Shown here one piece after another: positions 1 through 64,000 of a stretch of DNA of 64,000 nucleotides. Position 1 is the stretch's first letter. Each line of letters begins with the position of its first letter. Under the pieces are notes generated by a model. It ran no database searches. It saw only the letters and a program-made list of their open reading frames with translations, and had not been told where the DNA came from. Origin of the DNA: Cupriavidus malaysiensis (GTDB lineage Bacteria; Pseudomonadota; Gammaproteobacteria; Burkholderiales; Burkholderiaceae); the NCBI RefSeq assembly GCF_001854325.1, contig NZ_CP017755.1:2976001-3040000 (forward strand), in the 5' to 3' direction. A program made the translations under genes and the position numbers.

Positions 1-153
1 AACCGAACTGAGCGTGGTTCTCGAGATGCCGACCCGTTGGGCCATGTCGATGGTCGTCAGTCCCTGCGCCTTGCGCAAGCGCTTGATGCGATCGCCCAGT
101 TGTAGAAGCAACTGTCGCTCAAGGACCGGAGTGATATCGGCGTAGGTCTTCAT
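1..153 (-). CDS. HipB-like XRE-family transcriptional regulator (partial, C-terminus beyond the window)
   Basis: The first 51 codons are visible, starting at the ATG whose complement is at 151-153. The N-terminus reads MKTYADITPVLERQL, followed by a helix-turn-helix region (LGDRIKRLRKAQGLTTIDMA, then QRVGISRTTLSSV) typical of Cro/CI-type DNA-binding proteins. HipB-like antitoxins have this form and normally lie just upstream of a hipA-like kinase gene, which here would be outside the window. A purine-rich GGTGGA lies just before the start. The palindrome at 182-207 in its promoter suggests autoregulation. The antitoxin role is inferred; a plain XRE regulator is possible. Confidence 0.7.
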   Translation of the reverse strand, partial: MKTYADITPVLERQLLLQLGDRIKRLRKAQGLTTIDMAQRVGISRTTLSSV

Positions 154-181
154 ATGTCCACCATACTAGGCAATTTCACAC

Positions 182-207
182 AATTTGTCCAATATACTGA
201 ACAAATT
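182..207. promoter_or_regulatory. Palindromic operator in front of the HipB-like gene
   Basis: AATTTGT (182-188) and ACAAATT (201-207) are perfect inverted arms. Within 184-205, 18 of 22 positions match the reverse complement. The site is AT-rich in a very GC-rich region and sits about 30-55 bp upstream of the regulator start. TTGGAC and TAGTAT on the minus strand (18 bp apart) could be its -35 and -10. An autoregulatory operator is inferred from position and symmetry. Confidence 0.5.
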
Positions 208-523
208 AAGCATCATTCGAGATGCCGCCGAGGCTCTCGCACGCCACATCATCCAGCAACCTCGACCTGATGCGCGAGTCCTCGTCGGTAGCCCTCCGCT
301 ATCGCCCCCCCCTCCGATCCCGTTTGCCCCGACGGATTGCCCGATTGCTTGCGCCGGCGGAATAAGCGCGCCGCCCGCCCCGTTTACCGTACAGCGGGGC
401 AGCACCCCTGCCGCCCCGCGGGTAAACCGGTGCGCCGCGCAAGACGGCCCGGCAAGGCAATCATGGCGCACGCGCCTGTGACGGCAGCGCGGGCGCCGGC
501 ATTCCGCGCTCGGGGTGGCAATC
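208..523. other. Intergenic stretch without a recognisable gene
   Basis: Open frames here are short and show no recognisable product. One feature is visible: inverted arms GTTTACC (near 382-388) and GGTAAAC (421-427) enclosing a C/G-rich interior that can also pair. There is no T-run, so it is not a convincing terminator. Nothing else is seen. Confidence 0.4.
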
Positions 524-1000
524 ATGGGCAAGTATTGGACTGGGCGCCTGGCGGACCTGGCCGCGCGTGCCAGGCGTCCGGCGATCCTCGCGGCGGCCTT
601 GGCGGCGGCCGCCTTCGGCACCGCGGCTAGCGGCCAGGACATGGATGGCACCCCCTGCCAGGAGATGACCGGCCAGGTCGTGGTGGACGGGGTCCTGCAG
701 CAGGTCACGGGGCTGGCGTGCCTGCAGCCTGACGGCACCTGGCAGATGGTCGACGCCAGCGGCGGCATGGTCAGCTATGGCGAGCCGCCCTACTATGCCG
801 ATCCCTGGTACTGGGCACCGTTCGGTGCCGCTGTCGGCGGCGTGATCTTCATCGACCGCTTCCATCACTTCCACCGTATCAACCACGTCTTCCTGCACGC
901 ACCCGGCATGCGCTTCCACGGTGGCATGGGCGGTTTCCACGGCAACCCCGGTGGCTTCCACGGCGGCGGCGGCTTCCACGGCGGCGGCCATCACCGCTAG
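524..1000 (+). CDS. Secreted His/Gly-rich protein of unknown function
   Basis: 158 residues from the ATG at 524; an in-frame GTG at 515 would add three. After a basic N-terminus (about residues 1-20), a hydrophobic alanine-rich segment (about 21-38) ends near AASGQ, consistent with a signal peptide. The middle contains two cysteines (CQEM, LACLQPDG) and an aromatic PPYYADPWYW stretch. The last 60 residues are rich in His, Gly and Phe with FHGG-type repeats, which could bind metal. GGGGTGG upstream is a usable ribosome-binding site. It has no operon partner. I recognise no named family. Confidence 0.65.
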   Translation: MGKYWTGRLADLAARARRPAILAAALAAAAFGTAASGQDMDGTPCQEMTGQVVVDGVLQQVTGLACLQPDGTWQMVDASGGMVSYGEPPYYADPWYWAPFGAAVGGVIFIDRFHHFHRINHVFLHAPGMRFHGGMGGFHGNPGGFHGGGGFHGGGHHR

Positions 1001-1103
1001 GCCCTTGCGTCAGGGAAAGCGCCCCCGAGCGGCGGTGCATCCAGCGCTGTCGATCGGGGGGCCTTTCGAATGACGCAGAGGACCAGCGTCGGCGCCGGAC
1101 GTG

Positions 1104-1133
1104 AAAAACCCCGCAGGCTACCGGCCTGCGGGG
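1104..1133 (-). terminator. Intrinsic terminator of the phoX-type gene
   Basis: CCCCGCAGG (1109-1117) pairs perfectly with CCTGCGGGG (1125-1133) around a 7-nt loop. On the minus strand the stem is followed by five T residues (complement of A at 1104-1108). It lies about 30 bp past the phosphatase stop codon. Confidence 0.85.
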
Positions 1134-1161
1134 TCGTATCCTGCGCGCCGTGCGCGCGGGC

Positions 1162-3138
1162 TCAGCCCTTGGACAGCCGGATCGCCGACATGTCGGCGGT
1201 CAGGTAGCCCACGGCCGCGCCGAAGCGGTCCTTGTAGTTGGCGCGCACCAGCGGATCGAGCGTGGCCTGCACCTTGTCGTGCAACGGCGCTTCCCAGTCG
1301 CCCGGGTGCTGGAAGTTGCTCATGATGTAGGTCCAGCCATGGATCTCGTCGACCGCGTGCAGGCCGGTCGACTCCGCGCCGGCCGGGCAGGACAGCAGCC
1401 GGCTCAGGGTCTTGGTGTCGACGTTGTAGGCCCACAGGAAGTTGTTGACGTGGGTATTGCTGTCCTCGCCGATGAAGAGGGTGCGCAGCTTCTCGGAGAA
1501 CTTCAGGTTGTCCGGCGTGGCGATCTTGTCCGGGTTGGCGAAGTTGCCCAGCGCGTCCTGCTGTTTCTTGGCGCCACCGCCGAGATCCTCGCTGACCAGT
1601 GCCGGCACCGCGGCCATGTCGACCGGCACCCACGCGCTGTCCATCGCCGCGCCGTCGCGGTCCTTCTGGCCGCCGCTCAGGTTCAACTCATAGACGGCGC
1701 CCGAGTACGGGCCCTCGACCTGGATGTCGCCGCCGTTGGCCGCGTTGCCCTTGAGCATGCTGCTCTCGATGCGCGAGATGGCCGAATAGGCCTTCTTGTC
1801 GCGGATGTTGACGGTGGTGCCTTCCATCTTGGTGAAGCCCAGGCTGCCGCCCACCAGCGCGGCATAGCGGTGCGTCTCGAGGAAGGCGGCCGCCTTCTCC
1901 TGGCCCGGCACCAGCTTGACCCAGTTGTCCTTGCCGTTGTACTTGATGCGGGTGTAGGCGGCATCCTGCGGATCGGCCGTCTTCACGTCCATGATGTCGC
2001 CCGACTTGATGCCGCCCTCGACCAGCGCGCGGATCTCGTCGCTGGCGGCGTGGCCCAGGCGGATCCAGCTCAGCGTGGCCGCACCCGGGCCGGTGCCCGA
2101 GGTCTGGTGCCACTTGGCCACGTAGAGCGTGCCGCTGGAGAGATCGCGCGGGCGATCGGCGATGAACAGGAACAGGCCGCCGTTGGTGGCATCGTCGCCC
2201 ATCAGCACGGTGCGCTCGTCGGGCATCACCTGCACCAGTTCGTGCGAAATGCGGCCGACGTTGTAGTGCTTGCGGATGGTGCCCGTGCCGTCCGGGTGCA
2301 CCGTCACTTCAGGCAGGTGGCCGTAGTGGTAGGGGCTGGCCTTGCCGGCGTCGCCGTACAGGTTCTGGCTGAAGCCGCGCAGCTGCGGGTCGGTCGCCGC
2401 CTTGGTGGCATCCGGCTCGTACTCTTCGCTCGACAGGTGCGTGTTCCACGGCGACAGGCTGGCGCCGCAGGTGATCCACAGCCCGTTGACGCCCGAGGTA
2501 TCGACGTTGTGGTACTTGACCAGGCGCAGGCTGCCGGTGCGGGGATCCTGGTCCAGCGTCAGCACGGCGATCGGCGACGGCAGCAGGCCGTACATGCTGC
2601 CGCCCTTCTGGTCGCGCGTGGTGTACTCGAACTGCACCACGGCGAACACCGGGTTGCCCTTGACGCCCGGCACCTTGCCCCTGGCCGCCTTGCCCAGCGA
2701 CAGCAGCGAGGTGCCGTCCGGGCTGTCCGAGAAGAACTGGCGCTCCTTGCCGGCCACCGAGTTGTCGAGGATCGGCTGGTTGGCGATGTTGTAGTAGCCA
2801 CCGGCCAGGACCTTGCCGCCCTTGCCGTCCGGCACCAGGTCGCCGGTGGTGAAGAAGGGATGGTAGGCCAGCTTGTAGCTGCGGCGGCTGCCGTCGGCGA
2901 ACGACACGGTCAGGCCGGAGCCCACGGTGGTGGTCGCCATGGCGGCCGCGTCGGCCAGCGTCGGCGCCGCCATGCCCTCGAAGGCGGCCCCGCTGAAGGC
3001 CGCCTTGGGCGCGGCGGCTTCGGCGGCGCCCGAGCCGGCCAGCAGGGCGGCGGCGGTGGTGGCGCCGAGCGGCAGCATCGGGGCAGCGGCCAGGAACTTC
3101 AGGGCCTTGCGGCGGGACACGTCGGGTTGGTCGGACAT
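1162..3138 (-). CDS. phoX: PhoX-type alkaline phosphatase (DUF839 family), Tat-exported
   Basis: 658 residues. The start at 3138 (MSDQPDVSRRKALKFLAAAP) places a twin-arginine SRRKALKF motif at residues 8-15, followed by a hydrophobic stretch and an AEAAA-type cleavage region near residue 45. An upstream in-frame start at 3189 would bury the signal and is not favoured. The mature part matches the PhoX/DUF839 fold, with blocks such as NGLWITCGASLSPW, TH followed by SSEEYEPDA, and the late FIGEDSNTHVNNFLWAYN. PhoX enzymes are monomeric Ca2+/Fe3+-dependent phosphomonoesterases of the periplasm that release phosphate under starvation. The Pho box at 3284-3312 fits this role. The gene is monocistronic with its own terminator. 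Confidence 0.9.
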   Translation of the reverse strand: MSDQPDVSRRKALKFLAAAPMLPLGATTAAALLAGSGAAEAAAPKAAFSGAAFEGMAAPTLADAAAMATTTVGSGLTVSFADGSRRSYKLAYHPFFTTGDLVPDGKGGKVLAGGYYNIANQPILDNSVAGKERQFFSDSPDGTSLLSLGKAARGKVPGVKGNPVFAVVQFEYTTRDQKGGSMYGLLPSPIAVLTLDQDPRTGSLRLVKYHNVDTSGVNGLWITCGASLSPWNTHLSSEEYEPDATKAATDPQLRGFSQNLYGDAGKASPYHYGHLPEVTVHPDGTGTIRKHYNVGRISHELVQVMPDERTVLMGDDATNGGLFLFIADRPRDLSSGTLYVAKWHQTSGTGPGAATLSWIRLGHAASDEIRALVEGGIKSGDIMDVKTADPQDAAYTRIKYNGKDNWVKLVPGQEKAAAFLETHRYAALVGGSLGFTKMEGTTVNIRDKKAYSAISRIESSMLKGNAANGGDIQVEGPYSGAVYELNLSGGQKDRDGAAMDSAWVPVDMAAVPALVSEDLGGGAKKQQDALGNFANPDKIATPDNLKFSEKLRTLFIGEDSNTHVNNFLWAYNVDTKTLSRLLSCPAGAESTGLHAVDEIHGWTYIMSNFQHPGDWEAPLHDKVQATLDPLVRANYKDRFGAAVGYLTADMSAIRLSKG

Positions 3139-3283
3139 GGTGTTCGGATCTTGGCGTGGGGAATGCGGGAAGGGAGGAAAGGGCGCCATGGACTGCGCAG
3201 GCCGAGCCGGCCGGGCCGGCCGCGCAGTCAGCGGCCGGCGCCGGCTGCAGCGCGCCCCATGCGATGCATCCTATGCAGTATTG

Positions 3284-3312
3284 ATGACATTCTGGTGACA
3301 AGGCGATGACAG
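3284..3312 (-). promoter_or_regulatory. Pho box (PhoB binding site), three 7-mers
   Basis: Read on the minus strand, CTGTCAT (3312-3306), TTGTCAC (3301-3295) and ATGTCAT (3290-3284) follow each other with 4-nt spacers, an exact 11-bp period. This is the classic PhoB direct-repeat pattern, which replaces the -35 region. A TAGGAT-like -10 follows about 10-15 nt downstream. The start codon of the phosphatase gene is about 145 bp further on, implying a leader of roughly 120 nt. Confidence 0.85.
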
Positions 3313-3358
3313 CCATGCCGCGTTCCCCTCGGCAAGCCTCCCGCCTGATGCCGCGCGC

Positions 3359-3724
3359 TCAGCTATGCCCGCCGGCGACCGCCTCCCTGCCTTCGGCCGG
3401 CGGCGCCACCGTTGCGCACAGCGCCTCGCCCTCCGCGCTCAGCGCGGCGAAGCCGCGCCCCGCCTCGTCGAGCTCGAAATCGGCCAGGCCGGCCGCCTGC
3501 AGCAGGGTCAGGGTGCGCCGCAGCACGCTCATCGGCAGGCCCGCCCGCTTGGCCAGCTTGGCCAGGGACCAGGGGCGGCCCGGGCTCTCGCGGCGCGCCG
3601 CCCACAGGTGCTCGAGCACCAGCGCCACGCCGGCATCGACGCCCTCGGCACCCTTGGCGCTATCCATGCCATCGGCGGCATCGCTGCTCCCGCCGCTCTC
3701 CGTGGCCGGCCGTCCTGCTTCCAT
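3359..3724 (-). CDS. Winged-helix DNA-binding protein of unknown target
   Basis: 121 residues. A low-complexity N-terminus (1-30) precedes a winged-helix domain: RPWSLAKLAKRAGLPMSVLR, then TLTLLQAAGLADF, is a typical helix-turn-helix, and the following ELDEAGRGFAALSAEG looks like the wing. Its length resembles IclR- or MarR-like one-domain regulators. It is divergent from the FdhF/YdeP-cydAB operon, with 233 bp between the two starts, so control of that operon is plausible but unproven. No ligand-binding domain is visible. Confidence 0.7.
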   Translation of the reverse strand: MEAGRPATESGGSSDAADGMDSAKGAEGVDAGVALVLEHLWAARRESPGRPWSLAKLAKRAGLPMSVLRRTLTLLQAAGLADFELDEAGRGFAALSAEGEALCATVAPPAEGREAVAGGHS

Positions 3725-3818
3725 GCCTGTTCTCTCCGCGCCTTGTCGTCACGGGCCGATTCTAGCCCCGGCGCGCCGCACAGGCATACAGTCCGGCCAC
3801 CAGCGCGGCCGCCGGCGC

Positions 3819-3832
3819 AACTGTACTCTTCC
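3819..3832 (+). promoter_or_regulatory. AACTGTAC motif upstream of the first FdhF gene
   Basis: AACTGTACTCTTCC lies 126-139 bp upstream of the fdhF-like start. Near-copies occur before fdhD (19468), moaA (21776) and mocR (25911, inverted). A weaker relative on the minus strand (GGACTGTAT) is at 3785-3793. This is either a regulator site or a promoter element; the function is inferred only from recurrence. Confidence 0.35.
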
Positions 3833-3957
3833 ACGCCGTCGTCAAGTGTGCGTTCCGCCTGCGCGCCAGACCCTTACGCTTGCGGTCATCCAATCCAGCG
3901 CGTGGACCGTCCCGCCCCCGGGACAGCGCGGCGCGCCGTCAACGTGGAGTCCAGTAC

Positions 3958-6288
<2,331 letters not shown>

Positions 6289-6401
6289 GCGGCACCACCA
6301 GGTGCCGGCGTGGGCGGCAAACCCCCCACGCCACCCTCCACGCAGCCGCGCCCGCCACCGGCGGACGCGGCCGCCCTCCCTCATCCTCGCGGTAGTCCCC
6401 C

Positions 6402-7796
6402 ATGACCATCGAAGCCCTAGACCTCGCGCGCGGCCAGTTCGCCATGACCGCGGTCTTCCACATACTCTGGCCGATCCTGACGATCAGCCTGTCCGCCTTC
6501 CTCCTCGTCGTCGAGATCCTCTGGGTGCGCACCAGCGACGTCGCCTGGTACCGCCACGCGCGCTTCTGGAGCAAGCTGCTGCTGCTGAACTTCGCCGTTG
6601 GCGTGGTCAGCGGCATCCCCATGGAATTCCAGTTCGGCACCAACTGGGGCCCGTTCTCCGAGTACACCGGCCAGTTCTTCGGCAATATCCTCGGCTTCGA
6701 GGGGGCCATGGCCTTCATGCTGGAGGCCGGCTTCGTCGGCATCATGATGCTCGGCTGGGAACGCGTGCCGAAGGGCGTCCACCTGTTCGCCACCGCGATG
6801 GTCGCGCTCGGCTCCTCGCTCTCCGCCTTCTGGATCATGGTGGCCAACTCCTGGCTGCAGACGCCGGGCGGCATCGCGCTGGTCGACGGCAAGCTGGTGG
6901 TGACCGACTATGTGCACGCCATCTTCAACCCCGACATGGCCTGGGGCGTCTCGCACATGTGGTTCGCCGCGCTCGAGACCGGGCTGGTGGTGATCGCGGG
7001 TATCTCGGCCTACTACCTGCTCAAGCGCCGCCATGCCGAGTTCTTCGCGCGCTCGTTCAAGCTGGCGCTGCTGCTGCTCGCCTTCGTCGCCCCGCTGCAG
7101 GTCTGGCTCGGCGACGCCAGCGGCGTCGACGTGTTCGAGACCCAGCCGGCCAAGGGCGCCGCGATCGAGGGCCATTGGGAAACCAATGCCCCCGGCACCG
7201 GCGCCAGCTGGTCGCTGCTGGCCTGGCCCGACGCCGCGCAACAGCGCAACGACTGGTCGCTCGAGGTGCCGGGCATGCTCAGCATCCTGGGCACGCACAG
7301 CCTGCACGGACAGGTCAAGGGCCTGAAGGACATCCCGGTGGCCGACCAGCCACCCATGATCCCGCTGCTGTACTACACCTTCCGCACCATGGCGGGCATC
7401 GGCTTCCTGTTCCTGGTGCTGGCGCTGTGGACCGTGGTCGCCCTGCGCAAGACACGCGGCCGCGTCGACGCGCTGCTGGCCCGGCGCCGCCTGCTGCTGG
7501 CCTGGGTGCTGGCGATCCCGCTGCCCTATATCGCGGTGGAATGCGGCTGGATCGTGCGCGAGGTCGGCCGCCAGCCCTGGGTGGTGTATGGGCTGCTGCG
7601 TACCGACCATGCCGCCTCGGCCATCCCGGCCGCCACCATCAGCGGCAGCATGCTGATGTTCAGCGCCTTCTTCGTGGCGCTGCTGGCGGCCTTCTTCGTC
7701 TTCGCGCGCCGCTGGCTGCGCAAGGGCCCCGACCTGACCCTGATGCCACCGCGCGTGCCGGCCCGCGTGGCGGCAGCGCACGCCGTGGACTACTGA
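6402..7796 (+). CDS. cydA: Cytochrome bd-type quinol oxidase subunit I (short Q-loop), copy 1
   Basis: 464 residues, about nine membrane helices. It carries the haem and proton-path motifs of CydA: FHILWP near residue 20 (haem b595 His), EGAMAFMLEAGF near residue 100 (the two buried Glu), and the diagnostic GWIVREVGRQPWVVYG near residue 385. The periplasmic Q-loop is short, as in the cyanide-insensitive (CIO) subfamily, consistent with 464 rather than about 520 residues. It oxidises quinol and reduces O2 to water in the inner membrane. It lies 113 bp after the FdhF-like gene and 69 bp before cydB, in one apparent operon. Confidence 0.93.
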   Translation: MTIEALDLARGQFAMTAVFHILWPILTISLSAFLLVVEILWVRTSDVAWYRHARFWSKLLLLNFAVGVVSGIPMEFQFGTNWGPFSEYTGQFFGNILGFEGAMAFMLEAGFVGIMMLGWERVPKGVHLFATAMVALGSSLSAFWIMVANSWLQTPGGIALVDGKLVVTDYVHAIFNPDMAWGVSHMWFAALETGLVVIAGISAYYLLKRRHAEFFARSFKLALLLLAFVAPLQVWLGDASGVDVFETQPAKGAAIEGHWETNAPGTGASWSLLAWPDAAQQRNDWSLEVPGMLSILGTHSLHGQVKGLKDIPVADQPPMIPLLYYTFRTMAGIGFLFLVLALWTVVALRKTRGRVDALLARRRLLLAWVLAIPLPYIAVECGWIVREVGRQPWVVYGLLRTDHAASAIPAATISGSMLMFSAFFVALLAAFFVFARRWLRKGPDLTLMPPRVPARVAAAHAVDY

Positions 7797-7865
7797 TCCG
7801 TACCCCATTTCCATACGGCGGCGCCACCTCGGCGCCACCTCGCCCCTTCTTCGCAGGAACCTTCC

Positions 7866-8852
7866 ATGACACCCCTTTCCACCCAGGCCCTGCTGAGCCA
7901 GGCCTGGTTCGGCCTGATCGGCCTCATGCTCGTCTTCTACGTCGTCACCGACGGCTTCGACCTCGGTGTCGGCATGCTGACGCTGCTGCGCGGGCGCGCC
8001 AGCGAGCGCGACGTCATGATCCAGTCCATCGGACACGTGTGGGACGCCAACGAAACCTGGCTGGTCGCGCTGGGCGGCGCCCTGTTCGGCGCCTTCCCCA
8101 AGGCCTACGCGACCATCCTCTCCGAGCTCTACGTACCGGTGATGCTGCTGATCGCCAGCCTGATCATGCGCGGCGCCGCCATCGAGTTCCGCCACGCCGC
8201 CCAGCGCAGCAGGACCGCCTGGGACCGCGTCTTCGGCGCCGGCAGCCTGCTCGCCGCGATCGCGCAGGGCATCGTGCTGGGCAAGGTCCTGACCGGCTTC
8301 GTGCCGGGCGCCGCCAGCATCGGCTTCGTGATCATCACCGCCATCGGCGTGGTGTCCGGCTACGCCTTGCTGGGCGCCACCTGGCTGGTCAAGAAGACCA
8401 CCGGCGCCATGGAAAGCGCGGCCCGGCGCTACACCGTGATGGCGCTGGCCACCACGGTCGCGGCGGCGCTGGCGGTGTCGTACGCGACCCTGCGCTTCAG
8501 CCAGGTCGGCGCCACGCGCTGGCAGGACGCGGGGGTGTTCCACGTGCTGGCGGCATTCGCGGTGGTCGCCGCCCTGGCCTGCGCCTACGTGCTCTACGCG
8601 GTGGCGGTGCGGGGCGAGCACGGCCCCTTCGCGGGCGCGACGGTGCTCTTCATCACCTCTTTCGCGGGCCTGGCGCTGAGCCTGTTCCCCTACCTGGTGC
8701 CGGGCCGGCTGAGCGTGGCGGCCGCCGCCTCGGACAGCCCGACGCTGGCCTTCATGCTGTGCGGCATCGGCCTCGTGTTCCCGGTCATGATCGGCTACAA
8801 CCTCTACCAGTACCACCTGTTCCGCGGCAAGGTGGTGCCGGCGCAGCATTGA
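7866..8852 (+). CDS. cydB: Cytochrome bd-type quinol oxidase subunit II, copy 1
   Basis: 328 residues, about eight membrane helices. The N-terminal YVVTDGFDLGVGML and VWDANETWLVALGGALFGAFP blocks are hallmarks of CydB, which packs against CydA and stabilises the haem pair. AGGAAC precedes the ATG at 7866. It is in the same operon as cydA. No CydX/DUF2474-type small subunit gene follows here, unlike the second bd locus; the next gene starts 36 bp downstream and is unrelated. Confidence 0.93.
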   Translation: MTPLSTQALLSQAWFGLIGLMLVFYVVTDGFDLGVGMLTLLRGRASERDVMIQSIGHVWDANETWLVALGGALFGAFPKAYATILSELYVPVMLLIASLIMRGAAIEFRHAAQRSRTAWDRVFGAGSLLAAIAQGIVLGKVLTGFVPGAASIGFVIITAIGVVSGYALLGATWLVKKTTGAMESAARRYTVMALATTVAAALAVSYATLRFSQVGATRWQDAGVFHVLAAFAVVAALACAYVLYAVAVRGEHGPFAGATVLFITSFAGLALSLFPYLVPGRLSVAAAASDSPTLAFMLCGIGLVFPVMIGYNLYQYHLFRGKVVPAQH

Positions 8853-8888
8853 ATCGGCCATCGAATCGATGCCTGCCGGCGCGAGACC

Positions 8889-9659
8889 ATGTACAACGCC
8901 CTGATCCAAGCCTTCCACGACGCGCAGGAACAATCGGCGCGCGCCTTCCGCGCCGTGATGGTGCTGGAAAGCCAGCTCGGCCTGCGCATGGAGGCCTCGG
9001 CCGTGCCACCGCTGCCCGATGCCGCCGCCGAGCGCAAGCGCTTCTGCCGGCGCATCGCCGCGCGCATGATCCGGCGCGCGGCCGAGCGCTTCGGCGCCAA
9101 CGGCCTGCCGGTGCGCGTCGACGAGACGCGCATCGCGGTGGACGGCCACGCCAATATCTGGGAAGCGATCGAGACCGGCCGCCTGCCCGACCTCGACCGC
9201 TTCTGGGCCGCGCTGCGCGCGGCCTGCGAGACACGCACCGCCGAACCTCCGCGCGCTGCCATGGTGCAGGCGCTGGCCCGCTCGCTGGGCCTCGGGCAGC
9301 CGGCCGCGGTACGCTGGCACGCCAGCACCGCGCGCCTGCGGCTGGATGCGCCATCGGAGCCGGTGCCGGGCGGGCCCTGCCGCCGGCTGGCGGCGCCGGC
9401 GCAGGAAACGGTGCGCCAGTCCCTGCTGGCCCTGGCCGCCTTCGCCCAGGAGGCCGGGGCGGGCGCGCTGGCCGGCTGCCTGCGCCAGTTCGACCACCGC
9501 GCGCCCTTCCGTTCGCCGCAGCGGCGCACCTTTCCCGCCCTCGATATCACCCAGTACAACGCCTATTGGGAAGTGCGGCTGGAGCGCACGCTGGCCGAGG
9601 CGCTGCTGCGCTTCGTCGCGCGGCAGGGGGGAATCCCGCTGCCGCCGTGCGCTGCGTGA
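8889..9659 (+). CDS. Protein of unknown function, last gene of the fdhF-cydAB operon
   Basis: 256 residues beginning MYNALIQAFHDAQEQSARAF. I do not recognise a family. It is probably soluble: no signal peptide or membrane helix is evident. It is Arg/Ala-rich, with a predicted helical N-terminus and C-terminus (LERTLAEALLRFVARQGG), and contains three cysteines that do not form a metal-site pattern. Codon use (G/C in third positions) matches neighbouring genes, and it starts 36 bp after cydB, so it is likely co-transcribed. A role in assembly or regulation of the oxidase or oxidoreductase is only a guess from position. It converges with the second FdhF gene, 52 bp away. Confidence 0.7.
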   Translation: MYNALIQAFHDAQEQSARAFRAVMVLESQLGLRMEASAVPPLPDAAAERKRFCRRIAARMIRRAAERFGANGLPVRVDETRIAVDGHANIWEAIETGRLPDLDRFWAALRAACETRTAEPPRAAMVQALARSLGLGQPAAVRWHASTARLRLDAPSEPVPGGPCRRLAAPAQETVRQSLLALAAFAQEAGAGALAGCLRQFDHRAPFRSPQRRTFPALDITQYNAYWEVRLERTLAEALLRFVARQGGIPLPPCAA

Positions 9660-9711
9660 GCGCCTCAGCCGGCCATGCCGCGCGCTGGCGCGGCATGGCC
9701 CGCCGGAACGC

Positions 9712-11988
9712 TCAGGCCGCCGCCGCGCGCCGCACGCGCACGGGAATCGACTTGTAGGAGGGCGTGCCGCTCTCCTTGTCGATATAGTCGAGCGGCACCA
9801 GCACGTTGGCTTCCGGGTAGTAGGCCGCCACCGAGCCCTGCGCGATACCGTAGGCGATCGCGGTCAGGCCCGCCAGCCGCAGCGGCCGGCCCGGCACCAG
9901 CGTTTCCAGCTCGACCAGGTCGCCGTGCTCCAGGCCCTGCGCGGCCATGTCGGCTTCGTTCATGAACAGCACGTCGCGCCGCCCGAACACGCCGCGGTAG
10001 CGGTCGTCCATCGCGTAGATGGTGGTGTTGTACTGGTCGTGGCTGCGGATCGTGATCAGGCGCAGCACGTTCTCGCCACCCAGCACCTCGGCATCCTCGT
10101 GCACGCCGCCGTAGACCGAGAACTCGGCCTTGCCCGACGGTGTATGCCACTGGCGCTCGGTCGGCGGCAGCGGCAGGCGGAAACCGCCGGGCTGCCGGAT
10201 GCGTTCATTGAACGCCTCGAAGCCGGGAACGGTCTTGTCGATCAGGTCGCGGATGCGGTCGTAGTCGGCCACCAGTTCCTGCCAGGGCACCTTGCTGGCC
10301 GGCAGCGTGGCGCGCGCGATGCCGGCGACGATGGCCGGCTCGGAGCGCAGGTGCTCGGAGGCGGGCGCCAGCTTGCCGGCCGAGGCATGCACCATCGACA
10401 TCGAGTCCTCCACCGTCACCGACTGGGGGCCGGTCTCCTGCACGTCGAGTTCGGTCCGGCCCAGGCAGGGGAACAGGAAGGTCTCCTTGGCCACCAGCAG
10501 GTGCGTGCGGTTGAGCTTGGTGCCGATGTGCACGCTCAGGTCCAGCCTGCCCATGGCCGGGAAGGCCTGGCCGGGATCGGGCAGCGCCACGGCGAAGTTG
10601 CCGCCCAGGCAGATCAGCGCCTTGGCGCGGCCGTCGACCATCGCCTGCATGGCCTGCACGGCATCGTGCCCGTGCTGGCGCGGCAGTTGCAGGCCGAAGG
10701 TCTCGTCCATCTGCTTGAGGAAGGCCTCGGACGGCTTCTCCGTGATGCCCACCGTGCGGTTGCCCTGCACGTTGGAGTGGCCGCGCAGGGGGCAGATGCC
10801 CGCGCCCGGCTTGCCGAAGTTGCCGCGCAAGAGCAGCAGGTCGGCGATCAGGCGCACATTGGCCGTGCCCTTGTTATGCTGGGTGATGCCCATGCCATAG
10901 GTCACGATGGTCGCCTTCGCCTTGGCGTAGGCGATGGCGACCTGCTCCAGGTCGGCCCGCTTCAGCCCGCTGGCTTTCTCGATGTCCTCCCAGGTGGTCG
11001 CGTCCAGGTCGGCCGCGAAGGCTTCGAAGCCGGTCGTATGGGCGGCGATGAAATCGCGGTCGAGCACGCCGCCCTGGTCGGCCTCCATCGCCAGCAGGGC
11101 CTTCATGATGCCCTTGAGCGCCGCCGCGTCGCCGCCGGCATTGACCTGGAAGTAGGTGGAAGCGATGCGCGTCGAACCGTAGGTGGCCATCTCCACCCAG
11201 TTCTGCGGGTCGGCGAAGCGCTCCAGCGCGCGCTCGCGCAGCGGATTGAAGACGATGATCGGCACATTGCGGCGCGAGGCCTCGTGCAGCGTGCCCATCA
11301 TGCGCGGATGGTTGGTGCCCGGATTGTGGCCGATCGACAGGATCAGGTCGCAGGCGTCGAAGTCCTCCAGCGATACCGTGCCCTTGCCGATGCCGATCGA
11401 TTGCGGCAGCCCGACGCTGGTCGGCTCATGGCACATGTTCGAGCAGTCCGGGAAGTTGTTGGTGCCGTACTCCCGGGCGAACAGCTGGTACAGGTAGGCG
11501 GCCTCGTTCGAGGCGCGACCCGAAGTGTAGAACTCCACCTGCTCCGGCGCCAGGCCTTGCAGGATCTCGCCGATGCGGCGGAACGCGGCATCCCACTCGA
11601 CCGCGCGGAAGGTGTCGGTGGCGCGGTCGTAGACCAGCGGATGCGTCAGGCGGCCCTGGTCTTCCAGCTCGAAGTCGGAACGCTGCAGCAGCGAGGTCAC
11701 CGTGTTGGCGGCGAAGAACTCCGGCGTCACGCGCTTGGTGGTGGCCTCCCAGGTGACCGCCTTGGCGCCGTTCTCGCAGAACTGGAAGGTGGAGCGGTGC
11801 TCCTTGTCGGGCCAGGCACAGCCGGGGCAGTCGAAGCCGTCGGGCTGGTTGGTCCGCATCAGCGTGATCGGGGCCTTGATGGTCTCCATCTGCAGGCGGA
11901 TCGCCTGGGCCGTGGCGCGCAGCGCGCCCCAGCCGCCGGCCGGACCTTCGTACTCCCGGATGCCGGGCACTTCGCGTCGATTACTCAT
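9712..11988 (-). CDS. FdhF/YdeP-family molybdopterin oxidoreductase, copy 2
   Basis: 758 residues from the ATG at 11988 (MSNRREVPGIREYEGPAGGW). It shares long blocks with copy 1: NQPDGFDCPGCAWPD, NNFPDCSNMCHEPTS with the Cys-His pair of the active site, CPLRGHSNVQGNRTVGI, and SHDQYNTTIYAMDDRYRG. The copies are paralogous but clearly diverged, so this is not a recent duplication. It stands alone on the minus strand, convergent with the fdhF1-cydAB operon. There is no signal peptide. It needs bis-MGD cofactor, whose late maturation genes (fdhD, moeA) lie 8 kb away. The substrate is unknown. Confidence 0.88.
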   Translation of the reverse strand: MSNRREVPGIREYEGPAGGWGALRATAQAIRLQMETIKAPITLMRTNQPDGFDCPGCAWPDKEHRSTFQFCENGAKAVTWEATTKRVTPEFFAANTVTSLLQRSDFELEDQGRLTHPLVYDRATDTFRAVEWDAAFRRIGEILQGLAPEQVEFYTSGRASNEAAYLYQLFAREYGTNNFPDCSNMCHEPTSVGLPQSIGIGKGTVSLEDFDACDLILSIGHNPGTNHPRMMGTLHEASRRNVPIIVFNPLRERALERFADPQNWVEMATYGSTRIASTYFQVNAGGDAAALKGIMKALLAMEADQGGVLDRDFIAAHTTGFEAFAADLDATTWEDIEKASGLKRADLEQVAIAYAKAKATIVTYGMGITQHNKGTANVRLIADLLLLRGNFGKPGAGICPLRGHSNVQGNRTVGITEKPSEAFLKQMDETFGLQLPRQHGHDAVQAMQAMVDGRAKALICLGGNFAVALPDPGQAFPAMGRLDLSVHIGTKLNRTHLLVAKETFLFPCLGRTELDVQETGPQSVTVEDSMSMVHASAGKLAPASEHLRSEPAIVAGIARATLPASKVPWQELVADYDRIRDLIDKTVPGFEAFNERIRQPGGFRLPLPPTERQWHTPSGKAEFSVYGGVHEDAEVLGGENVLRLITIRSHDQYNTTIYAMDDRYRGVFGRRDVLFMNEADMAAQGLEHGDLVELETLVPGRPLRLAGLTAIAYGIAQGSVAAYYPEANVLVPLDYIDKESGTPSYKSIPVRVRRAAAA

Positions 11989-12126
11989 TGGATGCACTCC
12001 ATGGACTGGCCCGTAAGAACGGGCGGTTTCGCTGAGGTCTGGCCATGCGGCGCGGCGGGCCGGCGGATACGATGGCCGGCCGCGCCGCATGTGGGTCGAT
12101 ATGTGTGGCGGTATATGGGTCGCTTT

Positions 12127-12169
12127 GCAGGTCCGTATGCAGGTCCGTATGCAGGTCCGTATGCAGGTC
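12127..12169. repeat. 12-bp tandem repeat, about 3.6 copies
   Basis: GCAGGTCCGTAT is repeated exactly at 12127-12138, 12139-12150 and 12151-12162, with a partial fourth copy to 12169. Degenerate units extend to the left (GTGGGTCGATAT, near 12090-12120). It lies between the fdhF2 start and the ClpG-like stop, in otherwise non-coding DNA. Confidence 0.85.
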
Positions 12170-12196
12170 GATCAGTAGGTCGGTGCTGCAGCCCTC

Positions 12197-15055
12197 CTAT
12201 CCAGGCTGCCCGGGGCGGTCGCCGTTCGCGCGCGCCGCCCGCTTGGCAGGCTTGGCCGCCGGGGGCCGCGCCGCCTTGTGCGCGGCCGGCGCGCCCGCGC
12301 CGTCGGCTCCGGACGCCGGCGCCGGCGCCGGCCCGGCGGCGGAGGCGGGTCCGGAGGCCGCGCCGGCAGCCGCAGCCAGCTTGTCGAAACGCACTTCGCC
12401 GCTGTCCTGGTCGAAATCGATGCGCACGCTGTCGCCCGACTGCAGCGCATCGCCCAGGATCTGCTTGGCGAGCCGCGTCTCGATGACCTGGCGGATCTGC
12501 CGCTTCAGTTCGCGCGCGCCGAACTCGGGCTGGTAGCCGAGCTCGACCAGGTGCGCGACCAGCCCCTCGCCGAACTCCAGCCGGATGTCCTGGGCGGCCG
12601 CGGTGCGCGCGATGCGGTCGAGCTGGATCTGCACGATGGCGCGGATGTTCGCCTCGGACAAGGCGTGGAACACGATGATCTCGTCGATCCGGTTGAGGAA
12701 CTCGGGACGGAAATGCCCCTTGAGCACGCCCATCAGGGCCTCGCGGATGGCCTTGTCGGACTGGCGCGAGGCCTCGGGCCGCGCCAGGTTCTCCATGATG
12801 ATCGAGGCACCGAGGTTGCTGGTGGCGATCAGGATGGTGTGGGTGAAGTCCACCACCCGTCCCTTGCCGTCGGTGAGGCGGCCATCGTCGAACACCTGCA
12901 GCAGCACGTTGTAGACATCGGGGTGCGCCTTCTCGATCTCGTCGAGCAGGATCACGCTGTAGGGACGCCGCCGCACGCGCTCGGTGAGCTGGCCGCCCTC
13001 TTCGTAGCCGACGTAGCCCGGCGGCGCACCGATCAGCCGCGCCACCGCGTGGCGCTCCATGTACTCGGACATGTCGATGCGGATGATGGCCTGCTCGTCG
13101 CCGAACACGGTCTCGGCCAGGGCCTTGGCCAGTTCGGTCTTGCCGACGCCGGTCGGGCCGAGGAACAGCAGGGTCGCGATCGGCCGGTTGGCATGCCCGA
13201 GCCCGGCGCGCGACAGCCGCACCGCATCGCTGACCGCGACCACGGCATCGTCCTGGCCGATCACCCGTTCGCGCAGCGTGGCTTCCATGGCCAGCAGCTT
13301 CTGCCGCTCTTCCTGGGTCAGCTCGGCGACCGGGATGCCGGTCAGGCGCGACACCACCTCCGCCACCACGGCCACCGTCACTTCCAGCGTCTCCGAGCCG
13401 GTCTTGCGCTGCCACGCCTCGACCTGCTCGTCCAGCTCCTTGCGCCTGGCGCCGATGCGCTCTTCGAATCCCTTCGCCTCGTCGAAGCGCTTGCGCGAGG
13501 CCGCATAGTCCTGCTCGCGCTTGAGCTGGGCCACCTCCGCCTCCAGCTCCTGGATCGCCGCAGGGCGCGAGGTCGCGCCGATGCGCACGCGCGCGGCGGC
13601 CTGGTCGATCAGGTCGATGGCCTTGTCCGGCAGGAAACGCGAGGTGACGTAGCGATCGGCCAGCTCCGCGGCCGCGACGAAGGCCTCGTCCGAGAAGGTC
13701 ACCTGGTGATGGGCTTCGAGCTTGTCGCGCAGGCCGCGCAGGATCACGATGGTCTGCTCCACCGTGGGCTCCGGCACCAGCACAGGCTGGAAGCGGCGCT
13801 CCAGGGCCGCGTCCTTCTCGATGTACTTCTGGTACTCGTTCAGCGTGGTGGCGCCGATCAGGCTCAGCTCGCCGCGCGCCAGCGCCGGCTTCAACACGTT
13901 GGCGATGTCCAGGCCGCCTTCGCCGCCGCCCTGCCCCGCGCCGACAATGGTGTGCAGCTCATCGACGAACAGGATCAGCTCGTCCTGCCTGGCGGTGACT
14001 TCGTCGATCAGCTGCTTGGCGCGCTCCTCGAACTCGCCACGGTACTTCGCCCCGGCGACCATCGCGTTGATGTTCACCTCCACCAGCCGCTTGTCGCGCA
14101 GGACCTCCGGCACATCGCCGTTGACGATCCGCTGCGCGAGGCCTTCGACGATCGCCGTCTTGCCGACGCCGGGCTCGCCGATCAGCACCGGATTGTTCTT
14201 CTTGCGCCGCGCCAGCACCTCGATCGTGCTTTCGATCTCCTGCGAGCGGCCCAGCACCGGGTCGAGCTTGCCCTGCCGCGCCATCGCGGTGAGATCGCGC
14301 CCGACCTTGTCGAGATGCGGGGTGCCCGTGCCTTGCTCGATCCGACCATCCTCCGCGCCCTTGCCGACCACCTTGACCACCTTCTGGCGCAATGCCTCCG
14401 GTGTCACGCCGTACTTCCTGAGCAGGGCGCCGGCGATGCTGTCCGGCACCGCGGCCAGCCCGATCAGAAGGTGCTCCGGGCCGACGTAGGAGTGGCCGAG
14501 CTCGTGCGAGGCCTGGAAGGCGAACTGGAGCGCCTTCTTCAGGCGCGGCGACACCGTCATGCGTTCGAGCGGCATGCCGGGATCCGCCCGACCGGTGTGC
14601 GCATGCTCATCGATATAGGCACGGATATCGGCGGCGGACAGCTTCAATTCCTTGAGCAGGGCGGCGGCGATATCGTTGTCGGCCAGCACGTAGAGGAGAT
14701 GCTCGCTGTCGAGTTCGCCGCGGCGCAGTTCGTGCGCCTTCTCCGCGGCACGCTGCAGCAGCTCCAGCGTCTGCTCGCTGAAGGCATCGGTGGGATCGAC
14801 CGACTCGCGCGGCACCTCGGCGGCGAGCGATGCGCCGTATCCCGCCTCGCCCGCCTCGCCCGCCTCGCCGAGCCAGCGGGACAGCCCGCTGCCCGCGCCG
14901 AGCAGGGAATCGAATGGATTGAGCATCTCCTGGTGCCGCAGCAACTGCCGGTAGTGGTAGTCGCAGATCGAGAGCGTGCGGCGCGCGCCGTCCTCCGTCA
15001 CCGAGACGCGGGCAACGGCGGGGCGGGCATGGCAGAGATCGCAGAGGGCTGGCAT
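12197..15055 (-). CDS. ClpG/ClpK-like stand-alone Hsp100 disaggregase
   Basis: 952 residues from the ATG at 15055. The N-terminus carries a small Cys/His motif, CDLC (5-8) and CDYH (31-34), as in ClpE/ClpG-type extensions. A Clp N-domain follows (about 90-230). The two AAA+ modules have Walker A GEPGVGKT (293-300) and GPTGVGKT (second module), with a short coiled-coil middle region ([14 protein letters not shown]). The second module reads [20 protein letters not shown] where ClpC and ClpA carry their ClpP-docking [ILV]GF loop; that tripeptide is not seen, which favours protein disaggregation over feeding ClpP. The C-terminus has an Ala/Pro-rich tail of about 65 residues. ClpG/ClpK proteins give heat tolerance. 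The subfamily is inferred from architecture; ClpC is the alternative. Confidence 0.8.
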
Positions 15056-15210
15056 GGTGTGATGTCCCTGGAGAATGAAGCGTTCACATGATTCGCCGTC
15101 GATGTGGGCAGCCTGTCGCAACGGCTCCGGCGCCGCACCCGGCGGGCCGGGTGTGCGGGCAATTTCCTGTAGGCAACATAGGCCATCGCCGTCCGGCCGG
15201 AAAGATACAG

Positions 15211-15240
15211 TTGGCGATGGCTGGCGATCGCTGGCGATGG
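15211..15240. repeat. 10-bp tandem repeat upstream of the clpG-like gene
   Basis: Three consecutive 10-mers (TTGGCGATGG, CTGGCGATCG, CTGGCGATGG) lie about 155-185 bp upstream of the disaggregase start, just downstream of the small gene ending at 15281. On the minus strand, TTTCCG and TATGTT, 17 bp apart, follow the repeat and could be a promoter for the disaggregase gene. No clear sigma-32 promoter was found by eye. Confidence 0.5.
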
Positions 15241-15280
15241 CCGGCGGCCCGCGTGGCGCCGGTGCATGGCATCGCAAGCC

Positions 15281-15478
15281 TCACCCTCCCAGCTCCTGGA
15301 AGGCATGGCCATTGGCCTCCAGTTCCCGCAGCAGGCCGGGCGGCAGCTCGTTCTCCCAGACCTGCCCGGCGAGTTGCCACTGATCCGCGTCCTCCAGGTC
15401 GGAGAGGCCGGCGCCCTTGCGCACATAGAGCCCCAGCGTCGGCTTTGCCGGCCGGATATAGAGATCGAATTGCTGCAT
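15281..15478 (-). CDS. Small acidic protein of unknown function upstream of the ClpG-like gene
   Basis: 65 residues from the ATG at 15478 (MQQFDLYIRPAKPTLGLYVR). A longer start at 15511 adds 11 residues with no better signal. The sequence is compact, with Trp-containing QWQLAGQVWENELPPGLLRE, and has no signal peptide or membrane helix. It is on the same strand as the disaggregase gene, 225 bp upstream, so it may share a transcript or stress response with it. I recognise no family. Confidence 0.6.
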   Translation of the reverse strand: MQQFDLYIRPAKPTLGLYVRKGAGLSDLEDADQWQLAGQVWENELPPGLLRELEANGHAFQELGG

Positions 15479-15634
15479 GCTTGTCTCCCAGGCGAGTCGT
15501 GCCAGGGGCACGATGCCGAACGCTCCGCCAACGCCCCACCGGGCAGCGTGAGCGTGTCCATGTACCGACCGGCGGGTGAGGCAGCGGGACGCGCACCGGC
15601 CCGCTTCCCGCCCGCCGCGTCTCAGCGCGATATC

Positions 15635-15790
15635 TCAGTGCGATTTCATTCCCGCGGCCTGCATCGCCAGCCGGATCAGTTCGGCCACCAGCGCCACCGA
15701 AACGACACCGCCCGCCCACAGCCCGACCATCCAGGCCGCCTGGCGCCAGCGGCGGCGCCACGTTTCCCTGCGTGCCGCCCTCTCGTCCAT
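15635..15790 (-). CDS. DUF2474-like small membrane protein, candidate accessory subunit of cytochrome bd
   Basis: 51 residues, too short for usual ORF cut-offs. A basic N-terminus (RRETWRRRWRQAAW) is followed by one membrane helix (MVGLWAGGVVSVALVAELIR) and a short tail. This is the layout of DUF2474 proteins, which are encoded after cydB in CIO-type oxidase operons and are CydX-like. The ATG at 15790 has GAGGAG seven bases upstream; ATGs at 15796 and 15808 are in frame but worse placed. It follows the bestrophin-like gene by 52 bp on the same strand as the second cydAB, with bestrophin between them. The function is inferred from the family and position. Confidence 0.7.
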   Translation of the reverse strand: MDERAARRETWRRRWRQAAWMVGLWAGGVVSVALVAELIRLAMQAAGMKSH

Positions 15791-15842
15791 GTCCATGCTC
15801 CTCGCCATGCCTCATCCCCCCCGCGGCCGCCGCCTGCAACGG

Positions 15843-16760
15843 CTAGGTGTACTGGTACGGCCGCACCGGCGCAACCTCCTCCGGCAACTCGCGGCCGCAC
15901 AAATCGAGGATAGACCGCTCGATATTGCGCGACATGGTGTCGAGCGCCAGCGCGTTCGGCGCCAGCCCGAAGGGCTCGGCAACCTCGCTGGCGATCGCTT
16001 CCAGCGCGATCAGCGTGTAGGAGATGAAGACGCACAGCAGCGGCGTGAAGAACTCGGTGGCGTCGACCAGGCCGAACGGCAGCAGCATGCAGTAGCCGTA
16101 CACGGTCCGGTGCAGCAGCACGTTGTAGGCGAACGGGATCGGCGTGGAGGCGATGCGCTCGCATCCGCCCAGGGACTTCTCCAGTTCGTTGAGCTGGGCA
16201 TCGAAGATCCAGCGCGTGGTGCCGGCGGCTCCCGGCCCTGCATGGCGCTCCAGGCCGTGGCGGATCTCGTTCAATACGGCCGCGGGCCGGTAAGCCTTGG
16301 CGCGCAGTGCCTCTGCCGACGCAGGCCCCAGCAGGCGGCGCAGGTCGTCGCCGGGATCGGTCTTGCGCAGCTGGTGCTTGAGCGCATAGGTGAAGGCGAT
16401 CAGGGTATCGGCCAGCCGTCGGCGTTCGGCCGCCGCCAGGGCATCCGGCAGGTAGCACAGCATCTGCGACGTCAGCGTGCGCGAGGCGATCAGCATATTG
16501 CCCCACAGGTGCCGCGCCTCGTTGTAGCGGTCGTAGCTGGCGTTGTTGCGGAAGGCGAGGAAGATCGCCAGCGCCAGGCCGAACAGCGTGAACAGCGCGG
16601 TGTTGAGCGGGATCTTCTCGCCGAACACGCGCCCGTGCGTGAACACCGCCAGGCTGCTGACGGCGCCCATGAAGACGAGCTGGGGAATGATGGACTGCAG
16701 CACCGAGCCGTTCCACACGAACAGCATCAGGAACCAGTTCTGTCTTGGCCTTACGATCAT
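15843..16760 (-). CDS. Bestrophin-like (UPF0187/YneE-type) anion channel protein
   Basis: 305 residues. MIVRPRQNWFLMLFVWNGSV, then the conserved AIFLAFRNNASYDRYNEARHLWG, are typical of bacterial bestrophin homologues. Hydrophobic helices lie at about 25-75 and 205-245, and the C-terminus contains SEVAEPFGLAPNALALD. Family members form pentameric membrane channels; known bacterial examples conduct cations, while eukaryotic ones conduct chloride. It sits 131 bp after the second cydB and before the DUF2474 gene, so it may be part of that transcript, although an 18-bp inverted repeat lies between. Confidence 0.88.
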   Translation of the reverse strand: MIVRPRQNWFLMLFVWNGSVLQSIIPQLVFMGAVSSLAVFTHGRVFGEKIPLNTALFTLFGLALAIFLAFRNNASYDRYNEARHLWGNMLIASRTLTSQMLCYLPDALAAAERRRLADTLIAFTYALKHQLRKTDPGDDLRRLLGPASAEALRAKAYRPAAVLNEIRHGLERHAGPGAAGTTRWIFDAQLNELEKSLGGCERIASTPIPFAYNVLLHRTVYGYCMLLPFGLVDATEFFTPLLCVFISYTLIALEAIASEVAEPFGLAPNALALDTMSRNIERSILDLCGRELPEEVAPVRPYQYT

Positions 16761-16779
16761 CTGGCTTGGTCTTGTCGGG

Positions 16780-16837
16780 CGATCCTTGCGGGCGGCGAGG
16801 GCGGCGCGGGCGCATGCCGCGCCGCCCGCAAGGATCG
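16780..16837. repeat. Perfect 18-bp inverted repeat between cydB2 and the bestrophin gene
   Basis: CGATCCTTGCGGGCGGCG (16780-16797) is matched exactly by its reverse complement at 16820-16837, with a 22-nt loop. The stem would be very stable. No T-run follows on the minus strand. It could protect or attenuate the transcript between cydB and the bestrophin-like gene. Confidence 0.75.
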
Positions 16838-16891
16838 GGAGTCAATTCAGGAAAGCATGCCGTCCGGGCGCACGGGGCCCCGGCGGCGGCG

Positions 16892-17899
16892 TCAGTGGTA
16901 GCCGGCGTCGCCTTCACGCACCTTGCCGTGGAACACGCGGTACTGCAGCGCGTTGTAGACCAGGATGATCGGCAGCACGATCACGGTGCCGACCAGCGCG
17001 AACAACTGGCTGGAAGGACTGGACGAGGCCTGCCAGATCGTCAGCGACGGCGGCACGATGTTCGGCCAGATGCTGATGACCAGCCCCGTATACCCGAGGA
17101 AGCACAGCGCCAGGGTCAGCAGGAAGGGCATGGCCTCGTGCCGCAGCCGTACCGAGCGGAAGATGCCCCACACGCAGGCCAGCACCAGGATGGGCACCGG
17201 CAGGAACCAGCCCAGGTTGCCGCTGCCGAACCAGCGCTGCGCCACCGCCGGCAGGCCCATCACGGTCCACAGGCTGACCAGCGCCATGGCGCCCAGCAGC
17301 GCGCAGGCCAGGGGCCGCATCAGCAGCCGCATGCGGCGCTGCAGGTCGGCGTCCGTCTTCAGGATGAGCCAGCCGCAGCCGAGCGTCGCATAGGTGATCA
17401 GCACGCCGAAGCCGCAGAACACGCTGAAGGGCGACAGCCAGTCGAAGGGGCCGCCGGCAAAGCGGCCGTCCACGATCCGGATGCCCTGCAGCAGCGACCC
17501 CAGCACGATGCCCTGGCAGAACGTCGCCAGCGCGGAACCGCCGATGAAGGCCAGGTCCCACAGGTGCTGGGTGCGCCGGGCCTTGGCGCGCAGCTCGAAA
17601 GCGGCACCGCGGAAGATCAGGCCGATCACCATCAGTATCAGCGGCAGGTAGTTCGCCGGCAGCAGCGTCGAGTAGACCACCGGGAAGGCGCCGTACAGTC
17701 CGGCCCCGCCGAGCACGAGGAAGGTCTCGTTGCCGTCCCAGACCGGCGCGACGGTATTGAGCATCACATCGCGATCCGCCTTGGCGTCGAAGAAGGGAAA
17801 CAGCAGGCCGATGCCGAGGTCGAAGCCGTCGAGCATCACATAGAGAAACACGCCGAGGCCGATGATGGCGGCCCAGATCACGGGCAGGTCGATGGTCAT
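16892..17899 (-). CDS. cydB: Cytochrome bd-type quinol oxidase subunit II, copy 2
   Basis: 335 residues from the ATG at 17899, only 4 nt past the cydA2 stop, with GGAGAG inside the end of cydA2. FLYVMLDGFDLGIGLL and VWDGNETFLVLGGAGLYGAFP are CydB signatures. It has about eight membrane helices. It is clearly different from copy 1, with different loop sequences throughout, so the two oxidases are ancient paralogues or separately acquired. Confidence 0.93.
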   Translation of the reverse strand: MTIDLPVIWAAIIGLGVFLYVMLDGFDLGIGLLFPFFDAKADRDVMLNTVAPVWDGNETFLVLGGAGLYGAFPVVYSTLLPANYLPLILMVIGLIFRGAAFELRAKARRTQHLWDLAFIGGSALATFCQGIVLGSLLQGIRIVDGRFAGGPFDWLSPFSVFCGFGVLITYATLGCGWLILKTDADLQRRMRLLMRPLACALLGAMALVSLWTVMGLPAVAQRWFGSGNLGWFLPVPILVLACVWGIFRSVRLRHEAMPFLLTLALCFLGYTGLVISIWPNIVPPSLTIWQASSSPSSQLFALVGTVIVLPIILVYNALQYRVFHGKVREGDAGYH

Positions 17900-17903
17900 G
17901 GCA

Positions 17904-19304
17904 TCACTCTCCTTCCAAGGCGTCCGACGGCGCGGCCAGCGCGCGGTTGCGCAGCCCGGGGTGCTTGAGCGCGGCGGCCGCATGCGAGTTCAGCTCCGGC
18001 CCGCGTTTCATCAGTTTCCACATGTAGTAGATCCCCATGCCGAACACCATGAAGTAGACGATCACGAACAGCAGCAGCGATACGCCCGCCTGCTGCGCGG
18101 AAATGGGCGATACGGAATCTTCCGTGCGCAGCACGCCGTAGACGGTCCACGGCTGCCGGCCTACCTCGGTGGTGATCCAGCCGGCCAGCAGGGCCACCAC
18201 ACCCGACGGCCCCATGCACAGCACCAGCCACTGGAACCAGCGCGCCTCGTAGAGCCGGCCGCCCCGGCGCAGCGCCAGCCCCAGCAGCGCGGTCAGCAGC
18301 ATCAGCATGCCGAGCCCGGCCATCACGCGGAAGGTCCAGAACACGATCGGCGAATAGGGACGGTCGCGCGGCGCGAACTCCTTCAGGCCGCGGATCTCGC
18401 CATTCCAGCTATGGGTCAGGATCAGGCTGCCGAGGTGCGGCACCTGCAGCGCGTAGCGGGTCTGCTCCGCTTCCATGTCGGGCAGGCCGAACAGGTTCAG
18501 CGCCGTGCCGCCCTTCTCGGTTTCCCACAGTCCTTCGATCGCCGCGATCTTGGCCGGCTGGTACTCGCGCGTGTTGAGGCCGTGCGCGTCGCCGACGGCG
18601 ATCTGCACCGGCGCCAGCACCAGCAGCATCCACAGCGCCATCGAGAAGCTGCGCCTGACCGGCGCGTCGCGCCGCCCCCGCAGCAGGTGCCAGGCGCCGC
18701 AGGCGGCCACGATGAAGGCAGCCACGATGAAGGCGGCGATCGTCATGTGCACCAGGCGGTAGGGGAAGGAGGGATTGAAGATCACCTGGAACCAGTCGAC
18801 CGGGACGATGCGCCCGGCCTCGACGGCAAAGCCCTGCGGCGTCTGCATGAAGCTGTTCGACGACAGGATCCAGAAGGTGGAGATCAGCGTGCCCACCGCC
18901 ACCATCAGCGTGGCGAAGAAATGGGCGCCGGCGCCGACCCGCTGCCAGCCGAACAGCATCACGCCGAGGAAGCCGGCCTCCAGGAAGAAGGCGGTCAGCA
19001 CCTCGTAGGTCAGCAGGGGCCCGGTGATATTGCCGGCCACCTGGGAAAATCCGCTCCAGTTGGTGCCGAACTCATAGGCCATCACCACGCCGGACACCAC
19101 GCCCATGCCGAAGCTGACCGCGAACACCTTGGACCAGAACAGGAACATGTCCTTGTAGCTGCTGTCGCCGGTGGCGAGCCAGCGCCACTCCAGCACGGCC
19201 AGGAAGCTCGCCATGCCGATGCTGATCGCGGGGAAGACGATGTGGACGGAAACCGTGAAGGCGAACTGCAGCCTGGCAAGGTGTAGGGCGTCGAAGATTT
19301 CCAT
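17904..19304 (-). CDS. cydA: Cytochrome bd-type quinol oxidase subunit I (short Q-loop), copy 2
   Basis: 466 residues from the ATG at 19304 (MEIFDALHLARLQFAFTVSV). Haem-ligand and proton-path motifs are present: HIVFPAISIGMAS near residue 20, EVLTAFFLEAGFLGVMLFG near residue 100, and GWITTEVGRQPWTVYG with EDSVSP near residue 390. The Q-loop is short, as in CIO-type oxidases. It is the first gene of a minus-strand operon with cydB2, possibly the bestrophin-like gene and the DUF2474 gene. It is divergent from fdhD. Confidence 0.93.
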   Translation of the reverse strand: MEIFDALHLARLQFAFTVSVHIVFPAISIGMASFLAVLEWRWLATGDSSYKDMFLFWSKVFAVSFGMGVVSGVVMAYEFGTNWSGFSQVAGNITGPLLTYEVLTAFFLEAGFLGVMLFGWQRVGAGAHFFATLMVAVGTLISTFWILSSNSFMQTPQGFAVEAGRIVPVDWFQVIFNPSFPYRLVHMTIAAFIVAAFIVAACGAWHLLRGRRDAPVRRSFSMALWMLLVLAPVQIAVGDAHGLNTREYQPAKIAAIEGLWETEKGGTALNLFGLPDMEAEQTRYALQVPHLGSLILTHSWNGEIRGLKEFAPRDRPYSPIVFWTFRVMAGLGMLMLLTALLGLALRRGGRLYEARWFQWLVLCMGPSGVVALLAGWITTEVGRQPWTVYGVLRTEDSVSPISAQQAGVSLLLFVIVYFMVFGMGIYYMWKLMKRGPELNSHAAAALKHPGLRNRALAAPSDALEGE

Positions 19305-19639
19305 GATTCGCACCGGCACAGTGAGTGGGGGACGGACGCCGTGCCGCGGCGCACAATGCGCCGCCGCCAGGCCGGACCGGCTGCGCGCGCCGTGGCGGCG
19401 GTGCCAGGTCTGCGCTCGACGATAGTGCAGGCTTGCGCGTGCTGGCAATCGAATCCCGGCGCGCGCGAACTGTACTTCTCCCTGCCGCGCGCAGGTGTAC
19501 CCGGAATCGGCGCCGGCGCCCCGCTACCATGCGCACTGTGCTCTCGCGGCCATGCGCGGGCGGCCGCGCGCGACGCGCTCCGTCGTCGCCGCGCCAGCCG
19601 CCGCGGGCGCGAGCGCCTCACTACAAAAGGAGTCCCCCA
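19305..19639. other. Divergent intergenic region between cydA2 and fdhD
   Basis: 335 bp without a convincing gene. It must carry promoters for both directions. The AACTGTAC motif at 19468-19481 and a related GGTGTACCC at 19494-19502 are the only recurring signals seen. No FNR/ANR-type TTGAT-N4-ATCAA palindrome was found by eye. Confidence 0.5.
19468..19481 (+). promoter_or_regulatory. AACTGTAC motif upstream of fdhD
   Basis: AACTGTACTTCTCC, 159-172 bp before the fdhD ATG, matches the site before the first fdhF gene in its first ten bases (AACTGTACTT against AACTGTACTC, nine of ten). The function is inferred from recurrence only. Confidence 0.35.
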
Positions 19640-20515
19640 ATGCCGGAAGCCCTGTCCACCGCCGACCAGCGCGGCCATATCGAGCTCGACGTGCTGCGCC
19701 ACCAGCACGGCGCCGCGCGCGCGGCGCGCGACCGCGTCGCCGAGGAAATTCCCGTCGCGCTGGTGTTCAACGGCATCTCGCATGCGGTGATGATGGCCAC
19801 GCCGCTCGACCTCGAAGCGTTCGGGCTGGGCTTCGCACTCAGCGAAGGCATCGTCGAGCGGGCTTCCGACGTGTTCGACATCGAGGTCTCCTGCTGTGCC
19901 GCCAGCGCCGCCAGCGCCGCCAGCGCCGAAGTCCAGCTGACGGTGGCCCAGGAGGCGTTCGCCGCCCTCAAGGGCCGGCGCCGGGCCCTGGCGGGGCGTT
20001 CTGGCTGCGGGGTCTGCGGCGTCGAAAGCCTGTCGCTGCTGGACCTGCAGCCGGCGCGCATCGCGCACGCCGGCGCGGCGGCGGACATCGCCGCCGAGGC
20101 GGTCCACCGCGCCGTGCGCGAGCTGCCCGGGCAGCAGGCGCTGATGCGCGAAACCGGCGGCGTGCATGCGGCGGCGTGGTGCGGCCGCGACGGCGCCGTG
20201 CTGGAGGTGTGCGAGGATGTCGGCCGCCACAATGCGCTCGACAAGCTGATCGGCCGGCTGGCCCGGCGCCGGGTGGACACGCGCGACGGCTTCGTGCTGA
20301 TGTCCAGCCGCGCCAGCTACGAGCTGGTGCGCAAGGCCGCGCGCCTGCACATCCCGATGCTCGCCACCGTCTCGGCGCCCAGTTCGCTGGCGATCGACAT
20401 CGCCGCCCAGGCCGGCATCCGCCTGCTGTGCTTCTGCCGCGGCGATGGCTTCGTCGAATACCCCGCGCCGATCTCCGCGGAGGCCGGGCCCACGGCTCTC
20501 CGCGAGCCGAGGTGA
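19640..20515 (+). CDS. fdhD: FdhD, sulfurtransferase for formate dehydrogenase maturation
   Basis: 291 residues from the ATG at 19640, with AAGGAG eight bases upstream. The conserved RSGCGVCG (near residue 120) holds the CxxC that carries the persulfide from IscS to the Mo-bis-MGD cofactor. ETGGVHAAAW and EDVGRHNALDKLIG are further FdhD signatures. This protein should activate the two FdhF-like enzymes nearby. A small Ala/Ser repeat (AASAASAASA) near residue 95 is encoded by 9-bp tandem repeats and is probably a surface loop. moeA follows after 6 nt. Confidence 0.93.
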   Translation: MPEALSTADQRGHIELDVLRHQHGAARAARDRVAEEIPVALVFNGISHAVMMATPLDLEAFGLGFALSEGIVERASDVFDIEVSCCAASAASAASAEVQLTVAQEAFAALKGRRRALAGRSGCGVCGVESLSLLDLQPARIAHAGAAADIAAEAVHRAVRELPGQQALMRETGGVHAAAWCGRDGAVLEVCEDVGRHNALDKLIGRLARRRVDTRDGFVLMSSRASYELVRKAARLHIPMLATVSAPSSLAIDIAAQAGIRLLCFCRGDGFVEYPAPISAEAGPTALREPR

Positions 20516-20521
20516 CCAGCG

Positions 20522-21736
20522 ATGCCGCACGCCCTTGCCTTCGCCGACGCACAGCAGCGCTTCGTTTCCGCCTTTCCCGCCCCCGCGCTGTCGATGCGCA
20601 TAGCGCTGGCCCACGCGCGCGGCCGCGTGCTGGCGGTCCCGCTGCGTGCCGCCTTCGACCAGCCGCCGGCCGACCAGAGCGCGATGGACGGCTATGCGGT
20701 GCGCCACGCCGATCTCGGCGCCGGCCGCCCGCTGCGCATCCAGCAGCGCTGCTATGCCGGCGAGGTGCCGCTGCCGCTGGGCGAGGGCTGCGCCACCCGC
20801 CTCTTCACCGGCAGCCTGCTGCCGGCCGCCGCCGACACGGTGATCATGCAGGAGCAGGCGCGCGAGGCTGACGGCCATGTCGTGTTCGACGCGGGCGTGC
20901 GGCCCGGCCTGCATATCCGCCGCCAGGGCGAGGAGTTCCGCGCGGGGCAGTTGCTGATCGCGGCCGGTACCTGCCTGGGCCCGCTGCACGTCGGCCTGGC
21001 CGCCGCCCAGGGCATCGACGCGCTCAACGTCTTCCCGGCGCTGCGCGTCGGCATCCTCACCAGCGGCGATGAACTCGTGCCACCGGGACGGATCCGCATG
21101 CGCCACCAGATCTACGACAGCAATGCGCCGATGCTGGCCGGCCTGGTGGAGAACATGGGCGGCGTGGTCACGCAGGCGCTGCACGCGCCGGACACGGAGC
21201 AGGCGATCCGGCAGGCCCTGAGCGAACTGCGCGCCCGCTCCGACCTCGTGCTGAGCGTGGGCGGCGCCTCGGTCGGCGAGAAGGACCGGGTGCGGCCGGC
21301 GCTGGCGTCGCTCGGCGCCCAGGTCCTGCTGTCCGGCGTCGCCATGAAGCCGGGCAAGCCGGTCTCGCTGGCGCGCCTCGACGGCGCTCCCGTGGTGGTG
21401 CTGCCCGGCAATCCGGGCGCGGCGCTGGCGGTTTTCGCACTGCTGGTCGGCCCGCTGATGCGGCGGCTGCAGGGTCGCGCCGAGCCCTTGCCTGCCGCCC
21501 TGCCGCTGCCGCTCGGCTTTGCGCCCGGCGTCGACGCGGCGCGCGAGCGCTTTTTCCGCGTCCGCTGCGCCACCGGCCCGGACGGACGGCCGTGCCTGGA
21601 ACGCTTGCCCGAGCAGGGTGCCGGCGCGGTGCTCGGGCTGGCCCGGGCCGACGGCCTCGCGCGCATCGCCGCGGGCGCCAGCCTCGCCCCGGGCGACAGC
21701 GCGCCCTATCACGACTTCGCGCACTGGCTGGCCTGA
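20522..21736 (+). CDS. moeA: MoeA, molybdopterin molybdotransferase
   Basis: 404 residues. PPADQSAMDGYAVR near residue 50, ILTSGDELVPPG near 180, SVGGASVGEKD near 255 and GKPVSLARLDG with VVLPGNPGAALAVF near 285-310 are MoeA signatures. It inserts molybdate into adenylated molybdopterin. The C-terminal beta-barrel domain (about 330-404) is present. It starts 6 nt after fdhD and must be translated from the same message. Confidence 0.93.
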   Translation: MPHALAFADAQQRFVSAFPAPALSMRIALAHARGRVLAVPLRAAFDQPPADQSAMDGYAVRHADLGAGRPLRIQQRCYAGEVPLPLGEGCATRLFTGSLLPAAADTVIMQEQAREADGHVVFDAGVRPGLHIRRQGEEFRAGQLLIAAGTCLGPLHVGLAAAQGIDALNVFPALRVGILTSGDELVPPGRIRMRHQIYDSNAPMLAGLVENMGGVVTQALHAPDTEQAIRQALSELRARSDLVLSVGGASVGEKDRVRPALASLGAQVLLSGVAMKPGKPVSLARLDGAPVVVLPGNPGAALAVFALLVGPLMRRLQGRAEPLPAALPLPLGFAPGVDAARERFFRVRCATGPDGRPCLERLPEQGAGAVLGLARADGLARIAAGASLAPGDSAPYHDFAHWLA

Positions 21737-21775
21737 GCGTTCGTGCCGGGCGCGGCGTGTGCCGCGTCCGGCGCC

Positions 21776-21788
21776 AACTGTACCCCGG
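21776..21788 (+). promoter_or_regulatory. AACTGTAC motif upstream of moaA
   Basis: AACTGTACCCCGG lies about 165-177 bp before the moaA GTG, in the 216-bp gap after moeA. It suggests that moaA may have its own promoter or regulator site rather than relying on fdhD-moeA transcription. No molybdenum-cofactor riboswitch fold was recognised in the gap. Confidence 0.3.
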
Positions 21789-21952
21789 ACAATGCCGCCG
21801 AACTGTGCACGCTGCACCGGCGCGCGGCCGCCTATTCTGGCTGGGGATCACCACCCTTTGGCAGGCCGGCCGCGCAAGTCTCCCACCCGGGAGACGCGGT
21901 GCGGCGGCCTGCGCCTTTTCGGCCCTGCCGACCGCATGTCACCGGATCGATC

Positions 21953-23110
21953 GTGAGAGCCTTCGCCCCAGACCTCGCCGCCCGCCTGCCGGGCTTTGCT
22001 CCCCGCCTCCTTCCCCCTGCCGGCTCGCCTGCGGGCCCGGCCAGGCCGACCGCCGCGGCCGACGAAGACGCCGCCCGCGGCACCGTCGTCGACCGCCGCG
22101 GCCGCCCGCTGCGCGACCTGCGCCTGTCGGTGATCGACCGCTGCAATTTCCGCTGTACCTACTGCATGCCGCGCGAGGCTTTCCCCGCGGACTATGCCTT
22201 CATGCCGCCGGCCGAGCGGCTGTCGTTCGCGCAGTTGCTGAAGATCGCGCGCGCCTTCACCCAGCTCGGCGTCGAGAAGATCCGCATCACCGGCGGCGAA
22301 CCCCTGCTGCGGCGCGGCCTGGAGAACCTGGTGGAGCAACTGGCGCAGTTGACCACGCTGGCGGGCAAGCCGGTGGAGATCGCGCTGACGACCAATGGCG
22401 CCCTGCTGGCAGCCAAGGCGCGCTCGCTCAAGGACGCCGGCCTGCAGCGCGTGACGGTCAGCCTCGACGCGCTCGACGACGCCGTGTTCCGCCGCATGAG
22501 CGATACCGACCTGCCGGTCGCGCGCATCCTCGACGGCATCGAGGCGGCGCGCGCGGCCGGGCTGGCGCCGCTCAAGGTCAACACCGTGGTCCAGCGCGGC
22601 GTCAACGACGACCAGATCCTGCCGCTGGTGCGCCATTTCAAGGGCAGCGGCGTCAGCGTGCGCTTCATCGAGTACATGGACGTCGGCGGCGCGGACCGCT
22701 GGTCCGACGGCGACGTGCTGACGGCCGCGCAGGCGCGCGACCTGGTGGCGGCAGCCTTCCCGCTGGTCCCGCTCGACCAGGTCCGCGGCGCCGACACCGC
22801 GATCCGCTACCGCCACGCCGACGGCGGCGGCGAAGTGGGCTTCATCGCCAGCGTCTCGCAGCCGTTCTGCGGCGCCTGCACACGCGCGCGCGTCGCCGCC
22901 GACGGCACGCTCTACACCTGCCTGTTCGCCACCCGGGGCCTGAGCCTGCGGCCGTGGCTGGACGACCATACCTGCGCCACGCAACTGGCGCAGGCCGTGC
23001 GCCAGCGCTGGACGCAGCGCGACGACCGCTATTCCGAACTGCGCGCCTCGCCCCGCCCCCGGCCGGGCAAGGTCTATCCCACCGTCCGCATGTCGCTGGT
23101 CGGCGGCTGA
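21953..23110 (+). CDS. moaA: MoaA, GTP 3',8-cyclase (radical SAM)
   Basis: 385 residues if the GTG at 21953 is used. The start is uncertain: no strong ribosome-binding site is seen and the first 40 residues are variable. CNFRCTYCMP (near residue 65) is the radical-SAM CxxxCxxC cluster site, and CGACTRARVAADGTLYTCLF near 305 holds the second 4Fe-4S cluster that binds GTP. KIRITGGEPLLR is the glycine-rich SAM motif. The C-terminus of many MoaA proteins ends GG; here it ends VGG. It makes the first molybdopterin intermediate together with MoaC, whose gene is not in this window. Confidence 0.92.
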   Translation: MRAFAPDLAARLPGFAPRLLPPAGSPAGPARPTAAADEDAARGTVVDRRGRPLRDLRLSVIDRCNFRCTYCMPREAFPADYAFMPPAERLSFAQLLKIARAFTQLGVEKIRITGGEPLLRRGLENLVEQLAQLTTLAGKPVEIALTTNGALLAAKARSLKDAGLQRVTVSLDALDDAVFRRMSDTDLPVARILDGIEAARAAGLAPLKVNTVVQRGVNDDQILPLVRHFKGSGVSVRFIEYMDVGGADRWSDGDVLTAAQARDLVAAAFPLVPLDQVRGADTAIRYRHADGGGEVGFIASVSQPFCGACTRARVAADGTLYTCLFATRGLSLRPWLDDHTCATQLAQAVRQRWTQRDDRYSELRASPRPRPGKVYPTVRMSLVGG

Positions 23111-23153
23111 CGCCGCGCCGGCGCGCGCGGCGGGCCACCAACGGAGCAACGCT

Positions 23154-23735
23154 ATGACATCGCCACTCCCTTCGCGCTTCCCCTTCTCCGAACCCGGCGG
23201 CACGCCCGCCGCGGCCGCCACGGCCGCCGATGACGATGGAGCCGCCGAACTCGCCGGCTTCACGCGGCGCGCCATCGAGGCCGGCTTCGAGGTGCGCGTG
23301 CAGCACGAGCCGATCGCGCTCGGCGCGGAGTTCGAGCCGATCCTGCGCAAGCCCGAGGTGGGCGCGATCGCCAACTTCATCGGCGTGGTGCGCCGGCATG
23401 GCGACAGTGACGACGTGATAGCGCTGGAGATCGAACACTACCCGGGCATGACCGAGCAATCCCTGTGGACCATCGTCGAGGAAGCGAGCGCGCGCTGGCC
23501 GCTGGAAACGGTCAGGATCGTGCACCGGACCGGCCGCGTCGCGCTGGGGCAGGCGGTGGTGCTGGTCATCGTCGCCGCGCCGCACCGGCAGGCGGCGCTC
23601 GACGCCTGCGCCTTCCTGATGGATTTCCTCAAGACCTACGCGCCGTTCTGGAAGAAGGAGATCCACGGCGACGGCCATGCCGCATGGGTCGCCGCGCGCA
23701 CGCGCGACGAGCAGGCGGCGGAGCGGTGGGGCTGA
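23154..23735 (+). CDS. moaE: MoaE, molybdopterin synthase large subunit
   Basis: 193 residues, with GGAGCAACGCT before the ATG. The core from about residue 40 matches MoaE: GAIANFIGVVRRHGDSDDV, LEIEHYPGMTEQSL, IVHRTGRVALGQAVVLVIV, and FLKTYAPFWKKE with the active-site lysines. The N-terminal 35 residues are an Ala-rich extension not usual in the family. It converts precursor Z to molybdopterin with MoaD, encoded next. The order moaA-moaE-moaD is unusual, because moaD usually precedes moaE. Confidence 0.93.
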   Translation: MTSPLPSRFPFSEPGGTPAAAATAADDDGAAELAGFTRRAIEAGFEVRVQHEPIALGAEFEPILRKPEVGAIANFIGVVRRHGDSDDVIALEIEHYPGMTEQSLWTIVEEASARWPLETVRIVHRTGRVALGQAVVLVIVAAPHRQAALDACAFLMDFLKTYAPFWKKEIHGDGHAAWVAARTRDEQAAERWG

Positions 23736-23821
23736 AACGGGGCGGCGCTGTCCCGGGCCGCAGGCTGCAGGCCTCAGGCTGCCGGCGTGAAGCGCTGCCG
23801 CCAGCCGCAAGTCACAAGCCG

Positions 23822-23849
23822 ATGACGCATGACGCATGACGCATGACGC
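23822..23849. repeat. 7-bp tandem repeat (ATGACGC x4)
   Basis: ATGACGC is repeated four times exactly at 23822-23849, in the gap between moaE and moaD, 21 bp before the moaD start. It offers several spurious ATG codons upstream of the true start. Confidence 0.85.
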
Positions 23850-23870
23850 AACGACAACGGATGGATACCG

Positions 23871-24128
23871 ATGAGACTGACCATCAAGACCTTCGCCAGC
23901 CTGCGCGAGCAGCTCGGCGCCGCGCAGGAGACCCTCGAGCTCGATACCGCCGAGGTGTCCATCGCCGGACTGCTGGAGATCCTGGCCGCGCGCGACGCGC
24001 GCTGGGCCGAAGCGCTGCGGCAGCGCCAGCCGATCCGGGCCGCGGTCGACCTGCAACTGGTGGACCGCGCCTACGTGGTGCGCGGCGACAGCGAGATCGC
24101 GTTTTTCCCGCCGGTGACGGGCGGCTGA
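23871..24128 (+). CDS. moaD: MoaD, molybdopterin synthase sulfur carrier
   Basis: 85 residues, beta-grasp fold: MRLTIKTFASLREQLG at the N-terminus and the C-terminal PPVTGG whose terminal Gly-Gly is adenylated by MoeB and thiocarboxylated. The length is normal for the family. Its partner MoaE is encoded just upstream. No strong ribosome-binding site is seen, only GGATACC before the ATG. Confidence 0.9.
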   Translation: MRLTIKTFASLREQLGAAQETLELDTAEVSIAGLLEILAARDARWAEALRQRQPIRAAVDLQLVDRAYVVRGDSEIAFFPPVTGG

Positions 24129-24154
24129 GGAAAACTGAGGAAGACTGAGGAAGG
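24125..24154. repeat. 10-bp tandem repeat spanning the moaD stop codon
   Basis: CTGAGGAAAA, CTGAGGAAGA and CTGAGGAAGG follow each other; the first contains the moaD TGA. Further degenerate units (CCGAGGGCGG, CTGAGAGGCG) continue to about 24175. Each of the three units carries a TGA. Confidence 0.8.
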
Positions 24155-24200
24155 CCGAGGGCGGCTGAGAGGCGGCCGCCTTCGATGCCACCACTGCCAC

Positions 24201-24224
24201 CACCGGCGGCCGGAGCCGCCGGTG
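24201..24224. terminator. Candidate bidirectional terminator hairpin between moaD and mocR
   Basis: CACCGGCGGC (24201-24210) and GCCGCCGGTG (24215-24224) are perfect 10-bp arms with a 4-nt loop, placed between two converging genes. No T-run is present, so efficiency as a terminator is uncertain. Confidence 0.4.
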
Positions 24225-24235
24225 CGCCGGCCTCT

Positions 24236-25660
24236 TCAGCGGGCGCAGCTCGCGACCAGCTTGCCGACCTCGATCACTGCCTCCTCGATGCGCCGCGACC
24301 ACGGGCTGCTGTAGTTCAGCCGGATGAAGTTACGGTAGCTGCCGGAGATCGAGAACATATACCCCGGCCCGATCGTGATGCCGCGCTCCAGCGCAAGCTG
24401 GTAGAGATGCATGGCGTCGACCTTGGCCGGCAGCTCGACCCACAGCACATAGCCGCCGGCCGGGCTGGAGATGCGCGTGCCTTCGGGGAAGAAGCGCGAC
24501 ACCATCGCCCGCATCAGGTTGGCCTGCTGCGCATAGGCCTTGCGGATCCGGCGCAGGTGGTGCTCATAGCCGTCGCGCTCGAGGTACTCGGCAATGGCCA
24601 GCTGCGGCACCAGCGGCGTGGCCAGGGTATTCAGGAACTTGAGCTTCTCGACCTGGTCGCGATAGCGGCCCGGCAGGGCCCAGCCGATGCGATAGGTCGC
24701 GGTCAGGCTCTTGGAGAACGACGAGCAATGCAGCACCAGGCCCTTGCGGTCATAGCTCTTCAAGGAGCTGGGGTGCGCGTCGCCGAAGTAGAGCTCGTTG
24801 TAGACGGCGTTCTCGATCACCGGGATGTCCGCCGCCGCCAGGAACTCGACCAGTTCCCGCTTGCGTTCGTCGGGCATCTGGAAGCCGAGCGGATTCTGGA
24901 AGTTCGGCATCACCATGCAGGCCGCGATCGGCTGCGACTTCACGATCGCCGCCAGCTCGCCGATATCGATGCCGTGCTCGGGGTGGGTCGACACCTCGAT
25001 CGCCTTCATGCCCATGCGCTCGATCGCGTGCAGCATCGCGTAGAAGGTCGGCGACTCCACCGCGATCACGTCGCCCGGCTTGGCCACCGCCTGCAGGCAC
25101 AGGTTGATCGCCTCGGTGGCGCCGACCGTGACGATGATCTCGTTGGGATCGACCGGCATGCCGTTCTCGAGGTGGCGCCGCGCGATCTGGCGCAGCAGGC
25201 GCGGATCGCCCGGCGGCAGCGCGTTGGTCAGGCTCCACAGCGTCTTGTCCCGGCCGGCGGTATAGGCGTAGCGGTTCAGCTTCTCGAAGGGGAACAGCAC
25301 CGGATCCGGATAGGGCGAGCCGAGCGGCACCGCGTCACCGCTGCCGATCGAACGCAGCGTCGACAGCACCAGCCGGCTGACGTCCACCGTCGATGACACC
25401 GCGATCGGCTTGGACGCGCGCAGGTCCTGCATCTGCCGCTCGCCGTCGGCGCGCTCCAGGTTGACGAAATAGCCGGACTGCGGCCGGCTCGCCAGCAGGC
25501 CGCGGCTCTCCAGCAGCAGGTAGGCATGGAGCACGGTGGTGATGCTGATGCGGTGCTGCTGGCTGGCCTGGCGCACCGACGGCAGGCGCTCGCCGTGCCG
25601 ATAGACGCCCTGGCGGATCAAGCGCTCGATATCGTCAGCGAATTTCTCGTAGAGCTTCAT
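24236..25660 (-). CDS. MocR-family regulator (GntR winged helix fused to an aminotransferase-like domain)
   Basis: 474 residues from the ATG at 25660, preceded by GGGAGG. The N-terminal winged helix (about 1-70) includes RLPSVRQASQQHRISITTVL and LESRGLLASRPQSGYFV. From about 100 onward the protein matches fold-type I aminotransferases, with SFSKSLTATYRIGWALPG near residue 315, where the Lys would bind PLP. Such proteins regulate genes for PLP, amino acid or related metabolism in response to a PLP adduct. The target is unknown; AACTGTAC sites in its own promoter recur before fdhF, fdhD and moaA. Confidence 0.9.
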   Translation of the reverse strand: MKLYEKFADDIERLIRQGVYRHGERLPSVRQASQQHRISITTVLHAYLLLESRGLLASRPQSGYFVNLERADGERQMQDLRASKPIAVSSTVDVSRLVLSTLRSIGSGDAVPLGSPYPDPVLFPFEKLNRYAYTAGRDKTLWSLTNALPPGDPRLLRQIARRHLENGMPVDPNEIIVTVGATEAINLCLQAVAKPGDVIAVESPTFYAMLHAIERMGMKAIEVSTHPEHGIDIGELAAIVKSQPIAACMVMPNFQNPLGFQMPDERKRELVEFLAAADIPVIENAVYNELYFGDAHPSSLKSYDRKGLVLHCSSFSKSLTATYRIGWALPGRYRDQVEKLKFLNTLATPLVPQLAIAEYLERDGYEHHLRRIRKAYAQQANLMRAMVSRFFPEGTRISSPAGGYVLWVELPAKVDAMHLYQLALERGITIGPGYMFSISGSYRNFIRLNYSSPWSRRIEEAVIEVGKLVASCAR

Positions 25661-26076
25661 CGCAGGCCTCCCGCGCCGGTGGCGCCCGCCGTCGGCCAGG
25701 CGATGGCGCCGAACGGATCGGGACCGCTGCCGGTGGCAGGGGGGTGGATGGCCTTGCTTCTCTTCCTGGCTTCGTCCTTCACGGCGGGGGCTCCGATGGT
25801 GGCGAGGCGCCGGGCCCGTGGGGAGGGCTGCCGGCCGCGCGCAATGTTGATGGAAGGAAGAGTAAGAGGGAGCGGCTGCCCGCAGTACGCACACATCCGC
25901 CCACGGCACAAGAGTACAGTTTCTATCCCGCCTGGGCGGCGGCCGGATTGTACTCGGAACCACGTGGCGTGCGCCCGCAGCCACTCCGAAAGCGCGCGCC
26001 GGACGCCGCAGGGCGACCGAGCCATGTCCGGCGTCTTGGCGGTCACCCGGGCAAATGCCATTACACTGTCCGGCCT
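25661..26076. other. Divergent intergenic region between mocR and yigZ
   Basis: 416 bp with no convincing gene. It holds the paired AACTGTAC-like sites (25911-25957), and otherwise nothing recognisable. Open frames crossing it are extensions of yigZ or antisense shadows. Confidence 0.5.
25911..25957. promoter_or_regulatory. Inverted pair of AACTGTAC-like sites upstream of mocR
   Basis: AGAGTACAGTT (25911-25921; AACTGTACTCT on the minus strand) faces ATTGTACTCGG (25947-25957), with centres about 36 bp apart. The location, 250-300 bp before the mocR start and 120-165 bp before yigZ, and the symmetry fit an operator of the MocR protein itself. This is an inference. Confidence 0.4.
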
Positions 26077-26691
26077 ATGACGTACACCCTAGCCGCCCCG
26101 GTCGAGGCCGAGCTCGACATCCGCAAGAGCCGCTTCCTCGCCCTGGCCATCCCCGTCGCCGACCGCGACGCCGCCATGGCCGAACTGCAGCGCCTGCGCG
26201 CACTGCATCCCACCGCCACACACGTCTGCTGGGCCCTGCTGGCCGGCGGACAGTCCGGCATGTCCGACGACGGCGAACCCTCGGGCACCGCCGGCCGCCC
26301 GATCCTCGAAGTGCTGCGCCACCACGACCTCGACGGCGTGCTGGCCGCCGTGGTGCGCTACTACGGCGGCATCAAGCTGGGCGCCGGCGGCCTGGTGCGG
26401 GCCTATACCGACGCCATTGCCGCCGCCCTCAAGCAGGCCGAACGTGTCGAACGGATCACCTACGCCACCTTGGCCGTGGAAGTGGACTACGCCGACGAAC
26501 CGCGCGTGCGCCGCTGGCTGGACCAGCCCGAACAGGCCGGCTGCAGCCTGGCGGACAGCGCCTACGGCGCGCGCGCCCTGCTGACCCTGCACCTGCCCGC
26601 GGCACAGCGCGAGCGCGCACGCGCCGCCCTGCGCGACGCCACCCACGGGCGCGCAAGCTTTCCCGAGCAGCCCGGCGATGACGACGCCTGA
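26077..26691 (+). CDS. yigZ: YigZ/IMPACT family protein
   Basis: 204 residues from the ATG at 26077 (MTYTLAAPVEAELDIRKSRF). The block HVCWALLAGGQSGMSDDGEP, then GTAGRPILEVL, and VVRYYGGIKLGAGGLVRAYT are diagnostic of the YigZ/UPF0029 family, whose N-domain is shared with the eukaryotic IMPACT protein. The C-domain (about 140-204) is the usual DUF1949-like ferredoxin fold. The biochemical role is poorly known; links to translation have been proposed. It precedes the ferredoxin gene by 10 bp. Confidence 0.92.
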   Translation: MTYTLAAPVEAELDIRKSRFLALAIPVADRDAAMAELQRLRALHPTATHVCWALLAGGQSGMSDDGEPSGTAGRPILEVLRHHDLDGVLAAVVRYYGGIKLGAGGLVRAYTDAIAAALKQAERVERITYATLAVEVDYADEPRVRRWLDQPEQAGCSLADSAYGARALLTLHLPAAQRERARAALRDATHGRASFPEQPGDDDA

Positions 26692-26701
26692 GCCACCCGC
26701 C

Positions 26702-26998
26702 ATGTCCGCCCCCTCCCCGCATCCCGCCACCGCCACGCTGGAGCCCGCCGGCACCCGCTTCCCGGTGGCCACGGGGCAGACCCTGCTCGAAGCCGCGCTG
26801 CGGGCCGGCGTCACCCTGCCCCACTCGTGCCGCAACGGCACCTGCCGCACCTGCATGTGCAAGCTGCACGCCGGCGCGGTCGACTACCGCATCGCATGGC
26901 CCGGGCTCAGCCTGGACGAGAAGGAAGACGGCATGATCCTGGCCTGCGTGGCGCTGCCGCGCGGCGACGTGGTGATCGAGGTGGCGACGCCGTTCTGA
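26702..26998 (+). CDS. 2Fe-2S plant-type ferredoxin
   Basis: 98 residues from the ATG at 26702; an in-frame ATG at 26678 would add eight and overlap yigZ by 14 bp. SCRNGTCRTCMCKLHAG carries the CxxxxCxxC cysteines at about residues 43-51, with the fourth in ILACVALPRGD near residue 82, binding one 2Fe-2S cluster. It resembles the electron-transfer domain of CDP-6-deoxy-delta-3,4-glucoseen reductase-type oxygenase reductases but lacks the flavin domain. The redox partner is unknown. Confidence 0.88.
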   Translation: MSAPSPHPATATLEPAGTRFPVATGQTLLEAALRAGVTLPHSCRNGTCRTCMCKLHAGAVDYRIAWPGLSLDEKEDGMILACVALPRGDVVIEVATPF

Positions 26999-27069
26999 AG
27001 CGACGGCGGAGGCATTTGCGGGAGAAGGCGTCCTGGCGCGTATGCCCGCGCCAACGCCCTGCCCCGGCC

Positions 27070-27318
27070 CTACCCCGGCCACACCGCCACCGTGCGCGCA
27101 TGCCGCGCCGCGCAGTCCGCCAGCGCGCCCAGCACCTCGCGCATCATCCACCCCTGCCACGCGTCGTAGTCGGCCATGGTCGGGGCATCCGGAATGCGGC
27201 ACGGCGCCGCGAGCGCGCTATCGAGCGGCGGCGGCAGCGCGGGTGGCGTCGACGGCGCCGGACAGGAGGCGCATCCGCTCAGCATCAGGGCGGCAATCCA
27301 CGGGAAGGGGCCTGGCAC
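27070..27318 (-). CDS. Rz1-like o-spanin lipoprotein
   Basis: 82 residues from a GTG at 27318 with AGGAGG nine bases upstream. The short hydrophobic N-terminus ends in a lipobox (LSGC, Cys16), followed by a Pro-rich stretch (CPAPSTPPALPPP). This is the hallmark of outer-membrane spanins, which pair with Rz to fuse the membranes at the end of lysis. The start lies inside the Rz gene in another frame, as in lambda, and the gene runs past the Rz stop. It is the last gene of the phage locus. Confidence 0.75.
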   Translation of the reverse strand: MPGPFPWIAALMLSGCASCPAPSTPPALPPPLDSALAAPCRIPDAPTMADYDAWQGWMMREVLGALADCAARHARTVAVWPG

Positions 27319-27589
27319 GTTGGAGTTCCTCCTCAAGACGATCGAGCCGCGCCGCCAGCGCGGACTGGGACTGCCGGTAGGCATCCGCCGCGGCACGCAT
27401 GGCAGCGCTGCTGGCGCGCAAGGTCTCGAGCGCCTGCGCCGACTGCCGCGCCTGCGCCCCGCTGGCAGCCAGCGCGCTCGCAGCCTGCACGGCCTCCAGG
27501 CGCCAGCCATTGGCGGTCCAGCCTGCCGCGCCCAGCAGCAGGCCGGCGCCGGCCAGCCCGGCCAGCCGCCATGCGCCTACATCCGGCAT
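27218..27589 (-). CDS. Rz-like i-spanin
   Basis: 123 residues: one N-terminal membrane helix (about 8-27) and a long Ala/Gln/Arg-rich coiled-coil region (ASGAQARQSAQALETLRA and onward to about 95). This is the topology of Rz. It overlaps the lysozyme stop by 13 bp and contains the start of the Rz1-like gene. It should act in the inner membrane and periplasm during lysis. Confidence 0.75.
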   Translation of the reverse strand: MPDVGAWRLAGLAGAGLLLGAAGWTANGWRLEAVQAASALAASGAQARQSAQALETLRASSAAMRAAADAYRQSQSALAARLDRLEEELQRARPLPVDCRPDAERMRLLSGAVDATRAAAAAR

Positions 27590-28038
27590 AGCTCACGCTC
27601 CTGCCGCCGCCGCTCGACCAGGCCCGGCAGCACGCGGCCGCGCGCCAGCACCCAGCGCGGCAGCTCGTCGCAGGCGCCGGCCACGTCGCCGGCGTTGAGC
27701 TTGCGCAACAAGGTGCTGGCAGCGAAGGCCTCCGGCCCGACGTTGTAGACGAAGGACGCCAGCGCCGCCCGGCGCGTCTCCGGCAAGGGCACCGCCACCA
27801 GCCGGTCGACCGCGCCGAGCGCCTTGCCCAGGTCCGCGCGCAGCAGCGCCTCGCACTCCGCCTCGCTGCGCCGCTGCCCGAGGCGCACGCCATCGGTATG
27901 GCCGTAGCAGATGGTGGCGATGCCGACCGGGTCCAGGTAGGCTGCCGGACGGTAGCCCTCGAACAGCGCCACGGCGGCCGCCGCCAGCGCCAGCGCGCCG
28001 GAGCCGAGCGCCAGCGTCACGCGTTGCGGCAGCGCCAT
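27577..28038 (-). CDS. Phage lysozyme (GH24), probable SAR endolysin
   Basis: 153 residues from the ATG at 28038. The N-terminal hydrophobic, Ala/Gly-rich segment (about 7-26) looks like a signal-anchor-release domain, which lets the enzyme export through Sec. The catalytic region has FEGYRPAAYLDPVGIATICYGHTDGV: Glu of FEG, Asp of LDPVG and Thr of GHTDG are the usual GH24 triad positions. FVYNVGPEAF is a family motif. It cleaves peptidoglycan glycan strands. It starts 2 bp from the end of the holin gene. Confidence 0.9.
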   Translation of the reverse strand: MALPQRVTLALGSGALALAAAAVALFEGYRPAAYLDPVGIATICYGHTDGVRLGQRRSEAECEALLRADLGKALGAVDRLVAVPLPETRRAALASFVYNVGPEAFAASTLLRKLNAGDVAGACDELPRWVLARGRVLPGLVERRRQERELCRM

Positions 28039-28039
28039 C

Positions 28040-28234
28040 TCAGCGCTCCCGCCGCGCGCGCCACCACGGGCGGCCGATCTTGACCCACAGGAAATGCGCG
28101 GCGAGCAGCAGCACATAGCCCAGCGTGACCGCGCTGGCCCAGTCGGCGACGCCGTAGCCCATGAAGGTCATGATCGGCACGGGGGTGGCCGGCATGACCT
28201 TGGCGGCCTCCACTGTCATGTCGGCTTGGTTCAT
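28040..28234 (-). CDS. Holin-like small membrane protein
   Basis: 64 residues: MNQADMTVEAAKVMPATPVP, two short hydrophobic segments (PIMTFMGYGVADWASAV and TLGYVLLLAAHFLWVKIG), and a basic tail WWRARRER. Its size, topology and position directly upstream of the lysozyme gene fit a class II holin that triggers lysis. The assignment rests on context and topology. Confidence 0.75.
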   Translation of the reverse strand: MNQADMTVEAAKVMPATPVPIMTFMGYGVADWASAVTLGYVLLLAAHFLWVKIGRPWWRARRER

Positions 28235-28252
28235 CGGGAATCCTCCGGCACA

Positions 28253-28287
28253 AAAGAAAAAACCCGCGCATGGATACCACGCGCGGG
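28253..28287 (-). terminator. Intrinsic terminator between the fibre-chaperone and holin genes
   Basis: On the minus strand CCCGCGC (28287-28281) pairs with GCGCGGG (28269-28263) over an 11-nt loop, followed by TTTTTTCTTTTG. It would separate tail transcription from the lysis cassette unless read through. Confidence 0.85.
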
Positions 28288-28311
28288 CACCAACGGCACC
28301 GGCCGCAGCGC

Positions 28312-28911
28312 TCAGTCCCAGGGCGCCTGCGGCCAGGCGCTCACCTGCGCCGCATCCGGATCGATGGCGCGCAGCGCCTTGCGGTACTGGCTCATGGACC
28401 TGAGCCGCTCCACCTCCGGCTCCGTCAGTTCGCCCAGCAGGAAGCCGTCGAGCAGCGGCGCGATGCGCCGCTCGGCCTCGGCCAGCAGCCCGTCGCGCCG
28501 TGCCGCGGCCTCGTCGGCTTGCAGCCGAGCGGCCAGCGCGTCGTCGAGCTGCCAGCCTTCGTCGCGCCACACATGGGCGGGACCTGGCCGCGGCTCGTCG
28601 GTGAGGAAAGGCGGCAGGTCGCCGATGCCGCTGTACTCGGCGCCCGCCTCGAAGCGGCTGCCGTCGGCCGTGCGGTAAAGCGGCACCCCGCGGTAGTCGG
28701 GCTGCGCGGTCCAGGCGCCGTCCGCCGCGTTCTGCGGCACGCCGCCCGCCGCATCGCGGTAGACGGCGATGGCGCGGCCGGCCGCGCGCGGCGGCGGCAC
28801 CGGCGTGGCATAGCCGGGCACGATATGGACGCCGGGCTCGAGCGGGCTCGGATCGGCCACGCCCAGGCCGAGGTATTCGCCGGTGGTCGGGTGGTAGTTA
28901 TGGATGTCCAT
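28312..28911 (-). CDS. Tail fibre assembly (chaperone) protein
   Basis: 199 residues from the ATG at 28911 (MDIHNYHPTTGEYLGLGVAD). The N-terminus (YHPTTGEYLG, ADPSPLEPG) and the C-terminal region with LLDGFLLGELTEPEVERLRS and KALRAID match Caudovirales tail-fibre assembly proteins of the lambda Tfa/Mu gpU group. It should help fold and attach the adjacent collar-domain fibre. It is 22 bp downstream of that gene. Confidence 0.82.
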   Translation of the reverse strand: MDIHNYHPTTGEYLGLGVADPSPLEPGVHIVPGYATPVPPPRAAGRAIAVYRDAAGGVPQNAADGAWTAQPDYRGVPLYRTADGSRFEAGAEYSGIGDLPPFLTDEPRPGPAHVWRDEGWQLDDALAARLQADEAAARRDGLLAEAERRIAPLLDGFLLGELTEPEVERLRSMSQYRKALRAIDPDAAQVSAWPQAPWD

Positions 28912-28933
28912 GAGGTTCTTCCTTGTCTTGGGG

Positions 28934-29584
28934 TCAGTACTTGATGCAGGCGAGGAGGGCGATGTTGCGGGGGCGGGTTTCGGTGCCGCCGGTGCTGCCG
29001 ATGGGGGCATAGCTGTTGTCGGAGACGATCATGTAGTTGCCCGTCCCGTTCTGCCCCTGTACCACGCCCTGTCCGGGCAGGCCCGAGTGGGTGTGCTGCT
29101 TGAAGAGGTCCGCCTGGGCACTACCGAACGTGCGCCCGGCATCGACGCCGCGCGCATCGTCCCAGCCGCGCAGGAACTCGCCGCGGAGGTCCGGCACGTT
29201 GAAGGTCTGCGAGCCATCGCCGTTGCCGAAGGTCGTCCCGACCTCAGCGAACAGGTCGGCGTAGACGGTGCGCGATACCGCGGCACCATTGCAGCGCAGA
29301 TAGCCGGCGGGCACTGCATTCCTGGCGTGATAGGCGATCGTGCCGGGCAGGACCAGCCCGAAGTTGGTTGCGCCCAGTTGCCCGAGCTTGGTCCAGGCCG
29401 TGTTTGCCGCATTGCGCATCTTGAGCGTGCCGCTGGCGGTGTCGGCCCAGAACTGGTAGGGGTAGGACGGATTGGGCTCCACGGAGCCGGACTGGTTCGT
29501 CGCGATCGCGGCCAGCGCCTGATTCAGGTCGGCCCGGAACGCGGCACCAGGCTGGTTGTCGATGATCATATCGTGTTGGGACAT
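28934..29584 (-). CDS. Phage tail-collar domain fibre protein
   Basis: 216 residues. The central GTIAYHARNAVPAGYLRCNG and FNVPDLRGEFLRGWDDARG are the phage tail-collar domain. The C-terminus (QHTHSGL, ETRPRNIALLACIKY) is typical of short fibres ending in a receptor-binding tip. For a fibre it is short, so receptor binding would rest on the last 80 or so residues. It lies 15 bp after the J-like gene and before its chaperone. Confidence 0.88.
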   Translation of the reverse strand: MSQHDMIIDNQPGAAFRADLNQALAAIATNQSGSVEPNPSYPYQFWADTASGTLKMRNAANTAWTKLGQLGATNFGLVLPGTIAYHARNAVPAGYLRCNGAAVSRTVYADLFAEVGTTFGNGDGSQTFNVPDLRGEFLRGWDDARGVDAGRTFGSAQADLFKQHTHSGLPGQGVVQGQNGTGNYMIVSDNSYAPIGSTGGTETRPRNIALLACIKY

Positions 29585-29599
29585 GTGTTCCTCTCCAGG

Positions 29600-32500
29600 T
29601 CAATAGCCGACCGCATCCCAGTCGAAACGCCTGGAAATGGCTGCGCCGGCAGCGTTGTAGAAATTGACGGTAAAGCCGCGCTCGTTCGGCGCGCTGATGG
29701 TGAAGTAGTCGCCCTGCACCATGTTCTGGGCGGTGATGCCGACCTTGGGCACGATATGGAACGGCGGATCGAAAACCACCGCCTGCGCGCCCGCCGCCGA
29801 CACCACGCCGCGGCCATAGGCAATCCTGTCGGGCATGTCCACGGTGACCGTCAGGCCCGCGACCAGCACGTTGTGGGCACTCGATAAACTGCGCAGTTCG
29901 GCGCGCCATTGAAAGGCCCGGGCCTCGTAGTCACCGGCCGCGAAGCGCTCCCAGGGCGACCACGCGGGGGTACGGGCCGGATCGTCGCGGGTGTGGCGCA
30001 CGAACAGGGTTACCCCGGCATCGCTCAGTCGATCGCCATCGATCGACTGCCAGGTATCCAGGGGCTCCGGTCGTACATCGAACAGGTCGCCGGTGTCGAA
30101 CCCCAGGGCATCGATCGTCGCCGTCAGCCGCGATGTCTCGATCCGCCCGAGGTCCAGCGCATTGGCGAAGGTGTAGCTGCCCGAACTCGCCACACCCCCG
30201 AGCGAATCCACCCATGGCCAGCCGCCGGCACCGACGACCGCATCGATGGCGCCGAGACGGTCGATCTGGCCGGCGTCGTCCCACAATCCGCTCGCGTCGA
30301 CCGGGCCCTGGCTGTCGATCAGGCCATTGCCGATCAACTTGATGCCGCCGAGCGCCCGGTCGAAGATCACCTTGTCCTTGGCTCCAGCGAAGGCAGGCTG
30401 CTCCGACACCGTCGCCACCACGTTCAGTCCCTGCAGGCTGGGAGCGGTGGTGGCCACCTCGGACGCCGTCACGGATTCGTTCCCGCTCGAGTCCACCCAC
30501 TTGATCAGATAGACGCCGGTCAGAAGCGGCAGCTGTGCCGAATTCGCGGCACCGGCGACATAGCCACCGATGTCGATCGCGCTGCCCCATTCGGGCTGCA
30601 TCAGGTTCGAGGTATGCCGGATCGATGCCCGGCCGCCATTGCGCACGTCGAGGTCGGTCGCCGGGTCCCAGACGAGGTGCGCACTGCCGCTAAGCGCGCT
30701 CAGCGAAAAACCGGTGACATCTTCCGGCGGCGCCAGCTTGCCCACCACCACGTGCACGGGCGAATAGGTCCAGTCCGGGCTGCGCACGCCGATGCCGGAG
30801 ACGTAGCGCGCCCGCACCACATAAGGCGCGCCGTCCTCGACCGGCATCAGGTAGCCGCTGGTCGCGGTGGCGGCCAGCGGCGCAAGACTGGTCCAGTCTT
30901 GCGCGTCAGCCCGCTTGTACTGCAGCTCCACACGACCGGATTGCCGCAACTGCGCATCCTGCGCCGCTGGCCAGATCACCCGAACGCGGGAGGTCACCAC
31001 CCCGGTCTGGCTCAGTACCAACTGCTCGGAGCCTGACTCCAGGCGGATCTGCCCGACCGGCTCGACCAGTAGGGGATTCGGCAGGTTGGTGTCGGGCGCG
31101 GGATCCGACGAGGTGGCGTCACCGGCGTTCCAGTCATAGACGGAAGGTGCTTCTTCATTCAGCACCAGGTCGACACCACCGTCGTCGCTCATCTTCCACG
31201 ACATGACCCGGAAGGTCTTCTCGGCCCATCCGAACTTGGCCGACGACAGCTTGACCGTGCTGTACGCGGTCAACCGGAACGCGCTCAGTTTTGCCGGAAA
31301 CTCGACGACGATTCCCTGCCGGGAGCGCTCGAGGATGATCTTGGCCAGGCGCTGCGCCATCACGCCGTCGGTGGTAAACGGCAGCTCGATGTCCCGTTCG
31401 ATGCTCTCGCCATCCTGCCCGGCATACAAGGCATTGCTGACCGCCGGGAAGTCGCCCGGCAACCAGCCGTTGGCCGGGTTCACGTAGGTTCCCTTGACCA
31501 CATTGAAGAGGTCGCGCCGGGACATGCGCGCCTGCACCTTCATCGCCCCGCGCAGGTCGTCCTCCGTCAGCGTCATCGTTGGAATGTCGTAAGCGCCGGC
31601 GAAGACCCGGAAGACTCCACCGGAGATCACTACCGAACCGGCACCGGCGGTGGTCATCTCGGTCAGGTTGTCGCGCGGCGACTTGTCCAGCATCACGATG
31701 CCATTGCAACGGTAGCGCTGCTGGGTGGTGCCGTCCGCCAGGCGCACAGCCTCGTCGCTGACGTTCGCCGCCGCCATCACGGTGGCGAGGTCCACATCGC
31801 CGGCAGCGCAGGAAAACCCACGTTCGTCGCACAGGTAGTCGTAGACGCAGAGCGCCCAGTTGTCCGACCAGGCGACGGTGCCACCGCGAGGGTCGTACAC
31901 GCGCTTGCCGCGCACCAGTGCCTTGATGTTGGGCAGGCCGTTCGGGAATACATCGGCGTCGTACTCCAGCCGCACATAGAGATAGCAGACGCCACGCAGC
32001 CGGTGCTCGGCCGACCAGCCCGGCACCATGGCGACCAGGTCAGGATCCGCCTCCTGCTCCGGCCAGCCCAGGTGCTTGTGCACCACCACCAGGCCATTGC
32101 TCCGACGCTCCTCGAAGGTCACCACCACCGTTTCCGCATCGTCGGGCAGCCCGCGCACCGTGACTGAGTCGCTGCCCTCGCTCCACGAGACATCCGTGAT
32201 CGCTACATCGCGCCCATCCGCACATTTGGCGACGGCCACCTGCAAGGTCAGGACCGGAACGCCGGTCGATAGCGTGAAGGCCGTATGGCCTGGCGGAACC
32301 GCGACGAAACGGGTGCGGGACTCTCCCCAGACCTTGCGGAACCGGCCGCCCGTCGGCTGGCCATTGCCGTCGAGCGGTCCCACTGCCTGGTCGCCGAGAT
32401 AGACTTCGTCGATCGCCTCACAGGTATGATCGGCCAGCGCCACGACCAGATGCATGTACTGGTTCTTGTGCGCGCCATCCGTGCTCGCCGCGAACACCAG

Positions 32501-32803
32501 CGGGCCGGACGTCATTGCCTTGCCGTAGATCAGGTTGCGGGGCTGGACGTTGGAGCGGACGATCTGGGTGCGGCCCTGGGCTTCGGCTGTAAAACTGTTC
32601 GTCGTTCGTGGCTTGAACACTGCGCCCATCAAGGCGTTGAAGGCCATCGCTAAAGCCAGCGAAGCGACGGCATAGGTGGCCACGTAGGCCGCGGCCACCC
32701 CGATCCCCGCCGCCATTGCCGTGCCCAATGTCGCCATGCCTGCCCCGGCCGAGACCGCTGCGCCAAGTGCCTCCGCTACTGCTGCCGCTGCTGCTGCCGG
32801 CAT
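29600..32803 (-). CDS. Tail tip / host-specificity protein J-like
   Basis: 1067 residues, close to lambda J (1132). The N-terminus has an Ala/Gly-rich hydrophobic stretch (1-55), then NSFTAEAQGRTQIVRSNVQP and LIYGKAMTSGPLVFA, typical of J-like baseplate hub proteins. A fibronectin-like region follows (about 590-780), and the C-terminal third, likely receptor-facing, is unlike lambda J. It would form the central tail tip and contact the host surface. The final residues (FYNAAGAAISRRFDWDAVGY) resemble beta-sandwich tips. Confidence 0.88.
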   Translation of the reverse strand: MPAAAAAAVAEALGAAVSAGAGMATLGTAMAAGIGVAAAYVATYAVASLALAMAFNALMGAVFKPRTTNSFTAEAQGRTQIVRSNVQPRNLIYGKAMTSGPLVFAASTDGAHKNQYMHLVVALADHTCEAIDEVYLGDQAVGPLDGNGQPTGGRFRKVWGESRTRFVAVPPGHTAFTLSTGVPVLTLQVAVAKCADGRDVAITDVSWSEGSDSVTVRGLPDDAETVVVTFEERRSNGLVVVHKHLGWPEQEADPDLVAMVPGWSAEHRLRGVCYLYVRLEYDADVFPNGLPNIKALVRGKRVYDPRGGTVAWSDNWALCVYDYLCDERGFSCAAGDVDLATVMAAANVSDEAVRLADGTTQQRYRCNGIVMLDKSPRDNLTEMTTAGAGSVVISGGVFRVFAGAYDIPTMTLTEDDLRGAMKVQARMSRRDLFNVVKGTYVNPANGWLPGDFPAVSNALYAGQDGESIERDIELPFTTDGVMAQRLAKIILERSRQGIVVEFPAKLSAFRLTAYSTVKLSSAKFGWAEKTFRVMSWKMSDDGGVDLVLNEEAPSVYDWNAGDATSSDPAPDTNLPNPLLVEPVGQIRLESGSEQLVLSQTGVVTSRVRVIWPAAQDAQLRQSGRVELQYKRADAQDWTSLAPLAATATSGYLMPVEDGAPYVVRARYVSGIGVRSPDWTYSPVHVVVGKLAPPEDVTGFSLSALSGSAHLVWDPATDLDVRNGGRASIRHTSNLMQPEWGSAIDIGGYVAGAANSAQLPLLTGVYLIKWVDSSGNESVTASEVATTAPSLQGLNVVATVSEQPAFAGAKDKVIFDRALGGIKLIGNGLIDSQGPVDASGLWDDAGQIDRLGAIDAVVGAGGWPWVDSLGGVASSGSYTFANALDLGRIETSRLTATIDALGFDTGDLFDVRPEPLDTWQSIDGDRLSDAGVTLFVRHTRDDPARTPAWSPWERFAAGDYEARAFQWRAELRSLSSAHNVLVAGLTVTVDMPDRIAYGRGVVSAAGAQAVVFDPPFHIVPKVGITAQNMVQGDYFTISAPNERGFTVNFYNAAGAAISRRFDWDAVGY

Positions 32804-32812
32804 AGTTCCCCC

Positions 32813-33223
32813 CTATACATGCCAAGCGGCCTTCGCCGCGTCCATCGAATGAAAGACGATGCCCTCGCGCCCCTGCGCGGCCAGCATGCCGCCCACGCAA
32901 AGCGCCAGTGCCTCGCCCTCCGGCGTGTCGATCAGCGCCACGTCGCCGCGCCCGGCCAGGGCGGGGGCGACCGGCTCGCCCAGTACCTGGGTGGCGATGC
33001 CGGCAACCCCGCCGTTGTCGCGCAGCACGCGGCGCGCGCCTCGCTCGCCCTGGTACAGGCCGCGCCAGCGCGCGCCGGGATCGCTGCCGGTCATGGCCGC
33101 GATGCCGTCGCAGACGAACAGGCAGCAATCGCTTTCTCCCCACGAAAAAGCCCGCGCGCGGCGGGCTTCGATGAAGGCGGCCAGGCGGCTCGGCCAGTCT
33201 TGTTGTCGTTGCTGTCTTGGCAT
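32813..33223 (-). CDS. Tail-tip peptidoglycan-hydrolase-like protein (NlpC/P60-like, lambda K position)
   Basis: 136 residues from the ATG at 33223, which overlaps the previous stop as TGATG. FSWGESDCCLFVCDGIAAMTG fits an NlpC/P60-like active-site cysteine region (Cys after an aspartate), and GDVALIDTPEG and the later His (VFHSMDAAK) could complete the catalytic set. It occupies the place of lambda K, between minor tail genes and J. Proposed role: local peptidoglycan opening during penetration. Confidence 0.7.
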   Translation of the reverse strand: MPRQQRQQDWPSRLAAFIEARRARAFSWGESDCCLFVCDGIAAMTGSDPGARWRGLYQGERGARRVLRDNGGVAGIATQVLGEPVAPALAGRGDVALIDTPEGEALALCVGGMLAAQGREGIVFHSMDAAKAAWHV

Positions 33224-33774
33224 CAGCGTCCCCATGTCAGTTGCTTCTCCACCATCTGCGCCACGAACTCGAAGCCGCGATCACCGGGATAGCGGGCTTG
33301 CTGGTCCTCGTGGTTGTATCGGCGCACCTTGGCGCGCTCCCAGCTGACCATGCGCGATTCCGCCGACACCGTGACCTTGGCGGTCTCGCCCACCTCGGTG
33401 TTCATGGTGTCCATGCGGCCGGAGAACAGGCGCACGGGCGCAGCTGCCAGTTGCAGATCCTCCCGCAGCGGCGCGAACCAGATCTGGCAAGCCTTGCCCT
33501 GGTACTGCTCCGCCAGCGTGATGGCGATCAGCTCGGGCGGCACGCCCGCCAGCGTGAGGCGCACGCCGATGGCCTCGAGGCCGGCCTGCTCCTGGATCGG
33601 CTCGATGCCGCCCAGCGCGCCGATGCCCAGCCACGTGGCGCCGTTCCACTCGATGTCGTAGCCGGCGCTGCACACGCGCAGCGGCTGGGAGAAATCCATC
33701 TGCACGAAGAACAGATAGGGCACGTGGCCCGCGCGTACCGCCGCGGCGGTGGCCTGGTCGAGGGGGCGCGTCAT
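33223..33774 (-). CDS. Minor tail protein (lambda L position)
   Basis: 183 residues from the ATG at 33774. Visible signatures are PYLFFVQMDFSQPLRVCSAG, with DIEWNGATWLGIG, and a C-terminal YPGDRGFEFVAQMVEKQLTWG. This pattern occurs in siphophage minor tail proteins placed just before the NlpC-like gene (DUF2163/BR0599-type). It overlaps the upstream gene as ATGA and the downstream one as TGATG, indicating translational coupling. It is probably a tail-tip component. Confidence 0.7.
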   Translation of the reverse strand: MTRPLDQATAAAVRAGHVPYLFFVQMDFSQPLRVCSAGYDIEWNGATWLGIGALGGIEPIQEQAGLEAIGVRLTLAGVPPELIAITLAEQYQGKACQIWFAPLREDLQLAAAPVRLFSGRMDTMNTEVGETAKVTVSAESRMVSWERAKVRRYNHEDQQARYPGDRGFEFVAQMVEKQLTWGR

Positions 33775-34394
33775 GCCGGCACCTCGATGAAGTCCACCGC
33801 GAAGGTCTCGTGCCGCCAGGCCGCGGTGCTGACGAACTCCCAGGTATCGCTGGCCGGGCGCATCAGCGCCTTGGGCTTGTCGAGCGCGATCGAGGAGCGG
33901 TCGGCGGGCGCGCGCCGGAACGGCGGTGCCACCGGGATCTGCGCCAGCCCGGCGGCGTCGCTGGTGACGTCCGCCGTGACGAGCTTGAGCTCGCCGCCGG
34001 CGGCGATGAACTCGCCGGCGCGCAGCACCAGCGTGGCGGCCGGCCAGGAGCGCGACGGCAGCAGGCGGAAGTCGCTCAGCGCGCCGTTGACCTGCGGCGC
34101 TGCCGCGCCGGCCAGCTCCGGACGCGCCGCGACGATGGCGGCGGCGGGTGTGCCGTGCGGCCACAGGTAGAGGCGGCCCGCCATGCCGTTGAGCGCGGCC
34201 AGCAGCGCCTTGAGCCGGCGCTGCTGCGGTTCGCTCAGCGTGGAGAAGGTCAGGCGCGCCCGCCACAGCGCGCCGGGCCGCTCCACCGTCTGCGTGGCCC
34301 GGTTCAGCGGCGAGGTGAAGCTCTCGGTGTTGGACTGCAGTCCGAACATCGCGCCGGACGGCAGGAGGTCGTCGGGAAAGGTCAGGATGGCCAT
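33771..34394 (-). CDS. Minor tail protein (lambda M position)
   Basis: 207 residues. LQSNTESFTSPLNRATQTVE and ERPGALWRARLTFSTLSEPQ, then LLAALNGMAGRLYLWPHGTP, are typical of a siphophage tail protein found between the tape measure and the L-like protein. There is no membrane helix or signal. It ends in an ATGA overlap with the next gene and starts 3 bp after the tape-measure stop. Confidence 0.7.
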   Translation of the reverse strand: MAILTFPDDLLPSGAMFGLQSNTESFTSPLNRATQTVERPGALWRARLTFSTLSEPQQRRLKALLAALNGMAGRLYLWPHGTPAAAIVAARPELAGAAAPQVNGALSDFRLLPSRSWPAATLVLRAGEFIAAGGELKLVTADVTSDAAGLAQIPVAPPFRRAPADRSSIALDKPKALMRPASDTWEFVSTAAWRHETFAVDFIEVPA

Positions 34395-34397
34395 GGC

Positions 34398-35753
34398 TTA
34401 TCGTCTCTGGGAAAACTGGCCGCCCCGGTTGATGCTCTCGAGGATCTGGGCCTTGGTCTGCTGCTGGCTCTGCTGGATCGCGGCGATCACGTCGGCGCGG
34501 TCGGAGCGGCTGTCGATGTTGTAGGTGTTGTGGAAGGTGATGGCCGGCGCGGCGCCAGACACGTCTCCCTGGCCGGGCAGAGCCGTGTCGGGCAGGATGC
34601 GGCCTGCCACGTCGGGCACGAACAGCTCGGGGCGGCCGCGTTCGCCGATCAGGTAGGGCTGGCCGGCATCGACGTTGCCACCGCTGGCACGTATCGGAGT
34701 GCCAACCGGCATGCTCATGTCAACGGGAGTACCAGCCATATCCGTACTGGCAGCTTCCCCACCGATCAGGCTGCCGATGAGGCTAATGCCCATCTTCGCT
34801 AGTCCGGAGATCGCTGCACGCGCCTGGATCTTGATCAGATCTGCAATAACCGACTTGGCAAACTCGCCAAAATCGAGCTTTCCGGTGGTAGCAAAAGTCG
34901 CCACGGCATCGCCCATCTTGCTGAACGCGTCGGAGAAGAGCGACTCCACCGCACCGGCGACGCCACCAGCGGAGCCGAGGTAGTCTTCGAGTCCCTTCTG
35001 CGCGTCGCCGAGCCAGCCTGAGAAGGTATTGATGCTGGCCTTCTTCGTCTTGCTATCGCCGGCGCCGGCGCCGGCCTCCGCGGTCGTGGCAGCGCTGGCA
35101 TCCGCGCTGCCGGCCGCCGCCTCTTGGGCAGCCTGTGCGGCGCCTTGCTGATCCTGCGCACCGCCGGAACCTGCGCCGGGAGTGGAAGTGCCTTCCTGCT
35201 GTGGGAACAACCAGTCCAGCAGGCCGACGCCCCCCTTGGCCAGTTGGGACAGCCCGACTTTGCCGACGGATTTGCCGAGCGACTGCAACGCGGTCTTGCC
35301 CGCTGCCGGCAGACTGAACTTGCCGGTCTTGGAGTAGTCGACGATGGCGTCCTCGAAGGCCGTCAGGACATCCTTGACGCCGTTCTGGACTGAACCGGCT
35401 TCGACCCCGCTGTTACCCGCCTTCTTCTGCATCGCACTGCGGGCCGGATCCACCACGTACTCCCGGAACAGTCCACCGAGGCTGGTGGCGCTGGCGCGGT
35501 TGGCGCGCTCCAGCGCGTCGGTGGACTGCTTGGCGCGGTTGACCGCCGCCTCGTGCTGCTTGAGCGCGCTCTGTGCGCCGGTTGCGGTGGTACCGGTCTT
35601 GGCCAGCCCGGAGGCGGCCTTGTCGCCGTCGCCCGCCATCTTGGCGATGCTGCCGGTGGCGCGCTCGAGCGCCCGCACGAAGCGGTCGACCGCGTCCTCG
35701 CCGCGCTTGAGCGCGGCACTGTCGAGGGCGATGCCCAGGGTTGCGATTTGCAT
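34398..35753 (-). CDS. Tail tape-measure protein
   Basis: 451 residues from the ATG at 35753. N-terminal helices (ALERATGSIAKMAG, KQHEAAVNRAKQSTDALERA), an Ala/Gln/Gly-rich linker (about 195-255), and a C-terminal region with FGEFAKSVIADLIKIQARAA, GLAKMGISLIGSLIGGEAA and FHNTYNIDSRSDRADVIAA resemble lambda-type tape measures. At about 0.15 nm per residue, this would give a tail near 65-70 nm, much shorter than lambda's 150 nm. It sits after G/GT, as in lambda. Confidence 0.85.
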   Translation of the reverse strand: MQIATLGIALDSAALKRGEDAVDRFVRALERATGSIAKMAGDGDKAASGLAKTGTTATGAQSALKQHEAAVNRAKQSTDALERANRASATSLGGLFREYVVDPARSAMQKKAGNSGVEAGSVQNGVKDVLTAFEDAIVDYSKTGKFSLPAAGKTALQSLGKSVGKVGLSQLAKGGVGLLDWLFPQQEGTSTPGAGSGGAQDQQGAAQAAQEAAAGSADASAATTAEAGAGAGDSKTKKASINTFSGWLGDAQKGLEDYLGSAGGVAGAVESLFSDAFSKMGDAVATFATTGKLDFGEFAKSVIADLIKIQARAAISGLAKMGISLIGSLIGGEAASTDMAGTPVDMSMPVGTPIRASGGNVDAGQPYLIGERGRPELFVPDVAGRILPDTALPGQGDVSGAAPAITFHNTYNIDSRSDRADVIAAIQQSQQQTKAQILESINRGGQFSQRR

Positions 35754-35755
35754 GG

Positions 35756-36088
35756 TTATCCCTTGCGCTGGTACGCCGCCGCCATCACCACACGGTCGAG
35801 GCGGCGGATGGCGTCGAGCTGCCAGTGCGCCGGCCGCTGGCCGAGCAGGGTGAAGTAGGCGTGGATGTCGGAGTAGGTGAGCGGCTGTGGCATGGGCCTG
35901 CCGCGGCGGGCCGCGTTGAGGTCCGCGAACCACGTCCACAGCTGCAGGCCGGCCGCCGGCAGCGCCGGTCCCGCCAGTTCAGGCAGGGCGCGGCCACTCT
36001 GGCGTGCGGCCGCCTCGAGGTTGTGGCGGACGGACGAGCCGTCGGGCAGGCGCGCGTCGAGCACCGCCTGGTGCTCGGCGTAGGCCAC
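35756..36088 (-). CDS. Tail assembly chaperone T extension, read by -1 frameshift from G
   Basis: 110 residues from a GTG, but the open frame continues upstream to the slippery site at 36109-36115, so the natural product is likely the fusion G-T (136 residues of G plus 117 of this frame, 253 in total). WTWFADLNAARRGRPMPQPL and YFTLLGQRPAHWQLDAIRRL fit gpT-like tail chaperone extensions. It lies 2 bp before the tape-measure start, as in lambda. An independent product from the GTG cannot be excluded. Confidence 0.75.
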   Translation of the reverse strand: MAYAEHQAVLDARLPDGSSVRHNLEAAARQSGRALPELAGPALPAAGLQLWTWFADLNAARRGRPMPQPLTYSDIHAYFTLLGQRPAHWQLDAIRRLDRVVMAAAYQRKG

Positions 36089-36099
36089 CAGCTCGTCCG

Positions 36100-36516
36100 T
36101 CAGCGCGCCAAAAAATTGGCGGTCTCCGCCGCGGCCGCGTAGACCTGGCCGCGCGCCTCGGGGTTGATGGTGTACAGCAGGCGCGCGTGGTCCGGCGTGC
36201 AGGGTTCGTCGATGCCGCGCCAGGCCAGCGTGCGCAGCACCGCGCCTTCGATGGCACGCGCCTCCTCGTCCTCGATCGGGTCCGGCGCCATCTTCTCGCC
36301 CTTCTTGGCGGCGACGTAGGCACGCTCGCGCCGTTCGTTGATCAGCTTGCGGTTGGCGGCCATCACCGTGTCCGAGTGATCGCCCAGCACGGTGATGAAG
36401 ACGCCGAGGCCGTCACCGGCGGAATTCTTCAGTTCGAACTCGTGGCCGGCCTCGCTGGCCCGCACCAGGTTGAGCGAGGCGAGCGGACGCGACGATGCGC
36501 CCTGGCTTGTTTCCAT
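36100..36516 (-). CDS. Tail assembly chaperone G-like protein
   Basis: 138 residues from the ATG at 36516, starting METSQGASSRPLASLNLVRA. The length and the position between the tube and the tape-measure gene fit lambda gpG. It ends AETANFLAR, where codons AAT TTT TTG hold the slippery heptamer. RTLAWRGIDEPCTPDHARLL is a recognisable block of this family in betaproteobacterial phages. It coats the tape measure during tail assembly. Confidence 0.8.
   Translation of the reverse strand: METSQGASSRPLASLNLVRASEAGHEFELKNSAGDGLGVFITVLGDHSDTVMAANRKLINERRERAYVAAKKGEKMAPDPIEDEEARAIEGAVLRTLAWRGIDEPCTPDHARLLYTINPEARGQVYAAAAETANFLAR
36109..36115 (-). promoter_or_regulatory. -1 ribosomal frameshift slippery heptamer (TTTTTTG) in G/GT
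   Basis: On the minus strand, zero-frame codons read AAT TTT TTG, so T TTT TTG is in the canonical X XXY YYZ register. The zero frame ends six nt later (GCG CGC TGA). After a -1 slip, reading continues GGC GCG CTG ACG GAC GAG CTG into the T frame without a stop. No downstream pseudoknot was modelled. Confidence 0.8.
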
Positions 36517-36589
36517 GGTCTTGCTCCGGGGAAAGTGAAGGAAGGCGCGGTGGCGGCGCACAAGCGCCGCCGCCGCGCCGGGGCCACTG

Positions 36590-37798
36590 TCAGGCCAGCG
36601 AGTCCTGCACCGACAGCGTGGTCTTCTCGCTGGCAGTGCCGGTGCCGCCGGCGGTGTTCAGCAGCGCCTGGAAACTGAAGGTCTGCACGATGCCCTTCTC
36701 GCCGTCGTCCTTGGCGGCGCTGCTCAGTTTCACGCGCGGCAGGTTGAAGGCGATGAAGTCGGCATTGGCGGCATTGCTGGTGGTCAGCGCCGCCACGATG
36801 CCGACCTCGCCCTCGCCGACGAAGGCATCGCGCAACGTGCCGTCCTGGAAGTAGGCGGTGAACTGGCCGGTCACCACCAGCCGGCCGGGGAAGAAATCGG
36901 GCATGGTGTTCTGCCCCACCACCGGATCGCCGCTGAGATTGCCGTTGACCGACACGCTGAGGCCGGTCACCAGCCCCACCTGCACACCCCCGACCAGCAG
37001 TACGCCGTTGACGGCGGCCACCACGCCCGCAGCGGTCTCGGCCGCAGGCGCGGTGAAATAGGCGCCGGTGCCGGTCTTCATGTCGATGCCGCGCAGCTGC
37101 GGCGAGATGGTTGCCATGCCGGTGGCGGGCAGGCTCACGTCGAGCTGGCCGACCTTGCAGTCGGTGAACTGCTCGGACTGGTTGATGTCCGCGTACCAGT
37201 GCTCGAAGGTCAGGTACTTGTCGGTGTGGCCGCTGGCCGGCACGAAGGTCTTCTTGCCCTGCACCGTGACCGAGGCCGAGGCAATCGGGCCTTCCGCCAC
37301 CAGCGCGCTGCCATTGAGCACCAGCACGTTGAGCACGGTGGCGGTGAGCGACACCACCAGCAGGTTCTTGGCGGCATTGGCGGCGTTGAAGCCGCCGGCG
37401 AGCCGCACCACGTCGCCGGCCTTGATGCCGTCGGTGAGGAAGGAGCCGGCGGCGCGCGTGACCGTATAGGCCGGGCCGCTGCCTGCCACGGTCAGGCTGG
37501 CGCCGGACACCACCGCGCCGGCGCTGAAGTCGCGCCGCAGCGCCGCGGCGATCAGGTCGGCATAGGTGCCGGGCGACAGCTCGCCCTTGATGGTGCCTTC
37601 GACGCGGCGCACGCCGTGGCGGAAGTCGGCGATCTGCTGGTCGGCGCGGATCTCCTCCGACTGGTAGCTGTCTTTCACCAGCGACAGGTCAGAGGTGACG
37701 CGGCGCAGGATCTGGCCGCCGGTCGAGCCGGCCGCGACACCCTGGCCGGTTTGCGCCTTGTAGCGCAGTTGCTTGTACAAACCCTTGGCAATCGGCAT
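36590..37798 (-). CDS. Major tail tube protein
   Basis: 402 residues from the ATG at 37798 (MPIAKGLYKQLRYKAQTGQG). QILRRVTSDLSLVKDSYQSE, IADFRHGVRRVEGTIKGELS and a C-terminal immunoglobulin-like portion (LVTGLSVSVNGNLSGDP onward) fit large siphophage tube proteins. It is considerably longer than lambda gpV (246), the excess being in two Gly/Ala/Val-rich stretches (about 100-170 and 250-300) that may decorate the tube. It follows an intrinsic terminator, which may mean it has its own promoter or depends on antitermination. Confidence 0.82.
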   Translation of the reverse strand: MPIAKGLYKQLRYKAQTGQGVAAGSTGGQILRRVTSDLSLVKDSYQSEEIRADQQIADFRHGVRRVEGTIKGELSPGTYADLIAAALRRDFSAGAVVSGASLTVAGSGPAYTVTRAAGSFLTDGIKAGDVVRLAGGFNAANAAKNLLVVSLTATVLNVLVLNGSALVAEGPIASASVTVQGKKTFVPASGHTDKYLTFEHWYADINQSEQFTDCKVGQLDVSLPATGMATISPQLRGIDMKTGTGAYFTAPAAETAAGVVAAVNGVLLVGGVQVGLVTGLSVSVNGNLSGDPVVGQNTMPDFFPGRLVVTGQFTAYFQDGTLRDAFVGEGEVGIVAALTTSNAANADFIAFNLPRVKLSSAAKDDGEKGIVQTFSFQALLNTAGGTGTASEKTTLSVQDSLA

Positions 37799-37812
37799 GG
37801 ATAGGCTCCAGG

Positions 37813-37840
37813 AAAAGAAAAAACCCCGCGCGCGGCGGGG
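37813..37840 (-). terminator. Intrinsic terminator between the tail-terminator and tube genes
   Basis: On the minus strand CCCCGC (37840-37835) pairs with GCGGGG (37829-37824) around GCGCG-type loop bases, followed by TTTTTTCTTTT. It lies inside the tail operon. Confidence 0.8.
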
Positions 37841-37872
37841 CTGGTGGCAAGGTGGAAAGAGAGCGGGCGGCG

Positions 37873-38277
37873 TCAGCCGCCCAGGTTGGCCAGGTAGTCG
37901 ATGCTGACCGGCACGCAGTAGCGGTCGCCCTCGATGGCGCCGGCACCGATGGCCGGCGTGGTGCGCACGATCACCTCGACGCCGTCGGCACGCAGCGTGG
38001 TGGCGCGGGCGAACCACTGGCGCAGCGCGTCGGCCTGGGCCTGCACGGCGGCCGTGCCGCTGTCCTGCGGATAGCACAGCGTGACCTTGTAGAGACCGAC
38101 CTCGCGGAAGGCAGCGCCGTAGCTGGCGTTCTCCGGCGTGGCGGGCGTCATCAGCACGCGCTGGTAGGGCACGCCGGCGGCGGGCGTGAACGGCTGGTTC
38201 TCCCAGGCCGTGGCCAGCGCGGGCTGCATGGTCTTGAGGCGTTCTTCGAGCGCCTTGCGGATGGCGACGGTACTCAT
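37873..38277 (-). CDS. Tail terminator protein
   Basis: 134 residues from the ATG at 38277 (MSTVAIRKALEERLKTMQPA). TPAAGVPYQRVLMTPATPEN and the C-terminal AGAIEGDRYCVPVSIDYLAN are the pattern of small tail-terminator proteins (DUF4128-like, lambda gpU position) that cap the tube. It is the first tail gene. In a complete phage it would be preceded by head-completion proteins; here only a 252-bp gap separates it from the late-regulator candidate. Confidence 0.72.
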   Translation of the reverse strand: MSTVAIRKALEERLKTMQPALATAWENQPFTPAAGVPYQRVLMTPATPENASYGAAFREVGLYKVTLCYPQDSGTAAVQAQADALRQWFARATTLRADGVEVIVRTTPAIGAGAIEGDRYCVPVSIDYLANLGG

Positions 38278-38346
38278 CTCGGGGGGTCTCCTGCGAGGCA
38301 ATGCATGGGAATCGGAACGGATGCATCGATGGCCGGCGCAGCAAAG

Positions 38347-38379
38347 CAAAAAGCCCGCGAGGCGCTGGCCTGGCGGGCT
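38347..38379 (-). terminator. Intrinsic terminator upstream of the tail genes
   Basis: On the minus strand AGCCCGC (38379-38373) pairs with GCGGGCT (38358-38352), and an inner AGGC/GCCT pair extends the stem. The stem is followed by TTTTGCTTTGC. It would stop transcription from the early region or late promoter before the first tail gene unless antiterminated. Confidence 0.75.
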
Positions 38380-38469
38380 GGATTCGCTGCGCTCCGGTCC
38401 GGCCACGGGCATCCCTCCATCGGGATGCTGTGTCTCGGTCTGAACCGGTGCGCCGCGCTGGGCAATCAG

Positions 38470-38487
38470 TAATCTGGGTTCAGATTA
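38470..38487. promoter_or_regulatory. Perfect 7-bp palindrome in the gap before the tail genes
   Basis: TAATCTG (38470-38476) and CAGATTA (38481-38487) flank GGTT. It is AT-rich and lies between the late-regulator candidate and the intrinsic terminator. It may be an operator, a late-promoter element, or a trace of the event that removed head genes. Minus-strand TTGTCC lies just upstream of it as a possible -35. The function is not established. Confidence 0.35.
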
Positions 38488-38529
38488 GAGGACAACCGCA
38501 CAGCGCGCAAGCTTTTGCACCGTGTTTTT

Positions 38530-39066
38530 TTACGCCATCGCGCATGGCGCGGCGCGCACCGTGAGCACGCGCCGTGCGGGCAATGCGGAAGGCGAGGAAG
38601 GCAAATGCGGTGCGGGCTGTGCGGACAGTGTCGCCGTCTGTTGCACCGCCTGTTGCACCGACTGCCGTGCCACCTGCCGCGCCAGTTGCCGGCGCGCGTC
38701 GTCCAACGACAGCACATGCATCATCACGCGCTGAGCCTTGGCCAGGCGCGCCTCCCAGTGGCGCAGCGTGCTGGGCGCGGCGCCGTACTTGCGCACCAGC
38801 ACGCGGCACACCATCTCGGCCTCCATGCGGTGCACATAGTGGTATTGCAGCAGGCGCTTGGCGAGCGGGTCCTGGATGCGCTGCCAGGCGCGCTCGATCC
38901 TCCAGCCGTCCTCGATGTCGCGCGGCAGCAGCGGGATCGCGGCCTGCCGCTCGGCGGCATCGCGCAGCGCGGTCGCCACGCGTGCCCACGATGCGCAGCA
39001 TTGCGGCTGCCAGCGCGGATCGCGTACCACCCTGCCCCAGTTGTCCAGCCGGTCTTCGATATTCAT
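38530..39066 (-). CDS. Candidate phage late regulator (antiterminator Q-like)
   Basis: 178 residues starting MNIEDRLDNWGRVVRDPRWQ. The N-terminal 110 residues resemble DNA-binding antitermination proteins by layout: basic and Trp-rich, with a helix-turn-helix-like VCRVLVRKYGAAPSTLRHWE near 90-110. The C-terminus is Gln/Ala-rich and low complexity. Its location between the replication and late genes, with three intrinsic terminators downstream on the same strand, fits a Q-like protein. Sequence similarity to known Q families was not checked, so the role is inferred. Confidence 0.55.
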   Translation of the reverse strand: MNIEDRLDNWGRVVRDPRWQPQCCASWARVATALRDAAERQAAIPLLPRDIEDGWRIERAWQRIQDPLAKRLLQYHYVHRMEAEMVCRVLVRKYGAAPSTLRHWEARLAKAQRVMMHVLSLDDARRQLARQVARQSVQQAVQQTATLSAQPAPHLPSSPSALPARRVLTVRAAPCAMA

Positions 39067-39156
39067 GATCGCTCCTGTGGTGATCGGCCTTGGTTCGGCC
39101 CTGCTTCGGTTGCAACGCCCGCGCGCGCCTGGCGCGGGCGCCGTGCATGGCGTCCT

Positions 39157-40539
39157 TCATAGATCCTCGCGGATCGCCCGCGCGGGGCGCGGCGCCGGCG
39201 CGCGGTATCCCGCCGGTGCGTCGAGGAAGCGCGTGGTCTCGCCGTGGTAGGCCAGCGGCACGCTGCCGGTCTCGCCCTGGCGCTGCTTCTCGACCAGCAC
39301 CTCGCACATGCCGCGCGCTGGCGACTCCGGGTGGTAGACCTCGTCGCGGTAGAGCAGAAGGATGATGTCCGCGTCCTGCTCCAGCTCGCCGGAATCGCGC
39401 AGGTCGCCCATCAGCGGGCGCTTGTTGGCCCGGCTCTCGAGACTTCGGTTGAGCTGCGCCAGCGCGATCACCGGAATGCCCAGCTCCTTGGCCAGCGCCT
39501 TCAACCCACGCGAATAGCTGCCGACTTCCTGGCTGCGGTTCTCGCTGGCGCCACCGCTCATCAAGCCGAGGTAGTCGATTACCAGCAGGTCGAGCCCGTG
39601 GCGGCGGCGCACCATGCGCGCCTTGGCACGCACGTCGGCCAGCGACAGCGCCGGCTGGTCGTCGAGGAACAGGCCGAGCTCGGCCACGCGGCTGCGCGCC
39701 GCCGCCAGGCGCCGCCAGTCCTCGTCGCCGAGTTGCTCGGGCTGGCGCAGGCGCGGCAGCGGCACCTCGGCCAGCATGGCTAGGTTGCGCTGGTGCAGCT
39801 GCGCCTTGGGCATCTCCAGCGACAACACCAGCACGCTGTGGCCGCGCGCGGCGTGGCAGGCCACGTTGAGCGCGAAAGCGGTCTTGCCCATGGCCGGGCG
39901 CCCCGCCACGATGACCAGCTCGCCGGCGCGCAGGCCGCCGCCGAGCTTGGTGTCGAGCGCGCGAAAGCCCGTTGCCAGCGCCTGGTGCGCGCCGGCCGCC
40001 TGCTCGCGCAGCGCGCCCAGGCAGGCGTCGAACTCCTCGCTTGCGCGCACCGGGCGCGCCATCGTACGTTCCTGCGCCAGGGCTTCCAGCCGTGCCTGCA
40101 CGCGATCAAGCACGGCGCGCGCAGGTTCGCCGCCTGCCACCAGGGCCGGCAGGTCCGACGCCACCGCCAGCAGTTGCCGCTTGAGCGCGCGGTCGCGCAC
40201 GGTGGCCGCGTAGCGCGCGATATTGGCACTGCCCGGCGTCTGCAGCGCCAGCGCATTCAAGTAGGCCAGGCCGCCCGCGTGGGCGTCCAGTCCGTGCGCG
40301 GCCAGGCGTTCGAAGACAGTGACCGCGTCGGCACCGACGCCATCGGCAAGCAGGGCGACGATATGGCGGAAGATCGCCGCATGGTCGGCGCGGTAGAAAT
40401 GCTCGGGCAGCAGCCAGCCGGCGCGATCGATCGCGTCGTTGTCGAGCAGCAGCCCGCCCAGCACGGCCTGCTCGGACTCGATGCTGTGTGGCACCGCGCC
40501 AGCCGTCACCGCCGCCAGGCCGACGTCGCGCGCGCTCAT
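39157..40539 (-). CDS. Phage replicative helicase, DnaB-like
   Basis: 460 residues from the ATG at 40539. The N-terminal domain (PHSIESEQAVLGGLLLDNDA, with HFYRADHAAIFRHI) and the RecA-fold helicase domain with Walker A GRPAMGKT (near residue 205), Walker B LLVIDYLGLM (near 325) and RDSGELEQDADIILLLYRD are typical of DnaB. It overlaps the replication protein gene as ATGA, so it is phage-borne rather than the host dnaB. It loads at a phage origin, which I could not locate. Confidence 0.92.
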   Translation of the reverse strand: MSARDVGLAAVTAGAVPHSIESEQAVLGGLLLDNDAIDRAGWLLPEHFYRADHAAIFRHIVALLADGVGADAVTVFERLAAHGLDAHAGGLAYLNALALQTPGSANIARYAATVRDRALKRQLLAVASDLPALVAGGEPARAVLDRVQARLEALAQERTMARPVRASEEFDACLGALREQAAGAHQALATGFRALDTKLGGGLRAGELVIVAGRPAMGKTAFALNVACHAARGHSVLVLSLEMPKAQLHQRNLAMLAEVPLPRLRQPEQLGDEDWRRLAAARSRVAELGLFLDDQPALSLADVRAKARMVRRRHGLDLLVIDYLGLMSGGASENRSQEVGSYSRGLKALAKELGIPVIALAQLNRSLESRANKRPLMGDLRDSGELEQDADIILLLYRDEVYHPESPARGMCEVLVEKQRQGETGSVPLAYHGETTRFLDAPAGYRAPAPRPARAIREDL

Positions 40540-41471
40540 GCCGCCTCCTTGTGGTAGCGCCCCTCGCGGATCTTGGCGAAGTTTTCGGCCTTGACGATCC
40601 AGTCGAGGCTGGCCACGAACGGCGGCTTGCCGGCGCTGGGCGCACGGCCGGTCAGGAAGCGGCTCTCGGCGATGTAGGCGAACAGGCGGCGCCAGTAGTC
40701 CAGCGTGCGGCGCCCGGCGTCCTCGCTCCAGCGCGCGCGCAGTTGTGCCTGCCGCGCCGGCGTCCAGTCGCGGATGCGCGGACACATCGGCAGCAGCTCG
40801 TGGTAGAGCGCGACGATGTCTCGGTGCGGACAGTCGGCGCGGCCGCGCTCGGACGCGGCAGGTAGCGTGGCTTCGGCAATCCCCTCGCCGGCAGCGGTGG
40901 CCACAGGTAACCCGCCAGGGTTACCCCTTTCCTGGTCCTTCCCCTGGTCCTTCCCCTGGTCCTTCCCCTGGTCCTGCTCATGCCCTTGCTCCTGCTCCTG
41001 TTCATGGCTCGCAAGGGCCAGGCAAGGGGCTTCGCCCGGTGCCGGCGCACCGCGGCACCGGCTCAGGTGGAAATCGGTGCGGTACTGGTCGAAGAAGGGG
41101 AGCAGGAAGGGGTTGTCCGGCAGCGCGTTGTACTCGTTCTGCGCGCCGGCGCAGCGCTTGTCGGCCGCGCTCAGCGCCCGGCCGATCTGGTAGTGGGCCA
41201 TCTCGCACACCCACACCATTTCGGTGGCCGGATCGTAGCGGCAGAAGCCGGCCTCGATGCAGCCGGCCAGCCCCGCCGACGCAGCATCCATGCCCAGGCC
41301 GGTCTCGTGCGCGATATACATCACCGGCAGGTAATAGAGGCCGAGCATATTGGCATGCGGGCAGGTGGTCAGGTAGAGCGCCACCAGTTGCGCGGGTGCG
41401 CCGTGCGCGCGCAGCCGCCTGCCGGTCGGCCCCATCCAGAACTGCGGGCTGATCTTGCCGTAGTCACGCAT
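40536..41471 (-). CDS. Phage replication (O-like) protein with a GKDQ repeat
   Basis: 311 residues from the ATG at 41471. The first 110 residues (KISPQFWMGPTGRRLRAHGA, ALYLTTCPHANMLGLYYLPV) resemble the N-terminal winged-helix domain of phage replication initiators of the helix-loader type. A linker near 155-180 is a run of EQ/GKDQ units. The C-terminal part (DWTPARQAQLRARWSEDAGR, IVKAENFAKIREGRYHK) is a common ending of such proteins that may contact DnaB. ATGA overlap with the helicase gene supports joint action. Confidence 0.8.
   Translation of the reverse strand: MRDYGKISPQFWMGPTGRRLRAHGAPAQLVALYLTTCPHANMLGLYYLPVMYIAHETGLGMDAASAGLAGCIEAGFCRYDPATEMVWVCEMAHYQIGRALSAADKRCAGAQNEYNALPDNPFLLPFFDQYRTDFHLSRCRGAPAPGEAPCLALASHEQEQEQGHEQDQGKDQGKDQGKDQERGNPGGLPVATAAGEGIAEATLPAASERGRADCPHRDIVALYHELLPMCPRIRDWTPARQAQLRARWSEDAGRRTLDYWRRLFAYIAESRFLTGRAPSAGKPPFVASLDWIVKAENFAKIREGRYHKEAA
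40931..40975. repeat. 12-bp tandem repeat inside the replication-protein gene, about 3.7 copies
   Basis: CCTGGTCCTTCC repeats exactly at 40931, 40943 and 40955, with a partial copy to 40975. The unit is a multiple of three, so it encodes GKDQ repeats in the linker and copy-number changes would keep the frame. Confidence 0.85.
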
Positions 41472-41547
41472 GGCGGCCCTTCCCGTCCATGCCGGACGCC
41501 ATGGCCAGCCCGCGCAGGGCGCCGTGCCCGTGCCGCGGCGCCTTCAT
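41464..41547 (-). CDS. Possible 27-residue bridging ORF
   Basis: ATG at 41547 overlaps the stop of the upstream gene as ATGA, and its TGA ends inside the start region of the replication-protein gene. The peptide is MKAPRHGHGALRGLAMASGM plus seven residues, basic and without a recognisable fold. Tight overlap at both ends suggests translation, either for a product or as a coupling device. Confidence 0.35.
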   Translation of the reverse strand: MKAPRHGHGALRGLAMASGMDGKGRHA

Positions 41548-41855
41548 CGCGCCCCCTTGCGCCCGAGCAGTTCGTGCGGCTTGCCGGTGGCGGCGCAGCG
41601 CCGCAGGCCGCGTACCTGCAGGTAGCCGGCGTCGAGCAGCTCACGCACGCGTCCGCACACCGACGACAGGCGCAGGTGGGTGCGTGCGGCGATGTCCTCG
41701 CGCGTCAGCAGCACGCCACCGCCGTCGAAGCAGTCGATGACCATGCGCTGGCGCGCGCTGAGACCCGCTGCGCCACCGGCGCCCGGCGCCGTGTTCGCGG
41801 CCGCGTCGCCTATCGCTGCGCCGGCCTCCGCTTTCCCTTCCCTTGCATCGTTCAT
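41544..41855 (-). CDS. Early phage winged-helix protein
   Basis: 103 residues from the ATG at 41855, preceded by AGGAGGGAA. The Ala/Gly-rich N-terminus (1-32) leads into a winged helix: LSARQRMVIDCFDGGGVLLT, REDIAARTHLRLSSVCGRVR, ELLDAGYLQVRGLRRC. It is the first gene of the leftward early operon and starts opposite the repressor, where Cro or a CII-like regulator would be expected. It may serve such a role, but its fold is MarR-like rather than Cro-like. Confidence 0.7.
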   Translation of the reverse strand: MNDAREGKAEAGAAIGDAAANTAPGAGGAAGLSARQRMVIDCFDGGGVLLTREDIAARTHLRLSSVCGRVRELLDAGYLQVRGLRRCAATGKPHELLGRKGAR

Positions 41856-41964
41856 GGCACTTCCCTCCTGTTGAAAGGGCAGGCCCGCACTGCGCGCGCG
41901 GCCCGCCGGACCGCCCCGGCGCCGCGTGGCCGGGTTGGGTCGGATGCACTTTCGGACGATTCTA

Positions 41965-42030
41965 TTACCATATCGGTAACCATTACAAGACTCATCTGTT
42001 ACCATGAAGGTCTATTTACCTTCTCGGTCA
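41965..42030. promoter_or_regulatory. Cluster of three phage operators between the repressor and early operon
   Basis: Three 15-bp sites share TTACC-N5-GGTNN: TTACCATATCGGTAA (41965-41979), TTACCATGAAGGTCT (41999-42013) and TTACCTTCTCGGTCA (42016-42030). Only the first is a perfect inverted repeat. They fill the divergent promoter region, with the last ending 20 bp before the repressor ATG. A TAATAG minus-strand -10 candidate overlaps the first site. The arrangement is like lambda OR1-3. Confidence 0.75.
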
Positions 42031-42050
42031 AACCGGGTTCAATCACGCGC

Positions 42051-42959
42051 ATGAAGTCGATCAAAGAAATCCGCCGCGAGAAGTTCTCGATTGCCATCGC
42101 CGAGAAGTCCGACGGCAACCAGTCGCGCGCCGCCCAGGCCCTCGGCTATTCCACCCCCTCCCTGGTCAACCGCTACCTGAGCGGCGGCAAGGACATTGGC
42201 GACCGCACCGCGCGCAAGATCGAGGAGACCTTCGGCTATCCGCAGTTCTGGATGGATTCGGAAAGCCGGCCGGCCGTGCCGCCGGCGCAGTCGGACGGCC
42301 TGGCCGCGCGCGTCGGCTTCGTGCTGGAACGGCTGGGCATCCGCAAGAAGGAACTGGCGGCAGCGGTGGGCGCGCCGGAATCGGATGTGCAGGAATGGGC
42401 CGAGGGCAGCCGCAAGCCGACCCTGGTCCAGGCCACCGTGCTGCAGGAGCGCTACCAGGTCAACGCTGTGTGGCTGCTGACCGGCAAGGGCCAGCCATCG
42501 CCGGCGGTGGCCTACAGCGACGACTGGCACCCGATCCCGATCGCGCCGCAGGCATTCAAGAAGATCGCCGTGGTGGCAATGGCCCAGCTCGGCGACAACG
42601 GGCACTTCTGCGACCTGGAATACCCGGTCGGGCACGGCGACGGCTACCTGCATTTCCTCAGCGCCGACCCCGATGCCTATGGCCTGCGCTGCGTCGGCGA
42701 CTCGATGGAGCCGCGCATCCGCGACGGGGAATTCGTCGTGGTCGAACCCAACCAGGCCGTGGCCAGCGGCGACGAGGTGCTGGTGAAATCGCGCGACGGG
42801 CGGGTGATGGTGAAGATCCTCGGCTATACGCGCGACGGCTACACCCACTTCCTGTCGATCAACCAGAACCACAAGACGGTGAAGATCCGGGCCGAGGAGA
42901 TCGAGCAGCTTTCCTTCGTCTCGGCCATCGTCAAGGCCTCGTCCTGGCGCCCCGACTAG
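42051..42959 (+). CDS. Phage CI-like repressor with two HTH domains and an S24 peptidase domain
   Basis: 302 residues from the ATG at 42051; no strong ribosome-binding site is present. The first HTH is at about 14-60 (DGNQSRAAQALGYSTPSLVN, then RYLSGGKDIGDRTARKI) and a second at about 85-140 (LGIRKKELAAAVGAPESDVQ, EWAEGSRKPTLVQATVL). The C-terminal LexA/CI-type domain has the nucleophile in GDSMEPRIRDGEF near residue 220 and the lysine in VLVKSRDGRVMVKILGY near 265. No clear Ala-Gly cleavage site was identified between them. It faces the early operon across the operator cluster and should keep the locus silent. Confidence 0.88.
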   Translation: MKSIKEIRREKFSIAIAEKSDGNQSRAAQALGYSTPSLVNRYLSGGKDIGDRTARKIEETFGYPQFWMDSESRPAVPPAQSDGLAARVGFVLERLGIRKKELAAAVGAPESDVQEWAEGSRKPTLVQATVLQERYQVNAVWLLTGKGQPSPAVAYSDDWHPIPIAPQAFKKIAVVAMAQLGDNGHFCDLEYPVGHGDGYLHFLSADPDAYGLRCVGDSMEPRIRDGEFVVVEPNQAVASGDEVLVKSRDGRVMVKILGYTRDGYTHFLSINQNHKTVKIRAEEIEQLSFVSAIVKASSWRPD

Positions 42960-43021
42960 GCGGCAGGGGGTGGCGCCGGGCTGGCTGTGACCCCATAGGA
43001 CAAAGACAGCCAGCCGAATTG

Positions 43022-43036
43022 TTACCTTTTTGGTTC
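43022..43036. promoter_or_regulatory. Fourth repressor-type operator downstream of the repressor gene
   Basis: TTACCTTTTTGGTTC matches the TTACC-N5-GGT pattern of the three sites upstream of the repressor. It is 63 bp past the repressor stop and 75 bp before the small membrane-protein gene, in an AT-rich patch typical of promoters. It suggests the small gene is under phage control. Confidence 0.6.
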
Positions 43037-43110
43037 CAATTATCAGAAGTGTTTGGTAAGATTCCGTCGGTCGCCGGCAGCGGTGGCCGACCCAGGCAGG
43101 AGGAACATCG

Positions 43111-43296
43111 ATGACCGATCAGGACAACCCGGGCAAGGCGCAGGACAAGCGGGCGCGCAACAATCGCTGGCTGTTCCGCGCCATGGTGGTCGCGGTGGCG
43201 GCGATCGCGGTGGCCAACCTGCTGCTGGGGGAAAACGACGGCGATCACGACGACGGCTGCGCGCCTTGCGAGCGCCTGCCGGTCAGCGACACCTGA
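43111..43296 (+). CDS. Small single-pass membrane protein, likely repressor-controlled
   Basis: 61 residues, with AGGAGG 9 bases before the ATG. A basic N-terminus (KRARNNRWLFR) precedes one membrane helix (AMVVAVAAIAVANLLLG), then an acidic tail with CAPC. This is the topology of small inner-membrane proteins such as toxins, anti-holins or superinfection-exclusion factors, but I recognise no family. The operator at 43022 places it in the phage regulon. Confidence 0.65.
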   Translation: MTDQDNPGKAQDKRARNNRWLFRAMVVAVAAIAVANLLLGENDGDHDDGCAPCERLPVSDT

Positions 43297-43581
43297 GTCG
43301 CGCCGCCGCCTGCGGGACTCGGGCCCTGCCTTCATTCCTTGCGGCAAAACTCGCGGAAAACCGACGATTGCAGACCATTGACCAGAACCGGCATCCGAGC
43401 CGGCAGCCGAACCAGCACGACGCGGCCGCGAACATCGTGGCCGTCACCCGCCAGGCCTGGGGCCTGGTGCCCGCCCCGGGACCTTATTCCTCCTCGCCCC
43501 CCTCCCGTTGCGCCGGCTCGGACCGGCCGGCGGCGCAGGCCGACCCGCTGGCACAGCCAGCACACTCCGCACAACCGGCGC

Positions 43582-43944
43582 TCAACGGGGCGGCCGCCTG
43601 AGCGGGTGCGCCTGCCGGCTGTCCTCCGGCGCCGCCTCCCGCTCGTCCAGCCCGTAGTCGCGCAGCACCTGGGCCACACGCAGCCGATAGCCGGCGAATA
43701 CGCCGGCGCGACCGGCCGCCTGCGCGCGCCGGTGCGCTTCCACATTGCGCCAGCGGCGCACGGCCTCCTCGTCACGGAAGAAAGACAGCGACAGCAGCTT
43801 GCCGGGCGTGCTCAGGCTCTCGAAGCGCTCGACCGACAGGAAGCCGTCGATGGACTGCAGCGTGGGTAACAGCTGCGCGGCGAGGTCGAGATACTGGTCG
43901 CGGCGGCCGGGGGCGGGTTCGACTTCGAAGAGGACGGCGATCAT
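43582..43944 (-). CDS. Antibiotic biosynthesis monooxygenase (ABM)-like protein
   Basis: 120 residues from the ATG at 43944. MIAVLFEVEPAPGRRDQYLD, LQSIDGFLSVERFESLSTPG, KLLSLSFFRDEEAVRRWRNV, and the conserved EAHRRAQAAGR are the dimeric alpha-beta barrel ABM/YgiN-like pattern. The substrate cannot be inferred from sequence. It is transcribed alone, away from the phage locus, and marks the return to host DNA. Confidence 0.85.
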   Translation of the reverse strand: MIAVLFEVEPAPGRRDQYLDLAAQLLPTLQSIDGFLSVERFESLSTPGKLLSLSFFRDEEAVRRWRNVEAHRRAQAAGRAGVFAGYRLRVAQVLRDYGLDEREAAPEDSRQAHPLRRPPR

Positions 43945-44244
43945 GGCTGGTTTCCAGGCAAGGGATGGGGCATGGCAGGGAATCGGCAACGATTCCGGAA
44001 CGACATGCCGCCAATGTGCCAGCGCCGTGCGCCGCCATGTTTCATGCTGTGATGAAGCGTGGGCCGCCCCCTCCGACCCGCTGAGACGCACGGCACGATT
44101 TTCCGAGACGCCCGGGACAGTACGCGCGGCGCGCTCCTGCAACAATCCCCGCCGGCCCGCCGGCCGCGCCGCCACCAGAGCGGCCCGCAGGCGGCCCCCT
44201 GGCCGAGGCCAGGACACTCGATTGATCGACAGGGGGGTAAATCC
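43945..44244. other. Intergenic region between the ABM-like gene and the subtilase gene
   Basis: 300 bp with no gene recognised. It should hold the divergent promoters of both neighbours. A GGGGGG run lies 8-14 bases before the subtilase ATG as its ribosome-binding site. No clear -10/-35 pair was picked out. Confidence 0.4.
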
Positions 44245-46197
44245 ATGCTGTTCTCCTACACCAGGAACCTATCGCTGACGCTGCTTGCGGCGGCCGCGCT
44301 CGCCGCCTGCGGCGGCGACAACGCGGACAGCGGCGCCACGAGCGCCGGCGGCACGCCGGCGACGGGCGGCGGTGCCACGGCACCGGCGTCCGGCTGCGCC
44401 GAGACCGGCGTCGATGCGCGCTACGCCTGCCAGACCGGCAGCACCGAGCCGCTCTATGCCTACCAGTGGGCGCTCAAGCAGGCCACCAGCTTCTTCCGCG
44501 CCTTCACCGGCACCGCCGATGGCGTCACCGACATCAACGTCGAGGAAGCGCACGCCGCCGGCTTCAAGGGACAGGGTGTCAACGTGCTGGTGCTGGACGA
44601 CGGCATGGACATCGGCAACGAGGACCTGGCCGCCAACGTCAACCGCGCCATGACCCACAACTTCGACGATGGCGGCAGCGACCCCACGCCGGCCGATATC
44701 GCCGCCAACATCGACGAAGCGCACGGCACGGTAGTCGCCGGCATCATCGGCGCGGCGCAGAACGGCAAGGGCGTGATGGGCATCGCGCCGCGCGCGGTGC
44801 TCGGCGGCGCCCGCTTCATCGGCCCGGCCAAGGCCGATCCCCTCAAGGCCTACGGCGGCGCCGACTGGTCGAGGTCGGCGCACATCATCAATGCGTCCTA
44901 CGGCGACAACCCGAAGCTGCCACTTGCCTATGACACCGGCGAGGACGCCTCGCCGCTGATCCGCGCCTTCCCCAAGTTACGCGGCGGCAAGGGCCTGGTG
45001 ATGGTCAAGGCGGCCGGCAATGAGTTTGCCGACACCGGCGAGAAGCCGACGCGGTACTGCGCTTCGGTCGGCGGCCAGGGCGGCGTGGTGAGCTGCCAGA
45101 ACCCGGCCAACGACACCGATGCGCTCGAGCCCGGCGTGATCGTGGTCGGCGCGGCCAATGCCCGCGGCGTGCGTGCCTCCTATTCGAGCGCGGGCTCGGT
45201 CAACTGGGTGACGGGCCTGGGTGGCGAGGGCGGCGAGGCCGGCCGCTACGGCGAAGCGGGCAGCGGCCCGACCATCTTCTCGACCGACCTGCACGGCTGC
45301 GCGCGCGGCTACGCCCGCACAGGGGTGAGCAAGGTGAACGACTTCATGGTGGCCGGCAGCGTGACCAACCAGAAGGACAACGCCAACTGCGACTACGCCA
45401 GCATGAACGGCACCTCGGCGGCCACGCCGACGGTGACCGGCGTGGTGGCGCTGATGCTGTCGGCCAATCCGAACCTGAGCTGGCGCGACGTGCGCGAAAT
45501 CCTGCGCGCCACCGCCAGGCCCATCGATCCTGGCTATGGCTCGCGCGATAACCGCAACCAGCGCGTGAACCTGCGCGACAGCAGCTTCACCGGCTCGACC
45601 GACGCCAGCCTGGTGGATGGCAGCCGCAGCGCCCGCGTGGACCTGGGCTGGCAGAAGAACGCCGCCGGCTACCGCTACTCGAACTGGTACGGCTTCGGCC
45701 TCGTCGACGCCGGCGCGGCGGTCAAGGCGGCGCGGGCCTACACGGCCTACAAGCCGGCGGAACTGACGGTGCCGGACTTCACCGAGGCCTTCGACGAGAT
45801 CACCGAGTTCCGCTACGGCCAGGTGCAGAAACTCGGCCAGTTCACCGTGACCGGCAGCGACAAGGTGGATGCGCTGCAACTGCGGCTGAGCGGCTCGGTC
45901 TGCCTCGGCAGCGTCGGCATCTTCGTCAAGTCGCCGTCCGGCACGGTGTCGGCGCTGGCGGTGCCCTACAACGCCTTCTACGTGACCGGCGCGGCCGCAG
46001 CCGACCACTACGGACTGGGCAGCTATGCCTTCTACGGCGAAGCGGCGGCGGGCACCTGGGAGGTGTACGCGGTCAACGCCGTGCCGCTGATCGAAGGCCC
46101 CGGCCAGTGCAGGAACTACACGCCGCGGGACGGCACGTCCACCGTGACGCTGGCCAGCCCGCTGGCTGTCGAGTACCGTATCATTGCCGCCCGCTGA
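44245..46197 (+). CDS. Secreted S8 (subtilisin-like) serine protease lipoprotein with a P-type domain
   Basis: 650 residues from the ATG at 44245. The signal peptide ends in a lipobox (LAAC, Cys22), followed by a Gly/Ala/Thr linker. The catalytic triad is visible: Asp in VNVLVLDDGMD (118-119), His160 in EAHGTVVAGIIGA, and Ser in MNGTSAATPTVTGVVALML (near 393). The C-terminal 125 residues (FGQVQKLGQFTVTGSDKVDA-like, then SGSVCLGSVGIFVKSPSGTV) resemble a proprotein-convertase P domain, ending before WEVYAVNA. No autotransporter barrel is present. It is anchored to a membrane surface or released, and would degrade extracellular protein. Confidence 0.9.
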   Translation: MLFSYTRNLSLTLLAAAALAACGGDNADSGATSAGGTPATGGGATAPASGCAETGVDARYACQTGSTEPLYAYQWALKQATSFFRAFTGTADGVTDINVEEAHAAGFKGQGVNVLVLDDGMDIGNEDLAANVNRAMTHNFDDGGSDPTPADIAANIDEAHGTVVAGIIGAAQNGKGVMGIAPRAVLGGARFIGPAKADPLKAYGGADWSRSAHIINASYGDNPKLPLAYDTGEDASPLIRAFPKLRGGKGLVMVKAAGNEFADTGEKPTRYCASVGGQGGVVSCQNPANDTDALEPGVIVVGAANARGVRASYSSAGSVNWVTGLGGEGGEAGRYGEAGSGPTIFSTDLHGCARGYARTGVSKVNDFMVAGSVTNQKDNANCDYASMNGTSAATPTVTGVVALMLSANPNLSWRDVREILRATARPIDPGYGSRDNRNQRVNLRDSSFTGSTDASLVDGSRSARVDLGWQKNAAGYRYSNWYGFGLVDAGAAVKAARAYTAYKPAELTVPDFTEAFDEITEFRYGQVQKLGQFTVTGSDKVDALQLRLSGSVCLGSVGIFVKSPSGTVSALAVPYNAFYVTGAAAADHYGLGSYAFYGEAAAGTWEVYAVNAVPLIEGPGQCRNYTPRDGTSTVTLASPLAVEYRIIAAR

Positions 46198-46215
46198 GGC
46201 GGCGGGGAGATCCAG

Positions 46216-46746
46216 ATGAAGACCAATCCGTTCGACCGTACGGCGTCCGGCGCCTGCGCCGCGGCCTTGCTCGCCGCCGTCCTCGCCCTGCCCGCCGTAT
46301 CTGCCGCTGCCGCCGACACCGGCTACGCCATCGGCACCCGCCTCAGCCAGGCGCAGCAGGCCGCGCTCGGCGGCGCGCGCGAGGTGCAGATCGGGGGCCA
46401 GGCCTACCGCGTGCTGCCCGACACCGACAGCAAGCCGCGCACGCTCAGCAGCGGGGCGTCGGCCGCCGAGGCCACCTCGCTGGTGGTCAATGCGCGCGGC
46501 GTGGTGGGCGAGTCGCGCAACGAGGTGCTGGTCTCGCGCGTGCCGGTGCAGGCCGTGCAGCAGGCCGTCGGCCAGCTCGGCATCCGCGCGGTGTCGGTGC
46601 AGTACTACGACCACATCGCCATCAGCAGCCTGCGCTTCGCCAGCTTCGAGGACACCGCCGCCGCGCGCGAGCGGCTCAAGTCCCTGCTGCCCGCCGACGC
46701 CGGCGTGGACGTGCCGGTCCGCTACAGCAAGAGCACGGTGCGCTGA
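46216..46746 (+). CDS. Exported protein with an inhibitor_I9-like C-terminal half
   Basis: 176 residues with a signal peptide (1-33, ending VSAAAAD). The C-terminal 80 residues show an alternating beta-alpha-beta pattern: RNEVLVSRVPVQAVQQAVGQ, LGIRAVSVQYYDHIAISSLR, FASFEDTAAARERLKSLLPA, similar to the ferredoxin-like fold of subtilase propeptides. It starts 18 bp after the S8 protease stop, preceded by GGGGAG. It could be a protease inhibitor or intermolecular chaperone for the upstream subtilase. This is inferred from position and fold pattern. Confidence 0.65.
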   Translation: MKTNPFDRTASGACAAALLAAVLALPAVSAAAADTGYAIGTRLSQAQQAALGGAREVQIGGQAYRVLPDTDSKPRTLSSGASAAEATSLVVNARGVVGESRNEVLVSRVPVQAVQQAVGQLGIRAVSVQYYDHIAISSLRFASFEDTAAARERLKSLLPADAGVDVPVRYSKSTVR

Positions 46747-46785
46747 CCCTGGGCTGACCCTGGGTTGACCCTGGGCTGACCTTGA
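46742..46785. repeat. 11-bp tandem repeat (4 copies) starting at a stop codon
   Basis: GCTGACCCTGG units at 46742, 46753, 46764 (GTTGACCCTGG) and 46775 (GCTGACCTTGA). The first contains the TGA of the upstream gene; each of the others repeats TGA. Because 11 is not a multiple of three, stops occur in every frame. Confidence 0.85.
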
Positions 46786-46889
46786 GCAAACCCGCTGCCG
46801 GGCCCTTTGCCGCGCCTGCAGCGGGCCCGGCGCGGCAATTCGCGCCGGGCCCGCCCCTCCTCCACCGACGGTTCCCCTTTCCGCCTCCC

Positions 46890-47261
46890 ATGCGCCATCT
46901 CTACCGCCTGGCGGCCTGGGCGGCGCTCGCGCTGCTCGCCGGCGCCTGCGCTTCCTACCGCTATATCCCACCGCAGACGGCCGCCGGCCGCCAGTGCGTC
47001 ACCACCTGCGACACCAACAAGCAGCTCTGCGCCGCCGGCAAGGAGCAGACCGCCGCCGTCAAGGCACAAGCCTGCGAGACGCGGCGTGCGACGCAGCTTT
47101 CGGCCTGCCTCGCGGTGGCGGGCAACGACAAGGCTGCGCGCGAACAGTGCGCGAAGAAGGTCGGCTACTGCTCGACCTACGCCGACACCAGCGCCTGCGA
47201 CGAGGGTTATCGCAGCTGCTACGTCCAGTGCGGCGGCCAGGTAGTGCTGGAGGAGGACTGA
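46890..47261 (+). CDS. Cysteine-rich lipoprotein of unknown function
   Basis: 123 residues from the ATG at 46890. The lipobox is in ALLAGACAS, with the lipidated Cys at residue 20. The mature part contains eight cysteines in a CVTTCDTNKQLC, ACETRRATQLSAC, CAKKVGYCSTY and CDEGYRSCYVQC arrangement that should form disulfides. It is a small periplasmic or outer-membrane protein without a named family. The start has no strong ribosome-binding site. A 16-bp duplication covers its stop. Confidence 0.75.
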   Translation: MRHLYRLAAWAALALLAGACASYRYIPPQTAAGRQCVTTCDTNKQLCAAGKEQTAAVKAQACETRRATQLSACLAVAGNDKAAREQCAKKVGYCSTYADTSACDEGYRSCYVQCGGQVVLEED

Positions 47262-47277
47262 GCTGGAGGAGGACTGA
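47246..47277. repeat. 16-bp exact tandem duplication including a stop codon
   Basis: GCTGGAGGAGGACTGA occurs at 47246-47261 and again at 47262-47277. The first copy ends with the TGA of the lipoprotein gene and the second repeats it out of frame. Confidence 0.9.
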
Positions 47278-47326
47278 GCGGCACCGGGCACCGCGCATCG
47301 AGCCTCCGGCCGGCTGGCGATAGCGG

Positions 47327-48457
47327 CTAGGCGCGCTCGCCTGCGTGCCGCAATCCCGCCAGCCAGGCCTGGATCAGCGCCGCCTCGCCGGCTTCGGCCT
47401 CGGCCACGCCGATGCCGGCGGGCGGGCGGGCCGCGTGCGCAGAGAGCACGCGCACCTCGCGCGGACTCAGGCCGAAGCGGCGGCGGAAGGCGCGGCTGAA
47501 GGCGCTTTCGCTGGAAAAGGCATAGCGGTAGGCCAGTTCTCCGATGGCCGGCGGATGCGCGTGCGGACGCGCCAGTTCGTCGAAGCAGTGATCCAGGCGG
47601 CGGCCCTGGATGTAGGCGTGCACGCCACCATCGTCGTCGAACAGGCGGTACAGCGTGGCACGCGACAAGCGGAAGGTGCGCGCGATCTGCGCGGCCGACA
47701 GCGTCTCGGCGCACAGGTGCGCGTCGACATAACCCTGCACCAGGCGGCGCATGCTGCGGCGCGCCGCGGTCTGCGCCGGCAGCATGCCGTCATCGAGTGC
47801 GGCCGCGCCACCTTCGAGCAGCACCAGCGCTGCGCGCACGCCGGCCGCCATTTCCTCCGGCGTCAGGTCGGCGCCGTGTTCCAGCAGCTCGGCCAGATGC
47901 GAACCCAGCAGGCGCGTGGCGGCGCGCGCCGGCTCGAGTACGGCGCCATGCAGGTCGCGGCGCCGCAAGGACAGCGGCAGGTGGTCGCGCGGCACCACCA
48001 GGGTCAGGTTGGAGAAGGCGCCCGCGCGCGAATCGAGCGCGCGGCCCAGGTCCAGCACGCTGACCGAGCCGGTCGCTGCATGAACCTGGCGTCCGCCGTA
48101 GTCCCCCTCGACCGCCCCGGCGAGATAGCACTGGATCAGGATGTGGTCGACCTGGCTGCGGCGGATATCGCCGGCGCCACGCCGGAACGCGTGCGCCACC
48201 GACGCGCTGCAGCGCGAGATCAGGCTGTCGCCCAGGTGCACCGCGTCCAGTTCGCCGCGGAAGGCCGCGGCATCGCCGTCAACCTCGATCGTGAACAGCG
48301 GTGCCAGCGCCATGCGCCAGGAAGCGGTGGCCTGCGGGTCGGCGCCACCGTCCAGCCGCACCCGCAGCCGCGGCACCGGTGCGCGCGCGGCGGCGTCCGC
48401 CAGCGGGGTGCCGGTGCGGGCGGATGCGGAGCGGGAGGCGGATGCGGCAGCGGACAA
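47327..48457 (-). CDS. AraC-family transcriptional regulator
   Basis: 376 residues from a TTG at 48457; the first 25 residues are Ala/Ser-rich and the start is uncertain. The N-terminal domain (about 40-230) has the AraC-binding-domain-like pattern (DSLISRCSASVAHAFRRGAG, ILIQCYLAGAVEGDYGGRQV). The C-terminal HTH pair includes LSAAQIARTFRLSRATLYRL and ELAYRYAFSSESAFSRAFRR, then RFGLSPREVR, the AraC/XylS signature. Effector and target are unknown. It has no close co-directional partner. Confidence 0.88.
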   Translation of the reverse strand: MSAAASASRSASARTGTPLADAAARAPVPRLRVRLDGGADPQATASWRMALAPLFTIEVDGDAAAFRGELDAVHLGDSLISRCSASVAHAFRRGAGDIRRSQVDHILIQCYLAGAVEGDYGGRQVHAATGSVSVLDLGRALDSRAGAFSNLTLVVPRDHLPLSLRRRDLHGAVLEPARAATRLLGSHLAELLEHGADLTPEEMAAGVRAALVLLEGGAAALDDGMLPAQTAARRSMRRLVQGYVDAHLCAETLSAAQIARTFRLSRATLYRLFDDDGGVHAYIQGRRLDHCFDELARPHAHPPAIGELAYRYAFSSESAFSRAFRRRFGLSPREVRVLSAHAARPPAGIGVAEAEAGEAALIQAWLAGLRHAGERA

Positions 48458-48625
48458 GAAGGTCTCGGTGATCGGTGATCGGAACAGCGCGCGCGCAGTT
48501 CATGGAACCGAGCACGGATGCGCGGGGAAAAGTGCAGATAGGATCATAGCGAATGCCCCTCGCCATGGGAATGGCCGGCACCGTGAGCGGCCCGGCCGTC
48601 TTGCCGGATTCCGCTTCCGCCTCCG

Positions 48626-48688
48626 CCTCAGCCGCCTCAGCCGCCTCAGCCGCCTCAGCCGCCTCAGCCGCCTCAGCCGCCTCAGCCG
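48626..48688. repeat. 9-bp tandem repeat, 7 exact copies, just after a stop codon
   Basis: CCTCAGCCG repeats seven times (48626-48688), with degenerate copies toward 48610. On the minus strand the units read CGGCTGAGG, and the array begins 4 nt after the TGA of the GGDEF gene. Every unit contains TGA in phase with the gene. Confidence 0.95.
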
Positions 48689-48691
48689 CGT

Positions 48692-50494
48692 TCAGGCGAC
48701 GGGCGCGGAGCCGGCCGTGCCGGCACCCGGCTCGTCTTCCACCGCGATGCCATCGCGCCCCGCGTCCTTGGCGCGGTACAGCTGCCGGTCGGCCCGCTTC
48801 ATCAGGTCTTCCAGCCAGGCCGCCTCGCCCGCGGCGGCGAAGGCCAGGCCGAAGCTCGCGCGGATGGCGATCCCCTCGCCATTGTCCGCCTGCATGCCGG
48901 CATGGCCCAGCCGCTCGCGCAGCGCCTGGGCCTGGGCCACCGCCTCGCGGCGGCCGGGTACGAAGGCCAGCACCGCGAACTCCTCGCCGCCGACGCGCGC
49001 AACGATCTCGTCCGCCTGCCAGACCTCGCGGCAGAGACGGGCGATGCGCACCAGCACGCGGTCACCGGCGGCGTGGCCGTAGGTGTCGTTGATGCGCTTG
49101 AAATAGTCGACATCGAACAAGGTCAGTGCCAGCATGCGGCCGGCCCGACCCGCCTGCGCGCAGGCCGGTGCCGCCTGGCGCTCGAAAGCGCCGCGGTTGA
49201 GCAGGCCGGTCAGCGCATCGCGCTCCGCCTGCACGGTCAGTTCCTCGATCAGGCGGTGGCGCTCCTGCTCCAGCCGGGCCCGCTCGCTGCTGTGCTCCTG
49301 CAGCACCTGCACCGCCTCGAACAGTTCGCGGATCTCACCGCTGTAGTGCTGCGCCGGCGCCACCGCGGTGAACTGGCCGGCGGCGATGGCACGGATGTCG
49401 CGCGTGGCTTCGGCGAAGGGCTGCACCACCTGGCGGCGGAACAGCCGGGCACTGAGGAAAAAGGTGGCGATCACGGCCGAGAGCGCGGCACCGATGGCGG
49501 CCAGCCACGCCAGGCGGGTGTCGCGCCAGCGCTGCACCTGGGCCTGCGCCAGGTCCAGGATCTCATCGCGGAAGGCAACGATGGAGGCCATCAGCGGCAC
49601 GTAGTGCTGCGTAAGTTCGGCCGTGGTCACGCCGGTGCCCGCCGGCGCGCTCGCGAGCACGCGCAGTTGCTCGATATAGGCCAGGCCCTCGTCGAAGTAC
49701 TGGCTTTCCATGCGCTGGAAGGTGCCGTGCGCCAAGGCGGGATCGTTGAGCACGCGCGGCTGCAGCAGGCCGCGCAACTGGTCGATGGTGCCGCGCGTGC
49801 GTTCGATCGCGTACTGCTCGGCCTCCCCCAGCGGCCGGTGCGCGGCCAGGGCCGGCGCCAGCTGCGAGCCCAGCAGCCCGGCCTGCTCGCGCAGCACCGC
49901 GGCCAGACGCGCCGCCAGCAGGCGGCCCAGGATCCCGGGCGCCCCCTCGTCGACGCTGGCGGCGGCGGCGTCGGCGATCGAGACAAAGCGCGGGATCACC
50001 CGGACCATGCCATCGATCGCGTGATACAGCGAAGCGCTCGAACGCCGCGCGCGCGGCTGCCGCAGCAGGCTGTCGATGGTGGCGCGCGCCCTGACGAGGT
50101 CGGCCTGCGCGACCAGCACCGCGGCCCGCTCGGCACGGCACGGGGTGCAATCGGCCGCTGCCAGTTCACCCAGCAGGTCCGCGATGCGGGCATCGCTCTC
50201 GCCACGGAATGCCTGCAGCGTGGCCAGGCGCGCGCTCGGGATCGGCAGGTCTTCGCCGAGCGCGGCGTTGCCCGGACCGCGCTCGGCGGACACCTTCTCC
50301 ATGGCGAGCAGCACGGCGCGGAAGATGCGCAGGTTCGCCAGCGCCCGCTCGGCGTCGGCGTAGGCGGCCCATTGATGGAGGAACAGCCAGCCGGACCCGG
50401 CCAGCAGGATGCCGGCCAGGGCGCCCGTGACGAGGCCGAAGCGGCGCTCCAGCGAGGAGGCGCGCAGGGCGGCGCCGAGCCTGCGCTTCAGCAT
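48692..50494 (-). CDS. Membrane diguanylate cyclase with HAMP and GGDEF domains
   Basis: 600 residues from the ATG at 50494. Membrane helices near 22-42 and 325-345 flank a periplasmic domain that is helical and Ala-rich, probably a ligand sensor. A HAMP-like region follows (RRQVVQPFAEATRDIRAIAA). The C-terminal GGDEF domain carries ERDALTGLLNRGAFE, FDVDYFKRINDTYGHAAGD and active-site RVGGEEFAVL. The product would be c-di-GMP. No I-site RxxD was identified upstream of GGEEF by eye. It is divergent from a PilZ gene 569 bp away. Confidence 0.92.
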   Translation of the reverse strand: MLKRRLGAALRASSLERRFGLVTGALAGILLAGSGWLFLHQWAAYADAERALANLRIFRAVLLAMEKVSAERGPGNAALGEDLPIPSARLATLQAFRGESDARIADLLGELAAADCTPCRAERAAVLVAQADLVRARATIDSLLRQPRARRSSASLYHAIDGMVRVIPRFVSIADAAAASVDEGAPGILGRLLAARLAAVLREQAGLLGSQLAPALAAHRPLGEAEQYAIERTRGTIDQLRGLLQPRVLNDPALAHGTFQRMESQYFDEGLAYIEQLRVLASAPAGTGVTTAELTQHYVPLMASIVAFRDEILDLAQAQVQRWRDTRLAWLAAIGAALSAVIATFFLSARLFRRQVVQPFAEATRDIRAIAAGQFTAVAPAQHYSGEIRELFEAVQVLQEHSSERARLEQERHRLIEELTVQAERDALTGLLNRGAFERQAAPACAQAGRAGRMLALTLFDVDYFKRINDTYGHAAGDRVLVRIARLCREVWQADEIVARVGGEEFAVLAFVPGRREAVAQAQALRERLGHAGMQADNGEGIAIRASFGLAFAAAGEAAWLEDLMKRADRQLYRAKDAGRDGIAVEDEPGAGTAGSAPVA

Positions 50495-51063
50495 ATCGAG
50501 GTCAAACGGGCGCCGCCGGCCGCGGCCGGCGGGATACGGGCGGCGCAGGCGTGGCGAGGGCGGCCACGCCCGTCTGGGTGGCGGTGCCGCCACCCGGCCC
50601 GCCACGCAGGCGCGCCCTGTCTGATACGGCGATGGGTTCTTGACATAGTGGGCGGGTAATCTCCGCGTTCGGCAATCGGCCGGGCCGTGACCGCCCGGCG
50701 CCGCCAGGCAGGCAGCCGGCCGTCGCGCGGTACCCGGATGCGGGCGGGACCAGCCCGCCCGCTCCGGCAGTGCGGACCCGGCCAGGCCGCACGCGAGCCT
50801 ACTCCAGGAAGCGGATTTGACAGCACCCCACACTGGAATGGACTCTGCATGGTACCGGGCAGGCGTCCCCGTTTTACGGCACCGTCCCCGACAAATTGAG
50901 CGCCCGCCGCGCAAGCCCGGCGGGGCCGCCGGAGGGGCCGGACAGGTTGTGACGGCCGGTGCGCACCGAGGCTCTTGTGCGCATGCCCGGCCCTGGCCTC
51001 GGTCATCGGCAGACAGTGAAGGGCGGGTGGATTATTATCATCAGATGTAAATGGACATCAACC
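50495..51063. other. Large divergent intergenic region between the GGDEF and PilZ genes
   Basis: 569 bp with no convincing gene. The end near 51035 is AT-rich, with ATTATTATCATCAG just before the PilZ start, the most promoter-like stretch. TTGACA at 50640-50645 lacks a matched -10 at normal spacing. Nothing else was recognised. Confidence 0.45.
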
Positions 51064-51924
51064 ATGCGCAGGGAAGCGAAAGCAAGTGATATCGAACTAG
51101 GGCAGCCGTTGAAATCCGCGCTGCTCGACGAGTTGGGATTTCCGATTGCGGACCAGGGAACGGTCTTCCACAACCAGGAAGAACTGGCCCTCGCCATGTA
51201 TGGCGGCCGCTGTTTCTGGGCGGACGATATGGAGCCCCTCGGCCCGGACGAACCGGCATCCCCGCTGGGCGACCGCTATGGCCTGGTGGTCGGCACCCTG
51301 CTGCACGTAAAGCGTCCCGGCGATGCCAGCCGGGCCGCCGCCAGCCGCCTGATCGGCTTCACCGAGAACGCGGCCTTCATCGCCTGGCCGAAGCTGGAGG
51401 GCCGCAACGCGGACGCACTCGACGGCGAGACGGTACTGCTGCGCGGCTTCACCGGCACCAGCATCCACAGCTTCTCGGCCCGCGTCAAAGCCAGCTCGGG
51501 CGCGCCGTTCCCCTACTGGATGCTCGACGAGATCAAGCACATCGACGCGCGCGAGATGCGCGGCAGCATCCGCGTGCCGGTGCGTATCGCCGGCACCTTG
51601 TCGATGGCCGACGGCAGCGCCGCGCCGGAGACGGTGCTCATTACCGACCTGAGCCTCGGCGGCGCCTCGCTGATGGCCGCCAGCGCCGCCCTGACCGCGC
51701 CGGGCAAGCCGGTGCAGCTCGCCTTCACGCTGCGCGCGGCCGGCCGCAACACGCGCTTCGTGCTCGACGCCCTGACCCGCGACGAATCCAACACCGACGA
51801 AAGCGGCCCCTTCCACTGCGTCGGCGTCGCCTTCGATGCCTACGACGAACGCGAGGCCCTGCTGCTGCGCTCCTTCATTCACGAGCAACTGCTGGAAAGC
51901 GCGACCCTGCGCACCAAGGGCTGA
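51064..51924 (+). CDS. YcgR/PilZ-like c-di-GMP-binding protein
   Basis: 286 residues from the ATG at 51064. The C-terminal PilZ domain has REMRGSIRVPVRIAG with the Arg residues and TDLSLGGASLM (the DxSxxG motif) that bind c-di-GMP. The N-terminal part (about 15-160) has a YcgR-like layout (GTLLHVKRPGDASRAAASRL, GFTGTSIHSFSARVKASSG). Proteins of this type act as flagellar brakes or motility regulators. A GGDEF neighbour on the opposite strand could supply the signal. Confidence 0.85.
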   Translation: MRREAKASDIELGQPLKSALLDELGFPIADQGTVFHNQEELALAMYGGRCFWADDMEPLGPDEPASPLGDRYGLVVGTLLHVKRPGDASRAAASRLIGFTENAAFIAWPKLEGRNADALDGETVLLRGFTGTSIHSFSARVKASSGAPFPYWMLDEIKHIDAREMRGSIRVPVRIAGTLSMADGSAAPETVLITDLSLGGASLMAASAALTAPGKPVQLAFTLRAAGRNTRFVLDALTRDESNTDESGPFHCVGVAFDAYDEREALLLRSFIHEQLLESATLRTKG

Positions 51925-52026
51925 GCGGCGGCGGCGCGGCCGCTGCCACTGCGGCCGCCCCGGCCTTCTCCTCTCTCTGCTGCCCCCGGCCTATACTGGA
52001 ATCCTCGTTTCACCCTGGGGGAAACC

Positions 52027-52716
52027 ATGGAATACACGCCTGGCATCAGCCAGCTCGCCGGCCTGCTGGCCGACCCCGGCCGCGCCGCCATGCTGTGGGC
52101 GCTGATGGACGGCAGCGCGCGCCCGGCCGGCGAACTGGCACTGATCGCGGGCCTCTCCGCCTCGTCGGCCAGCGGCCATCTGGCGCGCCTGGCCGAGGGC
52201 GGGCTGGTGGTGATGCAGGCACGCGGGCGCAGCCGCTTCTACCGGCTCGCCGCACCCGAGATCGGGGTTGCGATCGAGGCGCTGGCGGCGGCATCGCTGG
52301 CCAGTCCGCCGCCGCGCCTGCGCGCGCTGCCGGCGTCGCGCGGCGCACCCGCCGCGCTGCGCCAGGCACGCACCTGCTACGACCATATGGCCGGCGAGCT
52401 GGCGGTGGGGCTGTTCGAGCGCATGGTGCGGGCGCGCTGGCTGCACCTGGCCGGAACCGGCGTGGAGTTGACCGAAGCCGGCGCCGCGGCCATCGGCGGA
52501 CTCGGCGTGGACCTGGAGGGCGCGCGCCGCCGGCGGCGGCAATTTGCCTGCACCTGTCCGGACTGGAGCGAGCGCAAACCCCACCTGGGCGGCGCGCTCG
52601 GCGCCGCGCTGCTCGACGGCTTCCTCGCGCGCGGCTGGGTGGAACCGGTGCGCGGCTCGCGCGCGCTGCGCCTGACGCCGGGCGGCCAGCGCGAGATCCC
52701 GCGCCTGGCGGGCTGA
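52027..52716 (+). CDS. ArsR-type helix-turn-helix regulator
   Basis: 229 residues with GGGGGAAACC before the ATG. The N-terminal 80 residues carry an ArsR winged helix: LADPGRAAMLWALMDGSARP, ELALIAGLSASSASGHLARL, AEGGLVVMQARGRSRFYRLA. The C-terminal region has CTCPDWSERKPHLGGALGAA, with two cysteines and a His in an arrangement that might bind a ligand. This is an extended form, about twice the usual ArsR length. The neighbours give no target. Confidence 0.85.
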   Translation: MEYTPGISQLAGLLADPGRAAMLWALMDGSARPAGELALIAGLSASSASGHLARLAEGGLVVMQARGRSRFYRLAAPEIGVAIEALAAASLASPPPRLRALPASRGAPAALRQARTCYDHMAGELAVGLFERMVRARWLHLAGTGVELTEAGAAAIGGLGVDLEGARRRRRQFACTCPDWSERKPHLGGALGAALLDGFLARGWVEPVRGSRALRLTPGGQREIPRLAG

Positions 52717-52811
52717 CGGCGCGCCGCGATCCGGCTAACATCGCGGGCCGGCCCCATGCACGGCGGCCCGCCTCACCCTGCTCCACCCAGACTTCCCCTG
52801 CGCCCGACACA

Positions 52812-53318
52812 ATGCCTCTCGACGACGACCACGACGACCTCCGGTTCACCCTGGAACGCCTGCTCGCCCTGATCAACCTCGACGACCCGGCCGTCTGCGC
52901 CGACCAGCTCGCCACGCTCGAAACGCGGCTGGACGACGATCCCGATGCCACCGAGGGCGAGGCGCTGGCCGCGCTGATCAAGGAGGTGATCGACTGGGAA
53001 TCGGGCTTCTGCGTCGGCGCCGATGACACTGCCGGCTTCGTCGGCTGCATCGGCCACCTCTGCGCGCGCCTGGACTTCGAGCCGGACTGGGGCGTGGAAG
53101 ACCCCGAGGATCCCGCCCTGCTGGAGGACAACAGCGTGCCCGAGCTGATGGAGCTGGTCCATGCGCAGCTGCGCGTGGCCGGCTACACGCTATGGGCCTG
53201 GGACACCGGCGGCGACGCCTATGCCGGCTGGATCACACGCAGCGAGGACGATCCGGAGATGCTGGACGTGGCGCACAGGCTGGGCCTGCACGTGCACAGC
53301 GCCGACCGCGCCGGCTGA
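52812..53318 (+). CDS. Acidic protein of unknown function
   Basis: 168 residues from the ATG at 52812. It is strongly acidic (DDDHDDLRF, LDDDPDATEGE, EDPEDPALLEDN) and starts 95 bp after the ArsR-type gene. The C-terminal WAWDTGGDAYAGWITRSEDD, PEMLDVAHRLGL block resembles small conserved cytosolic proteins sometimes annotated DUF6630, which I cannot confirm. It has three cysteines but no metal motif, and no signal or membrane segment. Confidence 0.65.
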   Translation: MPLDDDHDDLRFTLERLLALINLDDPAVCADQLATLETRLDDDPDATEGEALAALIKEVIDWESGFCVGADDTAGFVGCIGHLCARLDFEPDWGVEDPEDPALLEDNSVPELMELVHAQLRVAGYTLWAWDTGGDAYAGWITRSEDDPEMLDVAHRLGLHVHSADRAG

Positions 53319-53352
53319 ACCAGAGCTGCACCAGGCCTGCATCGGGACCGGG

Positions 53353-54336
53353 TCAGGGCTGGAGCGCGGACGCGACACGCGGCGCGCCGTCCTCGTCGGG
53401 CAGGTCGCCCAGGCGGATGCCGGCCGCCGCGCCGCCGCGCGCATCGGGCACGCCCAGCGTCTCCTCCAGCACATCGAGGAAGGCGCGCACGCTGGCGGGC
53501 ATCAGTTTGCGGGCCGGCATCAGCACATAGACCTTGAGTTGCGAGGAGGTGTAGGCCGGCAGCAGGCGCACCAGCCGCCCCAGCTCGACCTCCTCTCCGG
53601 CAAAGCGCGAGGACAGGCGTGCCACGCCCAGCCCTTCGGTGGCGGCCTTGAGCCGCAACTCCGCATTGTGGGTGGCGACACGCGGCTGCACCGGCAGCCG
53701 CGCCACCTCCACGCCGTCATGCATCACTTCCCACTCGGTGTCGCCGGCATCGCCCAGGGTCGGCCAGCCGGCCAGGTCCTGCGGCACGCGCGGCAGCCCG
53801 CGCATGCGGATCAGGTCGGGCGAGGCGTAGAAGCAGCGCTCCACCAGCACCACGCGCTTGCTGGCGAAAGAGGAATCCGACAGTCCGGTGTGGGTCATGA
53901 CGAAGGCGAGGTCGTAACCCTGCTTGATCAGGTCGGGCTGGTCCCAGGTGACATCGACTTCGACGCGCAGCCCGGGATGCAGCTTGAGCAGGCGCAGCAG
54001 GCTGCCGGACAGGTGGGACGAGCCGACCTCGTAGGGCGTGGCGATGCGCAGGGTGCCGTTGACCTGCTCGCTGACCGAGACGGCCTCGGCGCTGATCTCG
54101 CGCAGCGCGCTGAAATGCGGCGCGACGCGTTCGTAGAGCTGCTGGCCGCGCTCGGTGATGCGCACGCGCCGGGTGGTGCGCTCGAACAGGCGCACGCCCA
54201 GTTCGGTCTCGAGCCGGGACACGGCGGCGCTGGCCGACGACTTGGGCACATCCGCCAGTTCCGCGCCGAGCGTGAAACTGCCGCCTTCCGCCACCCGGCA
54301 GAAGATCTCCCAGTCCTTCCAATCGATCGTCTTCAT
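53353..54336 (-). CDS. LysR-family transcriptional regulator
   Basis: 327 residues from the ATG at 54336; a TTG two codons upstream is in frame. The winged helix is at 5-65 (WEIFCRVAEGGSFTLGAELA, VPKSSASAAVSRLETELGVR, LFERTTRRVRITERG). The effector domain covers about 90-295 (GTLRIATPYEVGSSHLSGSL, LTFVMTHTG-like). Its layout resembles LysR proteins that control short-chain dehydrogenase or transport genes, but the divergent gene is a TetR regulator, so the target is unclear. Confidence 0.88.
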   Translation of the reverse strand: MKTIDWKDWEIFCRVAEGGSFTLGAELADVPKSSASAAVSRLETELGVRLFERTTRRVRITERGQQLYERVAPHFSALREISAEAVSVSEQVNGTLRIATPYEVGSSHLSGSLLRLLKLHPGLRVEVDVTWDQPDLIKQGYDLAFVMTHTGLSDSSFASKRVVLVERCFYASPDLIRMRGLPRVPQDLAGWPTLGDAGDTEWEVMHDGVEVARLPVQPRVATHNAELRLKAATEGLGVARLSSRFAGEEVELGRLVRLLPAYTSSQLKVYVLMPARKLMPASVRAFLDVLEETLGVPDARGGAAAGIRLGDLPDEDGAPRVASALQP

Positions 54337-54496
54337 TCGCAAGCCTCGCCACCTTCGCCCGCACCGGCGCTGGAAAGCGCGTCAGCTGCGGCCGGCCATT
54401 GTCCCACAGGGCGAACAATGCTGCAGCGCAGTGCCGCAAGCACGGCGGGCGGTGCCGGCGTACCGGCATCACTGCTACGGCATCCCCGCCTTTTCC

Positions 54497-54530
54497 TTGA
54501 CAATTTACACTGTATATTTACACTGTAAAT
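54497..54530 (+). promoter_or_regulatory. TetR-gene promoter with two overlapping palindromic operators
   Basis: TTGACA (54497-54502) and TACACT (54519-54524) are -35 and -10 candidates 16 bp apart. Two 15-bp palindromes follow: ATTTACACTGTATAT (54503-54517, imperfect) and ATTTACACTGTAAAT (54516-54530, perfect apart from its centre), shifted by 13 bp. They cover the spacer and -10, as expected for an autorepressing TetR regulator. The start codon is 58 bp further on. Confidence 0.75.
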
Positions 54531-54587
54531 AATCGTAGTGATACCGCGGGACCGGCCCGGCCGGAGCGCGCACATTCCTGGAATGCC

Positions 54588-55211
54588 ATGGCCAAGTCCC
54601 TGACCCAACCCGAGATCGATGCCTTCAAGGCACGCCTGTGCGAGGTGGCCGAGCGCCGCTTCGCCGAGGGCGGCGTGGCCAGCGTCAGCATGCGCCAGCT
54701 GGCCGAGGAACTGGGCTGCAGCCCGATGACGCCTTACCGCTACTTCCGCGACAAGGAGGACATCCTCGCCGCGGTGCGGGCGGCGGCCTTCGACCGCTTC
54801 GCCGACGCCATGGAAAACGCCGGCACCGGCATCGAAGACCCCATCGAGCGCGCGCGCGCCTCCGGCCGCGCCTACCTGGATTTCGCCTTCTCCCAGCCGA
54901 ACGCCTATCGGCTGATGTTCGACATGTCGCAGCCCGACGACGGCCGCTACCCGGAACTGCAGCGGGCCGGCGAGCGCGCCCGCCGCACCATGGGCGCCCA
55001 CCTGGAGATGCTGGCTGAACGCGGCCAGATCCATGGCGACCCGCAGGTGCTCAGCTACGTGGTCTGGGCGGCCGTGCACGGCCTGGTGGTACTGCACCTG
55101 GCCGGCAAGCTGCCGGAGTCCCCCGATTTCCGCACCATCCACGGCGAGATGATGCGGCTTCTCGTGCAAGGCATGCGCACGCCGCCGGCACCCGCCGGCG
55201 ACACGCCCTGA
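54588..55211 (+). CDS. TetR-family transcriptional regulator
   Basis: 207 residues from the ATG at 54588. The TetR HTH is at about 12-60 (RLCEVAERRFAEGGVASVSM, RQLAEELGCSPMTPYRYFRD, KEDILAAVR). The C-terminal domain (about 75-190) includes YLDFAFSQPNAYRLMFDMSQ, common in TetR_C-type ligand domains with a WHG-like motif (VVWAAVHGLVVLH). It precedes the carotenoid oxygenase gene by 59 bp, and the operators at 54503-54530 probably control both. Confidence 0.9.
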   Translation: MAKSLTQPEIDAFKARLCEVAERRFAEGGVASVSMRQLAEELGCSPMTPYRYFRDKEDILAAVRAAAFDRFADAMENAGTGIEDPIERARASGRAYLDFAFSQPNAYRLMFDMSQPDDGRYPELQRAGERARRTMGAHLEMLAERGQIHGDPQVLSYVVWAAVHGLVVLHLAGKLPESPDFRTIHGEMMRLLVQGMRTPPAPAGDTP

Positions 55212-55270
55212 CCAGCCCTGCCAAGCCACCGGCCGCGCCGAGCCGCCCCCACACACTGCAGGAGACATCG

Positions 55271-56686
55271 ATGAGCCAGCCCTTCCCGTCCGTCCCCTAC
55301 CTGACGGGCAACTTCGCCCCCATCCTGATGGAATGCGACGCGCCGGACCTGCCGGTCAGCGGCGAGCTGCCGCGCGCGCTGCGCGGCACGCTGTACCGCA
55401 ACGGCCCCAACCCGATGTTCGCGCCGCGCGACGACTTCTATCACTGGTTCATCGGCGACGGCATGGTGCATGCCTTCGAGATCGGCGACGGCCGCGCCAG
55501 CTACCGCAACCGCTGGGTCCGCACCGAGAAGCTGCGCCGCGAGCAGGCGGCCGGCTGCGCCCTGTTCGGCAGCTGGGGCAACCCGGCCACCACCGATGCC
55601 TCGGTGCAGGAAGTCGACGGGCAGGGCGTGGCCAACACCAACATCCTGTGGCACGGGGGCAAGCTGCTGGCGCTGGAGGAAGCGCATCCGCCGATCGCGC
55701 TCGACGCGCGCGAGCTGACCACGCTGGGTCCGCTGCGCTACGAGAGCGACCTCGGCGGCCACGCGCTCGGCAAGATGACGGCCCACCCGAAGATCGACCC
55801 GCGCACCGGCGAGATGGTGTTCTTCGCCTATGCGGCCGACGGCCCCTTCACGCCGTCCATGCTGTACGGCAAGCTCGACAGCGCCGGACACCTGACGCAC
55901 CTGGAGCGCTTGCTGGCGCCCTACCCGAGCATGGTGCACGACTTCATGGTGACGCAGCACTACGCGCTCTTCCCCATCCTGCCGCTGTCCGGCAGCATGG
56001 ACCGCGCCATGCGCGGCGAGCCGGCCTACGCCTGGGAACCGGACAGGGGCTCCCACATCGGCATCCTGCCGCGCAGCGGCGGCGCTGCGCGCATGCGCTG
56101 GTTCCGCAACGATGCCTGCTATGTGTTCCACGTGATGAATGCCTGGGAAGACGGCAGCAAGATCATCGCCGACGTGATGCAGTACGACAGTTCACCGCTG
56201 TTCAACCCCGGCGCCGGCCCGGCCGGCACCTCGGCGCGCCTGTGCCGCTGGACCTTCGACCTGGAAGGCAACAGCGACACCTTCACGCGCACCTGGCTGG
56301 ACGACCTGCCCGGCGAATTCCCGCGCTTCGACGAGCGCTTCGCCATGCAGCCCACCCGCCACGGCTATTTCGCCTGGCGCGGGCACGAGAGCACCGAGCG
56401 CAGCGTCTTCGACGGACTGGCCCACTTCGACGCCGTCACCGGGCAGCGCAGGACCTGGCTGCTGCCGGAGGGCGACGGCCTCTCCGAACCGGTCTTCGTG
56501 CCGCGCGCCGACGACGCGCCCGAGGGTGACGGCTGGCTGCTGGCGACGGTCTACCGGGGCGCCGACAAGCGCAGCGACCTGGCGGTCTTCGACGCCACCG
56601 ACATCGCGCGCGGTCCGGTGGCCCTGGTGCACCTCTCGCACCGGGTGCCATTCGGCTTCCACGGCAACTGGCGCAGCCACGGCTGA
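55271..56686 (+). CDS. Carotenoid oxygenase (RPE65/CCD) family protein
   Basis: 471 residues with AGGAGACATCG before the ATG. The seven-bladed propeller signature is present, with all four iron-binding His in context: GKMTAHPKIDPRTGEM, YPSMVHDFMVTQHYALFPIL, CYVFHVMNAWEDG, and PFGFHGNW at the C-terminus. Such enzymes cleave C=C bonds of carotenoids, apocarotenoids or lignostilbenes with O2. The substrate cannot be read from sequence. It lies directly after its TetR regulator. No signal peptide is evident. Confidence 0.92.
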   Translation: MSQPFPSVPYLTGNFAPILMECDAPDLPVSGELPRALRGTLYRNGPNPMFAPRDDFYHWFIGDGMVHAFEIGDGRASYRNRWVRTEKLRREQAAGCALFGSWGNPATTDASVQEVDGQGVANTNILWHGGKLLALEEAHPPIALDARELTTLGPLRYESDLGGHALGKMTAHPKIDPRTGEMVFFAYAADGPFTPSMLYGKLDSAGHLTHLERLLAPYPSMVHDFMVTQHYALFPILPLSGSMDRAMRGEPAYAWEPDRGSHIGILPRSGGAARMRWFRNDACYVFHVMNAWEDGSKIIADVMQYDSSPLFNPGAGPAGTSARLCRWTFDLEGNSDTFTRTWLDDLPGEFPRFDERFAMQPTRHGYFAWRGHESTERSVFDGLAHFDAVTGQRRTWLLPEGDGLSEPVFVPRADDAPEGDGWLLATVYRGADKRSDLAVFDATDIARGPVALVHLSHRVPFGFHGNWRSHG

Positions 56687-56746
56687 AGCCGGCTGTCCAC
56701 GTCTGCCGATGCACGGATCCCCGGACACAAGGACAAGGAGCACATC

Positions 56747-57379
56747 ATGGGCATGCTGACCGGCTTCGCGCCATTCATCGCCTTTTTCATCGCCATGCGC
56801 CTGGCCTCGCCGCTCGCCGGCCTGGGCGCGGCCTTCCTGGTCTCGCTGCTGCTGTGCGCGCGCATGCGGCGGCGCGGCGAATCGCTGAAGACGCTGGAGG
56901 TGGGCAGCCTGCTGCTGTTCGGCGCGCTGGCGGCCTATACCCTGGTACTGTCGCCGGCCTGGACAGTGGCGACCGTGCGGCTGGTGGTCGACAGCGGGCT
57001 GCTCGCCATCGTGGTCGTCTCGCTGGCGATCGGACGGCCGTTCACGCTGCAATATGCGCGCGAACGGGTACCGCGCGAATACTGGGACTCGCCGCGCTTC
57101 CTCGCCGTCAACCGCCATATCACGCTGGCCTGGGCCGTGGCGCTGGCGGTGATGGTAGCGGCCGACGCCGCCGCCGAATACGCCAGCGCGATCCCGCTGT
57201 GGATCGACATCGCCGCGACCATCCTGGCCTTCGCCGGCGCGGTGACCTTCACCATCCGCTACCCGCAGGCGGTACGGCGGGCGGCGATGGCACAACCAGC
57301 GCCGGCCCTCTCCCCCGGCCCCTCTCCCGCGAGCGGGAGAGGGGAGCAAACCGGCGCGATGCAAACGCCGTCGCGCTGA
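56747..57379 (+). CDS. Integral membrane protein with a repeat-derived C-terminal tail
   Basis: 210 residues, with AAGGAG before the ATG at 56747. About five membrane helices lie within the first 175 residues (FIAFFIAMRLASPLAGLGAA, VGSLLLFGALAAYTLVLS, and later LAWAVALAVMVAADAAA). The final 25 residues (PALSPGPSPASGRGEQ and on) are encoded by the first palindromic element at 57306-57346, so the original stop was probably lost or displaced by that insertion. The first 180 residues look like a small DUF-type membrane protein. It follows the carotenoid oxygenase by 60 bp. Confidence 0.7.
   Translation: MGMLTGFAPFIAFFIAMRLASPLAGLGAAFLVSLLLCARMRRRGESLKTLEVGSLLLFGALAAYTLVLSPAWTVATVRLVVDSGLLAIVVVSLAIGRPFTLQYARERVPREYWDSPRFLAVNRHITLAWAVALAVMVAADAAAEYASAIPLWIDIAATILAFAGAVTFTIRYPQAVRRAAMAQPAPALSPGPSPASGRGEQTGAMQTPSR
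57306..57346. repeat. REP-like palindromic element, copy 1 (inside a gene's 3' end)
   Basis: CCCCTCTCCCGC (57319-57330) and GCGGGAGAGGGG (57333-57344) are perfect 12-bp arms with a 2-nt loop. It is preceded by CCCTCTCCCCCGG. The motif recurs at 57599. It encodes the tail of the membrane protein above. Confidence 0.85.
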
Positions 57380-57439
57380 CTCAAGCCACAACGATGCACC
57401 AGCACCGCGGCCAAGCACGAGGTCTTCGAGGTCTTGGCT

Positions 57440-57476
57440 CCCTCTCCCCGCACGGGCAGAGGGTGGGGGAGAGGGG
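57440..57476. repeat. REP-like palindromic element, copy 2 (variant, reverse orientation)
   Basis: CCCTCTCCCC (57440-57449) pairs with GGGGAGAGGG (57467-57476) around an internal CACGGGCAGAGGGTG. It is related to the other two elements but with a longer loop and in the opposite sense. Confidence 0.7.
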
Positions 57477-57598
57477 TGGTTCAGCAAGGCGCCACATCCA
57501 ACGAAGCCGTCGGTGTGATCCGGCACGTGGGCATAGAGACGAAGCCGATGGTGTGATTCCACCCGTCACGACCAGCCAGCGCCTGCCCTCACCCCCGG

Positions 57599-57624
57599 CC
57601 CCTCTCCCGCAAGCGGGAGAGGGG
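57599..57624. repeat. REP-like palindromic element, copy 3
   Basis: CCCCTCTCCCGC (57599-57610) and GCGGGAGAGGGG (57613-57624) repeat the stem of copy 1 with loop AA. About 25 bp downstream of each copy are also similar (CAACC-GCGCG-TGC-AACGC), so the repeated unit is about 75 bp. The region 57380-57683 contains no gene; ACGAAGCC recurs at 57499, 57539 and 57660. Confidence 0.85.
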
Positions 57625-57683
57625 AGACAACCAGCGCGGTGCGAACGCTGCCGTACCGGACGAAGCCGCCGGCCAGCCCTCGC

Positions 57684-58769
57684 CTACTGCTCGAACAAAA
57701 TCACCGAACGCGCCAGTTCCCCGCGGCGCAGTTCGTCGAAGGCGTCGTTGATCTGCTCCAGCGGCATGCGCTGCGAGATCAGCTGGTCGAGCTTCAGCTT
57801 GCCCGAGAGGTAGAAGTCCACCAGGCGCGGCATGTCGACGGGAAAGCGGTTGGAGCCCATCATCGAGCCCTGGATGCGCTTCTCGGCGAGGAAGTCGGTG
57901 CCCTTGAGCTCGACCTTCTGGCCCGGCGGGATCATGCCGATCACGGTGGCGGTGCCGCCCCGGCGCAGCATGCCGAAGGCCTGCTCGGCGGTCTGCTTCA
58001 GGCCGATGGCTTCGAAGGCGTGGTGCACGCCGCCGCCGGTCAGGGCGCGCACGGCTTCCACCGCGTCGGTGGCGCCGGCGTCGACCACGTCGGTGGCGCC
58101 GAACTGGCGGGCCAGTTCGAGCTTGCCGGGCACGCGGTCGATGGCGATGATGCGGCCGGCGCCGGCAATGGCGGCGCCGTTGATGGTGGCCAGGCCGATG
58201 CCGCCGCAGCCGATCACGGCCACGGTCTCGCCCGGCTGCACCTTGGCGGTATGAACCACCGCGCCCACGCCGGTGGTGACAGCGCAGCCGATCAGCGCGG
58301 CACGGTCCAGCGGCATGTCGCGGCGGATCGCCACCAGCGCGTGCTCGTGGATCAGCATCTGCTCGGCGAAGGCGGACAGGTTCAGGAACTGGTTCATGTT
58401 CCCCTGCGGCGCGAGCAGGCGCGGCTCCTCGCCTTCGGCGCGCCTGGTATCGGGCGCCACGCACAGCGACAGGTGACCCGTCAGGCAGAACTCGCAGTGG
58501 CCGCAGAAGGCCGACAGGCAGGTGATGACGTGGTCGCCGGGCTTGACCGTGCGCACCAGCGAGCCGACCTGCTCGACCACGCCGGCCGCTTCGTGGCCCA
58601 GCACGGCCGGCAGCGCGGTCGGATAGGCGCCGTCGACGAAGTGCAGGTCGGAATGGCATACCCCGACCGCCGCGGTGCGGACCAGCACTTCGTGCGGTCC
58701 CGGCTTGGAGATGGCGACGTTTTCGATCACGAGAGGGGTCTTGGGCTGGTGCAGGACAGCGGCTTTCAT
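57684..58769 (-). CDS. Zinc-dependent alcohol dehydrogenase (class III-like MDR)
   Basis: 361 residues from the ATG at 58769, preceded by AGAGGAG. Catalytic zinc ligands are in AAVGVCHSDLHFVDGAYP (Cys) and GHEAAGVVEQVG (His-Glu). The structural zinc lobe is CLSAFCGHCEFCLTGHLSLC (four Cys). The Rossmann motif GCGGIGLATINGAAIAGA is near residue 190. The substrate is uncertain; S-hydroxymethylglutathione-type and aryl-alcohol-type enzymes are both possible. It is transcribed alone. Confidence 0.9.
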   Translation of the reverse strand: MKAAVLHQPKTPLVIENVAISKPGPHEVLVRTAAVGVCHSDLHFVDGAYPTALPAVLGHEAAGVVEQVGSLVRTVKPGDHVITCLSAFCGHCEFCLTGHLSLCVAPDTRRAEGEEPRLLAPQGNMNQFLNLSAFAEQMLIHEHALVAIRRDMPLDRAALIGCAVTTGVGAVVHTAKVQPGETVAVIGCGGIGLATINGAAIAGAGRIIAIDRVPGKLELARQFGATDVVDAGATDAVEAVRALTGGGVHHAFEAIGLKQTAEQAFGMLRRGGTATVIGMIPPGQKVELKGTDFLAEKRIQGSMMGSNRFPVDMPRLVDFYLSGKLKLDQLISQRMPLEQINDAFDELRRGELARSVILFEQ

Positions 58770-58883
58770 GCTTCTCCTCTGGGCTTCGCGTTGGGAAGGG
58801 CCGGCGCGCGGCGCGGGCACGAGGCACCACCATACCCCCGAAACGGGATTCGGTGAAGCGCCGCGCGGGTGGCCGAAGCCTGG

Positions 58884-60485
58884 CTACAGTTCGCGCTCTG
58901 CCGTCAGCAGGCGCAGCAGGTCCAGGCCGATCTGCTGCGGCACCGAGACGCCGGGTTCGCTGTCGTAGGTGACCAGCAGCCCATGCTCGCGCGTGGTCCA
59001 GGCCAGTGGTGGCGCGCTGTCCGGCGCGCTGTCCGGCGCGATGTCCGGCCCGCTCTCGGGCGGGCGCAGCTCCACCTTGTAGGCCATGTCGAGCAAGTTG
59101 GGATCCACGCCGCGCGCGATGTGCTCGCACAGCGCGGCGCTGTCGAGCACGATACCCATCTCGGTGTTCAGGCGCGCCGAGCGCATGTCGAGGTTCAGCG
59201 AGCCGACGAAGAGCAGGTGCTGGTCGACCATGTAACCCTTCGCGTGCAGGGTCGCGCGGCTCGAGCTGAACAGGCTGCGCGGCCCGCGCCCCTCCAGGTC
59301 GCCATAGGCGGAGGGCTTGAGCTCGTAGAGTTCCACCCCCGCCTCGAGCAAGGGCCGCCGGTACGGCGCGTACGCCGCGTGCACCGCCTTGATGTCGGTG
59401 GCGGCGAAGGAGTTGGTCAGGATCCGCACATGCACGCCGCGGCGTGCGATCGCCGCCAGCCATTCGGTACCGCCCTCGCCCGGCACGAAGTACGGCGACA
59501 CCAGGGCCAGGTCATGCCGGGCCCCTTCAAGCAGCTTGGCGAGCTGGTTGATGGCGTGGGTGGGATTGTCTTCCGCCGTGCGCAACACCTTGTCGGGGCG
59601 GTCGGCGATCACCGCGGCACGTCCGCTGAACACCGGCATGCGGCCGCGGCGGATACCGGCCGCCAGGCCGGAATCGAGCAGTTCCTGCACGTAGGGGCTG
59701 GTGCGGGCCTGGCGTCCGGCGGCGGCCAGGCGCCGGCGCACCTTGTCCAGTTCGTCCCCGCCCTGCCCGTCCTTGCCGAAATGGATCAGCGACGCCGCCG
59801 GATAGGCGGCCGCGCTGTTCCAGTAGTCGTCGAACACCGCCGACACCTGTGGCACCACGGGGCCGGCGGCGAGCAGGTCGAGGTCGCTGAAGTCCACCTG
59901 GGGGGCGGCGGCGAAGTAGGCATCGGACACATTGCGGCCACCGACGATGGCGAACTGGTTGTCGGCGATCATGGCCTTGTTGTGCATGCGGCGGTCCAGG
60001 CGATGGAAATCACCGATGAAATCCATCCAGCGCGCCCCGCGGTTGGCGAAGGGATTGAACAGCCGTACCTGGATGCGGGGGTGCGCATCCAGCGCAGCCA
60101 GCAGCGCGTCGTGTCCGTCGGTATGCAGGTCGTCCAGCAGCAGGCGCACGCGCACGCCGCGGTCGGCCGCGGCCAGCAGCTCGCCGATCAACGCGGTACC
60201 GGAGGCGTCGGCATCGAAGGCGTAGTACTGCAGGTCGAGCGTGCGGGTGGCGGCGCGCGCCAGCACCAGGCGCGCGGCCAGGGCATCGGGCCCGGACGCC
60301 ATCGGGTAGAACAGCGAATCGCCGGGATGCTCGGCCAGCTTGGGCGCCACCGCCTCGCCCAGCGGCGTGCCGGCGGTGGCGGCGTAGCCCAGGGCGTGGG
60401 AAGGCGTGCGCTGCACATCGCGGGGCAGGCTGGCGCAGGCAGCGAGGAGGAAGGTGGCGCACAGCACGGCAAGTCTGGCCGACAT
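58884..60485 (-). CDS. Phospholipase D-like lipoprotein (cardiolipin synthase-type)
   Basis: 533 residues from the ATG at 60485, with GGAGGA upstream. The lipobox is FLLAACAS (Cys17). Two HKD motifs are visible: HNKAMIADNQFAIVGGRN near 170 and LHAKGYMVDQHLLFVGSLNL near 405, both needed for a two-HKD phospholipase D. The C-terminus holds a short DSAPDSAPP repeat encoded by 12-bp units near 59015. It follows the MscS gene by 31 bp and is probably co-transcribed. The role is likely phospholipid remodelling in the envelope. Confidence 0.88.
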   Translation of the reverse strand: MSARLAVLCATFLLAACASLPRDVQRTPSHALGYAATAGTPLGEAVAPKLAEHPGDSLFYPMASGPDALAARLVLARAATRTLDLQYYAFDADASGTALIGELLAAADRGVRVRLLLDDLHTDGHDALLAALDAHPRIQVRLFNPFANRGARWMDFIGDFHRLDRRMHNKAMIADNQFAIVGGRNVSDAYFAAAPQVDFSDLDLLAAGPVVPQVSAVFDDYWNSAAAYPAASLIHFGKDGQGGDELDKVRRRLAAAGRQARTSPYVQELLDSGLAAGIRRGRMPVFSGRAAVIADRPDKVLRTAEDNPTHAINQLAKLLEGARHDLALVSPYFVPGEGGTEWLAAIARRGVHVRILTNSFAATDIKAVHAAYAPYRRPLLEAGVELYELKPSAYGDLEGRGPRSLFSSSRATLHAKGYMVDQHLLFVGSLNLDMRSARLNTEMGIVLDSAALCEHIARGVDPNLLDMAYKVELRPPESGPDIAPDSAPDSAPPLAWTTREHGLLVTYDSEPGVSVPQQIGLDLLRLLTAEREL

Positions 60486-60516
60486 GAGGAATCCTCCTTG
60501 CTGCGGCGCACCAGGA

Positions 60517-61395
60517 TCAGGGCACGGGATCCGGCGCGGCGGCCTGCGGGTTCGGTTCGCGCCTGCGCGGCACGCCAGGGTCTGGCGCTCCGTCGGCGCG
60601 GTGGAAGGCACGGATGATGTGCTGCGCCACGCGCACCCGCCCGATCACCGGCGCCGGGAAACGCAGCAGCGCGTCCATCCGGCCCGGTCCGGCCGGTTCG
60701 AACAGGACGCGCGGCTCGAACTGCGACAGGTCGACGAAATGCATGTCGCCATGATGGCGCAGGCTGCGCCCGGCCTCTTCCAGGAAGTCGGCGCACGCCA
60801 GCCGGCCGATGGCGACCAGGCGGGCTTCCACCGCCTCCGGGTCGGCCCCTTCGGCGAGCGGGAAGCGCACCTGGTCGAGTGTGTACTTGCCGGTCCGGGA
60901 ATGGTTGCGCACCGCCGTGGTCAGCAGCAGGCTGTTGGGAATCTGCACCGTGAAGCCGGTGTACTGGCGCGCCGAGCCGACCTCGACCAGGGTCGTGGTC
61001 AGCACGTCCTGGTCGATCACCTCGCCGCAATGGGGCCCGATCTCGACCAGGTCACCGAGCTGGAAGGGACGCGACATCATGCGCATGAACGCCCCCAGGA
61101 AGCACATCACGAGTTCCTTGCCGACCAGCAGGATGGCCGCCGCGAAGGCCGCCAAAGAGATCGCCACGCTCTTCAGCTCCGACACCCAGATGCCCAGCAG
61201 CAGCAGGAACACCACGGCCGCCACCAGGTTGCGGCTGGCCACGGTCCAGGCGCGATAGTTGTCGCGCGTGTCGGCCTGCTGGCGGCCGCGGAAGAAACGG
61301 TTGACCAGCTTGACGACGATCACGCCGCCCAGCACGATGAGCGCGCTCAGCAGTACATCGAACCACAGGTTTTCAGTCTTGATCGGAAGGTCCAT
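60517..61395 (-). CDS. MscS-family mechanosensitive channel protein
   Basis: 292 residues. N-terminal membrane helices (about 15-35, 60-85, 90-115) lead into the MscS beta domain: PFQLGDLVEIGPHCGEVIDQ, GFTVQIPNSLLLTTAVRNHS. The pore-lining helix has Ala/Gly packing (SVAISLAAFAAAILLVGKEL). It releases osmolytes under hypo-osmotic shock. The C-terminal 80 residues have lower similarity to E. coli MscS and may bind other partners. It is the first gene of a pair with the PLD-like lipoprotein. Confidence 0.9.
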   Translation of the reverse strand: MDLPIKTENLWFDVLLSALIVLGGVIVVKLVNRFFRGRQQADTRDNYRAWTVASRNLVAAVVFLLLLGIWVSELKSVAISLAAFAAAILLVGKELVMCFLGAFMRMMSRPFQLGDLVEIGPHCGEVIDQDVLTTTLVEVGSARQYTGFTVQIPNSLLLTTAVRNHSRTGKYTLDQVRFPLAEGADPEAVEARLVAIGRLACADFLEEAGRSLRHHGDMHFVDLSQFEPRVLFEPAGPGRMDALLRFPAPVIGRVRVAQHIIRAFHRADGAPDPGVPRRREPNPQAAAPDPVP

Positions 61396-61492
61396 TCGCT
61401 AGCCGGATGTTGCAGCGCCCACAAGCCGCGGCCAGGCCGCCGCGGTGGCGCACATTGTTGATTCTAGCGGCAGCGCGGCACCCCCGCGCGCT

Positions 61493-61520
61493 TTGCGCAC
61501 GACGCGTTTTCTCTTATGAT
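61493..61520 (+). promoter_or_regulatory. Candidate promoter of the amino-acid permease gene
   Basis: TTGCGC (61493-61498) and TATGAT (61515-61520) are separated by 16 bp. Transcription would start about 100 bp before the permease ATG. No operator is evident. MscS is divergent, and the whole gap is 229 bp. Confidence 0.45.
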
Positions 61521-61624
61521 GCCGCCCGACGTACCGGCCGGCAGGCACTGGCCGGCCCCCGACCGGCATCATCCGCACGGGCCGGCCCGCCGCGGGCGGC
61601 GCCCGGCCCAGAACACAAGGCCCA

Positions 61625-63154
61625 ATGGACAGCCAGCAACCCCGTACCGGCGCCCCCGTGCCCGCCCTGCGCCGCGCCCTCCGTGCGCGCCATCTCACCA
61701 TGATCGCCATCGGCGGCTCGATCGGCACCGGCCTGTTCGTCGCTTCCGGCGCCACCATCGCCCAGGCCGGCCCGGGCGGCGCGCTGGTGGCCTACCTGCT
61801 GGTCGGCGCCATGGTCTATTTCCTGATGACCAGCCTGGGCGAACTCGCCGCCTACATGCCGGTGTCGGGTTCCTTCGCCACCTACGGCGCGCTCTACGTC
61901 GACGAGGGCTTCGGCTTCGCGCTGGGCTGGAACTACTGGTACAACTGGGCGGTGACCATCGCGGTGGAGCTGGCCGCGGCGCAGCTGGTGATGCAGTACT
62001 GGTTCCCCCATACGCCCGGCATCCTGTGGAGCGCGCTGTTCCTCGCCGCCATGTTCCTGCTCAATGCGATCTCGGTGCGTGGCTTCGGCGAGGCCGAATA
62101 CTGGTGCGCGCTGGTCAAGGTGGTCACCGTGGTGGCCTTCATCGGCATCGGCCTGCTGATGATCTTCGGCATCCTGCGCGGCGACGCCGGCGGCATGCCG
62201 GCCGGGCTGGCCAACCTCACCATCGGCGACGCGCCCTTCGTCGGCGGCCTGCCGGCCATGATCGGCGTGGCCATGATCGCCGGCTTCTCCTTCCAGGGCA
62301 CCGAGCTGATCGGCGTGGCCGCGGGCGAGTCGGCCGAGCCGGCCAAGAGTATCCCGCGCGCGGTGCGCCAGGTGTTCTGGCGCATCCTGCTGTTCTACGT
62401 GCTGGCCATCCTGATCATCGGCATCCTCGTCCCCTACACCGACCCCAGCCTGCTGAAGAGCGACGTGCAGACGGTCGGCGTGAGCCCCTTCACGCTGGTA
62501 TTCCGCCATGCCGGCCTGGCCTTCGCCGCCGGCGTGATGAACGCGGTGATCCTGACCGCCGTGCTGTCGGCGGGCAACTCGGGCATGTATGCCTCGACCC
62601 GCATGCTCTACAACCTCGCCACCGAGGGCCGCGCACCGCGCGTGTTCGCGCGGCTCACGCGCAACGGCGTGCCAATGCCGGCGCTGCTGGCCACCACCGC
62701 CGTGGGCGCGCTGTGCTTCCTCACCTCGTTGTTCGAAAGCCAGTCGGTCTACCTGTGGCTGCTCAACCTGTCGGGCATGACAGGCTTCATCGCCTGGCTG
62801 GGCATCGCCATCAGCCACTACCGCTTCCGCAAGGGCTTCGTCGCCAAGGGCCTGGACCTGTCGCGCCTGCCCTACCGCTCGCCCTTCTTCCCCTACGGGC
62901 CGCTGTTCGCCTTCGCCCTGTGCATGGTGATCACGCTGGGCCAGAACTACCAGGCCTTCACCCAGGGCCGCGTCGACTGGCTGGCGGTGGCCGCCACCTA
63001 TGTCGGCATCCCCGTCTTCCTGCTGATCTGGCTGGGCTACCGGCTGGTGCGCAAGACCCGCATCGTGCCCTATGCCGCGATGCACTTCCCGCCGCTGCCG
63101 GCGCGCGCCACCGGGCTGCCCGACGCGGGCGCCGCGGCGGCGGCGGCCGAGTAA
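61625..63154 (+). CDS. APC-family amino-acid permease
   Basis: 509 residues, twelve membrane helices. MIAIGGSIGTGLFVASGATI (near 26-45), then VAYLLVGAMVYFLMTSLGEL, FALGWNYWYNWAVTIAVELA and FSFQGTELIGVAAGESAEPA are the amino-acid transporter (LysP/GabP-type) signatures. It is a proton-coupled inner-membrane uptake system; a basic amino acid is plausible by resemblance to LysP, but this is not demonstrated. It is transcribed alone, with the amidohydrolase gene 205 bp downstream in the same direction. Confidence 0.9.
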   Translation: MDSQQPRTGAPVPALRRALRARHLTMIAIGGSIGTGLFVASGATIAQAGPGGALVAYLLVGAMVYFLMTSLGELAAYMPVSGSFATYGALYVDEGFGFALGWNYWYNWAVTIAVELAAAQLVMQYWFPHTPGILWSALFLAAMFLLNAISVRGFGEAEYWCALVKVVTVVAFIGIGLLMIFGILRGDAGGMPAGLANLTIGDAPFVGGLPAMIGVAMIAGFSFQGTELIGVAAGESAEPAKSIPRAVRQVFWRILLFYVLAILIIGILVPYTDPSLLKSDVQTVGVSPFTLVFRHAGLAFAAGVMNAVILTAVLSAGNSGMYASTRMLYNLATEGRAPRVFARLTRNGVPMPALLATTAVGALCFLTSLFESQSVYLWLLNLSGMTGFIAWLGIAISHYRFRKGFVAKGLDLSRLPYRSPFFPYGPLFAFALCMVITLGQNYQAFTQGRVDWLAVAATYVGIPVFLLIWLGYRLVRKTRIVPYAAMHFPPLPARATGLPDAGAAAAAAE

Positions 63155-63156
63155 TG

Positions 63157-63178
63157 GCGGCATAGCAGCGGCATAGCG
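63157..63178. repeat. 11-bp tandem pair just after the permease stop codon
   Basis: GCGGCATAGCA and GCGGCATAGCG follow each other, starting 3 nt after the TAA of the permease gene. Each contains TAG. Confidence 0.7.
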
Positions 63179-63182
63179 GCCG

Positions 63183-63213
63183 GCGCCCGCCCCCCTTGCA
63201 GGGCGGCGGGCGC
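63183..63213 (+). terminator. Candidate terminator hairpin after the permease gene
   Basis: GCGCCCGCC (63183-63191) and GGCGGGCGC (63205-63213) are perfect arms with a 13-nt loop. No T-run follows, so it may be weak or only an mRNA-stabilising stem. Confidence 0.4.
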
Positions 63214-63359
63214 GTGCCGGGTGTCGCAACGAGCACGACGACAAGCATACGGAAACGGAGACGAACACGAGCAGAAGGCAGGCCCACTGCCCGCAACAGG
63301 ACGCATCCCGACGCGTACCACAACAAGCCATCCCAAGGCACAACACAAGGAGAACCGCT

Positions 63360-64000
63360 TTGACGCACCGTACCCGCACCACGCTGGCCGCCCTCGCCGC
63401 CAGCCTCGCCTTCGGCCTGCCCGTCGGCGCCCAGGCCGCCCCCACCCTGGTCGAATCCGTGCAGGGCTACACGCTGCAGGACGGCAGGCTGGCCACCTTC
63501 ACCGGCCTGGTGTTCGACCAGGGCAAGGTGCTGGCCACCGGCGACGCCGCCGCGCTGCGCGCCCGCTATCCGGACGCCGCCCGCGTCGATGGCGGCGGCA
63601 AGACGCTGCTGCCGGGCCTGATCGACGCCCACGGCCACGTCTTCCGGCTGGGCTTCAAGACCACCGAGATCTCGCTGTCGGGCACCAGGGACCTGGCCGA
63701 GGCGCAGGGCCTGATCCGCGCCTATGGCGCCAGGAACCCGCAGCGCCAATGGCTGCTGGGCTATGGCTGGAACCAGGTCAACTGGAAGCTGGGCCGCTTC
63801 CCCACCGCCGCCGAACTGGATGCCGCCGTATCCGACCGCCCGGTGCGCCTGATCCGCGTCGACGGCCACGCCGCCTGGCTCAATACCAAGGCGCTGCAGG
63901 CGGCCGGCATCACGCGCGAGACCAAGGATCCGGCCGGCGGCCGCATCGAGCGCGACGCCGACGGCAATCCCACCGGCGTGCTGGTCGACAAGGCCATGGC
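63360..64000 (+). CDS. Exported amidohydrolase, YtcJ-like (partial, 5' end only)
   Basis: A TTG start at 63360 with AAGGAG seven bases upstream; 213 codons are visible, continuing past the window edge. MTHRTRTTLAALAASLAFGL and VGAQAAPTLVES form a signal peptide with a QAA cleavage site. The metal-binding GLIDAHGHVFRLGF (near residue 90) and LRRYGARNPQRQWLLGYGWN-like stretch with WNQVNWKLGRFPTAAELD are typical of YtcJ-type amidohydrolases. It would hydrolyse a periplasmic amide or related compound. The substrate is unknown. Confidence 0.88.
   Translation, partial: MTHRTRTTLAALAASLAFGLPVGAQAAPTLVESVQGYTLQDGRLATFTGLVFDQGKVLATGDAAALRARYPDAARVDGGGKTLLPGLIDAHGHVFRLGFKTTEISLSGTRDLAEAQGLIRAYGARNPQRQWLLGYGWNQVNWKLGRFPTAAELDAAVSDRPVRLIRVDGHAAWLNTKALQAAGITRETKDPAGGRIERDADGNPTGVLVDKAM

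Follow-up and report, generated by a model that had tools for sequence, protein, structure and literature searches.

F-type pyocins of Pseudomonas aeruginosa are headless systems of non-contractile tail and lysis genes with a lambda-like tail order; they sit at the trp locus under PrtN/P-box control and are not known to carry replication genes. F-type tailocins have been called rare, with F-pyocin and monocin named as the exceptions, in a paper that describes rhizoviticin of Allorhizobium vitis VAR03-1, a headless flexible tailocin with lysis genes, a CI/LexA-type repressor, and an early region that keeps a DnaB-like helicase and a replication initiator (PMC10811719). Deletion of the DnaB-like gene abolished rhizoviticin activity, and its replication genes are reported to be needed for full late expression (PMC10811719). 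Among contractile systems, enterocoliticin of Yersinia enterocolitica has a headless, Mu-like tail, and its locus includes a CI repressor gene as well as two upstream genes that are called antitermination protein Q by annotation only (PMC13030884). BceTMilo of Burkholderia cenocepacia, which is RecA-dependent, is explained as a prophage whose head genes were deleted at the border between tail and head; it keeps a CI-like repressor and the phage late regulator (PMC5411513). Its tail is that of a P2-like myophage, its late regulator is Ogr, and the word "helicase" is absent from the main text of PMC5411513.

We analyzed a locus in Cupriavidus malaysiensis contig C2 (NZ_CP017755.1), at positions 27070-43296 of a 64-kb stretch that was searched in full (the window). 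Profile searches identified a complete non-contractile tail, a lysis cassette and a CI-like repressor of its own, a replication initiator, and DnaB. The closest known system is rhizoviticin. We consider it likely, from sequence, that the locus functions as a flexible (F-type) tailocin: a phage tail, made without a head, that is directed against related bacteria. It shares with rhizoviticin the headless flexible tail, lysis genes, repressor type, and retained DnaB-like helicase and initiator; rhizoviticin differs in its alphaproteobacterial host and in an early region that adds RuvC, a sigma-C-factor gene, and an integrase remnant, none of which we recognized here (PMC10811719). The exchanged tip block and Q-type leader described below do not appear for rhizoviticin in the available text of PMC10811719, the likeness being one of description. 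Likewise by description, the locus and the F-type pyocins (named in PMC7815802) have in common a non-contractile tail and lysis content without a head, whereas the pyocins are controlled by PrtR/PrtN (PMC5411513) and the locus has a CI-like repressor and retained replication genes. The genes are as follows.

27070-27589, minus strand: spanin pair, Rz (27218-27589) and an Rz1-like lipoprotein in another frame of 27070-27510 (phrog_214, E 0.002; phrog_456, E 9.5e-5)
27577-28038, minus strand: endolysin, phage lysozyme (PF00959, E 1.1e-43)
28040-28234, minus strand: holin, 64 aa (phrog_920, E 1.2e-8)
28312-28911, minus strand: tail fibre assembly chaperone (PF02413, phrog_105)
28934-29584, minus strand: collar-domain tail fibre (PF07484, E 3.9e-22)
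29600-32803, minus strand: central fibre/host-specificity protein J, 1067 aa (phrog_31, E 1.1e-78)
32813-33235, minus strand: DUF6950 tail-tip protein (PF22262, E 1.6e-42)
33223-33774, minus strand: tail-tip protein phrog_2048, start approximate (phrog_2048, E 3e-54)
33771-34394, minus strand: distal tail protein (phrog_1302, E 1.2e-39)
34398-35753, minus strand: tape measure, 451 aa, start set by homology to L022 (PF09718, E 6.4e-24; phrog_24)
35756-36516, minus strand: tail assembly chaperones G (36100-36516) and G-T (phrog_313, E 2.6e-10)
36590-37798, minus strand: tail tube, 402 aa (PF18906, E 1.9e-32)
37873-38277, minus strand: tail terminator (PF13554, E 9.5e-28; phrog_179)
38530-39066, minus strand: phrog_19609 late regulator, putative Q-type antiterminator (phrog_19609, E 3.5e-32)
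39157-40539, minus strand: DnaB-like replicative helicase (PF03796, E 9e-88)
40536-41471, minus strand: replication initiator/helicase loader, O-like, DnaD-like (phrog_345, E 2.3e-22; phrog_1701, E 1.7e-52)
41544-41855, minus strand: small winged-helix protein (phrog_1123)
42051-42959, plus strand: CI-like repressor, HTH and S24 peptidase (PF00717, E 1.1e-14; PF01381, E 5.3e-8)
43111-43296, plus strand: 61-aa protein with one apparent membrane helix by eye (no family match)

Profiles supported the Rz-like spanin, phage lysozyme, tail-fibre assembly, collar fibre, central fibre J, DUF6950, distal tail protein, Tape_meas_lam_C, tail assembly chaperone, Phage_tube_2, tail terminator, DnaB, and S24/HTH repressor genes. 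The tail, lysis, repressor, and early genes listed in a first-pass annotation were thereby borne out, with the tape measure corrected to the gene given above and an O-like initiator added to the DnaB and replication genes. As read from the sequence, G-T is made by a -1 frameshift at a T6 slippery run, the shifted frame being open from 36112 to 35756. No sheath family matched in the window, nor did a Ralstonia sheath query. Ferredoxin and monooxygenase genes flank the locus. No tRNA was found in the 64-kb window, PADLOC gave only weak matches on the locus, to the DNA-binding part of the repressor, and a PDB sequence search returned a single match (E 0.24), which was discarded.

No head, packaging, or integration genes of an intact temperate prophage were found at the locus. 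Nineteen head queries from relatives (6 terminase, 5 portal, and 8 protease, capsid, neck, or connector; 17 profile-confirmed and two connectors identified by position alone) gave no match in the 64 kb at E<=0.05, in agreement with the terminase, portal, protease, capsid, and connectors first reported missing. The absent integrase was confirmed as well, since the nearest PF00589 integrase on C2 lies >1.2 Mb away along the contig, or ~0.4 Mb if the contig is circular. Head genes elsewhere could have belonged to the same element, but the sole PF03354 terminase of the genome belongs to a different prophage, a complete one on C1; both genome copies of PF04860 are also on C1. As candidate att sites, end repeats were rejected, the longest exact match between 26701-27300 and 42901-43700 being 11 bp.

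The point of head loss had been placed at 38278-38529. It stands as the deletion site, but the interval is occupied by a conserved promoter, leader, and terminator, between the regulator at 38530-39066 and the tail genes:

38348-38510, minus strand: late promoter (-35 at 38510-38505, -10 at 38487-38482), core at 38448-38432, leader hairpin at 38428-38409, and terminator at 38379-38348 (conservation; fold z -4.17)

With the phrog_19609 gene, these elements complete the layout of a Q system (Q-like gene, promoter, leader, and terminator before the late genes), and we infer Q-type antitermination control. The putative reading of phrog_19609 as Q follows from its position, the leader, and one database name, a homologue being called antitermination protein Q. 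Pfam Q models matched 0 of 21 phrog_19609 homologues, and no Pfam family was credible for it. Among 54 IMG/VR phrog_19609 loci, 40 have terminase and/or portal and 7 have the leader followed directly by tail genes; the other 7 fall in neither class, six having <4.5 kb beyond the regulator and one (L190) 10 kb. The exact 17-mer core occurs on nine IMG/VR contigs, seven direct-to-tail and two with terminase and portal. Five Ralstonia genomes have the same element ahead of contractile tails that lack head genes; within 2 mismatches, it was not found in prophages L142, L143, and L149. Covariation in the leader RNA was weak (-1.11 of -25.04 kcal/mol; two-sided change at 4 of 22 pairs, in an alignment of 14 copies that include near-identical ones), so the support for the leader is its conservation. 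No Rfam family reached its gathering score anywhere in the window, and sub-threshold matches were confined to the leader. A generic promoter/terminator scan listed neither the late promoter nor the 38379-38348 terminator; it did list, at 37842-37822 in the gap separating tail terminator from tube, a terminator-like hairpin of a kind that is not enriched over shuffled sequence (2 found, 2.4 expected).

Related complete prophages show the undeleted gene order. In L149, this runs winged-helix, initiator, DnaB, phrog_19609, terminase, portal, and in L022 and L105 Neck1 directly precedes the tail terminator. The best reading is that the locus is a flexible (F-type) tailocin derived from a prophage by deletion of the head module that separated late leader from tail terminator. 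The two alternatives raised at first, a tailocin or a precise head loss, are both supported and look like two views of one history. The tape measure, at 451 aa, is about half as long as that of the closest phage relative, L022, which carries Neck1 (936 aa); in relatives that carry head genes the tape measure is 929, 961, or 2,061 aa long. The shortened gene is still in frame.

The early region carries further candidate control sites:

41959-41988, minus strand: promoter-like site of the leftward early operon that shares bases with an operator-like site (1 found, 0.3 expected)
41965-42028, plus strand: three operator-like sites, TTACCN5GGT, in the gap from which early and repressor genes diverge (motif)
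43022-43034, plus strand: fourth operator-like site, upstream of the 61-aa gene (motif)

By the position of this last site, the 61-aa protein possibly belongs to the repressor regulon. The phrog_1123 winged-helix family also occurs in Ralstonia locus L137, and a DnaB query had no match in the Ralstonia loci, though they share the regulator and leader. DnaB and replication genes had been called unusual for a tailocin; they are uncommon, but rhizoviticin provides a precedent (PMC10811719).

We found the same headless locus in two IMG/VR records of 15.7 kb each. L027 is identical to the window locus and possibly from the same strain. L021 differs from the window at 37 of 11,158 aligned backbone bases (0.33%) but at 1,277 of 4,430 bases of the tip/fibre block, counted over 28990-33500 (28.8%):

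28970-33465, strand not assigned: exchanged tip block, ~4.5 kb (28.8% DNA divergence from L021, flanks ~0.3%)

J, within the block, is 67% identical between the two, and the collar fibre, almost wholly within it, 68% at the amino acid level; the fibre assembly chaperone, unlike the fibre, is 99% identical. Window and L021 alike have open reading frames for phrog_2048, DUF6950, J, and fibre. The retained locus has variable receptor-binding genes, two distinct alleles having been compared. A third headless record is suggested by two homologues, one of phrog_19609 (90%) and one of the tube (98%), that each lie on a contig of 3,777 bp; if this is one contig, it is too short for a head module between them. 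Carotovoricin of Pectobacterium is a contractile tailocin. There, too, recombination swaps tail fibre loci within a conserved tailocin cluster, but genus-wide (PMC13195805), whereas here the exchange was seen between two records only.

These records favor the original suggestion that intact tail genes reflect retained function, one of them having an exchanged tip; the compared genes are open in both window and L021. The backbones are so close that backbone survival by itself is weak evidence. Core codon substitutions between window and L021, counted without phrog_2048 and the exchanged-block genes, were 15 nonsynonymous and 19 synonymous (binomial p 2e-4). The early genes are the most constrained (3 versus 10, p 1.7e-4), and the significant part of the core signal comes from them, since tail and lysis genes alone gave 12 nonsynonymous and 9 synonymous changes (p 0.067, non-significant).

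The low backbone divergence and the non-significant tail constraint would also fit a defective prophage that lost its head recently and has not yet decayed. Its genes would then be intact because the loss is young, and its tip would have been exchanged by ordinary recombination with visiting phages. Retained replication genes point the same way, as do J relatives in complete prophages, one of them in the same genome (65%). We nevertheless regard this explanation as unlikely: the compared genes have stayed open despite a 4.5-kb exchange confined to the tip/specificity block, the tape measure is short yet in frame, no integrase is nearby and no att repeat was found, the leader joins the tail terminator cleanly, and five Ralstonia genomes whose tails are contractile retain a junction of this type.

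Phage satellites have their own integrase and packaging redirection genes, and capsid-forming satellites are the mirror image of a further explanation, in which a self-replicating element lends its tail to the heads of a co-resident prophage. The kept initiator and DnaB, the constraint on early genes, and the complete related prophage in the same genome would suit such an element. It is very improbable, however, as the locus has its own lysis genes and neither a nearby integrase nor a detected att repeat, and nothing in the C1 prophage matched its tail terminator, tube, or chaperones at E<=1e-4. That an assembly or scaffolding artefact dropped the head module is a general possibility that we consider negligible, given the same junction in two other records (one a different allele), flanks that match the host site in all 14 Cupriavidus sites compared, and an assembly of three contigs.

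Returning to the F-type tailocin, we propose the following course of repression, induction, antitermination, particle formation, and killing. The repressor (42051-42959) would silence the element through the TTACCN5GGT sites until, presumably, DNA damage turns on the leftward early operon of winged-helix protein, initiator, DnaB, and phrog_19609. Acting as a Q-type antiterminator, phrog_19609 would let polymerase from the late promoter at ~38482-38510 pass the 38379-38348 terminator, and read-through would switch on the tail and lysis genes. The tails that assemble would be built on a short tape measure, and holin, endolysin, and spanins would lyse the cell. J and fibre would choose the target, and killing, by analogy with F-pyocins, may proceed through membrane damage. 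In origin, the element would be a prophage minus everything between late leader and tail terminator. The replication genes were probably kept for full late expression, as in rhizoviticin.

Conservation at one site was only partly observed: the junction recurs in the two IMG/VR records, whose ends coincide with the locus edges, but no other sampled Cupriavidus species had the headless locus. Tube relatives (E<=1e-10) were found in 2 of 398 family genomes, one being the window's own and the other a phage with head genes; a first contig scan with the tube query gave no relative. Protein matches showed tubes 70-75% identical in several named Cupriavidus. Wide conservation in the genus was rejected, as 5 of 60 Cupriavidus genomes, counting that of the window, have a distal-tail relative; three of the other four have terminase and portal nearby (G021, G044, and G008), and G058 has a fragment without head match. 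Tentatively, and with considerable doubt, the Cupriavidus and Ralstonia loci may be read jointly: a phage late-control cassette (phrog_1123, phrog_19609, and the promoter/terminator leader) would be a repeated starting point for tailocins, with separate head deletions behind the leader, flexible in Cupriavidus and contractile in Ralstonia, and the Cupriavidus initiator and DnaB would amplify the locus in place after induction, raising gene dosage without excision.

A soil bacterium has apparently converted a former virus into a headless, tail-only weapon against related bacteria. Flexible tailocins are few, and the locus adds a candidate in Cupriavidus, where a text search with both terms found tailocins hardly mentioned. 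It repeats the open puzzle of rhizoviticin, that a non-replicating weapon needs replication genes (PMC10811719), in a different bacterial class and with a compact early region; the Ralstonia loci, with regulator and leader and no DnaB match, are a natural contrast. With near-identical backbones and different tips, the two alleles form a matched pair of weapons, useful for the question of J/fibre recognition. Within the initiator gene, the 12-bp tandem repeat at 40919-40999, rejected as iterons, encodes a repeated QGKD linker, and L021 differs from the window by one unit of it.

The genes at window positions 27070-43296 match the parts of a flexible tailocin, which the locus probably encodes. 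The window covers C2:2976001-3040000 of a Cupriavidus genome of 7.95 Mb in three contigs, and gene models were built from codon GC and profile searches. The first-pass annotation had claimed a complete tail and lysis module, and profile searches bore this out, identifying a lambda-like, non-contractile module. The locus is laid out as follows:

27070-38277, leftward: tail and lysis module
38530-41855, leftward: early block with the regulator gene phrog_19609, DnaB, an O-like/DnaD-like initiator and the phrog_1123 winged-helix protein
42051-42959, rightward: repressor, followed by the gene for a 61-aa protein
43111-43296, + strand: 61-aa protein without a family match, with a repressor-type operator upstream

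Sites of the form TTACCN5GGT lie at 41965 (a palindrome, which counts once per strand), 41999, 42016 and 43022. The resulting total of five compares with 0.17 expected and was not reached in any of 100 shuffles. This distribution links the gene for the 61-aa protein with the repressor, and its product is possibly an extra member of the repressor regulon. A generic promoter scan placed a promoter-like site of the early operon over the first operator. Inside the initiator gene, a 12-bp tandem repeat (40919-40999) could be origin iterons or a mere repeated linker; L021, an IMG/VR record of the locus, has one more unit.

The annotation had also seen no head or packaging genes, and searches with 19 related-prophage queries (terminase, portal, protease, capsid, neck and connector; 17 profile-confirmed, two connectors picked by position) agreed, returning no match in the window at E≤0.05. 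Head genes were confirmed in three relatives as well. Genome-wide, PF03354 occurs once and PF04860 twice, all on contig C1. This contig carries a complete prophage at 3.06-3.10 Mb (about 3,066,000-3,097,000; L015, L016), in which terminase, portal, protease and major head protein are present and the tape measure has 961 aa. Its central fibre protein J is 65% identical to that of the window, and its distal tail through the fibre chaperone is 52-79% identical to the window counterparts. On C2, the window's contig, the nearest integrase lies >1.2 Mb off along the contig; if the contig is circular, the nearest is about 0.4 Mb off and is a match below the family cut-off.

Related complete prophages, which the annotation had suggested looking for, show the undeleted gene order with head genes (L149) and with a neck before the tail (L022, L105). 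In L149, the early order is winged-helix protein, initiator, DnaB, phrog_19609, terminase and portal, and in L022 and L105 a Neck1 protein immediately precedes the tail terminator. The window's phrog_19609 and tail terminator genes are a mere 252 bases apart. L022 (tube 74% identical) is the closest tail relative for which context is available, and its tape measure has 936 aa versus 451 aa in the window; both of its ends are kept in the window (33.6% identity over 125 residues and 55.6% over 216). Tape measures of three further relatives have 961, 929 and 2,061 aa.

The 252-base gap contains a promoter-like pair (TTGCGC, 17 bases, TAATCT), a conserved 17-mer core at 38448-38432, CCGGTTCAGACCGAGAC, a hairpin and a terminator. 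Its RNA fold beats 200 of 200 shuffles (z -4.17); a generic promoter and terminator scan of the window listed neither in the gap. Across 14 aligned leader copies, some near-identical, there is no variation in the T-run, in CTTG of the -35 or in TA..CT of the -10, and next to none in the core. One phrog_19609 homologue is labelled antitermination protein Q by its source, and we infer that phrog_19609 and the leader form a lambda-like Q circuit. At 37842-37822, between the genes for tail terminator and tube, lies a terminator-like hairpin of a class not above chance; if real, it would likewise need read-through.

Prophages having the leader element carry it downstream of phrog_19609 and upstream of terminase or portal; within 2 mismatches, it was not found in L149 or in the Ralstonia prophages L142 and L143. 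phrog_19609 is found at 54 IMG/VR loci, many only distantly related: terminase and/or portal accompany it at 40, seven run from the leader directly to tail genes (two this locus, five contractile) and seven were unclassed. The exact 17-mer occurs in nine IMG/VR contigs, namely these seven direct-to-tail ones, two of them <13 kb, plus two with terminase and portal. It is present in three of 60 Cupriavidus genomes (the window's own and two with head-bearing prophages), and another four have a one-mismatch version, which lies in a phrog_19609 prophage in G058 alone; the reversed 17-mer, as control, gave one match.

In five Ralstonia genomes (L137-L141; e.g. L137:4805-17950), the leader element immediately precedes a contractile tail, assigned in L137 from sheath phrog_23 and Baseplate_J. 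These loci also carry a repressor and phrog_19609, the phrog_1123 protein adjoins the repressor in L137, and fliK flank matches occur in four of the five. The fetched stretches gave no terminase or portal match, and from its genes the locus is probably an R-type tailocin. Sheath relatives at E≤1e-50 are found in 6/16 Ralstonia genomes, the five and G191, which has two prophages with terminase, portal and capsid. Those in G191 (L142 and L143, about 51 kb apart on C1) are complete and contractile and score equally in the regulator and sheath matches, possibly a duplication. That two tail types have this leader in common fits either a separate deletion of the head in each or a single headless locus that later exchanged its tail.

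The window's locus is represented in IMG/VR by two 15.7-kb records, which end at its edges, so the L021 comparison covers the locus itself. One, L027, is identical to the window across 15,742 bases and may come from the same strain. L021 differs in the backbone at 32/9,400 and 5/1,758 aligned bases (36 and 9 gap columns), versus 1,277/4,430 (159 gap columns) in 28990-33500. This exchanged block has sharp edges near 33465 and 28970 and takes in the last part of phrog_2048 as well as DUF6950, J and almost the entire fibre. Because the fibre chaperone (28312-28911), outside the block, is 99% identical between alleles though the fibre (28934-29584) is only 68%, one chaperone may serve both. The L021 J reaches at most 71.6% identity to any of 13 other J proteins compared, so the set yielded no donor. 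For carotovoricin, PMC13195805 reports that fibres are exchanged inside a conserved cluster. Codon changes in the core, with exchanged-block genes and phrog_2048 excluded and mutation bias ignored, number 15 nonsynonymous and 19 synonymous (p 2e-4): 3 and 10 in early genes (p 1.7e-4), and 12 and 9 in tail and lysis genes (p 0.067), where the tape-measure ORF counted carries 62 extra out-of-frame codons. Regulator P0001 (90%) and tube P0024 (98%) each come from a 3,777-bp contig; should the two contigs be the same one, it would represent a third headless copy at a greater distance. Several named Cupriavidus have tubes 70-75% identical.

The kind of system is already known from three precedents. 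Rhizoviticin, the nearest described case, is headless and flexible with a DnaB-like gene and initiator, deletion of which reduced tail transcription and left it inactive (PMC10811719). Enterocoliticin has CI and genes annotated Q before its tail and is contractile (PMC13030884), and the BceTMilo head is described as deleted at its border with the tail (PMC5411513). In our search of the tailocin literature, none of the titles and abstract starts listed (for Ralstonia, 20 of 31 papers) describes this locus or L137-L141. As far as this search reaches, a flexible tailocin case in betaproteobacteria, a Q-type leader common to two tail types and matched tip alleles are new.

Both genes flanking the locus have relatives in 58/60 Cupriavidus genomes, its own included. 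At all 14 fetched Cupriavidus sites, DNA similarity with the window breaks off at 26952-26980 and restarts at 43606-43616; therefore, the locus is absent from these sites. Other genes lie between the flanks at all seven sites with ORFs listed, often, we take it, a depolymerase-like esterase and a permease, so the locus sits where other fetched species have host genes. In four Cupriavidus loci at this same chromosomal position (L095, L096, L098 and L099), the ferredoxin-monooxygenase interval holds gene sets of about 7-12 kb that differ between species, which suggests a variable site.
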